The translations under genes and the position numbers were made by a program. A stretch of 64,000 nt of DNA from Phorcus lineatus (lineage: Eukaryota > Mollusca > Gastropoda > Trochida > Trochidae), in NCBI GenBank assembly GCA_921293015.1, contig OV121093.1, forward strand, positions 25,926,622 to 25,990,621. The letters are read 5' to 3'. Below the pieces are notes generated by a model. The model worked only from the letters and a program-made list of their open reading frames with translations. It was not told the DNA's origin and ran no database searches. Each line of letters opens with the position of its first letter. Position 1 is the stretch's first letter. Of this stretch, positions 1 to 64,000 are shown piece by piece.

Positions 1-160
1 ATCTCTGTTACCTGTTACTTATCTCCGTCCCCTATTCCTTATCTCTGTGACTTATCTCTTTTCCTTATCTCTGTTACTTATCTCTTTTACCTATTCCTTA
101 TCTCTGTTCCTCATCTCTGTTACATATCTTTGTTTCTTGTAAGGAAAGAGTTTATAAGTG
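1..160. repeat. TATCTCTGT-type simple tandem repeat
   Basis: Short imperfect units built on 'ttatctctgttac' and 'ttatctctttacc' recur from the window edge to about 140. The pattern is pyrimidine-rich and has no coding sense. It probably continues upstream of the window. Confidence 0.75.
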
Positions 161-645
161 TAGGCATAATAATATGAACTGCAGTATCTTATTGATGAAA
201 ACACCTTAAACAATGAATACCGAATTAGGAAAAATATATAAGCAATTATAATTCATCCCACATTTAGATGATGAAATCCATTAGAAACTTACAAAACAAG
301 TTTCTATTAGTATCATGTTGCATGTCGTAGAATGGTTAAAAGGGCATTACCGGCATTACGATAACTAATAGCGTTATCGATAAGTATGCAGATAGTGTAA
401 GGCAATGACTCTAAAAGATCACACTTTTTCTCACAACTATAGATTATTGCAACAAAACTTTAACGTTAACGAATACCTTTACCGTGTACCATCTGCTTGT
501 AAACAAAGTTGATTTTCTGAAACATATTTATTCAACAACCAAAATTCAATCGGAGGTTTGAATGAGTATAATTACTCCTCAAGTATTTCTAAAATTAGTT
601 GATATTCATCTTGACATCTTGACACACTGGAACCATGTCCTTCAG
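161..645. other. Non-coding stretch, probably intron upstream of a GPCR exon
   Basis: No coding pattern is seen on either strand. It ends in a splice acceptor (ttcag at 641-645) in front of the GPCR exon at 646, so it is most simply an intron of that gene. Confidence 0.5.
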
Positions 646-1966
646 TTGTTGGATGTCGCTGTCTGCTTCCATCTACGCCTTCGCTGTGCCTGTCGGGATC
701 GTCATCTTCTTCAACATCATCATCTACATCATGGTCGTCCTCAGTATGTTTAAGATGTCCAGGGCCAAGGGAACAAAGGGAAGCAAGAAAAGAGAACATT
801 TGAAGATCCGTGTCCCTGTCCTGTGCTTCGTCCTTTTTGGCAAGTTTTATTCATTAAATGTCCGTTGATGCTGAGAGGTTATTTCATTTGTCATATCATA
901 CCTCATATCAGCCAGAGATTCCCTTATCAGCCCGTAAGCCCAGGGTCATGAATCACAATGATTCGATAAACTCATATTACACGTTACCCCGGGAGGGAGA
1001 TATAACTCTTAGCTGGTATTGATTTGCGGACAAGGCTTATTTGACTGATTCAAATGTTAGCATACGCAAAGCCTCAATCATTTTCGTTTTCTTCTTTGTG
1101 TCAACTAGAGTTTATTCGACTGTGCATTTTCTACTTTTAGTCTTATGGAAAGAATGTGGTAGCGACTGAATCATGGCTAAGGTCTCGGTGACAACAGGCA
1201 TGCTTTCAAGCAGAAATGTTTTTCTGATATTCTGAAGAGAAACGTAGTTTAATCCTTCGCCTAAAAACTATAGAAAAGAAAGTAGTTTGTTCAATGACGA
1301 GTTATCTCCCATGGATGTTTAATTTTACTGAACGTTAAATTGATTCTGAATACCTTTTTCAACCTTTTTTTTAAAACTAATATAAGTGTGAATATACTAT
1401 CAAATGTTTTATTTTCAAATTTATTTTATGTTTTTATTTTCAAATTTCCAATGACTCAAGTTGTTGATTTGTGTACACGAGATTATATGTATTTGCCTTC
1501 ATATTGCCTTGAAGTTTCCTGAAGTCCACATCAATACCGCAATACCTTAAAAGAAAAACACAAAACGAATAACGTTAATAAATATCAGCCAGTCGGTTTA
1601 ACGCTTAAGGGCTTTTCTCGTTAATGGACTTAGCTTGGTATTTAGATTCCAGGCTATGTATGATATTCAGGTGGTTTTCAAGATCTCTTAAATGCATGTT
1701 TTATTGTTGCAGGATTGAGCTGGACATTCGGTTTCCTGGCTGTGTCAGATGCTAAGGTGGTGTTCCAGTATCTCTTCTGCCTCACCTCCTCCACTCAAGG
1801 GTTCCTCATCTTCATCTTCTTCACTGCACGCAATGAGGAGGTCCGACAACTCTGGAGCAGACTCTGTTTTAGAAATGAAAGGCGTCTGATGACAGTCGAA
1901 AGGAAGAAGACATCAACATCAATTAACACAACTGGGACCAATGGTGACATTGAGACGTCAGTTTAA
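646..1966 (+). CDS. Adhesion-type GPCR, last two exons (TM5 to C-terminus)
   Basis: This is the 3' end of a seven-transmembrane receptor of the adhesion/secretin class. Exon 646-839 starts after the acceptor ttcag. It encodes the second-loop cysteine motif CWMS, then TM5 (IYAFAVPVGIVIFFNIIIYI) and a basic third loop (KGTKGSKKREHLK). Exon 1713-1966 encodes TM6 (GLSWTFGFLAV), then a TM7 of the FQYLFC...STQGFLIFIFF type, and a short tail ending TSINTTGTNGDIETSV with TAA at 1964-1966. The two exons join in phase through a glycine codon split G|GA. The intron begins GCAAGT, so it would be a GC-AG intron. The N-terminal ectodomain and TM1-4 lie upstream of the window. The class is recognised from CWLS, GLTW.FGFL and F.YLF...QG.FIF family patterns; ligand and subfamily are unknown. 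Confidence 0.8.
840..1712 (+). other. GC-AG intron of the adhesion GPCR
   Basis: The donor is G|GCAAGT at 839/840 and the acceptor is ttgttgcag at 1704-1712. No GT donor nearby keeps the TM5-to-TM6 frame, while the GC site gives the expected FVLFGLSWTFGFL junction. The 873-base intron holds no other recognisable feature. Confidence 0.65.
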
Positions 1967-3289
1967 AGTAGTTCGAGTTTCTTAAAGAGGCACTACGTCG
2001 GTTTTTCTGTTCAGATATACTTTTGTAAAAGGGTTTGCATTTATTCGAGTGTACCGACTGTTGCTGAAAAGTATCATTTTAAAGCCATAATTTATGACAA
2101 ATGAAGATATAAAGGCGTGAATACCATCGGACACCGAACAAGGACAAACATGACACAGGTCAAGAATTCAAGCATAATCTTTATAACTTATAGCACTCTG
2201 GATCACAGTTAGGAGTTGGTAGTTTGGCGGTTTGGCGGTGACATACCGTAATATATCGGTAAGATAAACCCGCTTTAGTGCACAGTAGTGCTCCATTTTA
2301 GTACCATTGAGTAGAGCGTCATTCTGTTTTTTTTATATCCTTGTTAGTTTGTCATAGACTGGTATGTATGACTCCTTACATGTATATTTTGAATCTGGTG
2401 TCTATTTTAATGATTCCTTCATTGTGCTTGACAGTAACTTCGTCTAAAGTATCTATACATATTTTGCTCTATACATTTGCAACATAATCCAATGAGCACA
2501 ACTTCTAAGAGGAGTGACCATGATTTATGATATTGCTATTTTCAGTAAGATATGTGTAACCCTCATATGTTGATCTATAAATAAAGATATATAAACAAGA
2601 GAAGTCAGATCTCTATTATACGGTAACCGATAAATAAACACAGTAAAATAAATAAGGCACCCCAAATTCAAAATAAAAAACTTCATTAGCCATAGAGTTG
2701 CCTTATAATGGTTATATTGTGAATAGGCTGTTTCTAAACGTGTGTAACATTTGTTACTGGACAAATTGTTACTGTTAACTTATAGATTGACATACAAACT
2801 ATAAACTCAGTCATAATCATGAGTAACTGACAACATTACACAAGGTTCGTGATGACAGGCTGGCTTCAGAATGATTGAAAGTTCTCGCAAAAGTGCGTTA
2901 CGTATGTAAAGGTTCGGTACTGCTCTGGGTACAAGTAGATTGGCTCCACTGACTTTTGAACCAACATTCCTTTATGAAAATCAAGCTCAACAAATTATTT
3001 CCTTTGGTAGATATACGATTTCAAATACTATTTTTTTATTTATCGTTTTTAAAAAAAGAATCGTTTGTAACAACTTTACTTATCAAAACACTAAGACAAT
3101 GTCCATATGATCAAAAGTAAGAGAAAAAACACTCCTTCAATATGAATAAAAATCATTTATATTACAGAAAACGATATTACAGAAGCAGATGGTTTTACGT
3201 CAGGAAATATAAATCATAATCATGTTTATCATAGTGTTAAATAACATATCTTTCTAATCCTAGGAATCATTTCATAAATTAAATCATTG
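1967..3289. other. GPCR 3' UTR and intergenic sequence
   Basis: A possible polyadenylation signal AATAAA lies at 2580-2585, about 615 bases after the GPCR stop. Beyond it the sequence is AT-rich with only short unsupported reading frames. Confidence 0.4.
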
Positions 3290-4110
3290 ACTCAATGATT
3301 CAGAAAGATATGATGCGCAGGTTTTGACTTCTGCTGCAGGAATGAATCTTTCCCTGTAAAGAGTCCATGTTTCCATAGATATGGACATTTTCCCCCCGAA
3401 ATCTGAAAATATCAAGAAGCACCACTTCAGTAGGTTGATAACATATATGCAAATTATCGGAAAGATATGATGAGATGTTTTGGAGTTGTCCTCTTGAAAA
3501 GATTTCTTTTTTCACTTGTTTGCATTGAAATATATAAAAATTTATTTTTTCAGAAACCTGAAAATAACAAAAGGACATTTTCAAGTAGGTAGACACTGCA
3601 CATGCACAGTTTCATAATTATTTGATCAGCGGTTTTGGAGTTTTGATCCAGAAACATATCCCTGAATATAGCCTCTATTCAACACATTTTCTTGTAAACC
3701 AAACAAATACCATTTACAGAAATATTTTTAATACACTCGAGTAGGTGGGTAATATTCATAACTGTTTCAAACGACTATATCCAACGATGTACCGGTGGGT
3801 TACCAAATTCACAAAATTCAAGAAAAATGTAACAATTTATAAATACAAACATTTTAAAAAGGTGTAAAGATATACCGGTATACCGAAACGATGCTAGTTT
3901 GTTCATAAAGAATTTGACTTTCCATAAAACCGTGTACTTCATTGTCGTTTTCAATATTATGTATGATTTGCTTACGCAGTCCACCAAAATCTCGACTTTA
4001 ACCTGCTTATGAACATTATGCTAAACTGATATTCATTAAAGTGTTAATTTTTCAGAAAGATAGTTACGGTTGAGGTTTGATCTGAGAATATCATTCTGTA
4101 TGTATTTTGA
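3290..4110. repeat. Degenerate tandem repeat, period about 157 bases
   Basis: Related blocks recur: 'cagtaggttgataacatat' near 3426, 'caagtaggtagacactgcac' near 3583 and 'gagtaggtgggtaatattca' near 3739. Each is followed by variants of 'gaaagatatgatg...ttttggagtt'. The spacing is about 157 bases and the copies are strongly diverged. Short minus-strand frames here are by-products of the repeat. Confidence 0.5.
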
Positions 4111-4512
4111 TAACAGTGAATTGTGATAAAAACCGTCAACTGAATAACATAATTTGGCAGTTTAATCAGATTTTATATTCTCACAAGTATGTTGAAGGCA
4201 TTTCAAATCTAAAGGTCCAAACTATTCGAACCACGGTAACTGCGATATGTTTTTAAAACCTCATCCCTGCTCCAATCCTGTTTGCTAACAATTATTAAAT
4301 GAGATGAGATAATAAAACGTTGGATGCATATTGTAGAGTCTGCACGCATCGATAGCAGTAGTGATTGTTTTCGTCAAACATGCCGAATTTCTGTTTAGTT
4401 TCAACGCCTCAGTACTCCACACATCAAATCAAACGTTAGCTCATTTCATATTCTTTGTCCCTTTATTTGTGTAAGTGGTATAGTCATAAATATCTCACAT
4501 TCATAAACTCAC

Positions 4513-7500
4513 AGTTGTTGTCTGTTTGTATCAACGGTCCTTGAATGTCCATAGCTGAAATCAAGATTGAATGGAAAAATTAATTTAGTAAGAAACTGTA
4601 TGTACCATTTCAGCTTAACTTTGGTATGATTAAACAACTTCAGTTTCTGAGAAAAAAGTGTTTCCTCTTGTACTTCTAGTATTTCATGTTAAAAATTTAC
4701 AAATCAAATTATTAACTTATACAAGTAAAAAGAAACTATTAAACATTCGAACCTTATTGTTCCTACTTACATATACAATATATAAAAATATACTTACATT
4801 CTAGATGGTGCCTTCTCTTTCTGTGGAAAGAGATCACGTTATGAGCACGTTTGAATGATTTGTCAAAATATGCCTCAAAAGAAATAACAAGTATTATTAA
4901 GATAAGGTGTTATTTTAATGTTTGAATCAATATGTTTTTAAAATATTACTACCTGAGAAACTTGACACTTTTCGGAAGGGTTACGAAGAGAACACTTCCA
5001 ATCACCAACCTGAAGTGGAGGATATAGAAATGTAGAAGACATGAGTGTGCAATAATGAGTAACAGATACTCCAGTAGAATAATCATACCGAACGCTAATT
5101 CTTAATCATTTGAGACAGGACGAAACTGTCGGTAAAGGGTGTGAAGGGAGTTTTTTTCTGGAAGGAAATCTTACACAGATATCTGGAATGAAGAAGAGGA
5201 AATGAAGGTTGTTCCAGTGTATACTTTTAGCAACAGAACAAATTTCGGTATATTGAGAGATTGTCAGGTTGATCTTATCGCTTCACATGTCCTGCTTAAA
5301 TGATGTATTACATGAAAAATTAAAAGTTCATAAAAATATCTAATCATTTTGAACAATTACATGTTTAAGTATGTAAGCTTTAGGTCATCATGCGGAGCTA
5401 ATAATTTTTAATCTCTTATGAAATTACGTTGTTCTATTAGAAGAATTTATTCATATTGAAAACAAATAATTACTATGTTTGACGTCGGCAATATCGGATC
5501 AGAGGGGGGTTCTTAAATAATTCATAGGGACAAATTCGTATCCACCCAAAATTGTAGGTGTGGAGGAAATGTCGGATTGAACAGATTTACGTTTAGAATA
5601 AGCGCACTTTGATATTTATATCTAGGAAGACAAGGTGTGCTTAGAACATGAAAATCTGATGAAAAATAAAGCTCACTTCAACTAGTACCGCTACTTACAA
5701 CATAAGTAGAACCACGACTGGTAGCAGTAAGGTCAAAGAGTTAAAGTTTGCCGAGTCCTCCCCCACAGCTGTAAAAGATCGAATAGATGAAGGTGGGTCT
5801 TTTTATAATGTGAGCACTGATATTGAACAATAGAAAGAAGATGCGGTTTAATCTAGAACTAGGGTTCAAAATACTAAAACTAGGTCTGGTTAAAGTTGAA
5901 TAGCTTTCTTTTATGTATATGTTCAAAGTGTTCCGGGTTCGATTCCCTGATTCTGAAAGGGTTTCCCGATATCGAGTAGACATTTCTCGATTGCAAACAA
6001 CTAAAAGATCCAGTTTCCGGATATTGCTTTGGAAGTGAAGCTGTCTTTCTACTGATTTATGCCTTCAAGAGTCCACATTAAGATCCTTAATATTAAAATC
6101 CGTTCTGCGTTAGTGAAATAGATACATTACTACAAAAAGTGTCACCTTTGTTACAAGTCAGTCCTCTATATCCAGACAAGCATCCATCAGAACATTCTCC
6201 TGTTGCTCTGTTACATCCACGTCCAGGGTTAGCACAGCCTGGTGAACAGGGAAGCTTGCAGGCGTCTCTGTGGAGACCAGGCGGACATGTTTCTAAATAT
6301 ACAAATGACAAAAGCTACCTCAGATTCATTTAAATCTTCACATGTAATAGATTGTTATATACCTACATGTACAATCTTTGAATACGACTCCGCTCCTACA
6401 AGTGTATAGCGTTTTGTAATATCTCAATCTCTCAGGGATTGGCTAATTATGAACACAAGTTTGAATTAGTGGTTACATTAAACCAAACAAAAACTGTTTC
6501 ATTATTATTTAGCAAAGGATATTAGATTTGGTGTTTTATCTCCAAAATATGGTTGTCTGATTGACTTTCAGTGGTACCTTCTGATTTACAAATATCGCAG
6601 CCAGGCAGACATTTGTCCTTTGTGGTCTCTTCTCGAGTAAAACAAGTTGTGCACTCCTGATCACACTCGTACCCATAGTATCCTCGTCTGCATTCAATAC
6701 ACTCTCCAGTTTCTCTGTCACATTTACTACACCTTGGACTGCAAATCTCACTGCAGTTAGCTCCATAACGACCTTCAGGACAGAGCGTGACATTGCAGGA
6801 ACCACACTCTCTGTCACAAGTCACACAATCTTCTGGACAAGACAGGTCGCACTGGATACCACAGTAACCTGCTTCACACCCATCTATGCAGGTAACAGCC
6901 CATTCATTTCTTTCGAAATGACACACCTTGTTCAAGCACCTGAACGGACATATTCCAACACAGTATTTACCGACATACCCAGGTGCACACCCGATGATGC
7001 ACTCTCCATTGTCATAGCATCGTTCTGCTTCACATGTAGAACACAGTCCACAGGTCTGCGGAATGCTGGCTAGCAGAGTAAGTACACCTGAAAATGCATA
7101 CCATTAATATCTCGGCAACATTGTTTCAGGAATCATCGTCAAAGGAATACTAAACCTAACATTTCATGAATCTATCATTTTGAAGGTATGTCAAAGTGTC
7201 ATTTATAACATCCAAAGCTGATAGCTGTACATTTTCTTGATGGACGACAAAGGTTATTTCTTTACCCGATATTATATTATGAATAATGCTATGACCCATT
7301 ATCAAAATATTTTTTTTCTATTTCATAATGACCATCAACCGTGCGTCGAATTTGAACAGCACCTATTTCATATTTGCAGAAAGTTTGTAGGTTGTCAGTA
7401 AGATCATGCAAAGTATTCGATGATCACAAAGTGCATTAGCTCAAAAGCATAACAGGCAGAGTGTTTTTCATTACACAAGAAAAGTTATAAATAATCTTTT

Positions 7501-7560
7501 TTTTAAATAAATTAAAAGCAAGGTTTAAAGCATACCAATGAAACTGTAAGCATCAACCAT
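4513..7560 (-). CDS. Gene A: EGF-repeat single-pass membrane protein, short tail
   Basis: Seven exons on the minus strand join in phase: 7560-7536, 7087-6578, 6292-6146, 5768-5699, 5009-4953, 4820-4798 and 4554-4513. Exon 1 plus the start of exon 2 gives a signal peptide (MVDAYSFIGVLTLLAS). Exons 2 and 3 encode about five cysteine-rich EGF-like repeats of the CxxGYxGxxC type. Exons 4 and 5 together encode one membrane helix at about residues 239-262 (LTLLLPVVVLLMLLVIGSVL), followed by the basic stop-transfer KFLRKRRHHLE. The tail then runs only a few residues (SMDIQGPLIQTDNN) before the last supported donor at 4513; the final exon and stop are not resolved. This resembles MEGF10/scavenger-receptor-F type surface proteins. 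It diverges in sequence and orientation from genes B-D. Ligand unknown; a phagocytic or adhesive role is inference. Confidence 0.72.
6146..6292 (-). CDS. Gene A exon 3: membrane-proximal EGF-like repeat
   Basis: A 147-base phase-1 exon with acceptor tatatttag and donor AAAG|GTGACA. It encodes ETCPPGLHRDAC through GCLSGYRGLTCNK, one more EGF-like repeat, and joins in phase to the membrane exon. Confidence 0.75.
6578..7087 (-). CDS. Gene A exon 2: main EGF-like repeat exon
   Basis: A 510-base exon, acceptor ttttcag|GTGTAC and donor GAAG|GTACCA. It begins with the end of the signal peptide (VLTLLASIPQ) and continues through cysteine-rich repeats: CGLCSTCEAERC, GCAPGYVGKYC, GCEAGYCGIQC, LCPEGRYGANC and CRRGYYGYEC. 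The open frame extends upstream of the first in-frame ATG-like codon, which shows that this exon is entered by splicing. Confidence 0.8.
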
Positions 7561-10500
7561 GTTGAGTTATACCCTTGCAAGGAACTGAAATAGAAATGGA
7601 AATTAGGTGTTTCCTACATGAATGGTTGTATTATTTAGCATTGCGAGGAACACTGAGAAAATCAGATAGAGCAGTTTGATAATGCTCCGTTTGCTAATGA
7701 ATTTGAAAATGGTTTGCAATTTGTAATATTAGTGTTCATTTTCGGGTGATCCTTTTAATTTTCTTTTAAAAATGTGCTACTCTATTTCTAGGCAGTTGAT
7801 GAACAAATATTTGTTACACCCCTCATAACTTCCTATGTACAATCATTATATTTGAAATCTTGATTTCTTAAATAATTTACAGACCATACTTCAAATATTT
7901 GACAATACTTTACAGAATAATATGTCATGGGACCTTGGTGTTTTACAAATCCATGCCAATATAAATAATTGCCTTATGTGTGACACAACTTTGGCATCGT
8001 CCAAAAGAGGTATATGGTCGAAATCAATCATTTCTTATATTCTTATTTATGCAATGATTTAATGGCAAAAGTTATTAATAAAAATATTTGCAATATAACT
8101 TTTATACGATATTTAATCTTTGAGGTTTTACATTTAGGGCCTCAGTGTTTTACAAATCCATGCCAAATGTGCTCAAGTACGAATATGAGTTTCCTATCAA
8201 ACCATATGTTGGAAACAAAATTGTCCAAATTTCATAAAAATTCATAACTTTTGGCCCCAAGATTTGAACGATACATTGTATTGTAAGTATTACAACAGAC
8301 ATTTGTTTAGCAGCTGTATGAAATAAACATTATTTTCAGCAAATCTTTAAACGCTGTCAGTGAGGAATTCATCGAATCCTACATGCAATAGTAGTGTTCT
8401 TGAGTCACTATTTGCCATTTAATCAAGATTAAACATGAAATTTCAGAATTGAAATGGGGCATGTCAGAAATAGAAACTGCATTCCATTTTGATCTGGTAA
8501 ATAGTTCCCTGTATTTCAGGTAAGCAGTTATCCGTTCATCTCGGTAATGATTGGTGACGATTAGGTAGTTGATTCTTTGATTCATTAGAATAGGGCGACA
8601 TGTCATGTTTGTGTAACGTAACAAACATTCGAGCACCATCTTTAATTACAAAATTAGCTAGAGCCCCATATGATGTAAGTTTATTTAAGTGTGAATGCCA
8701 GATGGTTTACAGCAACCACATAACTAACTTTAAAAACTTCATTCTCAATTAAACATTCTGTATTTACTATACAACTTCAAATCACTTTTCATCGCTTTTG
8801 GTTTACCTATCGTCTTTTGAATCCGCTACAGATGAGCAGCATAAGACAACGGTTCCTTTAACGGACGTACCAAGTTCGAATCTATTTCCCTAACGCTAAT
8901 GATAAGTAGGTGTTCACACGAAAATGGCTCAATGCACTTTTTGTTAGATATGTTTCAAAGTATTTTTCGACTTCAGGTAGTCAGGTTGAGTAATAAATTG
9001 CCCCCCCCCCCTTCCGGAAATATAAATTGCATGAACTAATGTTACATTGGGGAATATTTGAGCAAAAAAAAAGATGCAAAAACTGTGGTACACCTTATTT
9101 ACTTTCTGTTTGATGCAATGAATCAAGTATATAATTAGATAAGATGCAATGAAACTACGTTTAGATCAGTTTAAGCAACGTTTCATTAGAAATTATCAGC
9201 GATCTTGATAAATTATTATATTACAAGACGAATATAGAAGATAGCACATACCCCAATCCTTCATAAAGACAAGTTTAAACCTTCACAAGTACGTTTTGCA
9301 ATTAAGCGCAAAATGAAATGACGAATTGCCGTCAAGACATGTTCCTAACGTAAAGCTAAGGTCGGGAGGTCGTCGAAACGGTACTTGTATCGATACAATG
9401 ACTATTCATGTGTAACCATGCATTACTTTACAATTCCCCGACAAGTTGTGCAATGACATGTAAACGTCAGGTTTCATTCACACAAAAGGAAATACTCGTT
9501 CACACGCTCTGGTCGTCAGATTTCATTTCTGTGAATGCCTTTTGTCATCAATAAAAGGGAGAATTTATATTGAGGTAACCATTGCAATTTTTATATCAGT
9601 GCTATTGTTGAGTTTTTATCGTGAGACATAAATTGAATCAATTATTTTAAATTTAATGATTTTTTATTTCATCCATATTTCACTATTTATTACGTTTCTA
9701 TTCGTAAGTAGTTCTTTCAGTTATGTTGAGTTTTTCTAAACGTTTAAACATAGCATTGGTTTATATTTATTTTACACTACATGTATGTGTCGATTTGTTT
9801 GTTGTAGTTGTATTTCTTGTAATTGCCAAGGAAACAATCAGGTAGAAAACTCTATATTTGACATGACAAAAAGAAATCATTAACGAATACATGAAAAATA
9901 TTGCTTCTATATATTAATGTAATATAATATGTAGACAGTGGCCATGAGCCAGTATGATATAAACACTTACCTGTTTCTAAACTATAAATGGAAAGTATTT
10001 TATCGGCTTTTTACAAACAAAATAAAACTTATATGGAGGCGGCAACGTTTTTATAAAGGTATAAGGGATAAGGTTTAACAGTAAAATCGTGACTGTGTAG
10101 ATGAGTCTTGACTTCCTACATCTGGATTAGAGCTGATTAATTGATTAAGACTGTGTGATGTGAATCTCATGTAATGATATGATTTGCCGTTTTAACACTG
10201 ACCTTAATCACTTATCGGGCAAATGTACCGCGACGTCTTCTAGTTAACGACATGTTGCAAGTCGTGAATGTCACTCATGTTTGTGGTAAATATGTTCTTA
10301 TGCCTGTTGTCTATATAACATATATTTCTGAAATAAATTGATGAAAAATCGCTTATTTGTTTATAATGATAAACTAATACATGATCCTCTTTTCTACAGT
10401 TTCAGTTTGATAGTGTCGTTATCAATAAGTACATTGCAGGCCGTCAAAGTCAAATTTTAAATGAGAAAAACTGCCGTGACGTCCGGTTTATACGTTTAAG

Positions 10501-11332
10501 AAGGTGTTTTAGAAAATGACGTTATTGGGATGAAAGATATTCGGTTATCATTATTCCTGAAACGTTTAGTAATTCAATTGCGCACATCATATTGCATTTC
10601 AGGTAATATGTAAAAATTTGAGTCAATGAAAAATTATGTGAACATGTTTATAAAAGTTACGAAAATGATGTTTTCGTCAAAAAATGCTGTAAAAATTATA
10701 TTTTTCTTCGACCACTGTTAAAAACTCTCTACAGATATGGATGTTGTTCTGTAAGAAAATGACAACGTAGCAGCAGTGCTCAACATTTGTCTTTATACAG
10801 GACAGCTTAGCGTTGCAACATATGAAGAGGATCCATACAAAAGACAATCAAATACACAAACTAAACAATGCAGTTAAAATCAATTTTGTCAACAAGGTCT
10901 GAAAAAAGATTTATGGAGTCAAAAGACTAGTTGACAGCGACATGCTAATAAGATGAATAAACATAGTGCGAACATCTACTAGTCTTCAAAATGACGGTTT
11001 TTAAAATATAATGAGAACAAAAAGTTAAGCTCCACCAGAATATAAACAAAAGATTAACAAATACACATAGCTCACATGTATTCCTGATTATAGAGATGTA
11101 TAAATTTATATCCAGTGGTAATGAGGGTGTGTCGACTTGACAAAATTGACAACAATAAGTGGATCGCTTTACATTTTACTGACTGTAGGCTAAATCCCAA
11201 ATAGTGTGTTTTTCAGCAATTGTGCAATGAAAACAGCTATTGCCATAGCTGTAATATCGGTTGATAAAACATAATGAGACTGTATCAAAAGGTAACATTG
11301 AGACATTAAGAATAGTGTAAACCAGTGTTAAG
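7561..11332. other. Intergenic sequence upstream of gene A
   Basis: About 3.8 kb, AT-rich, with no supported gene. It includes a C run at about 9001-9012. Short frames on both strands lack splice, domain or composition support. The gene A promoter should lie just above 7560 but I see no clear TATA box. Confidence 0.5.
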
Positions 11333-12300
11333 TCAATAGCGAGTGTATGACCTTTGTGCATTGATGACTTGATTGACCCTCCTCGACATGGTACGTATCA
11401 GTCTCTGTATGACTCGTTGAGGAATCTGCTGCCACTCCTGATGCAGTGCTGCATCCCACTCTGTCACAGTTTGAACAAGAGGGTCTCTTCTACTATACGG
11501 CGACCAAAAGGATGTTCTATCGGGTACAAGCCGGAACCGTAAGCAAGCCACGGTAGCATTGTTATAGCTTCCAGCTGTAGAATCTGTGTTACCACTCTGA
11601 CTTTGTGGGGCCTAGCATAGCCATCCATGTGGTCCTGTACGAAGAGGGTAGTTGTCGAAATGTGGAATTACCAGAAGAAGAATGTTATCTCGATATTTCT
11701 GAGCATTGACTGTACCTGGAACTGTCACAAGGTCGTGTTTACAACCATAGGAGACACAACCCCATATCATCACAGAGCCACCGCCACACTGATAGGTTGG
11801 TTCGACATCGCTTGGAGCCAAACGGGTTTTAGCTTTCCGCCCAACACGAATACAGCCATCCACAATATGCAATAGCATTCCACACTCATCAGACCAATGG
11901 ATCAGCTATGATGCCAAATTCCAACCCACCACATTACACCACCTTAGACGTTCATTAATGTGCCGTTGTGTTAATTCACACGTTTGAGACGCTCGGAGGC
12001 GATTCCTTACGGTTGATATGGAAACCCACATGTGGGTAATCCAGTTACTAGTATCCTTCACTACTGGGGCGCTAGTGAAGGGGAGGTGACTAACGTTCCG
12101 AATCAGTGCTCTGTCTTCACGTACAGAAGTTACTGTCGGGCGTCCAGATCTTACGCGGTCTTTCACGTCATTGGTTTGGACGTGTTTTTGTACCCAACGT
12201 GTGACACTGTGGTGATACCCCAACTGTCTAGCAATAGCTCTTCAGGACATTCTGCTATCCCGCATACCATTTATTCGCCATCTCTCCCCTATTGATAATA
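11333..12300 (-). mobile_element. Tc1/mariner-type transposase relic
   Basis: Three minus-strand frames, in order, match Tc1 transposase blocks. The N-terminal helix-turn-helix region ends in RVRSGRPTVTS (11906-12223). A middle block carries HWSDEC and CGGGSVMIWGCVSYG (about 11612-11900). The C-terminal block carries WDAALHQEWQQIPQRVIQRLI (11333-11551). The blocks are interrupted by stops and frameshifts, so the copy is dead. I could not fix terminal inverted repeats or a TA target duplication with confidence. Confidence 0.8.
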
Positions 12301-12455
12301 GTTACTACTGTGCCCTACTGTTATTTATTGTGACATACTGAGGCACATCATACACTTTGTAGACGCAAAGCACTAGTAACATATACTGGCTTGAAACTGT
12401 AACAAAGTTGGAAAAAGAGATAAAGCCTTACAAAAATGATTCAATTTCTACATGT

Positions 12456-12690
12456 TTATATAAAACATAAGATAAAGATTTGAGTTTCCGGAACCAAAAG
12501 GACATGAATCTGTAAAGACAAATACCTTACAATGTGGCAATTCATTGAATACGTCTGATTCTGCTCGAGTGAAACAAGCTTTACACTCCTGATTACACTC
12601 GTCCGCGTATTAATCTTTAATGCAAATGAAGCACTCCCCAGTGTCTCTGTCTCATTCCCCGTATATGGGACTGCATCTCTCATATATCAT
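12456..12690 (-). pseudogene. Degraded fragment similar to gene A exon 2
   Basis: On the minus strand this stretch aligns with about 6540-6770 of gene A exon 2, for example 'cactccccagtgtctctgtc' against 'cactctccagtttctctgtc'. It is shifted into a frame without the cysteine spacing and carries changes that break the EGF pattern. No other exon of a second gene A copy was found next to it. A non-functional duplicate fragment is the simplest reading. Confidence 0.65.
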
Positions 12691-12699
12691 AAAATCGTT

Positions 12700-13734
12700 A
12701 TAGCCGAATAGCTGGGAACAAGAATAAAACAACCTGCATAAATATATGTTTATCTACGAATATTCTAGGCATTTATATAGATGTTTGAAACACGTGTAAC
12801 CAAGAGGCCAAGTATTTAGACTATGATATTTGTCCTCACATTTGAACGATACAGCACAAAAAAGGTACAAAAAGGTACAAGATATATGTTAGATTTTGTC
12901 CAGATTCGTATCCCTATGTTTACTTATTGTCCTCTTTGAAATAAACAGCATTATGTTTTAATATTAAAAGACTATGAAAGCTAACGGACATGTGTTAAAA
13001 GTCATTGTATTTCGTAATGGTGGCTCAATAAGGTTGCAAATGGGTCGACGGAGGTATGCATATGATAGTTATTACTCAATATTAATACCATGGCATAATA
13101 TTTACTTCTAGAATAATATGGTCACGTACCTGTGAAATGATTGACTTGCAAGCCAAAAATGACTGTTTTTCTGTATTTAGTTAATTCAGCTCACCAGCGC
13201 AGCGCAGAGGGGGGGGGATGATGATATTCTTATAGATGTGTCCACTATTGGTGCAGTCTGATGCGCATGAACCCAAGGAGACAGTTACAGGCCTACAGAT
13301 GAAAGAACAGAACGAGCACAGAAGTTAAAACCAAGTGTCACAATTTAGAGTACTAATGTTCAAAACTGGATTCGATTTTGATTCAAACATAATTTATTCA
13401 GTTAAGAAAGGGATTAGCTACAAGTTATCCAACTAAGGTAACCTTCTCCCAAGTATTTACAAATGTAAGATACAAAATATCATATATGTAACAAGGAAAC
13501 CTGATTCCCTTACATCCATATCACCCAAGATTGTGGAGATATCAATTATTTTCTATGTGTTCATGTGTTCACGAAAATGTCTTATCACTACATGCGCTAC
13601 TTGTGAAATTAAGCTATTCTTCATAGATTCCATGTATATTCTTGCATTCCGCACAGTCAAAATTGACAAAGACTAACTTTGGACGTAAGAATAATGCATT
13701 GTTTTATATAGTTTAAGTAGTAATTGGACTACAA
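12700..13734. other. Intergenic sequence
   Basis: No supported gene. A 20-base match (agactatgaaagctaacgga) at 12969-12988 recurs at 46678-46697 upstream of gene D, so part of this stretch may be an old upstream region of the same receptor family. A G run sits near 13208. Confidence 0.4.
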
Positions 13735-14003
13735 GGTTGAATTTATATTACAGATTGTATTTATTTCAAGTGAAACCTTAAACAATGTCCTTCCCAGCAT
13801 TAAACATCTTTATGTTTTTGTTGACAATAACAGACAATAAATCAAAGCATTTAGAATCGTCTTGTTTTCTTTTCCTCCTGTATAGAATGCATAAACAGTG
13901 GGTTTTCACTGATTGGTTGTAGGAAGTATTTCAATGCAGAGTTAGTCATCACAGGGAAGGTAAATGTAAATATTTTCGAGAATATTTGACTGCAGCACCA
14001 AGA
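13735..14003 (+). promoter_or_regulatory. Gene B upstream block conserved with gene C
   Basis: The stretch from 'aaggttgaatttatattacag' to the ATG is similar to 30236-30626 upstream of gene C and, more weakly, to the 300 bases before gene D. The best-kept core is GTTAGTCATCAC at 13941-13952, followed by 'ttttcgagaatatttgactgcagcaccaaga' directly before the ATG. It is likely promoter plus 5' UTR. TTAGTCA resembles a bZIP half site but this is only a pattern match. Confidence 0.5.
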
Positions 14004-16532
14004 ATGAATTTATCAAGAGGAGTCGTGCTCCTGGTTATCTCTGGGATCTCTGGTATGTATATCTACTTAAAAAATCATAGGTACTTTATCATTTTTTTTA
14101 TTGACAAAATAATCAATATCGATCAATAGTTGTCTTTAATTAAAAATTAACATGTCACAAATAGGATAAATCGTAAAACAAATGTGTAAAACAAATTCTG
14201 ATTCACAATGCTTGCGTGTATTTTATGACGAGTATACTAATACTCATCAATGGTGGTTACATTAAAGACTTGGTATAGAAACCGTACGCTATGGGCGAAG
14301 GGTTCACCACAGTAACACAGGAGTCTCTTGAATAGCACTTTAATTGAGGAGCATCTCACTGTAAAGCATGCAAACTATCAAACCTTAAAAATTGGCAACA
14401 ACAACTCTCTGCACTTCAGTGTGTTCTTTAACCTCCAGGCATATTGAAAGCGAACACAAGCTTTCATAACTTTTAACATTCATTATAAAAAACGAATATA
14501 GATTATTGAATCCCTGTTGACATTACAGATCTACATGTAAGTACTATTAAAGTATGCAAAACAAACACATGCGGTTTCTATCAATTGAAGTTAAAAATAG
14601 AAAACTTAACGCTGTCGATCAGACCATTATTTCAATCAAGCTTCTTGTAGTTAATCAGGTTTTGAAATTCGATAATGATTGATGGTATACAACTTTTGAG
14701 AATAAAGTAATTGATATATTTCACAGTAATTCTACACGCAGTGAGGTTTGGGTGCAATGCTACACTGAAATTCAGCGCAGTACCACCCGTAGTTCGCTAG
14801 TTCCAGCCGATGCCCGCAGATTTCACCGCAATGCATAAGCACAATGGTGTAACGGGCTTTATCCCTGAAACATACTAGCAGCCGCGATATAAGTGAAATT
14901 ATCTTGAAAGCGGCGTTAAACACCAACTCACCTCACCCACCGTAATTCCCCCACCCTACCCTACTGCACTTGACAAGTGGAATGTTCCTTATGCGTGGAG
15001 AGCTTACCCTAGTGAAGTGTTTGCTTAATAGAAATTATAACTGGCTGTGTTGTAAGTTTTATAGTCAGTGGAAACACTACAGTTTGTCACTTAATACTTT
15101 TCCCTGGTAGCATTGCACCCATACTTATTTCCACACCAATAAAATTTTCAAAGTTTCCAGTTTTAGGAGAGGGTTTCACTAAGTTCAATTACTTGTACCC
15201 AATCCTTTCTTCTTTTGAAAAAGTATGTTTGAATCATAGCCTTAACCGCAACAAATAATTGTTGAAAATTGCTGAACAAGTGTATGAACTGACACTAAAC
15301 CTTTGACTTTACACTTCTGTCTTCCATTGGTCCTTACAATGTGACATAGTAATCAAATCGTTGTTTAGTGAAAACAGTAGACCTAAAACTATTGGGCTGG
15401 TTTGTACCGTACGCAGTATATCATGAGCTCTCCACTTCAGTTTCAGGATCCCAACCGTGTCCAGAAAACTGTAAGGAGATGAATAATTCAGCACTCCCAA
15501 CATGTGACAATACCACACGGGCCTGCTCGGAAGGGTGTTTAGTTGGTTACCATGGAAACACGTGCAACATGAGGTGTGATGTTAACTGTCAGCGACGAAT
15601 ATGTCAACAGCGTGATGGTTCCTGCAACTGTTTTCGAGGATATGTTTTCAAAAACGCCTCTTGTGAAGAAGATGGAGGTAATAATCATATCAAAACTAGG
15701 GCTGGGTCTTGAAGAACTATGAACCAATATGTTAAAGAGATACACTTATCAGAAGGAAAAGATCATTTAAATGACAAAGGTTAACCAAGTTAGCAACATG
15801 TACAAATAAATAGCAAATTGTTATCACAGATTAAATTAAATTCACCCAAGGTAGAATGTTTGCTTGATGTTTGTACATATACATTCACATGCTTGCATAG
15901 AAATGTTTGCTTGATGTTTGTACGTATACATATACATGCTTGCATGGGAATGTTTGCTTGATGTTTGTACATATACATACACATGCGTGCATAGGAATGT
16001 TTGCTTGATGTTTGTATGTACACATACAAATGCGTGCATAGGAATGTTTGCTTGATGTTTGTACGTATACATACACATGCGTGCATTGGAATGTTTGCTA
16101 AATGTTTGAACATATACATATACATGCGTGCATAGGAATGTTTGCTTGATGTTTGTACGTATACATACACATGCGTGCTCAAGAATGTTTCCTAGATTTT
16201 TGTACGTATACATACACATGCGTGCATTGGAATGTTTGCTAGATGTTTGAACATATACATATACATGCGTGCATAGGAATGTTTGCTTGATGTTTGTATG
16301 TATACATTCACATACGTGCCCTAGGAATGTTTGCTTGATGTTTGTATGTATACATACACATGCGTTCATAGGAATGTTTGCTTGATGTTTGTACGTATAC
16401 ATACACATGCGTGCGCAAGAATGTTTGCTAGATGTTTGAACATATACATACACATGCGTGCATTTGAATGCTTGCTTGATGTTTGTACATATATATACAC
16501 ATGCGTGCTCAAGAATGTTTGCTTGATGTTTG

Positions 16533-16563
<31 letters not shown>

Positions 16564-19453
16564 ATATAAACTCCTCAAAAAAAGAAACGCAACCTAGATT
16601 TGGGTTTTTTATTTCCACACCAATAAAATTTTCAAAGTTTCCAGGATGCGTTTCTTTTTCTTTTGAGGAGTTTATCTTATTAAATCCTTTAACTGGTCAT
16701 GATAGCGTGACGCTGTTCGAGCGTACTTTCTTTTTTCTGCCTCTCGTCAAATGTACTTTTATATAGAGTTTGCCCTCTCTACAATAACCTATACGATTGT
16801 GTGTTGATGAACCCCTAATAGTTTAGGTAGTTTAGTTTAGGTAGGGTAATTTTAGTGTAGCAAAGAAACACAACTTGTCATGCCGTGACAGGAGATAGAT
16901 AAAGTTTCTGAATTCTTCAGCTTCATTATCTTTGATCCATATTTTTCCCAATTTAGGCGGGCAATATAGCCGACGATGTCAAACTATTTTACATATTTTC
17001 AAAACAATCATCTCCGGAATAGTCGATCATAAATTTGGTAAAGCTGCGGTTGCAGAGGAAGCATTCATAATATGGTCGAGACGATTTCGTCCTGCACACC
17101 CAATTTATTTGATATTTAAAGCGGATTTTCTTTAAAAGGATTAGTTTTGTTAGACAAAATGACAAGGGGCAACTCACTAGTCCTTCGCATCATGTCCTAA
17201 GTAGCTTGTATAAAAAAAATCATGGAAAAAATTTCTTTCTCTCAAAATCATTTGCTCTTTTTTTAAGTATTTGGTGTTTAACTTGTTGATTGCGATTAAA
17301 TTTTCCATTTAAAACCTGCAATGCTTAGAGGTCAAACGGTCCTGAACTCATCCTGAGATGATTTATGACTAAATATCTCAATTCTCACAAATTCTTGCAT
17401 TGAATTAAGATGAGAAACGCAATGTTAATTTTAAAAGCAGTCAATGTTAAACTATGTTATAAAAATGATCTAATAGTGGAATAGAAATAAGTCAAATCGA
17501 ATCCATGCTGAGAGTTATGACTTAATAATTACGTTTTTAAAATATCCTTGCAGGGAATAAAGATGAGAAACGTACTATCAAATTCTAAATGCAAACAATG
17601 GTTCGCATAGAAACATAAATTACTTATTCTATTTTTGGAGACCTAAGTAAGCGTATATATGTGTACGTGTATTTCGCAATAAAATATGATAACACCAAAT
17701 CAGGTTGCCGTTCTTCAGCTATAACATTGCTTTAGATAATTTCATTACAGGATTTTTCACGATTAGATGTAAATCAATATATGACATTATCTATAGAAAA
17801 TGTTTTTTCAAATTCAGCTGAAATTTGATATTTATCTTACCTGGAAAAAATATCATTGTTATTTCTAAAAGAAAGAAATAAAAAGCTATTATTATGTCCT
17901 AATAACATTTCGACGAAAGATAGTCTGATGTTTCAATTATTTATTTCCTTTGTTTTACTTTTTTATCATGTATTGATATATAGATATTAAGTTGGCAATC
18001 AGTTGCACAGCATTTATTCAAATCAATTTGATAAGCACTTAGATTCATAAATAGTATATGAAAAAATATCAAATTGCAAACATGAGATCAGAGTTATTGA
18101 AAATCTGAATTAATTTAATTCTAGATGGCCGATTGTTATTCAAATTACCAGAAGTTGATTTAAGCACAGTTAAATACTTATTAACGTTTTAACAGAATTT
18201 ACATTTAAAACTTCGCAGTCATTTTTTCAGCATTTGAACAAAACAATCGTGTTTGCCTTGTGCATGATAAGCTCACCTTTTAAAGGCTTTCCTTGTTGTT
18301 TTTGTAGTCAGCAGAGAGTGCTTTCTTCAAACAAATGTTTCATCAGTAATTGCTTTTTGCATTTTTTTATTTTGTTTTCACTCCTTTTTTCATTAAAACA
18401 CACTGCTGATAACTAGCATTTTACCCTTTAGCTATAGTATTACCATATAAAGATCGATCGATATCTCAAACTTGTCACTTTATTTCATGATGACCTAATA
18501 ATAATCATAAATTTAACATTTCATTGTCAACAGGTGTGAGATGTAAATCCAATGATCATTGTTTGCACGACACATGTCTATCGGCTGGAAGACGGGATTG
18601 TTTGGAAGGCTGCAAACCTGGGTGGTTTGGAAAGTTTTGTAATCAACCTTGCTCTTCTCACTGTTTCTGTGAACAAAGGTCAGGGAACTGTTTCACTTGG
18701 GCAGAAGGTTGGTATGGAGCAGAATGTCACTCTAGCTGCAGTACAGGCTGTAGTGGCATGAGGTGTAACGAGAACGGGACTTGTGTTGATGGCTGCACAA
18801 CTGGATTGTATGGAGAGACATGTGATCTGTACTGCCCCGCACACTGTGTGTCTGGATGTGATCAGCTGTCAGGAGAGTGTGTCCAGTGTGAAGCAGGTCG
18901 GTATGGTTCAACCTGCCAGTCGGAGTGCGGTGCTGGATGTGCAGGAGTCACCCAAGACTGTGACAGAGACGGATATTGTATCACAGGGTGTATACAGGGC
19001 TATCATGGTCAAAAGTGTGAGTCAAAGTGCACCCAGCGATGTATTGATGGTTCTTGTGATCCAACGACAGGAGAATGTACCAAAGGGTGTGAGAGCGGGT
19101 ACTTTGGACATTTCTGTAACCTGACATGTGAGGACTGTAAAGGAGGCGACTGTGACTCGAAAACTGGGGAATGTACAGGTAATACAATCATACTCTCATT
19201 CTGTACCTGCTTCATCGGACTGTTTAATGCAGTAGCTGACACACATGGTCACATGGAATATAGACTGATATATAAATATCTTTTGGATTCATTATATCCA
19301 TTTAATTAGGAGGCATTTTTCTTTCTTTCTTTGCTATTTTGATATAACAATAAAAACGTGCATTCAGTTACAGGAAAATGGATCCCTTACGTCATAGTAG
19401 TAGGCGTGGTGTTCATTGTGATTGTGATGGCTGTCTCCATTGCCTGCTGCTAA
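14004..19453 (+). CDS. Gene B: tailless EGF-repeat membrane protein
   Basis: Four exons join in phase: 14004-14052, 15447-15677, 18534-19178 and 19374-19453. They encode 334 residues. The protein begins with a signal peptide (MNLSRGVVLLVISGISG), then a short EGF-like module, about six EGF-like repeats, and a membrane helix (about residues 313-332) that ends in ACC followed at once by TAA (19451-19453). In genes C and D the same place reads CCLK and splices on to a tail exon. B has lost three bases net here, which creates the stop before the donor. A conserved cysteine is also replaced by tryptophan (NCFTWAEGW where C and D have NCSSCAEGW). It could be a tail-less decoy or anchor form, or an early pseudogene with an otherwise open frame. 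Confidence 0.72.
14735..14938 (-). repeat. SINE-like dispersed repeat (copy 1, reversed)
   Basis: Reverse-complement match to 55931-56137 in this window, with shared blocks 'gtgaggtgag', 'gtgtttaacgc', 'atatcgcggctgctagta' and 'aatgctacactgaaattcagcgcagtacca' in opposite orientations. It lies in intron 1 of gene B. The style is familiar from gastropod genomes; the family was not identified by search. Confidence 0.6.
15126..15160. repeat. Partial copy of the core of the palindromic MITE at 16566
   Basis: 'atttccacaccaataaaa' and the following 'ttttcaaagtttcca' match 16610-16643 base for base, but no terminal inverted repeats surround this copy. It lies in gene B intron 1. Confidence 0.55.
15447..15677 (+). 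CDS. Gene B exon 2: EGF-like module
   Basis: A 231-base phase 1-1 exon after the acceptor tttcag, donor GGAG|GTAATA. It encodes GSQPCPENCKEMNNS, CSEGCLVGYHGNTC and CNCFRGYVFKNASCEEDG. It has the same length and phase as exon 2 of genes C and D. Confidence 0.85.
15850..16540. repeat. 47-base minisatellite in gene B intron 2
   Basis: About 15 tandem copies of a unit near 47 bases, pattern 'aatgtttgcttgatgtttgt' then 'acgtatacatacacatgcgt' then 'gcatagg'. Because 47 is not a multiple of three and all phases lack stops on the minus strand, a long minus-strand open frame of 258 codons appears. It cycles through three related 16-residue phrases and is almost certainly not a gene. Shorter versions occur at the same intron position in genes C and D. 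Confidence 0.88.
16536..16562. repeat. TA dinucleotide microsatellite
   Basis: An uninterrupted (TA)n run at the end of the minisatellite. Confidence 0.9.
16566..16675. mobile_element. Small palindromic MITE
   Basis: The ends are an imperfect inverted repeat, 'taaactcctcaaaaaaagaa' then 'acgc' on the left and 'gcgtttctttttcttttgag' then 'gagttta' on the right. About 55 bases lie between. It fits a non-autonomous DNA transposon of the Tc1/mariner size class. No autonomous partner is present in the window. Confidence 0.65.
16680..18533 (+). other. Remainder of gene B intron 2
   Basis: AT-rich intron sequence without supported genes. Similar-looking degenerate blocks ('gagaaacgcaatgttaa', 'gagaaacgtactatcaaatt') occur near 17410 and 17570. 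The region ends in the exon 3 acceptor at 18531-18533. Confidence 0.45.
18534..19178 (+). CDS. Gene B exon 3: six EGF-like repeats
   Basis: A 645-base phase 1-1 exon, acceptor tgtcaacag, donor ACAG|GTAATA. The repeats follow the CxxGxxGxxC plan: CKPGWFGKFC, WAEGWYGAEC, CTTGLYGETC, CEAGRYGSTC, CIQGYHGQKC and CESGYFGHFC. The second repeat lacks the first cysteine of the motif (W instead of C), which genes C and D keep. Confidence 0.85.
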
Positions 19454-19562
19454 AGGTCAGTATATAGAACTTTAGATGAATTGCATCTACAAGATCATTG
19501 TTTTGATAACAGTTGTACAACAAAGAAGTAAGTGATAAAGAAGAAATTTTTATATCTGCGAT

Positions 19563-22500
19563 ATAATAGTATGTTTTTGTTTAAACATCATTATTTATAC
19601 TCACCGTTGATAGTTAACAATATGCCCAATTATCCTAATCTGTCTTAATCCGAAAATCCTTACACAGAGTAAAGACAGAGTTATCGCTCAAGTGAGCTGC
19701 ACTCAGTGCCCCCACCAGGTGGCCTACCCTATATGGTCATTGCTTCTTCTGACGGACAGACACGAAGCCGAACGCAACCGAGGGGAGGTCGGGTGGGAGT
19801 TTACGATTGTTAACTATCAACGGTGAGTATAAATGATGATGTTTAAACAAAAACATACTATTATTTAATATACTCTCCGTGATAGTTAACAATATGCCCG
19901 AATACCACTGTGGTGGAGGGGGGCGAGAGGCCACTACGTGGGATAGCTCTGTCTTACAAAGAGTCAAGTTGGTGAACCATAGTTCGATATAACCAGTATG
20001 ATCCCCGATGGGGTTCACCTGTCAACCGGAGATGTTAATCTGGACCAAACCTCGCTATGCGAGGGGTCCCGCAACGGCATGGTCGCCAACTAAGGAAAAG
20101 ACAACAACCACACAACTAAAATTGTCGAAACTTAGATTTATTGTTTCCCAACTGGCCAAAGGACCAGCTGAGTCAACGAGAGGGGGGGGGGGGGGGTGAC
20201 TCCTTCTGAACGAGGCCGACGGAGCTCGTTGTTGGGCGTAAACCTGTGCGCCCAACTGATGAATCCCTACTATGTCCTCGCTGGACACGTCCAGAAGCAG
20301 CCAGCCACGACGTCCGCCACCGCCATGTTGCCGTGGAGGGCCATCGTAGCCGAGATGGCTCTGATCTTGTGCGGGTTGGACTTCGCTGGCGGGTCGAGAC
20401 CCGCGGCCTTGTAGGAATCCAACACCGCCGAGCGGAGATAGACACTGAGCTGTCGTTTGTCTATCTCCCGGACACTAGTCTGGGAATGCGGAATGAATAA
20501 TCTCCTCCTCCCTTGACGTAGTGTCCGTGTCTTTTCGGTGTAGATCCAAAGGGCTCTGACTGGACAAAGGAGGCGATTCTCCTCGTCCGTCGGATCTATG
20601 CTGCCGGAAATGTTGCGAAAGCCGCCCACTGGGCATCATAAAGATTCCTCAAGGAGGATCTCTGAGAGGTCGCTACCGCCTCGGCGACGGACTTGGAAAA
20701 TCCCGCCCCCGTCAGACCCCTTTGGAGACAAACCAAGCGTGAAGCTGGAGAGCCTGGGGGTTCTCGTGAACCCGCCCGCTCGGTTTGCTCATAAGAAGGT
20801 CCCACCTCAGAGGGAGAGGGACTGGGTCTTGGCGGCACACTCTCCGGAGGGGAACGTACCATGCCCTGGCTGGCCACAACGGCGCTATCAACAGGAGTTG
20901 AAGTACCTGTGTCTCCTGTATCTTCGCTACCACGTGGTTCAGGATGGCGGGAGAGGGGATAGGCGTAGGCGACCATCCCCTCCCTTTCTAACGTGAGCGC
21001 ATCGAGAGCCCACGCGGTCAGGTCCGGTACGGGAGACACGTACGTCAGCAACTGGTGATTGAGCCGAGTCGCGAAGAGGTCTATGTGAGGCCTGCCGAAC
21101 CTCAGACACAGACTCTCGAACACTCTCGGGTGCAGCATCCACTCCGTGGAAGGAGGTTTGTCCGGGCGAGACAAGGCGTCCGCGGAGAGAGAGCTCGAGA
21201 CTGTCTACTAGACGAAACAGCTCCGTCACCAGTTGCAAAAGAGCATCTGACTTGGTTGAACCCTGTTTGTTTATGGCCCTTGTAAACCACGGTGTCCAGG
21301 CGGGCGCCCAGAAACACCAGTGACGTCGATGGCTGTAGGTCTGACTTGTCTAGGTTGACCAGCCATCCCAACCGCCTGAACAACATTATCACAAAGTCTC
21401 GTTGGGCCTCCAGAACAGATGGGGATCTGTTGTGACTGAACCCGTTGTCCAAGTACATCGCGAACTGCACATCCACCTTGTGCAGGTATTGGACGATGGG
21501 TTGGGTCACGCGAGTGAACAGCCACGGAGCCGACGATATCCCGAACGGTAGTACGTTCCACTGAAAGTGGCGACCCGCCAGAACGAAACGGAGGTATCTG
21601 CGATCCGCATGGTAAATGGGAATGTGCAGATACGCGCCCTGCAGGTCTAGGGATATCATCGAGTCCGATTGCTCCAGTAATCGCATTACTGATTGCACAG
21701 TCAAGAGTCGAAAATATGGCGGCCGCTCTAGGAAGGAGTGGTTGAACTCCTTCATATCGTGGATCAGCCGCCACTTTTTTGGATCTCGCTTCGGTCAAAC
21801 GAAGACCGGAGAATAGAACCCTGGAGTGAGGTTTTGGAGCGAGAGTTCCTCCACCGCCCGTTTGGAGATGAGCATCTCCACCTGTTCCAACGTCAACGCG
21901 AGCCGTTCTGGCTCTAACGTGCGTTCTGTTGGAGAACAGGTTAGCGGGGGGCGGCGTGTCACGGGAATACGAAACCCTCGCTCCAATACCTTGCAAACGA
22001 AATGGTCCAGATCCAACTGTTCCCAGTTGGGCGCAAAACGAGATAGGCGCCCTCCCACTAGTCCGTCCCAGGCCGGGACCACCTGTGGAGGTAATTCCGG
22101 AGGTACCCACAAGTCATTGCTTCCTTGGGGTGCCTCCGTAACTGCGTCCCTTGCCCCGCTGGTTCCCCTTGTTGGATGTGTGCTTGGGAGAGGGGCCGGC
22201 ATTGGCGCCATGGCTTCTGTCCTGCCGCCCCCCCCCCCTCCCCCTCGTAAGGAAACACTGCCGGAGGGAGTGGGTGTGGGTGTGTTCCCTCTCGAGGCTC
22301 TACCCCCGCCAGCGGCAAGCCTGTTGGTCAACTCCTGCTGTTGACTTTCTTGCCGCTGACGAAGGGCCCCGGCGATCTGCCCATCGAAGAGGGAGGAAGA
22401 CGTCGCGGATGCGGCCCGCAAGCGGTTCCGGAGCTCTGCTTGAAGGTTGGTCCGTGCTAGGAACCCATCACGCCTGAGATTCGTGACCCCCGCAGAGATG

Positions 22501-23003
22501 CGGGAGGCGCACAGCATCATCTGCCCAATGTTCCCAGCCACAGAGCCGAAACCACGGTAGAGGGCCTTCGCTTCCGTCTCCATCCCCGCGTCCTTTGCGA
22601 AGGTCACCATCGCCTGGCAAGCATGAGCAACGTGGTTGGCCAACCCCAAAAATGCTCCTTGCCTCCTTGTCGAGGTGCGTAAAGTGGGCATCCGACACCT
22701 GGTGCGGCACGGAGGGGGCGGCCACTCGCCGGATGTCATCATCCAGGCTGGGGGGAGAGAGAGGGAGAGAACTCTGTTGCACCGGCAGCGAGCTGTGCAC
22801 CTTATCTGCCAATACCAGGGGGGGCAAGAGACGACCTGGCGCCGTGGCAGCGACGTTGACGTCGAAGTCCTTGCCCGCCGCCTGAAGAAGCTTGTGAGGT
22901 GGCAGAGCCACCAGACGCTGAGAGGGCGTCTCCTCCTCGGTGCAGAATGTGTGCTGGGGGAAGAGAGAGGGAGAGAACTCTGTTGCCCTCAGATAGATGG
23001 TCT
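19563..23003 (-). mobile_element. DIRS-type tyrosine-recombinase retrotransposon, degenerate
   Basis: Minus-strand frames follow DIRS order. A gag-like region with low-complexity GGGGGGG and TPTPTPSG lies at about 21795-23003. A reverse transcriptase follows at about 21270-21800 (SLDLQGAYLHIPI, LPFGISSAPWLFT, MYLDNG). An RNase H region (STEWMLHPRVFESLC, DLFATRLNHQ) is at 20596-21174. A tyrosine recombinase block (CPVRALWIY, NPHKIRAISATMAL with the HxxR motif) is at 20270-20629. The reverse transcriptase active site reads YLDN instead of YxDD. Frames are broken. The GC content is far above the surroundings. The 5' part abuts the broken tail exon of gene B at 23004; no terminal repeat is seen there, so that end looks truncated. 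Confidence 0.8.
19564..19863. repeat. 57-base inverted repeat at the 3' end of the DIRS element
   Basis: 19564-19620 and 19807-19863 are reverse complements with about one mismatch, 186 bases apart. A third, partial direct copy (tatactctccgtgatagtta) follows at 19869-19899. Such inverted ends suit a DIRS element, though having both arms on one side is unusual. The pair could form a long hairpin. Confidence 0.7.
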
Positions 23004-23530
23004 GAGAAGGCGTCATTCCCCTGTCTTGCAAAATGTAGACCATGTTGTCGCCATGGGATACATTGAACATGATGAACAGGTGACAAATCAAATACAGTTG
23101 CGAGCTTCGGGAGTGTCTGACGACCAAGAAGTCGAAAGAACGGCGGTAGCTGCTCTTCCAACATCAGACAAGCATCAACAGGACGTCCTGAGACGCTCTG
23201 ATGAAGTTTCAGACAGACCAGGTAGTTATATATTTCACAACTACGATGTGAACGAAACTCTCACAGACACATTCCTAATTTCAAGCTGAAGCTGATGTAC
23301 TTGGAGTTCAACATCCTGTTGGTGGTGAAGCAACTGCAGCCGAAATAAGCATCCCTCTTTTAGCTCTGAGACTGAGATCGAGGACTCTTATTCAGAGTCC
23401 CGACCTGAAAACTAGGACCAACTATTTGAAGACTATATATGTCATGGATAAAACACTTTAAAGAGGTTGTGCTTGGAATTGCCAAAGTTGATGAGAAAAG
23501 GCTAAGTGCGAGTCAATACCTCATAAATCC
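23004..23530 (+). pseudogene. Broken cytoplasmic-tail exon of gene B
   Basis: From 'gagaaggcgtcattcccctg' onward this matches the tail exon and 3' flank of gene C (40655-41250). The first about 35 bases of the exon and its splice acceptor are missing where the DIRS element ends. In-frame stops (for example TAG in 'aaaatgtagacc') and gaps, including loss of about 55 bases opposite 40938-40992, destroy the frame. Together with the stop after the membrane segment, this shows gene B once had a C-like tail. Confidence 0.85.
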
Positions 23531-26500
23531 AAGCTTGATATTGATGAAAATACCATTTAAATTATTACGACCTTTTACAAATGATGATGGCCAGGTTGCT
23601 TGATTTACAACTTATTGAAGTCATTATATTCTTTGCAGTAAAATACTTTTAAACATAAAATATACTCGATGAATACTTTTAAGGTTTTATTATTTGTTGA
23701 TTTGTTGAAACTTTGCTCTCTTATAGGCGTCGGAGGGCCACATTCTTATCCAGAAAACATTCTCATTTTCTAATTGTTAAAGGTCCTAAACATTAGGAGA
23801 TAAATCCATTCTGTTTTTTATTTTTGGGTTGTATGTCGTGCATTTTTCACCCATAAATTTAATTTCAAACCGAGCTTGCGAGACGTGACTTATTAGAAAA
23901 ATAATGAGGAACTTATTTGCCTTGCGGAAGAACAATGTGATTAGGTCGAACCAATACAGACCAGTTCCACTTGCTTTCGAAACTCCGGTACAGTTCCTTT
24001 TTCAAAGAACACGCTTCAATAAAAAAAAAGTTTAAACAAAAATAAACCAACAGGTTTTTAAAAAAGAACCCCTTAAGTATTTATTTCGTTGACGAAAATA
24101 TCAACAATAGACAGATTTTCTATCCCGTCAGAGATACGTTTTTCACGTACATTATACAAAGGTCACCTATCATCCCTACAATACCGATAAGAACTGACCC
24201 AATCAAGGGACGTTACTCTAAAAGTAATTGTTAACTGCTAGCGCTAACTCCTCACGCAACAAGTGAACTGATTGAAAGCTGTATATTTTGTCATGGTTGA
24301 ATACACTGTCTGATAATTCACTTATGAATGAGAGGGGGGAAGGGAAGCAGTTTGTAAAGTTGAAGAATAACGTACGTCTCATCTGTTCACTTGACGAATC
24401 GCTATTGCCGCGCGTTACTGTACAAAGCGAGCTCGGTTTGAAATTAAATTTAGTGACAATAAAATTAACTACTTCAACAAAGAATAACCAAAGAATGGAT
24501 TTATCTTATAAATTACTCAAAAAATACGGTATTTTCAATTTCTTTATAGAATTGATTTAAATTAATTTTGCAGTTGTCTGTTAGGCTATGAAAACAGTAA
24601 GTTCAGCGAATGGAGTTGGTAAACATGCGCGTAAGAATGTGAATCGGTCTTAAATATTTAGAGGTGATTATCAGCGAAATAATCACTCCAAAATTGATTT
24701 TGGTAACCAATCAGAAAGCAGTATTTTCATTCTAGTTTTTGTGTCATGTTAGAATCTTAAATATTATATCATCAAGAACTAAACTCCAATATATAAATAG
24801 AGTTGAGTATGCAGGTTAAAGAAACAAAGAATTAAATTTCCTCCAAGCTTTAAGAATAATGTGAACCGTAATCCTCTAATCCTGTAATCTTATTTTCCAT
24901 GTATAATAAGCTTTTTGTATTTCTTGTATGGCAATATTCGGCTATGTATTAATATTTAATTTGTATTATCGTATCCATTTCCATTTAACCAGCTTTCATT
25001 AGATAAGAGGTATTTTGTTTGTATTTAAGATCACATTAAAAGAAATTTTCTTCATATTTAACAAGAATTACTCGATTTTATATATCATCCATTTTCAACA
25101 GTTCATTCTTCTAATAGGGACCAAACATGTGCAAATGTTTGTATCCCTTGATATGCTTAAAGGTTCTTTAAAATTCAACCTCATCATTTGTGTAACATTT
25201 GAAAGCCGCAATGATAGAAATCACTGCTGTACAGTTTTTAAAAAGATGATATCCAAAAAGACATTGTACCATAGAGTCGATTTCATTATGATAAAATCAA
25301 ACCCCGTAATACAATTGTTTGTAAATATCTTTTAATGGCGCTACGACAACATACATTTCACTCTTCATAGCTACTACAGTTTCATTTAGAGAGCCGACAA
25401 GGTAAAATGGGCTATATAGTAACTAATATAGAATTCTTATTTCTCTGAGGCCGATACTGCACTAGACAACACTATGTGTGTAGCATTTTCTATCAGACAG
25501 AGTAAACAAAATAATGAATTTTCTTTTACATCGTCAGTTATATCATAGGTGCACATAAAACGTGAGTGAGTGAGCTGTTGTTTAACGTGTTTTCAACGAT
25601 TTTTCAGTTATTTACCCGAGGGCCATAGCCCCACAAGTTATTATCCGCTTTTACTGAAATGCCGATATTTCGCTCCTATTTTACAAATGAAAATATCAAA
25701 GAGAATATTTACCCAGTGCTTTTTGTTCTTTTTGAATCTCTGCATATCGAATGACCAATGAAAAAGATATAGCAAAAACTTGACTTTGTGGCCATGTGTG
25801 AAACACAAAATATTTGGCATGCTTAAATCAGCGTATTATTCCGCTCATCGCCTTGTTCTGTTTTGGGCCAAAATCCTCGTATCGCTAGCTATCGAAAAGC
25901 CATTTAGTTGAAAAGTGAGTTCAAATTAGTAGCTCTAAAATAAACAGGTGACAACCAATATCAAGCCGCGCCAGCTGTGGGAGGCATTTGGCCCGAAAGA
26001 GATCAGGGTATGGAGAAAGGTGAGCAGATTTACAAACGCTGATTTAGCAGGAAGGCTTAAATTTGGAATTTCCCAATAAATGTCAGTTTAAGAGAAGAAT
26101 CATATTTCCTGTTATATATTTCGATAAACGAGTAAGTACTAATTTGCAAATAATGCCACACAAATAAGAGTGTACAATTGTTGAAGTTCAATCTCATTGA
26201 AATCAGATGCCTGACACGGCTAAAAAGAGCCGTGGTCAGATCAAGAAACACAGCGGGGTACACGTTTCGACCTGATTTCAATGAGATTGATTGAAGAATC
26301 AGAGTCACCATGTTTTTGTTATAAAGCGCCCTCTTCCCGACAAACAGCTGACTGCTTCCCACGAATCGTCAAATAGTCACGTTCAGCAATGTGAGCGCTT
26401 AGCGCACAAATCACACTGTCTCTGTAATCACTGTCCGAGCTCTCCTGTATCCCTTATGATGGCCGTAATCACCACTGCTGAACAGGCCTCCATCCTTTCT

Positions 26501-27879
26501 CCCGTCATTCTCACTTCAGTATCAAGCGCAAAATGTATACAAATTTGGGTTACTATTTTTGGTTGAGTCAGAAATTAAGGTTAGAAACGCACTGTTAAAT
26601 TTCAAATCAATTCGATGGTAAACTTATATAAAAGACATGGTCTATATTTTGAATGACACGAATAAAAGTGTATATTATATTATATTTCACAATGAAATAT
26701 ACCAAGCCGGTTGTCTCCCTTTAGCTATAACCTTGCTTTAGGTAACGTTTTTCGAGGATGAGATACTTTCCCTTACGTCTTTGATAAAGAAATTTTATAC
26801 TGTTCTCTATTTTATCAAATCATTAAGAAAATGAAATTTTCAAATGGCAGCTAGTAATTTTCTTATTTCTTTTGGAATTTTTAAAGATAGTATGTTTAAA
26901 TTACTTATAAAATATCGATTCAATTAACACAAAAATAAGCACTTTGATTCATAAATTCGTAAATTCAAAATAGTCACTTTCCTCAAGGAGGCCGATTGTG
27001 ATTCGAAATAGCTCATATAACCACGCAGTTAAATATTTATCTATTCATTACACAAGTTACTTTTAGAAACTTCGCATTTTCACAGTCTGTAGAATTTGAA
27101 CATAACAACCATAATTACAACGTTCATTGTAACCTGAGACTTTTGGTTTAAACACAGTGACATCTTGCTACCCAAAATGTCATGGCATTAAGATATATAA
27201 CCAATCCAATTTCCGATTTATTTACCACATTTTAGTTAAATTAAAATTAAAGCAACAGAAATTCGTTGAAATAAACTTGGAACTTTGATACAGTCTAGGG
27301 TCTTCTAACCAATCTAAACATTGCATATGCCATATCTCAACACCTATTTGAATTTTACATTGGTGTTAACTTCATCGTCGCTTGACAAGTGAGAATTAAT
27401 TTGGCAAATATATTTGGCGAAATAACATACATAATATTAGAGTCTTCACATTGCTCTGTGTGAAAAATACTAGCCCCCCTCCTCTTCAACCAAACGTGAA
27501 TGACAAGCATCCAAATGAGAAGAAAGGGATCGAAAAGATATGAGAAAAGACGGAGAGAATGGTGAGATGAGGTGGGTTTTTTTGTTTCAAAGCTGATTTT
27601 GAAGTGTACCCGCTCCTTATTGCGTGCAGAACAGCTTTCTACTGGAGACAAAGTTCCCGAGCCCCTGGCCGGTTTTACAACCACCTACCTCTTGATCCGA
27701 AGCCGAACGTACCACTGTGTTCCCACCCCATCCCCCTCGTCGTTAAACGTTAAGGTACTTGATCAGCGCATCTGAGCATGAGCTTAATGTGACTGACAAC
27801 CTGTCGTTTACCTCGGCGATAAACCTGCTTTACATAGCCTTGTTTCTCAGGAACGCTCTTCCTGAAGAACTTTCTCCAT
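23531..27879. other. Gene-poor intergenic sequence between genes B and C
   Basis: No supported gene on either strand. It contains a nested hairpin at 26189-26289 and a 'gtgagtgagtgag...gtttaacg' repeat-like motif at about 25562-25590. Frames of 60-110 codons lack domain signatures or splice support. Confidence 0.45.
26189..26289. repeat. Nested inverted repeat, hairpin or MITE
   Basis: The outer arms caatctcattgaaatcag (26189-26206) and ctgatttcaatgagattg (26272-26289) are perfect reverse complements of 18 bases. Inside lies a second palindrome, cacggct-aaaaag-agccgtg, at 26215-26234. Confidence 0.7.
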
Positions 27880-30060
27880 TGTCAGATGATACACAATATC
27901 ATGTATCTTGTATATTTCTCCTTAACATTGTCCTTTGTCATTTCTTCATACTGTCTATCCCTCAAATCCATCATATCTTCTTCCTGTAATTTCTAATTCT
28001 TTCCTGGAAGATCAAGTTTTCATCTAACTGCTCTATTAATCAGTGTTTCATATGTCGAAATTCCCTTTGCAGAATGTCATCCATGTCAACATTTCATATA
28101 AGGCAATATTCATGTCTTTTTCTTCAAATCTAGCAATCTGCTCCATTTTGTTCACCATCACGAAAGATTCAGCTTCACCATTTGCACTTGGAGGTTCCAG
28201 GCTTAACCTATGGTGAATAAATCCTTCTTCTCATGCAAATTTGCTGAAGTCATGCAAATTGAATGATGGTCCATTGTCCGATTCTCATAAGCGTGGTGTA
28301 CTGTGTACCGAGAATATCTTCTTCAACTTTGAAGTTCATCAGGGTATGGCCCTCCAAATTCCATAGATACTGTTTCCCCAAGGGTTTCAGGAATGTTCAT
28401 TATTTTCCCTGGTTCATCTTTGTGAATCTTGGTAGTTACTGAACACTTCTCAATAGCATCTTCTACATAAACATTCATGCGAGGGAACCAATACTTACTT
28501 CTGAGAAAACCTTTTGTCTTTGACATTCAAAATTCTCCCTACCATGTGCTGCCTTGATGACTTCCATCTGCAAGGTCTCTGGAACACAAATCTGGTTCTG
28601 TCTGAATACTGGATCTTCGGCTTCATACAGTTCATCATGGATCATATCAAATGGTGGAATATTATCATCATGTCGGTATTTTTCCCAATCACCTTTCAAG
28701 ATTCATTTGTTCACTGTAGACAGTTGCCCATCAATCAGTGTTTCTCTCTTGAAATCTTCCAAAATTATGGCATGTTCTGTGGTCACTATTTTCTTGATAA
28801 TCGTTTCACTTGAATCTGTGCCCTTCTTCCTCACAAGATTGTCTTGAAAGAAAATCCAATGGATCTGCTTCATCTTTTCCTGGTTTTCCAGCTGTTTTGG
28901 GATCTGGCAGGGGAAATTTCTCGATTGCAGCAACTTTATCCTCTGTTGATTTCAATCCTTTCTCTATAAACATGTATCAATAGAATGTTATCACTTCTAC
29001 TCCAAACTGACACTTTTCTTTGTTGAAGCTTAGTATTGGAAGTACAGTGTCATGTGTTATGTTGTGTTATACAAGTGTGCCTCCCCTAACAAGATGTCAT
29101 CACGATGATTCAAACACTTCAGAATGTCACAGAAGAATTGTAAACAGCTTCATCCAAGAATTCCTGTAAAGCTTTAGCTCCAAATACAAGTCTCTTAGGT
29201 CTAATGTTTCCCCTGTGCTGAATGTGACAACTTCCCCTAGATTTTGCATCTAGAAGCAATTGGTGGTAGCCTTGTCTCATTTCAAACTTCGAAAACATCT
29301 TTAAGTCCCTGAACTTGTATGTAAAATCTTCAACAACATTTGCCTGTATTAACCTACTTCTTCTAATGTGCTCCTTGTCACGTGAAATTCAAATTTATCA
29401 CTTTCCGCTTGACTGTATCTTGACTAGACTGGTTGACATTGGGGAACTTCTTCAAATATGTCTTCCTTCAACCTTTCATCTATTCATTTCTTCAAAGGGG
29501 CTTGCAAGTAATGAGGAACATGTCTAGCTTTCTGAGCAACTGGAACTGTACAACTGTTTCATACAAAAGTTCCATCTGTTCTCTGTCTCTCTTCTTGTCT
29601 TTTATGGGTACCATTCCCTCAAATATCTTATGATGTCTTGAAATTACTTCCTGAATGCCTTGCTTCTCTCTTTTCTGTGGTCATTCTCTTTTTCCATAGA
29701 ACCATTTTCACAAATCTTCTTCATCCTCTAGGTTTGTTCTGCTCAACAAATGTGGTGAGTCAATATGGCCTTTTGAAACCAGGAATTTTGTTCTCTGAAC
29801 ACACATTCTATTTCGAAAGATCACTCTGTACTGTGGTCAACTGGACATCACTTTTGGAAAGTTCAATGTTCTCCTCACTTCTGTGAACTAATGCCTTGAA
29901 CTGATGCTCGTCCATTTAATTAAAATCGGATCCACTATCTAGTTCAATATGTACATTTACATTTTCAATTCTGACAAGTACAGTACTTCCTGTTTTCTTC
30001 ATTCGCTTAGCTTGAAGATTTTTAGTAGCTTTACAGATAAATTCTTCATCTGAATTATTG
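27880..30060 (-). mobile_element. Ty3/gypsy-type retrotransposon pol relic
   Basis: Minus-strand blocks in pol order are visible across many stops and shifts. The reverse transcriptase part is near 29200-29330 (QGYHQLLLDAKSRG and a KRLVFGAKAL-like stretch). The integrase zinc-binding region is at 28323-28700 (TLQMEVIKAAHG, FLRSKYWFPRMNVYVEDAIEKC). The integrase core ends near 28160-28200 (PPSANGEAESFVMVNKM). Long terminal repeats were not found. The copy is ancient and non-functional. Confidence 0.65.
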
Positions 30061-30235
30061 ACTCATAATGTTTCCTTTCTTTGGTTTTCTCAATTTTAAT
30101 TGTCTCTCACAAACAAAATCAAAATAATAGGTACTACCTTAGCACAACTTATTTTTGTAGATGCGTTCGCTATTGGTGCAGATCCGCATGACACAAGTGT
30201 TAGCACAATGCATTGTTATTTATACATTAAAGTAA

Positions 30236-30626
30236 TATATAAGGTTGAATTTATATTACAGATTGTATTCATTTTATGTGAACCATTAAAGGGATCAAAG
30301 CCAAATATTGCAAAAAATCTTGCTTTTAATTTTTTTGACATTGATACATCTCTCGAAAACCATGAGAAAAACTACGCTTACGCATACCAATATACAATAT
30401 ACTTTCCAGGATTAAACATCTTTATATTTTTTTTCAAGATTAACTGAAACAGAAAATGAAATAAAGCATTTGCAATAGTCATGTTTTATTTTCCTCCTGT
30501 ATGGAATGCATACACAGTGAAGTTTTACTGAATGATTGTAGGAAGTAGAAAGTAGTTTCATAGTTAGTCATCACGGGGCAAAGTACATATAAAAGTTTTC
30601 GAGAATATTTGACTGCAGCACCAAGA
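30236..30626 (+). promoter_or_regulatory. Gene C upstream block conserved with gene B
   Basis: Similar along its length to 13735-14003. The conserved core GTTAGTCATCAC lies at 30563-30574. A TATA-like tataaaa at 30588-30594 is present here but not in gene B. The last 25 bases before the ATG are identical to gene B. Confidence 0.5.
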
Positions 30627-33600
30627 ATGAATTTATCAAGAGGAGTCGTGCTCCTGGTTATCTATGGGATCTCTGGTGTGTATATCTACTTAAAAACTTA
30701 TATGTACTTTATCATTGTTTTTCTATTGGCCAAATAATCTATATCGGTCAATAGTTGTCCTTAATTAACAATTAACATTTTACTTATAGGATTAATCGTA
30801 GATGTTTGATATGAACTTGATTCACAACCCCTTAACACCTTTTGGCGTAGTTGAAAACTACAGTTGGTAGTCGACTGTTTAAATTCTGAAATTATTTTTT
30901 AATAAATCAAGTCTTAAGATTTGTTTTTAGATGTTTCCTCGCGAACTCTCTTCTTCAGCACATATTTTTATTGAAGAGGACTTTTCACTCTTCGTTTTCG
31001 TTTTTTTGGCAAGCACTGGTGCATATGAATTAATGTCATAGGCGTCAGTGAACCAGAGATATCACGTATGCTGGACGAAAACTTTCATTGTGCCTACATG
31101 TATTCTATTCCGAGTATACAACTTAATACTTGGTAACATATGTAGGTTGAGAATAGAAATATTGATAAACTTCACAGTAATTCTGATCCATCCCACTGCA
31201 TAGACTTGACACATGGACTGTTCCGTTTAAAGTATAGAGTTTACCCTGATAAATACGCTGGTTAAGTGTCTGTTATCTGTTTGATATTGAGATCTGTTAC
31301 AATGTGTCGCGGATTGGGAGATGATAACAGAAAACAGCATACCTGGATCGAAAAAAACGAAAAGTCTTAGTGATGTTCTCTATTATGCATTAGCCTCACG
31401 TGTGACCATATTTTTATGTATCAACAATTTTCCATACGAAACGCATATGCAAATAATATAAGCCAAAGGGGTCCAGAGCCCGAAGCCAGATGAGCATATT
31501 TTTAAGCAGTTCATTTTGCAATTATATTTTTTTATTTGTAAGAGTAAACAATCAAGAAAATATCAATGACACGTGACAGTTTTAGCAAAGCAAATCAGAA
31601 CATTAAATCTTAATTAGGATTTAACATTATGTGTCATTTCGCGTTGAATGTGGGTATCCTCTGTCGATCAGAAGAAGGTGTTTTCATATAATTGCCAGTG
31701 AAATACATCAATAAATATAAAGCGTGTTACCAGTACCTGTTACTATTAGAAATAACATTAAAAGCTGCCTAATAGAATTATTCAATTAAACACGACAATC
31801 ATTATTTTGTTTTGTCATAAACATTAAATAAAGCTATTCTTTTTCAAATAATTACAGCATAAATACACCAAACGTCCGGCATTATTGTTACTGCCACCTC
31901 CTTTTTTGTTGATTTTTACACTGCTATAAATTTCATTCTTTAGTTTACTTTTCTCTCTCACAAATATTTGTCTCCAAATCATCAGTATAAACGAAATGAA
32001 TGTAAGATTCTATATCAGGAAAGTTAATAGATGTATACTTAGAAATGGAAAACATTTGACAAAAACTAAATCTATCATTTTCCATATCCAGATAATCGTA
32101 CACATGTTGTTTTTATTAAACTAATAATCTTCCTTCCCTTCATAACTGTCTGATAAATCAAAGAATACATAATTACACGCTAGGTGGTTCATTGAACTTA
32201 CTCACCTACTTTCGAGTGGTTCATCCAATGAATACCTAGACAAACGAAGTTGAGATGCACGTGCTCAGGTATTTAATCGATATTCTAACAAACGCTTTCA
32301 GGCACTAACCTTTTCGACATTTTTACAGAAACTAAGAAAGAAATGACAATGAGAAAACAAGTGAACATATTTTAATGGCATGTCCGGATTTCATTTCAGA
32401 AAATTGCAATCATGACTTGTAGAAGTTGTTAATGGTAACATTTTGATATTGCAAATTGGTGGCTGGACCTGATTCTACTGTGGCACCACTATCCAAGGGT
32501 TCTAGTTGCACTCGCGCCCGCTTTGAAGCTTTTTCGTTCTGGAGAACTTCAGGAACTTCGCGCTTCTGTTTTTCCGATTTTCTCTTGTAGGCTTCCACTG
32601 CCATGGTTCTGTGGCCTGTCTGTTCTCGAACAATCTGCTCAGACAGACCCGTCTGGATAAGCCTGGTGGCCGTGGGAGCTCGGAGCGAGTGATTCATAAA
32701 ATACCCATCTATTCCAGCCTGTGTCATTTATCTCTTGACAGTAGTTTCAAGATTATTGTGACCTACAGGAGAACAAGTGAACCAAATATCACATTTGGGT
32801 TTTTGAAGAGGGCGGAAGCAGAACAAATCCGGGTTCCTGTTTGGCGGGTGACGTCTGACGTATTCCTCGTGTATGACATTATTAGTAGTAACCTGGTAGG
32901 CACGTGCTTCGTTGGGATCATTATTCCTGTGTTTTAGGCCACCACAGTATTCTTGGAGACAGATTCTGTGTACTCCAAGTACCTGTGGCCATCGCTGTCA
33001 AAATACCAATAAAATTATTGAAGGACAGTTTTCTGTGTTCGTCACCTCCTCGTAGTCCGAAGTGAATACCGTTTACCAAGAATACAGTATCCAGTAGTGT
33101 CTGTGGCGTGCGTATTCCCAATAGCCCCTTACTCAACAGGATTGCTTCACTTTCTGTGGTGATGACCATGGCCTGACGACGTTGCAAACCAACACCTCAG
33201 GCACATTTGTCCTGCATTGTTACCTTTAGTGTGTTGAACGTGTCATCGTTAAAGAAATCCATCCTGTATCCAAATGAGTTGACCTAGCGCTGATAATAAT
33301 AGAAAGCACACTTTCTCCCTTGTTCTCACTGTCATCTTCTTTTCTCAAAGCTATCACAAAAGCCGGAAGTATCGTATTCAGTTCAGTACATGAAAAGTCC
33401 TGCAGATCACGATCTGTATCAAATAGAAGAACATATATTTCCTTCTTTTGGCCATGACTATTTCCTTCATTTTGAATAAAGTCGCTCCTCCATTTTTTGA
33501 ACATGTTGAAGGACGACGACAATTAGGCTTGCTTTGCAGGTGAATACATATGGACATATGGAATGATAGTCCAAATTAAAATGTTACTATGAAGGAGAAA

Positions 33601-36600
33601 ATAAGTGATTATGATGATCCTGCTGAGAAAATGTAAGTATTCTTTTCATATGTTAAAGTTCATAAGTAATAGCTAAGATATGAGATATAAGATAAGAATG
33701 AGCCGTTACCTACCGTCACTAGATTTTGAAGCAACATCTGATTGACTAGCAGTACCGGCAGTAGATACTGACTGAGATTCCTCTGTAATCATAACAATGA
33801 ATGATGTATAACACACAATTGCTAAACATTTCTTACTCTGTCATTAAATGTTATCTAAGAGTACTGAATGTTCAAACTGTTAATCATACACGCCGTGAAG
33901 TGTGTCAGATCGAATATGAATGATAGCATATGTATGCAACAATAGTTCGATAATAAACTCGCATAAAGAGTATTATTAAATTTTGATAGAAAAGGTCTAG
34001 GCATCAATGTTTTGACAGCATGGCGTTTTCCGTGATAATTCTTAAATGTCATCAAATAACGAACTCACTCCAACTTTGACTTGTAAACTTGTGAACGAAG
34101 TAATCTTTTACAAAGTTTAAAAGACATGTACCTTTCCGTTTCATCGGTTTTCTCATTCCAACTTGACGTGGACGCCATTTGTCCATCATGTCGGATATAT
34201 CAACTGCATTGCGAATAGCTCCCATCTGAGTGTCTGCAAATGACTATTAACAGTCAGTATCGTTTCCACACGAAACGCATGGTAAACATCGTGCTGTAGA
34301 ATTTACACTGATTATTGTGCAACAGTACTAATAAATTTAAGATAATGTGAACATTTGACAGGTTTAGGATAAATCAGTCTTAAATGACTGCAAAGTGTGC
34401 CTTGTTACCTGTCAAATCAGCATTCTGATCTCTTAGAATATTCAGCATACTTGCAATAGGATCCTCATCGCTGATTGGCTCTAGAGAATAAAATTGTGTC
34501 ATGATTACAGATACTATGAGCATTTCATCGAATGAAAAACGAAAGTTCAGTCATTGAGTAAATTTGCTGGAACATAATGTCAACCTATTGAAACATATTA
34601 AACAGTATCTACCTGTTTCTATTGTGTATTTCGATTGTATTAGCGAGAGCGCCTGTTCAATTTTGTCTTCCTATTGTGACTGTTTGTGATAACTTTTCTC
34701 CGAGTCGTCACTGATTGGTTCTGGAAAAAAAAACAGTAACCATTTAGAAATACAAATCCTTAATTCTGTTCATCACCACATACGTTTAATGCTACAAGAT
34801 ATCATATGTTCTACAAACAAATTTCTTCTTGTAATGAAAGTGCTATTAAAGAATATTGCCCTTTAAAAACTCACGATGATATAGTGGTCAAATGTAGATT
34901 TTGAAATATAGTGTAAAGGAATAAACATACAGAAAAATTATGTTGTTTGAACTGTATTTAAAGAGTACAAATTTTAAGATTCTGTTATTAGTAAAAATAT
35001 GGTATTTCCGTTCGTCCCTTAAGAATATGGTCTTTGCAACACACAACACCAGAAATGATCAATCTTATTTCAAAAGTTCGAAGAATAATTATCAATAATG
35101 ATTAAAAAAGATTAATTACCTGTTTCAACAGATTATTTTGTGTGTGATGATGCTTGAAAATGTTCTTCACAAAGATCCAACGCCTGACTCAAAACATCGT
35201 CAGTATTGTAACCGTCCTCCATTTCAAAGCTAATCGAGTGAAATGAATTATGATCGCGATTTCGTCTTAAATGAACCACCTTTGCACGTGCAAAATGAGA
35301 GTGTAAATATTTTACCAACCCCAGATAAAGTGTCCCCACGCTCGGCTGAGGTGGTTCATTGAAAAAGAACACTTTATCCTCGGTTAGTAAATAATATTTA
35401 CTCGCAAACTTAAATGAAGTGTCACCTTATGGGGAATTGCATTACAGAACCTACAGTCACTCTCCAAACAAATAACAAAAGAAATTTAATTTATTTTCAT
35501 CTAATTAGCTTGAACTTGTGTATACATATTAAAAGCATGTTTAATGATATTTGTCAAAATTATTATCTACGTTTCATTGAGCTGTAGATAGAAGTAACTT
35601 TTACTGTATCGTTTATTTCGATTCACTTTTTTTGTGATAACCACTTATTGAACAGAATTGAATGTTAAACACGTTTTCTCCTTGTGTAGACGGTTTTCAA
35701 CTTTTTTTACAACTATAGGATGACCTCTGTTCGAGACTAGACCAATAAAGCAAACACTTTGATTTTGCATCAACTCACTAAATATAGTTATAGCTAGCTT
35801 TGTTGTACGTTTAATAGTCAGTTTGTTACTTAACCCTTTACTCTTTTTTAGGAGAGGGTTTTCTAAGTTGGATTATTTGTACCCAATCCTTTCTCGCTTG
35901 AATGTTATGGAGGCAATTTATCTTTACGCTTCTATATCCATTGGTCCTTATGCAATGTGACATAATTATCAAATCGTTGTTAGATTTAGTGAAACTAGTA
36001 GACCTAAGAAATGGGGCTGGTTTATATGAAGTATATCATGAGCTCATCACATCAGTTTCAGGATCCCAACCTTGTCCAGAGAACTGTAAGGTGTTGAATG
36101 ATTCAACCCTCCCCACATGTGACCATACCACACTGGACTGCTCTGAAGGGTGTTCAGCTGGTTACTATGGCAACAAATGCAACATGAGGTGTGATGTTAA
36201 CTGTCAGCGGGGAATATGTCAACATCGTGATGGTTCCTGCAACTGTTTACGAGGATACATTTTCAAGAAAGGCTCTTGTGAAGAAGATGCAGGTAATTAT
36301 ACTATCAGAAATGGGACTGGGTGTTTAAGACATATCAGCCAATATGTTTAAGAGATACACTACTCTGAAATAGAAAATCATCTAACTGATAAATTTAGAT
36401 TTGCTTGATGTTTGTACATAAACATACACGTGCGTAATCAAGAATGTTTCCTTGGTGTTTGTATGCATACATCCACATGTATGATTTAAGATATTTTTGT
36501 ATAGTTGTAGTTTTGTATAAGTTTGTATGTATACATGCATATGCATGCTTAAAAATGTTTTATTGATGTTTGTACATGTATATACACATGAATGCTTAAA

Positions 36601-39600
36601 GATGTTTCTTGATGTTTTACGTATACATACACATGCATGCTTTAAACTGTTTGCTTAATGTTTGTATAAATGCATACACATGCATGCTTTTAAATAAATC
36701 ACATCGCATCATAATACCCGCAAAATAAATAAATTGTGTTTGGTATATTTCAATTCTATGAATGTATGTCATAAAAACGTTACGTCAATTCACCAATAAA
36801 AATAAATGTCATATAAATAGTTTTAATGCTCATATTTTTACCGCATTTTACTTCCTTTATGAACTCATAGTGATGAATCCTAATAGTCGTCTTGAGTATG
36901 TTGTATGTTTCTTTCGTATTATGTCATGTATTCATATCAATAGTCTCTCATAACCTTTTGGAGTGGCAATTGTTCATTCACGATTCTTTATAAACTATTT
37001 TTTATTTTAGAGCACACATGGTAAGAAGCTAATAACCAGTCGGTCTGTCTGTCTATATAAAAAAGAGTAAACCATTTCCAACATGAGTACTTCGTTCAAG
37101 AAATCATCTTCATAAATAGAGATTATAACCCGAGGAAGTGAGTCCGAGGGTTATAATTTCTTTGTTACCAATTCTATTTCATTTTAAACATACCGAATAC
37201 GGCCTGCTTCCTTTTTTTCCGCTTATGATTAACCATATGGGTATTTGACAGTAGATTTTAAACAATACCCTGTAACAGTCACGGTCTTGACATCACATTT
37301 GTTTACATAATCAGGTTATGACAGTAGTGTAGTGTTCAGAAACATACAGTTTTCACGGAATCGAATTGAAAAATTATTTTGGATGATAAATAGAATCTCA
37401 CCTTCGAGTCTTTTGATATCAAATATATCAACGCAAGTGGAAAAAGTTACAAATATCTGAGGCTATCTAAACACATGGTCATGAGACTGTCTTGTTAAAA
37501 CAAACGTTTGATCAGTAAATTCTTATGACGTTCTCTTCTTTTTTATACTATTTTGGATTCTCCGATCTGAAAATTGCCTGAAACTTAGAATAAGGTTATT
37601 GAAAAATGAAGGGCTTTGATAAAAAAGACAGTGCACGCATTATAATGGGAAGGGCTCTGTGTCATGCCTAATAAGCCTTTAAAACGTTCCTTTTTCTTTG
37701 AAAAAACTGTAATCGCACTGAGAGTCTTAGACTAGTGTAGTGTTCATCATAAACATTTTAACGAAATCTACATGAAAAATGATTTTGGATTTGGATGATA
37801 TCAAATAAAACGAGTCGTCTGATTTCAAACATATCAACACGAGTCGATAAAAGTTACGAATATTTGAGGCTAGCTAAACAAACGGTCATGAGATAAACGT
37901 TGGATCAGTAATTTATCTTGACGTTGTCTTCTTATTTAAACTATTTTCGATTCTTCAGCTACTTGATATAATCTGAAAATTACCCAAACTAAGAATAAGG
38001 ATATTGAAAAATGAAAGGCTTTGAGAAAAAGGACAGGGCACACATTCAAATGGGAAGGGCTTTGTCTCATGTGTAATAAGCCTCAAAGAACCATTGGTAA
38101 ATGACAGACGGTATCTCTTTAGAGCATTCCTTTTTCTTTGTAAAACATGTGACAATATTGGATTCTGTTGTAAAAGGTGTTTTTGATTGTCAACAGGTGT
38201 GAAATGTAAATCCAATGATCATTGTTTGCGCAACATATGTCTATCGGATGGCAGACGGGATTGTTTGGAAGGCTGCAAACCAGGATGGTTCGGGAAGTTT
38301 TGTGATCAACCGTGCTCTTCTCATTGTTTCTGTGAGCAAGAATTTGGAAATTGTTCCAGTTGCGCAGAAGGTTGGTATGGAGCAGATTGTAACTCTACCT
38401 GCAGCATAGGCTGTAGTGGCAAGAGGTGTAACAAGAGCGGGACTTGTGTCGATGGCTGCACAACTGGATTGTACGGAGACACATGTAATCTGCAGTGTTC
38501 TCCTCACTGTGTGTCTGGATGTGAGCACCTGTCAGGAGAGTGTGTCCAGTGTGAATCAGGTCAGTATGGTTTAACCTGTCAGTCCGAGTGTAGTGCTGGA
38601 TGTGCAGGGAACAACAAAGACTGTGATAGAAACGGATCTTGCATCACAGGGTGTATACAGGGCTACCATGGACAAAAGTGTGAGTTAAAGTGCTCCGAGC
38701 GATGTAATGGTGGTTTCTGTGATAGCAGTACAGGAGAATGTACCAAGGGTTGTGAGAGTGAATACTTTGGATTTTTCTGTAACTTGACATGTAAGTTCTG
38801 TAAAGACGGCGACTGTGACTCGAACACTGGGGAATGTACAGGTAATTATTGAATTCCATCTGAAACCGTCTGAAAAGATTATTTATGAGGATTTAAATAT
38901 AAATATTCGAAAATAATATATTTATATAAGCAAATTATTACAGAGCTGTAGTGATAGACAACATATGATTTTCTAGAAAATTCACAAACACTACTCTCAG
39001 GGTGTATATAGATGATATAAATTATTGTAGAGTTAGCTACATAATCGCCATTACATTTGCTAAGAAGCGCTTTCTGTCATGATGGCTTCTTCAGGTAAGA
39101 CTTTGAATTGAATATATATATGAATAAGTTAACAATCTTGAGATTGTTGTTCAGCTACAAGGTGTTGAATATTGAAAAATATAAAGTTAAAAGTAAAAAC
39201 AATCCATTCTGATGGCTATCGCTTTTAGCTGAAGGAGTCATATATGCAACGTCGTCATGTACATTATGACGTCATTACATTCTTAGGTCACAAAATAATT
39301 GACAATAGGATTTAGTTCTAAAATCTAACTTGAAAAATTTATGAAAAAAGTTTATAAATCTGTTTAATTTTTTCTAAAAGCATATCATTATCAAAATTTA
39401 ATTTATATACAGCTGCATACCAAACGTTTGTTCACATACCTGCGTATCGTAGTGCAAATATCATCTAATTTGGCATGTCTTTGAGGCATCGAATAAGAAA
39501 CAGATAATTTTGAATTTTCAATATATAATAGAAGATCCAACGCAATCGTATGCCATGCCCATCAGTTAACCGTTTTAGTTTTTGGCAGGTCACTGAAGCA

Positions 39601-41192
39601 ACTAGGGGTCAAAATTTCGAAAACAGTAATTTTTATTTTTCACTACAAATTCCTTAATAAGTGATCAACAGCTTTAAACACAGGTCATGTGTCTTCGTTT
39701 ACATTAAGTCTATATGATTTTTCTCATTTTGTTCTCAGAGAATCGAAATGGAATACTTTAATCGGAATTTTAAGAAATTTCGAAAATGTGACCCCTTCTG
39801 TCAATTGAATCATGCCAAAATTCGAATTTTAATGTGTAACAACATTTCAGTTTTTTCAATATATTTTTTTCATTGCAACAAGAGTATTAACATTACATTA
39901 ACATAACATTAACAACATATTACCATTACAATAAACATTGTGTCTAGAAGAAAAGTCTTTTGTTTCATTCAAATGTATAGAAGAGCCAGCTATGATAGTT
40001 TCGTATGCCAGACAGCGGAATTCGCCGCACTTAGATGCAGATGGTTCTACATCACTCTTATCAAACTTGGCAACGCATTTTCGGTTGTATGTAGGGCCCG
40101 GAAAGGCTCGTTGAGCTGAAAGCACTGGATATTGAAATGCATTGTTTTTACATCTAACTTCACATACGAAAATGAAGTTGAATTATGTTTTGCAAACGTT
40201 TTCAGCAGGTACATTCTGTGCCTGCTTCATAAGGCCGTTTAATGCAGTAGCTGACACACATGGTCACATGGAAAATGGACTTTATGTAAATATCTTGTTA
40301 ATTAATATATCCATTTACATAACACACATCTTTGCTTATCACATTAAACACTTTTTAAAAGGGCATATAGTTCCAGGAAAATGGATGCCGTACATAATAG
40401 GAGGAGGCGTGGTGGTCATTGTGGTTGTGATTGCTGTCTCAATTGCCTGCTGCTTGAAACGGTAAGTATGTAGAAATTTACATTATTGGTATCCACATTT
40501 CCATTGTGTTGAAGTTTTACAACAAGGAAATATATGTTTTAAAGAAGAAATTTGTATGTCTACCATTTATTAAATAACATGTACTATACTGATAATTATC
40601 ATTTTTATCATATGCCTGTAGGATACATGACGTCATCTATGTGGATGTAAAATGGAGAAGGCGTCATTCTCCTGTTTTGCAAAATGAAGACCCTGATGTC
40701 GCCACAGGATACATTGAACATGAGACAAATCAAATACAGTTGCAAGCAACGGGAGTGTCTGACCAACAAGAAGCCGAAATTACAGCTGTAGTTGGTGTTT
40801 CAACTATTTTTCCAACATCAGATGGCCATCTACAGGATGTCCTGAGACGTTCTGATCAAGGTTCAGACAGACCAGGTAGTTATATATGTCCCAACTACTG
40901 TGAAGTGAACGAAACTCTCATGGACACACTTTCAACACCAACCAACACCAAAGGAGCTGTACCATCTAGGCATGTGATCAACAACTCTCAATTTCAAGCT
41001 GAAGCTGATGTACATGAAGAACAACATTCTGTTGGTGGTGAAGCAACTGGGGCCGAAATAAGCATTCCTCTTATTGCTGAATGTTTTGGCCACACTGAGA
41101 CTGAGATCGAGGACTCGTACACTGAGAAGGATTTCTGCCCTGAGAACTACGACCATCCATTTGAAGACTATGTTGTGGATAAAACACGATAA
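30627..41192 (+). CDS. Gene C: EGF-repeat receptor with tyrosine-bearing tail
   Basis: Five exons join in phase: 30627-30675, 36062-36292, 38197-38841, 40377-40461 and 40622-41192, for 526 residues. The signal peptide is MNLSRGVVLLVIYGISG. Exon 2 gives one EGF-like module and exon 3 about six EGF-like repeats with complete cysteines. The membrane helix spans about residues 313-334 and ends ACCLKR, where the two cysteines could be acylated. The tail (337-526) starts RIHDVIYVDVKWRRRHSP and holds several tyrosines; VIYVDV (Y343) fits the ITIM pattern (V/I/L/S)xYxx(V/I/L). It ends YDHPFEDYVVDKTR. Ectodomain architecture resembles MEGF10/Draper and scavenger receptor F proteins. Surface recognition with tyrosine-based signalling is inferred. 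The very long intron 1 carries a foreign gene on the other strand. Confidence 0.85.
30676..32409 (+). other. Start of gene C intron 1
   Basis: AT-rich intron sequence. The first about 110 bases after the donor resemble gene B intron 1 ('tatatctacttaaaaa', 'ctttatcat'). No supported genes. Confidence 0.5.
34132..34233 (-). pseudogene. Exon of the Crypton-like gene (basic segment)
   Basis: 102-base phase 1-1 exon, acceptor tttgcag, donor AAAG|GTACAT. It reads TQMGAIRNAVDISDMM and DKWRPRQVGMRKPMKRK, an open and basic segment. Confidence 0.6.
35120..35425 (-). pseudogene. Upstream exon of the Crypton-like gene
   Basis: Reads GDTSFKFASKYYLLTED, then FFFNEPPQPSVGTLYLGLVK and LSQALDLCEEHFQASSHTK, followed by a stop only 5 codons before a good donor (ACAG|GTAATT). 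The fold is not recognised. Proposed acceptor ccccataag at 35426. Confidence 0.5.
35426..36061 (+). other. End of gene C intron 1
   Basis: No gene. From about 35920 to the exon 2 acceptor the sequence is nearly identical to 48561-48704 upstream of gene D exon 2. An open frame runs through it into the exon by chance. Confidence 0.55.
36062..36292 (+). CDS. Gene C exon 2: EGF-like module
   Basis: 231 bases, phase 1-1, encoding GSQPCPENCKVLNDST through GSCEEDAG. It differs from gene D exon 2 by only two bases (V/L and A/V changes), and the near-identity runs on into both flanking introns. Confidence 0.88.
36405..36691. repeat. 47-base minisatellite in gene C intron 2
   Basis: About six diverged copies of the unit also found at 15850-16540 and 49043-49360. 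The first about 85 bases are identical to the gene D array. Confidence 0.8.
37322..38150. repeat. Two-copy tandem duplication of about 400 bases in gene C intron 2
   Basis: 37322-37695 and 37731-38148 are related copies, sharing for example 'agaataaggttattgaaaaatg' against 'agaataaggatattgaaaaatg' and 'aatgggaagggct'. Gene D has a single copy at about 49455-49735 that is closest to the second gene C copy. Confidence 0.7.
38197..38841 (+). CDS. Gene C exon 3: six EGF-like repeats
   Basis: 645 bases, phase 1-1. Repeat cores are CKPGWFGKFC, CAEGWYGADC, CTTGLYGDTC, CESGQYGLTC, CIQGYHGQKC and CESEYFGFFC. N-glycosylation sequons occur, for example CNSTC, RNGSC and CNLTC. It differs from gene D at about 19 of 215 residues, scattered along the exon. 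Confidence 0.88.
39408..39850. mobile_element. MITE-like insertion in gene C intron 3
   Basis: It begins with acagctgcataccaaacgtt, close to the terminal repeat of the MITE at 52491. Its body (39600-39760) matches the reverse complement of about 52740-52870. The second end was not located. Intron 3 is 1535 bases here against 195 in gene B and 166 in gene D, so most of it is inserted. Confidence 0.55.
39898..40128 (-). other. Open, exon-like segment of unknown nature
   Basis: On the minus strand an acceptor-like tgctttcag is followed by an open segment (QRAFPGPTYNRKCVAKFD, KCGEFRCLAYETIIAG, NETKDFSSRHNVYC) with four cysteines. It has no partner exon nearby and I do not recognise it. It lies in the inserted part of gene C intron 3, so it may come from a transposon. 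Confidence 0.2.
40622..41192 (+). CDS. Gene C exon 5: cytoplasmic tail
   Basis: Acceptor gcctgtag|G; the codon CG|G joins it to the membrane exon. It encodes a 190-residue acidic, tyrosine-containing tail with no known fold that I recognise. Key segments are DVIYVDVKWRRRHSP, ATGYIEHETNQIQLQ, GSYICPNYCEVNET, IEDSYTEKDFCPENY and FEDYVVDKTR. A broken copy follows gene B at 23004-23530. It shares no obvious sequence with gene D's tail. Confidence 0.85.
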
Positions 41193-41789
41193 AAGGTTGT
41201 GTTTGGAATTGTAAAACATAGTGAGAGAAAGTTAAGTGGGAGTCAATACCTACCACTTAAACCTCAATCACTCTTTTCATTCAAAGCCGGTCAGGTTTTA
41301 AAACAGTTATCTAACAGAATCACAACTTTTTGCCAAAAAATTCGAAAATTCGAAAATCATATCTTAAAAAACTGTTAGTCAGCGTTCATATAATTATGTA
41401 TCTCAATACCAAATTTTATTAAAATCAGATGACTAGTTTAGAAGGTTTGAGACAGACATTATTTAAAACAGGTTTCTTACAGCGACAAAAAAATTTGTCA
41501 AAAAAGCAAAATTTAATGAAAATATTTTTAATATATATTTTTTCAATTTTGCCCTTTTTTACATAAAAATTGGGAACACAGTTAGAAAGTTGTCTAAAAT
41601 TCTGTCCGCCTCATAACTCTAAACAATAATGATAATATTGAATATGCATGCACAAGGCGCTACCAACATTATTACCCTGGCCTAACCCAAGCTGATATAT
41701 TTGTCGCTGGAAGGTCACCACCAACACACTGCTTTACCATGTACCCATTTCCTGCTGGGAATACTTGCCATTTTGATAAAAAAAAATAA
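41193..41789. other. Gene C 3' flank
   Basis: The first about 75 bases after the stop match the flank of the broken gene B tail exon. No canonical AATAAA lies close to the stop. 'aattcgaaaattcgaaaatc' near 41340 is a small local repeat. Confidence 0.45.
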
Positions 41790-43412
41790 CAAAAACATCA
41801 AGGGACATTTGGTAATAAAGAATTCTTGTTGAATCACTTTGGAGATGATACAATGTGCATCTTGGATGGCTCTGAACGCTGCCTCTTTGCTGTATTTAAT
41901 GTACTTAGCTTCTTTGCCAGATTCTCAGGTTTTAAAGTTAACATTGAAAAACACGTTTCATATGGATCGGATCAAAGAAGTGATCGAAAATGTCCAAAAC
42001 TTAGTCTTAATAGCGACCAAGGCGACTTTGACCTTCTATGCATAACATTTACTCACGATCTTGAAGATATCGTAGAAAGAAACTATAGAGACAAACTTAG
42101 ATCATGCGAACGGTTAATGTCAATTTGGTCGGCACATTACCTAACGCCGTTTGGAAGAACCACCATTTTAAAATCAATAATTATTCCAAAATTACACCAC
42201 CTCTTCAGCTCATTACCAGATCTGAATATTGATGTTATAAATGAATTTCAAAAAACATGTTTTAAATTCATCTTGCAAAATAAACCTGACAAAATTAAGG
42301 GAAGTCAAATAACCTGTAATAAAAAAGAACGGAGGATTCAAGGCCCCAAATATCAAAGCAACAATGCCGGCGCAAAAATTATCAATGTCAAAATTGCGTT
42401 ACCTTTTTTTACCTCAACCTCCCTAAGCTGGGCTCGGGTAGCTTTTTGGAAAATATGTGTGACTACTTGAGAAACGAACTTCTTCCACTTACAGCTAACA
42501 AATACTACAAAGATGTTCTTACCGCCTGGTGGGATTTCATTTCTAGAACAAAATTTAGTGTAAATGACCTAGCAGCAGAAAGTATCTGGTTCAACAGTAA
42601 CATACGCATTGGACGCACACCTGTCTACTATACGATTTGGAACCAAAAGGTAGTACGCTTCATTAATCATCTCATCGATACACACGGAAAATGTTTGACA
42701 TTTGAACTCTTTTCCAAATCTTTTGAAATAAAAACAAACTTTCTTACTTACAATGGCCTTATCTCGGCTGTTAAGAAATATTTTCAGAATAACAATGTGG
42801 ACCTAATCCTTGTGAACAAATTGCATAACCCTATTTTACCTCAAACACTAGCCAATGTGATAAAGGTTTTGAAAGGATCTAAATTTTTCTACGACATAGT
42901 TATTACACCCATCACCACAACAAACATACACTGCACGAAATGGGAACAAAACATACTCAATGAACACTTATTTGATTATTGGTCCCAATACAACATGATC
43001 CCTTTTCGATGCACAAAAGACAGTGGTTTCAATATAAAATACTACACCACATACTGCCAACAAATAATATTCTGTATAAATTAAGCTTTGTTGACAGTCA
43101 AATCTGTAGCTTCTGTTCGGAAGATATTGAGACACCAGCACATTAATTTTGGTCATGCAATAGTGTTAATAAAATCTGGCAACAATTAGAATCATGGCTA
43201 CACCAGAAAGCTCATACCCAAGTAAAAATACAAAAAAAGCATGTTTTGATTGGATATCCTGATAAAAATAACGATCCCTTGAATATCATCATCATCTTGA
43301 TAAAATATCTCATATTTAAAAGCAAGCTGAGTAAAAAAATACCACCATTCAAAACATTACAGAACGAAATAAGGGAATATTATTTTCTTACCGCGAGTGT
43401 TCTGCAAGTGTA
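41790..43412 (+). mobile_element. LINE fragment, 3' half (L1/Tx1-like)
   Basis: A reverse transcriptase active site of the FGDDT kind (around 41840), then FSGFKVNIEK, then WSAHYLTPFGRTTILKSII, are typical of the L1/Tx1 group. They are followed in the next frames by a C-terminal region (41826-43412) with a C..C....ETPAH motif near 43110. At least one frameshift (near 42460) and a stop near 43083 break it. The 5' part is missing. Confidence 0.75.
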
Positions 43413-44252
43413 ATTTAAGCCTATTCTATAAATGTTGGTCAACTTGTCATAATTCATTCATGTGAACTTTGACTGAATGCTGTCAAAATGTGTTTGAAAA
43501 ATAAAAAATTACACAGGACCAGAGTCCTGTGTGCCTGAGTCCTGTGTGCCTCATAACTTTTCAAATAATTATGTGATTTTAATGGTATCGAAATTCATTA
43601 TTAGGCGACGGTAAGTCATTTTAATAAAATTTTGGAGTATATGTAAAAATGTCTCTGTTACAAAGTTTTCACAATCCTGTTCGGTTTATAACTTTTTTCT
43701 TAACTTCTCATCTGATTTTAATCAAAGTTGTTATGAGATACTGATTTCATAAAAGTGTGTCATTGTCATCAGTTATTCATGTAGATATATTTTGGTAATG
43801 AAATGCCATGTATTTGGAATAAAAAATAAAATCGAGTCATATATGGATCATAACTAGTTCTTTTATATCGCTCGTTTAAGGTCAAATTCATTACAAAGAT
43901 ACAGAATTACGTGAAAGTTGATTTGAAAAACAAGAATGTTAGATATTTATTTTGGGGCTGGTAATATTAAAAGTAAAAAATGCTGAAGTGATCTATTCTG
44001 TGCTGCCCATGCTAATTTGTCTTAGGATTTGAAAGTGTGGTATACCATGTTATTACTGAGGTCACAAACAGTAACGAAGAAAGATGCATCACCATTTACA
44101 ACGGTGCATCGGACAATGTTGAGAACTCATTAGAGTAGTTATTATTAGGAAAATTAAGAATCGTAAATCTATCAATTGATTTATGTATGGTTGATATCAC
44201 ACAATTTATAACTAGTAAATGGCGTACAATTAAAACTATATAGTGCTAAATA

Positions 44253-45072
44253 GTGCTCGCTCAGCTTCAGTTTCACATAGAAAAGTACAGATTGTCAGAA
44301 CCCTTTCAGTCAGCATACAAAAAGTCGCACAGCACCGAGACTGCCTTGATTAGAGTCCAGAATGACATTTTACGATCAATGGCCAGCCAGCAGGTGGTCC
44401 TACTTGTGCTACTAGATCTTTCTGCAGCCTTCGATTCTATCAGCCATGACATCCTGCTTTCGAGACTGCAGCATACCTTCGGGATCTCTGGCTCTGTTCT
44501 CTCGTGGATCAAGTCATATCTTACAGACAGATCAATGCGCGTCCTAGTTGATGGCATTGCTTCAGAGTCCAAAGAACTGAAACATGGCGTCCCACAGGGA
44601 TCCGTTCTCGGACCAGTCCTCTTCACTTGCTACATCCAGCCCTCGGGGATCTCAACAGGAACCACAGACGATCAGCAGCTGTATATCTCAACCAAAGCAT
44701 CTTCTGTGCCTGCTAGTGTACATCAAATTGAAGACTGCATCCAGGATGTAAGCACTTGGATGACGTCGAACTACTTAAAACTCAACAGCAACAAAACTGA
44801 ATTCATGGTGATTGGTACTCAGAAGCAGTTAGAAAAATTCATGATGCAGAACTAACCATTGATGGCATTTGTGTCACTCCATCTAGAAATATCAGGAACC
44901 TCAGTCTGACAATGAACAACACAATGTCAAGCAAGCAACATGCCCTCAACACAGCCAGATCAACTAACTTTCATATTTCAAACATTGGGAAAATCCGGAA
45001 GTATATTGACAGTGATACTTGTAATGCATCCGTAAATAGCGCTGATGTCAGCTACCCTCTCTCTTACTTCTA
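44253..45072 (+). mobile_element. LINE fragment (CR1/Jockey-like reverse transcriptase)
   Basis: An open stretch reads SEPFQSAYKKSHSTETAL, LLVLLDLSAAFDSISHDIL, VPQGSVLGPVLF and NYLKLNSNKTEFMVIG. The region that should hold YADD reads TGTTDDQQLY, with some residues missing before it, so the active site has been damaged by a deletion. A frameshift near 44855 leads on to ICVTPSRNIRNLSLTMNN. Confidence 0.8.
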
Positions 45073-45539
45073 AACTTACTTCCATTTTACCTCCTGTAAG
45101 ATAATAGTCAATAGTCATTCCCTTTTGAATGTCATAGCCCTTAGGACAACAACATTTCTAGAATCCAGTACTACTTCATTCACCATATTATTTCTGCTAA
45201 TAAATGTTTCCTTAATTTTATTTTCCTCTCAGGGAGTCATTGGATCAAATTCCTTTTGAGTTCTATGAGTAAAATGAAATCATTATATCATCAAGAAATA
45301 TAAAGTGTCTTTAGGAAAAAATAAGACACATAGGTAAATAAAACGAACACTTTTGCTTTCTTTACATAGGTTTGTTTTTCTTTTTTCCCATACTTTGTGT
45401 CACAGGTAACATAAAAAAACAATTGTCACAAATCCATAATTGGCTGGTAAAATTAGTATAATTGGTACAAACATGACCTTAAATAACAAGCTTATTATAC
45501 AAACGTAAGATTGACAAATATTGAAAAAACATTTACTTC

Positions 45540-46650
45540 AGTTTCATTTGATAGAAAATATGATTAAAAGATACTTCAACTTACAATCATTGAAGCTATA
45601 TTTTAAGATAAACTTTTTTTCTGATAACATTATTGCATTTACATGATTATTGCTCTTTCCGTCTATTCCCAGTATGACTATTTTATTGGTACGTTCTAAT
45701 TTCAATTTACAGAGTTTAACCATAATTCTCAATCTCATCCATAACCTTATTGGATCACTTTCCCAAACCATATGTTTTACGGTTTCCTTTATGGTTTCTA
45801 TTTCTGTTTGGCAAATTGAACAAAGTGATTGTCATGTATATATTATTCTATAAAGAAAACGTCTATGGAAAAAATGTCAATAATTCTATATTACAACCAT
45901 ATTCGATTTGTTCTTCTGTAACATTTATTAGCATCAATGTTAAGATATTCCAATCTTTCTCATCAAATTCAGATGTTATTTTTGTTCTCACTTTGAAAAA
46001 CTCGCAAGCTGATCAAATATCACGTTAACAAGAGAAGCATGGAAATTTTTACTCCCATTATGGCATCAATTTTAATACATTGTAAGGATATGTAGGATTA
46101 AGCTTTCCTTCTTAAATTGCTTTATGTTTAGTGAAAAAAGCATATGACATAATGGATCGTCACACCAATTCTTAATTAAAAACTCTTGACAGAAAAGAGT
46201 ATATATTCGACATAAATTGATTTAAGCACGTCATTTATGCCATAAAGGGTTAATGTACGAGCTGACCAAATGTTAATTTGCCTGGTAATCTTCTCATTTT
46301 TATTCATTTCGAACAGTGTTTTCTAAATCAATATTGAATTGTATACCAAGAAAAGGATTTCTTGTATGTATTTCATGTATATCGGGCTCTCTTATTGGAG
46401 CCTATCAATATATGTTTTGTTTTATCTTCATTAACTTTCAATCCACTTGGCCTTCAAAACACGTAAAACTAACAGGCCAAATGTTGTATTGGTTAAAAAG
46501 CATAACTCTATATAACTCGATATCATTTCTTTATAATCGACAATATTTAGCACAAAATTGTTACTGTCTGTCAAAAAAGTACAAGAAGGGTACACCTATG
46601 TTAGATTCTTCACTGCTAAGCTACCAATATTCTTCATTATGTTCTATTTC
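45540..46650 (-). mobile_element. LINE fragment on minus strand (L1/Tx1-like), degenerate
   Basis: Minus-strand pieces read VNEDKTKHILIGSNKRAR, then EKITRQINIWSARTLTLYGI, then CQTEIETIKETVKHMVWESD and VILGIDGKSNNHVNAIMLSEKKFI. They fall in the order reverse transcriptase to C-terminus and are broken by stops and shifts. This is a separate copy from 41790-43412. Confidence 0.6.
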
Positions 46651-46659
46651 ATAAAATAA

Positions 46660-47041
46660 ATTTATTATCATTAGAGAAGACTATGAAAGCTAACGGATAT
46701 TGATGTAAGAACAAGGCAATGTTTCTATTAGTAGTTTTAATATCAAAAGTCAAATCTTATAAATATGTAGTCATTTTTCTCAAACCTTGAGAAAACTAGG
46801 GTTACGTGTACCACTAAAGTTTCAAGCATTTAACATCTTCATAGTTCCTGTTGAAGTTTAGCTGAAAAAAATAAAGCATTCATAATCCTATTGTCGCTTC
46901 TTCTTTGTCTGTAAACATATATGCGGCAGGTTTCTACAACTGATTGATTGCAGGAAACATTTCAAACTGCGTGGTTTCATAGTTAGTCATTACAAGGAAA
47001 CGATAAGAAATCAGTTTCGTCAGTGTCCTTGTGCAGTCACA
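46660..47041 (+). promoter_or_regulatory. Gene D upstream block
   Basis: Weakly similar to the upstream regions of genes B and C, including 'aaataaagcatt' near 46870 and the core GTTAGTCAT at 46982-46990. A second similarity, to 12969-12988, lies at 46678-46697. Confidence 0.4.
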
Positions 47042-50000
47042 ATGATGAGGTTATCAGGCGAGGTTGTGTTCCTGGCTGTCTGGATGATCCGTGGTATGTA
47101 TAATATGTAAATGTAAAAAATAATACTTAACTCATTCTTTTTTAATCATTTACCTTAGAAACAATTTTCACAACAATAGCTGTCTTTAATGTTAATTTTT
47201 TTATTTTCTGTTATGTAGCATGTAGGAAACATAATATGTGTAACATTAACCACTCATTTACACCTGCTAGTTTCCTTGCGAACTCTCTTCTTCAGCACCT
47301 AATTCTAAGTGGAGAGGACTTATGAACTTAAAGCTCTTGCTATTTTCACATCAGCATTTTAGACAGATATTTTAATGATATGATTATCTAATCAAAAGTC
47401 CCAAATGTGCCCATAAACAATGTGAAAGTGTGGATAACCTTATAAATTCCAGCGGTTGACCATTGTGACGTCATTTCATTGAATAAGCAAGCCCGTTTAA
47501 AAGATGCTCGTTTTTTTAAATATTTCATTTAATGTTAAAAGTGATTGTATGAGAGAAGAAAATCTAGAATATGGAAATGACACGTTATGGTTTTAGCAAG
47601 GGACGAATATAAAGAGATTAGAACATAAAATCTTAATTCGGACTTAACATTATGTACCATTTTGCATTGATTTTGGGTACTCGTTGTCTTTAACAATAAA
47701 GACGTGAAGGAGTTTGTTATTGGATTGTCGGTAAAGCACAGTGAACTACTTATCAATAGTGAATTAATCATTATTATTACTTAAATATAAACCTTGTAAG
47801 CCATAATTGTTACTAGTACATTTAAAGGGTGCTAAATACGATATTAGAACTTATGTTGTTAACGTCTTATAGGCTATTAAATTTTTAAATCACTGTATAC
47901 CAATCTTCTGTTGTTATTGTTACTTCAACTTCCTGTTTCGCTGATTTTCACCACTTCCATACACTTCAGTATGATTCTTTGGATTTATTTGACTTTTCCA
48001 AAATATTATTCAATTTCAACAGTATTAACTATACTAGGAGAGTATATAGATATATATATATATATATATATATATTGACCACAATTATCACAAAGTGTAT
48101 TCAATACTTCATGATATACAATCATGAATACAATTCATGATATTTTAAGTTAACCAATGATCTTCGTTATCTCGTAATGTAGCTAAGATGTTGTACCGAC
48201 AAATTCTTTCATTTGTGTTTTTTCTGTACCGTATGTTTTGATTCAATTTTTTTTGAGTAACTCTTAATGAATGTCCTTCATGAACAGACAATAGATGTTA
48301 CAGACACTTGTCACTCGCTCCTGTGCAACATATTAACAGATTGAAACACTCGCCTGTTTCTCTCTGTAGAAAGTTGAGACTAGACCAAGAAAGTCAGTCG
48401 TGAAACTTTGCCGCTTCACTAAAGATAATTAAAACTGGCTGTGTTTTTATACGTTTTAAAGTCAGTGGACTCACCACAGTTAGTCTGTTTAACCTTAACA
48501 ACAACAACTGAATGTTGAATAATGCTGTAAAAGTGTTTGAACTGACACTGACATTTTGTCTTATCTTTACACTTCTATATCCATTGGTCCTTATGCAATG
48601 TGACATAATTATCAAATCGTTGTTAGATTTAGTGAAACTAGTAGACCTAAGAAATGGGGCTGGTTTATATGAAGTATATCATGAGCTCATCACATCAGTT
48701 TCAGGATCCCAACCTTGTCCAGAGAACTGTAAGCTGTTGAATGATTCAACCCTCCCCACATGTGACCATACCACACTGGACTGCTCTGAAGGGTGTTCAG
48801 TTGGTTACTATGGCAACAAATGCAACATGAGGTGTGATGTTAACTGTCAGCGGGGAATATGTCAACATCGTGATGGTTCCTGCAACTGTTTACGAGGATA
48901 CATTTTCAAGAAAGGCTCTTGTGAAGAAGATGCAGGTAATTATACTATCAGAAATGGGACTGGGTGTTTAAGACATATCAGCCAATATGTTTAAGAGATA
49001 CACTACTCTGAAATAGAAAATCATCTAACTGATAAATTTAGATTTGCTTGATGTTTGTACATAAACATACACGTGCGTAATCAAGAATGTTTCCTTGGTG
49101 TTTGTATGCATACATCCACATGTATGATTTAAGATATTTGCTTGAAGTTTGTATGTATACATGCATATGCATGCTTAAAAATGTTTTATTGATGTTTGTA
49201 CATGAATATACAAATGCATGCTTAAAGATGTTTCTTGATGTTTTACATATACATACACATGCATGCTTTAATATGTTTCCTTGATGTTTGTATGTGTACA
49301 TACACATGCCAGCCTTAAAATGTTTGCTTAATGGTTGTATGAATGCATACACATGCTTTTGAATATATCACATTGCATCAGATTACCCGCAAAATAGATA
49401 AGAACCATTGGTCTTTAAAGCGTTCCTTTTTCTTTGAAGAAACCTGTGACAATATTGGACAAACGGTCATGAGATAAACGTTGGATCAGTAATTTATTTT
49501 GGTGTTATCTTCTTATTTATACTATTTTCGATTCTTCAGCTACTTGATATAATCTGAAAATTACCCAAACTAAGAATAAGGATATTGAAAAATGAAAGGC
49601 TTTGAGAAAAAGGACAGGGCGCACATTCAAATGGGAAGGGCTTTGTCTCATGCGTAATACGCCTCAAAGAACCATTGGTAAACGCCAGACGCTATCTCTT
49701 TAAAGCGTTCCTTTTTCTTTGTAAAACATGTGACAATATTGGATTCTGTTGTAAAAGGTGTTTTTGATTGTCAACAGGTGTGAAATGTAAATCCAATGAT
49801 CATTGTTTGCGCAACATATGTCTATCGGATGGCAGACGGGATTGTTTAGAAGGCTGCAAACCTGGGTGGTTTGGAAAGTTTTGTGACCAACCTTGCCATT
49901 CTCATTGTTTCTGTGAGCAAGAGTTTGGGAACTGTTCCAGTTGCGCAGAAGGTTGGTATGGAGCAGATTGTAATTCTAGCTGCAGCATAGGCTGTAGTGG

Positions 50001-51637
50001 CAAGAGGTGTAACAAGAGCCGGACTTGTGTCGATGGCTGCACAACTGGATTGTACGGAGACACATGTGATCTGAAGTGTTCTCCTCACTGTATGTCTGGA
50101 TGTGAGCAGCTGTCAGGAGAGTGTGTCCAGTGTGAATCTGGTCGGTATGGTCCAACCTGTCAGTCCGAGTGTAGTGCTGGATGTGCAGGGAACAACAAAG
50201 ACTGTGATAGAAACGGATCTTGCATCACAGGGTGTATACAGGGCTACCATGGACAAAAGTGTGAGTTAAAGTGCTCCCGGCGATGTAATGATGGTTTGTG
50301 TGATAGCAGTACAGGAGAATGTACCAAGGGTTGTGAGAGCGGGTACTTTGGACTTTTCTGTAACCTGACATGTGAGGACTGTGAAGGTGGAGACTGTGAC
50401 TCGAACACTGGGGAATGTAAAGGTAACCAATTTCCATTCTCAGTCATGTTGCGAAGATGTCACATGTGACATGGTCACATGGAATATGGATTGATATGTA
50501 AATATCTTGTGTTGATTTATAGTTTCATCAACATTGTGCACATCTTTTCTTTTTACATGAAATAATAAAGATGTACATACAGTTCCAGGAAAATGGATGA
50601 CGTTCATCATAGGAGGAGGCGTGCTAATCATTTTCGGTGTGCTTGGTGTCTTCATAGCCTGCTGCTTGAAACGGTCAGTATGTAAAACTACAACACATGC
50701 AATGATATATTTTGGTAAAAATGAATGTGTATAGTTCTTTTCTGAACAAATGGACTTTTCCTCTTTCAGAATGCGGGAAATAGTGAAAGATGGCGTAGAT
50801 ACAATAGGTCGGAACACTGCAGTACAGCTTGTCCAAAGCCATGGAAATTCGCTACGGTCGGTAGAAATAGGTAACACTGAATACAACACGTTTGGATCTA
50901 GCTCTGAAGACCCGTACAACCACCTGTTCACCATCAAACCACCAGAGGCTACCTTCTCCCTAGCTTCAGATGACCTCGAAACATCTTCTGGCTACTGCGC
51001 TGTGCTCCCCTTGTTCCGTGGCCCATCAGATCAGGGAATAGAAATGAGTGGTGACGGGAGTGGTGAAGGGATTGGTGACTTGAGTGATGAAGGGAGTGGT
51101 GGTGGGATGGATGAAGGGAGTGGTGTTGGGATTGATAAATGTAGTGGGAGTGGTAGTGGGAATGATGAAGCGAGTGGTAGTGGGAGTGGTGGTGGGATTG
51201 ATGGTGAGATTGATGAAGGGAGAGGTGGTGGGAGTAGTGAAGGAGTTAAAAGCGCTAGAAGCTCATTCTCACGATACGATGTCAATGTGCATGATCTCGA
51301 GCAAACAGATATGGAAGAAGCAAGATATGCTATGGAAAATGATCATATTCAAGAACAAAGCGAGACGGTGGCCTTAGATCCTCTTGAAGAGGACACAACA
51401 AAACTAATCCAGATGTCTGAATTTCAATCCGATGAAGAAGATGCATGCTATGGCATCAAAATAGAGGGAGAAGATTCGACTATTGGGAGAGGTAAATCGA
51501 CACACGGTTTTCCTAGTCGGGCTGAAGGTGAAGAGGAAGGGGAGGAGGTTGACCCGGCAGAAGTAACAGATGGTAACATCGGCTCCAATGTTAGCCCTGA
51601 GAATCAGGTGGTCGTGCGATTTGATACCGTTATCTGA
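47042..51637 (+). CDS. Gene D: EGF-repeat receptor with long Gly/Ser and acidic tail
   Basis: Five exons join in phase: 47042-47093, 48705-48935, 49778-50422, 50589-50673 and 50770-51637, for 626 residues. The signal peptide (MMRLSGEVVFLAVWMIRG) differs from B and C. Exons 2 and 3 are the same EGF-like modules as in gene C. The membrane helix spans about residues 314-335 and ends ACCLKR. The tail (338-626) is unrelated to gene C's. It holds SGYCAV (Y413), which fits the ITIM pattern, a SGSG/GGG-rich stretch (about 429-497), acidic blocks (EGEEEGEEVDPAEV), and a C-terminal DTVI that fits a class I PDZ ligand. A second ATG at 47045 could also be used. Signalling role is inferred. Confidence 0.85.
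47094..48704 (+). other. Gene D intron 1
   Basis: Holds a (TA)n run at about 48050-48075 and, from about 48561, the block shared with gene C. No gene seen. Confidence 0.55.
48705..48935 (+). CDS. Gene D exon 2: EGF-like module
   Basis: 231 bases, phase 1-1, two bases different from gene C exon 2. The near-identity covers about 48561-49125, exon plus flanks, while exon 1 and the tail differ. Confidence 0.88.
49043..49360. repeat. 47-base minisatellite in gene D intron 2
   Basis: About seven diverged copies of the same unit as in genes B and C, at the same place relative to exon 2. A minus-strand frame of 104 codons is a by-product. Confidence 0.82.
49778..50422 (+). CDS. Gene D exon 3: six EGF-like repeats
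   Basis: 645 bases, phase 1-1, donor AAAG|GTAACC. Repeat cores are CKPGWFGKFC, CAEGWYGADC, CTTGLYGDTC, CESGRYGPTC, CIQGYHGQKC and CESGYFGLFC. All repeat cysteines are kept. Confidence 0.88.
50770..51637 (+). CDS. Gene D exon 5: cytoplasmic tail
   Basis: Acceptor cctctttcag; codon CG|A links it to the membrane exon. The tail starts RMREIVKDGVDTIGRN, with tyrosines in GNTEYNTF, EDPYNHL, SSGYCAVL, FSRYDVNV, EARYAMEN and ACYGIKI. A repetitive stretch coding Gly/Ser/Asp/Glu occupies 51040-51245, with units like 'gggagtggtgatgaa', and may be length-variable. Stop TGA at 51635-51637. Confidence 0.85.
51040..51245 (+). repeat. Coding GGGAGTGGT-type repeat in gene D tail
   Basis: Imperfect units of 'gggagtggt' and 'gatgaa', in frame, giving GSG, GGG and DEG phrases. 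The mirror frame on the minus strand gives a proline-rich artefact. Confidence 0.8.
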
Positions 51638-51982
51638 TAGAAGTACCAATACATGTCAAGTAAGAGCTTAGAAACCAAAATACAATTATTACACTAAACG
51701 CATTAGTTGTACATACGGCTCGTCAGTTAAACATTAGTGCTCATCCTTTCCTGAATTATGATGGAAAGATGTTTGTACTTGTAAATTTGTATTTGAATTT
51801 ATCTTTTTCTTTAGTGTATTATGGTGATTGGTTCGGATTCAGGTTATCGTGACAGATCACCTGAAAAGTGTATTTTTTTGTAATAATATGTTTGAAATGA
51901 ATTATTGTCACTTTGAATTATTAATTCTATGTAAAAAGTTCTATGAATTTATGCTCATCCATCTCAACGTTGGGATTGAATC

Positions 51983-51988
51983 AATAAA
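51983..51988 (+). terminator. Likely gene D polyadenylation signal
   Basis: AATAAA 346 bases after the stop, the first canonical signal downstream. If used, the orphan exon at 53466 lies outside this transcript form. Confidence 0.5.
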
Positions 51989-52490
51989 AACCTTGAAATT
52001 ATAATGCTGAATACCTGCAAGATTACGCAGTGCCCACATATCTCTGACATGACCTCTGACCTCTGTTGGCTTACTACCACTTGTAGTAACATATGCATCT
52101 GACTTTAAATTTGATCCTTGTAAGAAATCGAAACTAATTTAAACATTTCCCAGGATTATATGGGCTACGAACTCTGACCAGGACTGATATCTGACATGAA
52201 ACAACTAGACGTTTTGAGTGTTGAGTATTCCTTTGATATGTAAATGACTTTAAGTGAATCAATATATGTGTTAACAGATCAAGAATTGAAATGTCTTTGA
52301 AAATTTTAACTTTTATTCGCCATATTACTCTAGCAAAACTAAAGAGTTCTTGAACCTGGAAAACGATACCCAATTCTGAGTATGTAAATGTTGTCGTACT
52401 AATCATCTTAAAATACCATTACTTAAATGAGTTCGGTGAATACTTTTTAGCAATTATTTAGATATGAGAAAATTGTTTTAGTACAATTTC

Positions 52491-53097
52491 TACAGCTGCA
52501 TACCAAAAGTTTGTTCACTTGATACTGTTTCTTAGTGAAAATATCATGTCATTTAGGTTTAGTTTGAACAATCAAAATAACTTGAACAGAACGGAAAAAG
52601 AATTCCCCACTGTCCCCTTTAATTTATTTTGGCATAGTCCAGTCTCTCGTGCAAAAACATTAAAATTTTGGCATGAGAAAATAGACAAAGGGGTTAATTT
52701 TCAAAACTATAATTTCCTTAAATTTCGATTTGAATAATCCATTTCAACACTCTGAGAAAAGAATAAGCATATTGACTAAATAATCACTAAATGCAAACGA
52801 ACAAACATGACTTGTGTCAAAATCTGATGATCACCTATAAAGGTTTCCGTAGAGAAATTTAAATTAGTAGTAACTCAATTTTGACTTTACTTTAAGTAAA
52901 ACTGTTACGGTTTACTGTTAGATATGATATATAATTGCGTTAATTGTTAAAGTTTCCTCACTTCTGTATCTTAATTTTAACATGATCCGTTCCGTTTTTT
53001 TCTCTCTACTACAATGCCTCAAAAACATCCAAAATTACATGATATTTGCACTAAAATACGCAGGTATGTAAAACATACTTTTGGTATGCAGCTGTAT
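52491..53097. mobile_element. MITE with 20-base perfect terminal inverted repeats
   Basis: tacagctgcataccaaaagt at 52491-52510 is the exact reverse complement of acttttggtatgcagctgta at about 53077-53096. The element is about 600 bases without a transposase. The outer TA on each side may be the target duplication. A related insertion is at 39408, and a lone end-like match (tacagctgcataccgaaa) is at 58512. Confidence 0.75.
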
Positions 53098-53465
53098 GTA
53101 TTGTCAATGATAGTTGTAATTAAAAAGTATGTGGAATAAATGTTTTCTTGGTGAACGTAGCTTCTACAAGTATGTTCACAGAACCATTCCTTACTATTAC
53201 AACATTCTACATTAAGTTCCCGTTCCTGCGGCAGGTGAGGTGAGTGGGATAAGCACACCTCTGTACCACCCACAGGGTATGTGTATTAAGTGTATATGTG
53301 TATTTAATGTCAAATTATAGCATTCAATCATAACGATGTGGACGTAATGGACTATCGTCCTATTTTATATATAATACTGTAAATAGTATAATCATGTAAT
53401 GCGTGATGATGTCATAAATATTGTGTCATATCCATATGTATTATCATGACATCATGCATGTGCAG

Positions 53466-53568
53466 GAGACGCCGCGCCTACGACGACGTACCAGAGATTG
53501 TGAACCCTGAGGAGCTATTCGAAGGGTCCGAGGATTTCCCCACTCTCGGGTTTCGCAATCTCCGGTAG
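53466..53568 (+). CDS. Orphan cytoplasmic-tail exon, possible alternative tail of gene D
   Basis: A GC-rich island in AT-rich DNA, after acceptor catgtgcag. It is open as RRRAYDDVPEIVNPEEL then FEGSEDFPTLGFRNLR and stops with TAG at 53566-53568. Its entry phase (one base completing a codon) matches the CG| end of the gene D membrane exon; the join would read CCLKRRRRAYDDV, a normal stop-transfer followed by a short acidic tail with one YDDV motif. Alternatively CG|GTAGGT at 53564/53565 is a donor, making a 99-base phase 2-2 cassette exon. It may also be left from a lost gene copy. Confidence 0.5.
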
Positions 53569-55930
53569 GTTTGTGGGTTTGTCATACTTATCAACCGTAA
53601 AAGACTAGTTATGGTTAAAACCAATAAGGAACATCGATACTAATAGGCCATTGGCAGTATTGGCACCCTTACATCATGTAATCAAAGACTATGAGATTTT
53701 CACGGAGAGCTCGTGCATTCCACGAATCGGCGCCCCTCAGTAGCGTTATATCGAGACATAAAATATGTGACTGTAAATCGAGTAGTTTAGCTAGTTTCAG
53801 TATCGAAACCGTGACAGCGCGGAAAAGTGTTCAGATTATTGAGAAAGGAGTTGCGAGTAGAATCCTGCCATTTCAAATGTGAAATATTTGTATAATTTCG
53901 ATAATATTTGTTTGATAGGAGTGAGTTAATAATTTGTAAGCCGGTCAAAAATTGTAACAGTAATGATATCGTTTCACACACAAAATATCGAATGAACGAT
54001 TAGGGTGCTTACAATTTAAATCCTTGGGTCTTGCAAGTCACACCCTGGGGATTTACTAGTCACATCCAGGGTAAAAGAGATAAAACAAAGTGTTATGATT
54101 TTGAAAAGGCTGCTTGAAATTTAGCTTTATACATGAGGTAGGTTGATAAGATCTCCCATCAACCAAATATATGGTATGAGCAGCGTTATGTCATGTTATT
54201 TTTGTCATGAGTCATTTTGGTTTTATGAGTAAGTATTATCTTATGTATTGAACTTTTTTGTTGTCTATCGATGTGTATATTACCTATTTTGTGTGATGTA
54301 TGTTATTTCATTTGTTGTTACAAGGCGCCGATCACAACTGAATATTACCTTCCCCAATCCATTGAAATAAATGTTGTCGCACCAAACGGTGTGCGTTGTC
54401 ATTTGTTGACTCATGTTGACTCTGCTCAATACGAATGAACATTTACATCTGAGATAGGTACGATGAGTGACCCAAAAGCCGAAATAAAAATATTTCCTAA
54501 ACGAAGAACATTTCAATTGGGTGTGAGTTGAACGAAAATCAATCATTAGACTTCATTCTCTGTTCTCGACCGAAAACAGACCTCCGTGGCCACAAATTTG
54601 AGACCGACAAGACCGTCACCACGGAAGTGGAGGTTTTAGGTTCGCATCGCATGAAGGGGTTTTCATATGGGTTGAAAATGCTCAACAAAATCTTTGACTA
54701 AATATATTACGATCGGGGAAGAATTTGTAAAAAAAACTTCGTAGATGTTTACAAAATAATTCCATGTTTACGGTCAGTCCAAAAGCTTGTCTTCGTCGTG
54801 GCAACTTCAAAGATATGATATAACTGAGAATGTACTTTTTTTAATATGTAAAAAGAGAACTTCAAAGATATTTATGATTTGTGCCAATTCAGCTGTAGTA
54901 AAATGATAGTCATAGAGAGTTGTCGATTGCATTAACATACTTATACCACTTCGGTAATTATATCCGGATGCTAAACGTTTCGCTTTCAAATGATTGCTTT
55001 TCAGCTAATTGACATTCACAATCGATGTCAATATTTCAAAGTTATCGCTGTGACTGCAGGTTTCATTGTCCGCGTTTTCAATTACAGTAGTTTCGTAAAT
55101 TTTATATTCGATCGTAGGTCATGCCGACCTTTCTCTTTACGCGAAGATAATTTGAAACACTCGGGACTCGAGGGCTTAGGAATAAGGAATAAGATATGAT
55201 CAAATGGCATTAGTATATTCAATGTTAAAAGGGCACGGAGTATGTTGTTTGGGTCAAATATGTCAAACTTTAAATTGGTGTTAATGTATCGAGAACTACT
55301 TCTTGAATCGGAAAATTACCATTTTAATGCTTATCAGTTCAGGATAGTGAGAAAAAAGCAGCTTAAAATTGTAATTGGTGATCGAAAACAGTGACGCGCA
55401 CCAATGACTAAAACGTAATTTTGGAAACTTATCTACAGCACCCACAACGACAAATATGGTATGGTAGTGTTAAGCATATCACATAAGTAGAATACAAGCA
55501 AATGGGACGTAGAATTTCAACATCGAAATCTTTATGTAGCCTTTTGTCGATAATTATTGAAAATAAGTAATTATCATAATTTTGGCATTTAAATGATGAA
55601 AATGCAATTATTTCGACATGACTTGAGATGGACGAAGGGCACATGGTATAATGGTTACTAATTAAGCGACATACACAATTCTGAAACATATGCTGTGTCA
55701 CTTTAATATAAAAAGTGTAACAACGGATACCTGAAACGACAAGGAAATATCGTGATAATATGTTTGATATGCGTTGTATTCGTATAGAATTCATATTTTA
55801 ATAACACTCGTAGGGCTTTGAAAGTAGACGTTGACTAATAAGTTGTATGGGGGTGTTAGTATGTTTTTTTCTTAAAACACGATAAATAGTGTCAAAAGTA
55901 ATACAATGCGAAATTGGCTTCCACACATCG
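53569..55930. other. Non-coding stretch
   Basis: No supported gene. A loose inverted repeat around 54570-54640 (cctccgtggccac / caccacggaagtggagg) is the only local structure noticed. Confidence 0.4.
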
Positions 55931-56137
55931 TGAGGTGAGGCGAGTCGGTGTTTAACGCGGCTCTCAGAGTATTCAACTTATATCGCGGCTGCTAGTATTA
56001 CAGCAGGGAGAAAGCCCACAACACCATTGTGGCAATGGATTGTCATGAAACCTGCGAGCATCGACTGGAACTAGCGAACCATGGTTGGTACTGCGCTGAA
56101 ATTTAGTGTAGCATTGCACCCAAACCTTACTGCGTGT
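55931..56137 (+). repeat. SINE-like dispersed repeat (copy 2)
   Basis: Begins tgaggtgaggcgagtcggtg with tttaacgc following, and ends at caaaccttactgcgtg. It is the reverse complement partner of 14735-14938, with scattered differences. Confidence 0.65.
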
Positions 56138-58669
56138 CACACATCATGACATAAGTTTCAAGTAGCATAGGAAACCATACGGATGTCCCTCCCTATTGTC
56201 AACAATCACAGAAACCAGCTCCATAGGACCGGAAATGATACTTATCTCTTGAAGAATCGCATCTTTTAGATGTTTATTGACATGTTTCTCCAATAGGACC
56301 TTGCATCTTTTGATAAAGAATCAGTGACGTAAAAATTCATCTGAAAACACGGAAAATGACAATTTCTCACACAACAACAATATTTTCTAAAATTCGATTT
56401 TTTGTATAACTTTATCAGAGAACAAATTTCGTTATGAAATAACTATACAGCGTCGTTAAATAGATGTTCGAGGCGCAATTAAAAGGTTTCACAAATATTG
56501 TAAAGAGTTGGTTTAGAATGTCCGTTTTGATCTGAAGGGTTAAGATATATGCAGCATTTTTGCGAACGATTCCATTCAGGTTTCGAAGTAGATGACAGAT
56601 TTTGCAGGGGTTGTTAATAGAGAGCTCAGAGTAAATGTACGTTTCTAGTGAGGCGGAGAATTTGTAGAGATGATTTGGCTTGTGACACAGAGTATGTTTC
56701 ATAAATTTGTGTGTGGCCTTAATAAGAGCCTAAGTATCATATGACTTAAGTTGAGTTGAAATCGGCCATCTAAAGTTACATCTTTATCTCTGAAATGTCA
56801 ACCTGATGATATTTTCCTGCTTAGTAATAAATGAAAAACGGTCAAATAAGTGTATATCAGTCAAATTTATGCATTCAATTTACACGTATATTTCATTCAC
56901 ATCACAAGGTACTTCAAGTCTCGTACACATCACAATGAACTTCAAGTTTAGAACACATTACAAGGTACTTAAAACAATTAAAACATCACTGGGTACTTCA
57001 AATTTTTTACATATCAAAGGCACATACAAATTGTTACACATCACCGGTTCTTTAAGCTTTGTTCTTTCGTGTGAAATAGTGTCAATTTTTACAGATGAAA
57101 ATTTTTTGTTTATACATAAATCCATGAACATGTATATTTCGCTATCAAATTGCCTTGTCTTTTCTTCTGTTGTATTACAGTTACCCGGAAATATTAAAAT
57201 CATATAGCGTTATGTAACTTACATGTATGAAACTGAAAACTTAATCCAATTTTTTCCGCCTTATTCATGCAATCGTCTTCTTTAGAAGTCACAACCGCTT
57301 TGACGACAACGGTTTTTGATGTTTGTCGATTAGTTGAATATCTTAAATGCCACAATGAATATTATAAAATCTAACCGTGTTCATTGCCATTGTTCCGCAT
57401 TATAATAATGACCATACGCTTTGCTCTTAAAGGGGCATTAGCACGATATTTTAAAGATGTATTTCTAAAATTCCCCCCAGTAAACATTAGCTGAACAGAT
57501 CAACTAAGATCAACTTAAACGAAACTGCTTTGTGCATATATCGTTATCACCCGCAACATTAGAAAAGGCACCGTCCGTCCGTCTGTTGGTTACATATCGT
57601 GCCAGGTTCTTTGTACTTAATCAACTATTTCAGTTGAAATTTGTCAAGAATATCCAGACATATGTAATAACGTGTAAAACTGTTTTAAATCCTGTCCGGC
57701 TCATGACTTATAAACTGATCATCAAATGTTGATCAAATAAATGTAATTACTTACTACATAACTAGTTGTCATGATTAACCACTTTCGAAAATATTTTTGC
57801 CAATGTTTGTTTTTTTGGCAAAATATGGGGACTATGCTAGATACCGTTTCAGATCCTGCCTGGCTGAAAACTAAAATGGTCAATTATTGGACCAACAAAG
57901 AAAATACTCATCTATTTCCAAATTCAACCCTTGAGATGATTGACAATTATTCCTATTGATAAGTATTTTCTAACTTATACCATGATTTTATGTCATTTAA
58001 TTGCTTAATGCAACAACATAACAGATATGCTTCACCATGGCTTATAAGTGTTAAATGTTTATTCATTGAATAGGGATTGTCGTGTTCATTAATTTTGCAA
58101 TTAGTATGAATATGACAGTGGCTTATTTATACTTATTTTTTCAATTTATTTCCGGTACTTATTTATACAGTTCTTCCGTGTTTATCTGTTCAATATTTTC
58201 AAAAGAGACAGAGGGAAAAACAAACCACAAACAAACCCACAGGAGTTTAAACGGCTGTTTTGGTGGGAGAAACTTGTTTCGATTTTCTTTTAAACTATTT
58301 AGCTTTTTGTATTCCCTACAAGTTAAAAAGTAATTTAGAAATATTTTGGTACAACTATCGTTTTGAATTAGTCCGAATTTGTCCGTATTAAAATATGCAA
58401 AGATTTTTCTTTCAATTATTATATATAGCTAGTAAGTCATGAAAGTCTCCGTAAATTGTTCACACTATCGACTCGCTAGATCTCTAGACTCACGATAACT
58501 CGAATATTGTGTACAGCTGCATACCGAAATTATATATATATATAAACAGTTCATGCACTTCCACCTCTCAAGTCTTACATAGGGTCTTATAGTCTTATCT
58601 TCAGAGGATTAAAAGTCAACTGAAAGAACGTTAAACATTGAAAAATCTTATATAATCAGAATTTGCCCT
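56138..58669. other. Non-coding stretch, with a short tandem repeat at 56897-57065
   Basis: Apart from the tandem repeat annotated separately, I see only short unsupported frames. An AT microsatellite lies at about 58531-58546. Confidence 0.4.
56897..57065. repeat. Tandem repeat, unit about 30 bases
   Basis: Five to six diverged copies of 'cacatcacaaggtacttcaa' plus about ten bases ('gtttagaa' and variants). Confidence 0.65.
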
Positions 58670-59429
58670 TTATTTTACCATAGAATCACGTAATGGGTTA
58701 TTCCAATCCCTAAGATATTGTTCACTTTCTGCAGGTTTATATCCTGACACATCATACAGCATACCACATCTTCGGTCAATGACTTGAACATCCTTGAAAG
58801 GAATCGTCATTCGCCACTTGTTGAGTTGGTAGGTTTGGTTCGACCTCCCCAAACACACAAAACAGTCTGCGTCGTCCTCTGCACCCAGCTCATTGATATA
58901 TTCCTCAATTTCACTCGTGAAAGGAAGACCAACAAAGTCATAAATATCTTCAACAACTCTCTTCGTATGTAAGGTGATGTCATCATAGAAAACCAGTTTC
59001 ACTTTTTCTGGATAGGTTTTTAACAGCTGTTTTGTAACTAGGATATCATGGTAAATACTAGAACACAATTTTGAGGCGTGGTTTTCCAATGATCCCCCAA
59101 GTCTGTGTGCGCTAACGAGGGAGGGTCTGGGGTCTCTGACCAGATGGATGATCTTCAGAGCGGGGTCTTGGAGCATGTCATGGACCTCCTCCATTGTGAG
59201 ACGGATCGTCTTTATAACTGCAGCTTTCTTCTGCAAGCAAACCTGTTCGAAAATTTTCACACAATCATCTAATTTTGTGGAAGAGTTCGTCACACACTGC
59301 CAGTATGTCTGTGATGCTTTAGAAATCTCCCAGAATCCCGCAGTCATGATATTGATGCTTAACTTGGACATCTTGCAATGGAAGATATTTTCGATGATCT
59401 CTCTTCTGGCAAGGTTGACCTTTAATTTC
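58670..59429 (-). CDS. Carbohydrate sulfotransferase, 3' exon (partial)
   Basis: The exon starts after acceptor gaatattgcag and is open for 252 codons to the stop. It reads KLKVNLARREIIENIFHC through WNNPLRDSMVK. The 3'-phosphate-binding motif of PAPS-dependent sulfotransferases is clear: IIHLVRDPRPSLVSAHRL (residues 74-91 from the internal ATG at 59371), preceded by AVIKTIRL. The layout resembles the CHST1/CHST3-type Gal/GalNAc/GlcNAc 6-O-sulfotransferases, Golgi type II membrane enzymes that transfer sulfate from PAPS to glycans. The N-terminal half with the membrane anchor and 5'-phosphosulfate loop is on an upstream exon (above 59429) that I could not find, so it may be outside the window. 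Exact substrate unknown. Confidence 0.8.
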
Positions 59430-60229
59430 CTGCAATATTCATATTCATATTAGTATATTTCTATGTCTATCTATTCGTTCTAGAATTATCCTACCAACAA
59501 ACGACTTTTACATTTTATGAGCATATTTTATTTACTGATAAACTGATGACAAAACAATTTAGATGTTAAATTTTCTCTTGATCGATCAAAAACATTACAA
59601 TTGTTTATGTTTCATTAGTTTCTTCAGTTTTTTCTATACCAATGGTTACACTTCTTGCGAGATATTTTTATTACGAACTTTTCACCAGTCATCAGTTGTA
59701 TAAGTAAATCTAGTCAATAAACATGAAAGTCTTCTTTCAAGGTTCTTTGTAGGGAAGAGTGATTTGTGTGGTATTTCTATGTAATATAAAGGGTCTTGGA
59801 TAGGAAGACAAAATGTATCACATTCTTTTATAATATGAGAGATTGATATCAACATGATTTCATCATTTAATTGATGAAGATTCATTCTCTTTTAAAAACA
59901 TCTCAGCTCAGTTTTCCCGACTCAACGTCAGTCACCTGATGAGGTGAAAGAAGGAATGAATCAACTTGAATCTCTTAAAGGGAATAGGAAATATGACCTA
60001 TTTTGAAGATTAGAAATGTTATTTGAAGTGTATAGTGACTAATGATGCAAACAAATAATTTTTAACCGACCAGAATAATTAGTAATTGGCATCTAAACTT
60101 GATCACCTATAAAAACGTAAACAAAATTCGACCTTTGACCTAATGACGTCACGAAGGGAATCGTCCCCCATTTGTTTACATAGAGACGAATGGAAGTCGG
60201 GAACAGAGGAGTCGGAAATACCTCGTATA

Positions 60230-60519
60230 TGTGTGTTAGGTGGCTGTAAACTGTAGTAACATCACACAAGTAAACTTAATGCTTCACATTTTGCCATGGG
60301 ATATCGCAAAACAATGGACGAAAATGTGTGCAAAGAACCCGAACCGACTGGAAGTCAGGACCCAGTAGCATAAGTGGATACAGCTACATTTGTTCAGCAC
60401 ATTTAAACGACGATTCCTACATCAAACCTGATTTTGTAGCTACAACGTTAGGATCGAAACCCAAAATTGAAGCCGGATGCATGTCTCACGGTCTTGCCAA
60501 CACATGTATGCCATAATTT
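60230..60519 (+). pseudogene. THAP domain, frameshifted
   Basis: Pieces of a THAP zinc-finger domain lie in order: CVLGGC (60230-60247), then after a 7-base near-duplication (taaactgta) SNITQVNLMLHILPWDIAKQWTKM, and after another one-base shift QRTRTDWKSGPSS...YSYICSAHLNDDSYIKPDF. The metal ligands C..C and C..H are visible across frames. At least two frameshifts separate the blocks, so this is a decayed gene or a P-element-like transposon remnant. Confidence 0.55.
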
Positions 60520-63264
60520 AAGAAACTGTTAGCGCAATATTGCGAGTGAAAGAACAAAAAATGGCCGAGTAGGCGTTTACGTCGAAGTGACCTAGCGCTC
60601 ATCGTTTCGGCAGAGGGAGTTTTCAAGGGTGAGTGTTGATCATGTTAAATACAGTAAATATGTACTGTTATTCTGTAATGTAAGTATTTTGTAACTAAAT
60701 ATCAGTTATAATGATTACGAAAAGCAAAATCTAAACAAACGTCGGCTATAATTTAACGTGCTCTTGATTATGTGTCGTCCTGTTTTCGATCACTTGAAAT
60801 TCAGCGTTAGATTAGGACCTAGGCGAATTCTTTCACACGTGATCAAGAATTGATCACTAAAAATTGTTCCTATATTTTTTCAAGAAGCTACAGACATGAG
60901 GAACTCATGATCATGATGCCGAGGGTACTGCCAAACCACAAAAAAAAATTGTGATTGATGAGGGCAACACAGCAGACACCAGTATGTTATGGAAGGTGCT
61001 TTTTACATCAATCAAGCAGATGGAAGCCAGGTAAAGGACAAAAATATTCAACTTAATTTAAATAATTTAATTGTTAAATATTATATATTGTGTGAAAATT
61101 ACTAAAAAAATTATTTACATTGTCAGTTCCTCTTATTTCAATGTCTTATGAAAATTGATGAATTTCATTTTGTATTGCAGGTGTTTCTACTCCAAGGATT
61201 GATTCCTAATGAGATACAGAGCCAATGGGTTTTCGGAAAAAACTGTAACAGTACAGTAACAAAATTGCCTACTTTTTTCTAGCATAAGCAAAATAAAATT
61301 ATTTATTTGTTATACATTATCTCATTAAAAGATTTTTTTATATATTTGGAGGGGGAAATGTTGCCATAGATTTTTTTTCGAAAAAAAAGGAATAACAGTT
61401 TATCACCTTGTCATAGACTTTTGTTACTGTTTGCTAGAAAATTGAACTCATGGTACTGGAATGTTTATCTGTCATATAAATGCTTGGTATGTAATTAAAA
61501 TACACCATGAGAATAAACAGAGGAAATTTTTTTATGAGTTCAGAATCATTTATTATGTGGGCAGTTTGTTTATAATAAGTTTGACCACTGTATAGTTTAT
61601 TGTTATTTGGAATTTGATCTTGTGTTTTCATTACACATAAAAATTGTCAAGAAATAAATAATTCATTTCAGATTTATCTTCTTTTTTGTCACTTTGGCTT
61701 GCTCATCTGGTTGCTGCCTGAACTGGTATTATGCTGTATCCAGCACATCAGTGTTCACTGTTCAGGCAAACAGCATAAAAACTAGGGTGGAGGGTGAGAC
61801 AGCAGACAGGAGGGCCCCTAGCCCTGCACTTATCCCTGTACTGGTCAACCTCCTGACAACACTGGCTCTCTTTGGCTGTGGACATCATATTACAACGGTT
61901 ACACTCTCACCTGAAGAAAAGAATTAGACTATGTGAAGTGATATATTCCATAAATGATGAGTAGAGACTTGAGAAAAGTTAAACGTTTGTTTACTCTCCC
62001 TCTCCCTCTCGTGTCACCTATTTCCGTTGTATTAAGAAATCAACTGCTGTGCACTTCATAGATAGATTGTACATATTTCAAACATTTTAAACTGAACAAA
62101 CATTTATTCTGGTGTTAATTATATTTAAACATCATTAAAAAAGATGCCACGTTTTACTAATAATTTTGGCGTCACTTTTTTAAATTGTATTTGTATTGGG
62201 TCAAATAATGGCAACATAACCAACGCGACAGTTAATATTTTACTGAATTTCAAACACAAAACACCATTCAAACTAAACTTGTTACATGTTTAAAAAGTTC
62301 ACATGCTCATTGAATTACTACATTGTCCTTGATATAAATATTTATATATATAACATTAATATATAATATATAAATATTTCAGGTGAAGGAAAAAGAATTT
62401 AAGCCTAGTAAGTGTTCATGTAGATATAAAATTCTTCTTAACAGCCTATATCTTGTATATGATATAATATCAATTTCTATAGATGCGATCCAAGCAAAGT
62501 TTGATGTTAAAATGATGCATCATTTATTTTTCACTGTAAAATTCTACAAATGCCAAAATGTATTTAGGCAATAACCCTTCTGCATTAGCACAGATTTAAA
62601 AATTGATCAGGGACTCTTCTCTGGTTATATATTTGACAATAAGAATCATGTCAGCCTGGGGAAGCAACCATAAATATAACCTGGTGATATATATATTTTG
62701 AACAAATGATTGATAAAAAGAATTTTTCTTGAAGTTGTATTAAGTGAACAGCATGAAATAGCACTTGATTTTTATTAGTGAAGTTAACAGTTGGGTAGAT
62801 TTATTGAATATTGATCGTGTCTATGCAAAACAACTGATCAACAAATTAAGTGCTATCTAGCCGGGACCTGTTTATGTCAAGCGAGCAAGATTGTCATATG
62901 TAAAAAAAATACTACTACTACGAAAACAGGTGACACGTGAATAAAGGTTACTCGTTTGCTATTTTAGATAACTTTGAATGAGTGTATTTTATAACGAAAC
63001 GGTCACATATAAAGATGAAAACAAGATCAGCTATAATAGAAATCGAGGATATTATATTATCCTACATTTGACAGAATAATTCAGAAAAGAATATGGTCAA
63101 TCTTCATACGATCGATGGCCAAGGGAAGTAACTCCTAACAATATTATTTTTATTTCAAGCAACTTGTTAAATAATCTACTTAACAGATATTGTTATTAAT
63201 TAAATCCCTTTTCAAATTGAATTTGAATATAGCTTTCATTACTATGAAATAACTCGAAAATTAC
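60520..63264. other. Non-coding or unresolved stretch
   Basis: No assignable gene. A plus-strand frame at 61694-61926, after a tttcag acceptor-like site, codes a hydrophobic patch (ALIPVLVNLLTTLALFGC) but has no recognised family or partner exon. Confidence 0.4.
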
Positions 63265-63411
63265 CATGCAAGCAGTGTTCAGTCGGTCATGGTCGTCAGA
63301 GCCGTTGCCGTCAGAACTCGAGGAGGAATCCCTCACTGGCTCGAATCTATACGGATTCTGCGGTTCGAACTTGCCGGCAATATATATTTGTCCTATCCGA
63401 CTCATCTCCAT
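63265..63411 (-). CDS. Possible first exon of a P2X7-C-terminus-like protein
   Basis: From ATG at 63411 the minus strand reads MEMSRIGQIYIAGKFEPQNP, then YRFEPVRDSSSSSDGNGSDD and HDRLNTACM, ending at a donor (CATG|GTAATT). A YxFEP box followed by a Ser/Asp-rich run and DRL resembles the start of invertebrate proteins that carry the P2X7 intracellular cysteine-rich domain, many of them transposon-linked. The next exon should lie below 63265 but was not found. Confidence 0.3.
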
Positions 63412-64000
63412 TGTCAGATGAGTCGGAAGGCCACGGGGAGCCATAACTGTGGTCACTCAGTTGGTACTCTTTACGTGTTGACGCGATGTTCGTGTTCCCT
63501 TCATGACGTCACATTTTCACGTGACATAAAACTTGTCCTTTTTCTAGGTCAGTAGATTTCAGCTACTTTACGTAGCCTGTAACTTTGTAACTTAAATGCA
63601 TGGTCCCAAAATTTTTGTTTCCAATGGAATTTAATATCATTACGTTTATGAGTAAGGTGTTGCATGTGGAAAGTGTAATTTCAACATGATTTCCTAAACC
63701 CTTAAAACAACATATCCAATGTTTTGAGGTTGAGGGGTCTGAGATAAAACATAATATATTAACTATTTATTTCAAGGTGTCCTCTCCCGAACTTCTCCCG
63801 CGAGGCTTTAAATTGCAGGGCACCAGATAATTATTTCACATCTCAAAATAAAATTAAGGAGTAAAATTACCAAATGAAAAAACTAGGAGTATTTCAAGGT
63901 TTATCGTTTTCAAATCCTCATTCCAAGTATAGGCATCTTTTTCGATGTTTGTCGGTGATTATATTTTCTACATGTCTAATCTGTAAATAAATGAGTGATT
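63412..64000. other. Non-coding end of window
   Basis: No supported gene. It would include the upstream region of the exon at 63265-63411 if that is real. Confidence 0.4.

Follow-up and report, generated by a model that had tools for sequence, protein, structure and literature searches.

The engulfment receptors MEGF10, Draper, and CED-1 carry NPxY and YxxL/ITAM-like motifs in their tails and an N-terminal EMI domain. MEGF10 orthologues are reported from Aplysia (PMC9334734). In Siglec-11/16 of primates, repeated gene conversion keeps the region for the extracellular part near-identical up to a boundary close to where the shared region ends, and the outputs differ (PMC5701461). Among CEACAM1 and relatives with an ITAM, such as CEACAM3, the ligand-binding domains are kept alike by conversion and recombination, and decoy receptors have been proposed as an outcome (PMC2832619, PMC13278318). 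Among invertebrates, clustered receptors of Botryllus allorecognition have been proposed to have activating and inhibitory outputs on the basis of ITIM and hemITAM motifs (PMC12065747). Ectodomain conversion over different tails in an EGF family was not found in the literature searched, which left out most subscription papers, and no paper was found there that joins any four of the five topics paired receptors, mollusc, gene conversion, scavenger receptor, and EGF.

The gene cluster described here lies in a 64,000-nucleotide stretch of DNA from the gastropod Phorcus lineatus (the window, meaning the whole stretch analyzed) and includes three neighboring plus-strand genes, B, C, and D.

Gene Models and Predicted Proteins

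The exon models of B, C, and D were derived from the genomic sequence alone, with borders and phase checked, and are as follows.

14004-14052, + strand: gene B exon 1, signal peptide (MNLSRGVVLLVISGIS), ending in phase 1; 1 of 49 bases unlike C
15447-15677, + strand: gene B exon 2, EGF-type, 231 nt
18534-19178, + strand: gene B exon 3, EGF-type, 645 nt; a conserved Cys changed to Trp at one site
19374-19455, + strand: gene B transmembrane (TM) exon, 82 nt; in-frame TAA at 19451
30627-30675, + strand: gene C exon 1, signal peptide
36062-36292, + strand: gene C exon 2, EGF-type, 231 nt
38197-38841, + strand: gene C exon 3, EGF-type, 645 nt
40377-40461, + strand: gene C TM exon, 85 nt
40622-41192, + strand: gene C tail exon, 571 nt including the stop; 190-residue tail with tyrosines
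47042-47093, + strand: gene D exon 1, signal peptide (MMRLSGEVVFLAVWMIR); 33% unlike B and C
48705-48935, + strand: gene D exon 2, 231 nt; 2 bases unlike C
49778-50422, + strand: gene D exon 3, 645 nt; 40 bases unlike C
50589-50673, + strand: gene D TM exon, 85 nt
50770-51637, + strand: gene D tail exon, 868 nt including the stop; 289-residue tail with the C-terminus DTVI

Every intron border in these models is GT/AG. Intron phases 1, 1, and 1 are common to the three genes, and phase 2 follows the TM exon in C and D, where one separate exon behind this phase-2 intron encodes the tail. The model proteins are 334 (B), 526 (C), and 626 (D) residues long, and each has a hydrophobic N-terminal start and one strong membrane segment (at approximately residues 315-333). 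An AATAAA occurs at 51983, downstream of the D stop codon. A sequence-only reading of this DNA had proposed a common exon architecture, which holds for the 231-nt and 645-nt exons and the phases of all three genes; the 85-nt TM exon is found in C and D only, its counterpart in B having 82 nt. The tail sizes given in that reading (190 residues in C, 289 in D) match the exon models with the codon split by the last intron included. That the observed similarity exceeds chance is borne out by long DNA alignments, both across the ectodomains and tail to tail between B and C, and by the contrast between ectodomain and flank in C and D (Fisher P ~1e-31).

The ectodomains of C and D are near-identical, with 270 of 291 residues in common and 21 different (dN/dS 0.33, 0.16-0.61). 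The earlier description of a shared ectodomain fits this pair, whereas B shares only 225 of 291 residues with C and 230 of 291 with D. Cysteines make up 51 of the 290 ectodomain codons in B and 52 in both C and D, and the EGF unit C..G.(Y/W)G..C is repeated six, six, and seven times in B, C, and D, respectively. The best PDB match of the ectodomain was SCARF1 (8hna), with an E-value of 0.007 for the single sequence and 0.002 by profile over approximately 42 residues. Standard Pfam EGF models gave no match at E<=1 except for EGF_TEN (E 0.61, far under its cut-off); hence, the SCARF1-like EGF label is based on the PDB match together with the repeated unit. The sole other Pfam match at E<=1 was PF07204 (E 0.0019 and 0.00028, below cut-off), which fell on the membrane segment and was set aside as hydrophobic-segment similarity. 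An EMI domain was not found in C or D by the Pfam scan, nor was the CCxGY box, a mark of Nimrod receptors, found in B, C, or D. An AlphaFold2 model of exon 3 from a three-row alignment had a mean pLDDT of 34.6, too poor for use. No relatives were confirmed among viral contigs (25 pattern stretches) or genome contigs (65), both being collections that hold no animal genomes. Overall, B, C, and D are predicted to be tandem paralogues that encode single-pass membrane receptors with a SCARF1-type EGF ectodomain spread over two exons.

A fourth EGF-type gene, gene A, is located at 5724-7103 on the minus strand and runs on below 4.6 kb. Its ectodomain matched that of C at 33% over 163 residues (E 6e-20, tblastn without composition correction). 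Judging from the sequence, its membrane segment and tail are split over several small exons, and at least three tail layouts are therefore present in the window. A minus-strand fragment at 12523-12681 is 47% identical over 53 residues to an ectodomain exon of gene A and is probably a relic. The window also includes a fragment of a sulfotransferase gene at 58670-59449 on the minus strand (PF00685, E 7.5e-09), as well as the end of a seven-membrane receptor at 1664-1966 with a weak secretin-family match (PF00002, E 0.0056, below cut-off).

Loss of the Tail in Gene B

Two features were identified downstream of the TM exon of B.

19569-23003, - strand: retroelement-bearing insert in B; reverse transcriptase domain at 21102-21794 (- strand)
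23004-23470, + strand: defunct remnant of the B tail exon, C-type; 391 of 453 aligned bases match C

By repeat search and blastn, B and C are alignable through the TM exon into the next intron as far as 19568 in B and 40572 in C, and again from 23004 and 40655. Between these points B contains an insert of 3,435 bases with a minus-strand reverse transcriptase frame (RVT_1, E 1.2e-18). The insert takes the place of the remainder of the intron between the TM and tail exons, including its splice acceptor, and of the initial 33 nt of the tail exon; together these account for 82 bases of C that are missing in B. An inverted repeat of 59 nt (19563-19621/19806-19864; 98% complementary) marks its left end. 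The insert may be of the DIRS type. In addition, three bases are missing from the TM exon of B relative to C and D. This loss gives rise to the TAA at 19451, and the B protein therefore stops just past the membrane segment.

The tail relic carries several indels relative to C, part of them frame-breaking. Because a relic of the C tail exon persists beyond B, the tail type of B is that of C, and the absence of a tail in B is a secondary loss. The view of tailless B as a type of its own is thus contradicted by the relic, which is cut off by the stop in the TM exon and by the insert. Ahead of the frame break, dN/dS in the relic is 0.73 with a wide interval (0.32-1.70), compared to 0.38 (0.25-0.58) in the B-C ectodomain. 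This pattern is compatible with relaxed constraint on the tail of B alone, and, as a value shared by B and C, dN/dS cannot date the loss. The 876 ectodomain bases of B include no stop and no indel relative to C and D.

Other traces of mobile elements were observed in the window. These included a reverse transcriptase frame at 44250-44855 (RVT_1, E 5.8e-21), an integrase-like frame at 32410-32727 (E 7.7e-05, below cut-off), and a Tc3-type transposase helix-turn-helix at 11906-12241 (E 0.00013, below cut-off). Additionally, an inverted pair with one member in intron 3 of C (39404-39830) and the other at 52656-53100, just upstream of an exon-like frame at 53466, matched at 67.5% and is probably a mobile element.

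Mosaic Divergence of Genes C and D

Two tracts of low divergence were delimited between C and D.

35918-36493, + strand: C side of a recent exchange tract with D that spans exon 2; counterpart in D approximately 48561-49136
37878-38845, + strand: C side of an older C/D tract covering the end of intron 2 and exon 3; D side 49459-50426; 94.5% identical

The p-distance between C and D was 0.359 upstream, 0.327 in the signal exon, and 0.387 at the start of intron 1, but only 0.007 at the end of intron 1, 0.009 in exon 2, and 0.000 at the start of intron 2. It was 0.043 at the end of intron 2 and 0.062 in exon 3, followed by 0.296 at the end of intron 3 and 0.165 in the TM exon (14 differences in 85 bases), and intron 4 was at chance level. 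Over 35933-36492, C and D are identical at 558 of 560 bases, and the introns flanking exon 2 differ at 1 of 140 and 0 of 100 positions. The left edge of the tract is sharp, as identity changes from 32/76 to 80/80 in adjacent windows of 80 columns, and the noncoding contrast between tract and flank is strong (Fisher P 1.3e-31). Constraint may account for part of the low distance at the end of intron 1, but even there C-D remains far below both B-C and B-D. Within exons 2 and 3, a run test on all three pairs gave P 0.011 for C-D, whose longest agreement spanned 20 variable sites, and 0.77 and 0.12 for the others.

The exon-2 and exon-3 tracts differ in divergence (3/471 versus 53/945 differences, P 6.8e-7), which argues for more than one exchange event. 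As for direction, the noncoding distance between B and D falls from 102/287 outside the tract to 15/133 inside (P 9e-8), while that between B and C is unchanged (48/306 versus 16/133, P 0.38), a contrast that favors D as the recipient. These distances support, but do not prove, that the D ectodomain was overwritten by sequence of the C lineage. The history appears more complicated than a single donor: toward the end of exon 3, a cluster of sites in D matches B and not C, with a longest B-D run of 4 that falls short of significance (P 0.12). The B-C distance was 11-18% in the upstream region, the ends of intron 1, exons 2-4, and the tail relic, with exceptions in the signal exon (2%) and at the starts of introns 2 and 4 and the end of intron 3 (24-30%).

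A 47-bp minisatellite was found in intron 2 of B (15854-16533, 14.4 copies), C (36521-36689, 3.6 copies), and D (49043-49356, 6.7 copies), and it could promote exchange among the three genes. The sample of the mosaic analysis is three copies in one assembly, where assembly error or haplotype mixing is a possible source of the near-identity between C and D.

Tails of C and D

Homology between the C and D tails was not found by BLASTP (E 2.0) or by hhalign (probability 0.1%, using a two-row C/B profile with Neff 1.05, hence a weak profile), and their p-distance in a DNA alignment was 0.580, compared to 0.544-0.623 in 10 shuffles. A relationship between the two tails was thus rejected at the present sensitivity of these methods. 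The sequence-only reading held that the intracellular parts of B, C, and D all differ and named mutually aligning tails as evidence against itself. Such an alignment exists for B and C (the 391 of 453 bases above) and was not obtained for C and D. The claim survives for C and D, which are unrelated by alignment, but not for B, which is of the C type. Three distinct outputs are ruled out by the dead copy of the C tail in B. Two are seen instead, one of the B/C type and one of D, because B and C have the same type of tail and that of B is dead.

The Gly/Ser/acidic stretch of the D tail is encoded by a 12-bp tandem repeat at approximately 51046-51240 and is likely variable in length. The DTVI end of this tail would fit a class I PDZ ligand. 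No ITAM was present in either tail and NPxY had zero occurrences in both. An ITIM-like match occurred once per tail, a count reached by 28% of shuffled C tails and 24% of shuffled D tails, while Y..[LI] occurred zero times in C and once in D (P 0.45). Dibasic pairs in the C tail were the sole motif above chance (P 0.040, one of nine motifs). An ITIM/ITAM reading of the two tails was rejected, as the matches are no commoner than in shuffles. No charged residue occurs in the 19-residue segments of highest hydrophobicity in B, C, and D, so that adaptor pairing across the membrane is not indicated.

One further candidate exon was examined downstream of D.

53466-53564, + strand: exon-like open frame, 99 nt, phase 2 to 2; plausible exon

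It is open in one of three frames, has a GC content of 0.59 over 53465-53564, and is situated approximately 1.5 kb past the AATAAA at 51983. No tblastn match was found with the B, C, D, or gene A proteins as queries, and its peptide had no Pfam match at E<=1. What had been described as a fourth tail-like exon is therefore kept as a plausible exon of 99 nt but, given the lack of tblastn and Pfam matches and its position past the AATAAA, is not assignable as a fourth tail of the family.

Evaluation of Alternative Explanations

The locus probably represents a set of tandem EGF paralogues in which B lost its tail and D had its ectodomain overwritten by the C lineage over an unrelated tail. B and C would be sister copies with the same tail type, and B would have lost its tail via a small deletion creating a stop after the membrane segment and via the retroelement insert, so that no more than a membrane form without a tail could now be made from it. 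D would be an older paralogue, distinct in its upstream region, signal exon, and membrane exon and carrying an unrelated tail, and C-lineage sequence would have replaced its ectodomain exons in more than one exchange, either by gene conversion or by an equivalent double crossover. The C and D proteins may recognize an identical or near-identical ligand and relay it to different internal partners, conceivably in an immune role; a different output is plausible because the tail sequences are unrelated. B, if expressed, would bind without signaling. However, it may not bind alike, because 61-66 of its 291 ectodomain residues differ and one conserved Cys is lost, and the loss of this Cys is more in keeping with decay than with a working decoy.

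Ordinary divergence of tandem duplicates, with C and D tails homologous beyond recognition, an ectodomain that is merely conserved, and neither exchange nor swapped output, appears distinctly unlikely. The introns beside exon 2 match as closely as the exon itself, against a noncoding divergence of 36-39% near the signal exon, and protein conservation therefore cannot explain the C-D pattern. Moreover, the C-D tails are at the shuffled level while the B-C tails stay 86% identical. Such divergence may nonetheless be true of the C/D tail alone. In favor of ordinary divergence, disordered tails evolve fast, homology persists between the C and D TM exons, and the tail exon is behind the same phase-2 intron in both. 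A somewhat less doubtful alternative, though still an unlikely one, is a decaying unstable cluster, with B as a pseudogene, with housekeeping or developmental roles for the EGF proteins C and D, and with neutral exchange driven by intron repeats. The stop, insert, and lost Cys of B all speak for this alternative, as do the minisatellite in intron 2 of each gene and the many mobile elements in the window; against it, the B ectodomain is free of stops and indels and has a dN/dS of 0.38 relative to C, while the tail relic has several indels, a combination that fits an ectodomain constrained for much of its history.

It is also improbable that C and D are true paired activating and inhibitory immune receptors with the same ligand, the same cells, and opposite outputs. 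They are adjacent genes with different tails and with near-identical ectodomains kept alike by exchange, as in Siglec-11/16 and in CEACAM1 with its ITAM relatives, but they have no ITAM, an ITIM-like match at chance level, and an uncharged membrane segment. Because their ectodomain is not immunoglobulin-like, membership in the known paired-receptor families is excluded, and the two may still work alike. A broader proposal is that this is an EGF-based invertebrate paired-receptor system, convergent with Siglec/CEACAM, in which exchange copies one ectodomain onto unrelated tails at the phase-2 boundary and B acts as a tailless decoy; it, too, is regarded as doubtful.

If the outputs of C and D differ in function, the homogenization of ectodomains over divergent tails, known from the vertebrate paired receptors considered here, would extend to a non-immunoglobulin family and to another animal. 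With two tails, one near-identical ectodomain, and a natural tailless control adjacent to them, the locus makes this question experimentally accessible. If the outputs do not differ, it would provide a clear case of a small cluster that gains and loses signaling tails.

Comparison with Known Systems

Similar to SCARF1 and other class F scavenger receptors, the B, C, and D models have a repeated EGF unit and a single membrane segment, with a long tail in C and D. The SCARF1 match covers only approximately 42 residues, and no counterpart was found for the tails here. MEGF10, Draper, and CED-1 likewise combine an EGF-repeat ectodomain, a single membrane segment, and a tail with tyrosines, but their NPxY and ITAM-like motifs are absent from the C and D tails and their EMI domain is absent from the models. 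The Botryllus allorecognition receptors are comparable as clustered receptors of an invertebrate; however, the proteins are unrelated to B, C, and D, in which the ITIM and hemITAM motifs were not found.

The sequence-only reading had likened the locus to paired receptors with common recognition and changed output. The recognition part of this comparison is retained on stronger grounds, as the ectodomain exons of C and D are homogenized but their upstream regions, signal exons, TM exons, and tails are not. The output part is weakened by the presence of two tail types, the lack of an ITAM, ITIM-like matches at chance, and the uncharged membrane segment. Specifically, near-identical ectodomains in neighboring genes were found for C and D (270/291) and not for B, and similarity maintained by exchange was found among three copies of one genome. 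Opposing tail motifs or a charged membrane residue were not found in C or D (ITIM-like P 0.28 and 0.24).

The Siglec-11/16 pair is similar in having ectodomains homogenized over different tails, but it consists of immunoglobulin-like lectins with known inhibitory and activating functions in several species, whereas C and D are of EGF type, from one genome, and show no motifs indicative of opposite signs. The CEACAM family resembles C and D in its close ligand-binding domains kept alike by conversion and recombination. There, ITIM and ITAM define the outputs and conversion is centered on the N domain exon, whereas neither motif is above chance in the C and D tails. Thus, while it fails the motif test, the C/D case resembles Siglec-11/16 and CEACAM in the way it evolved.
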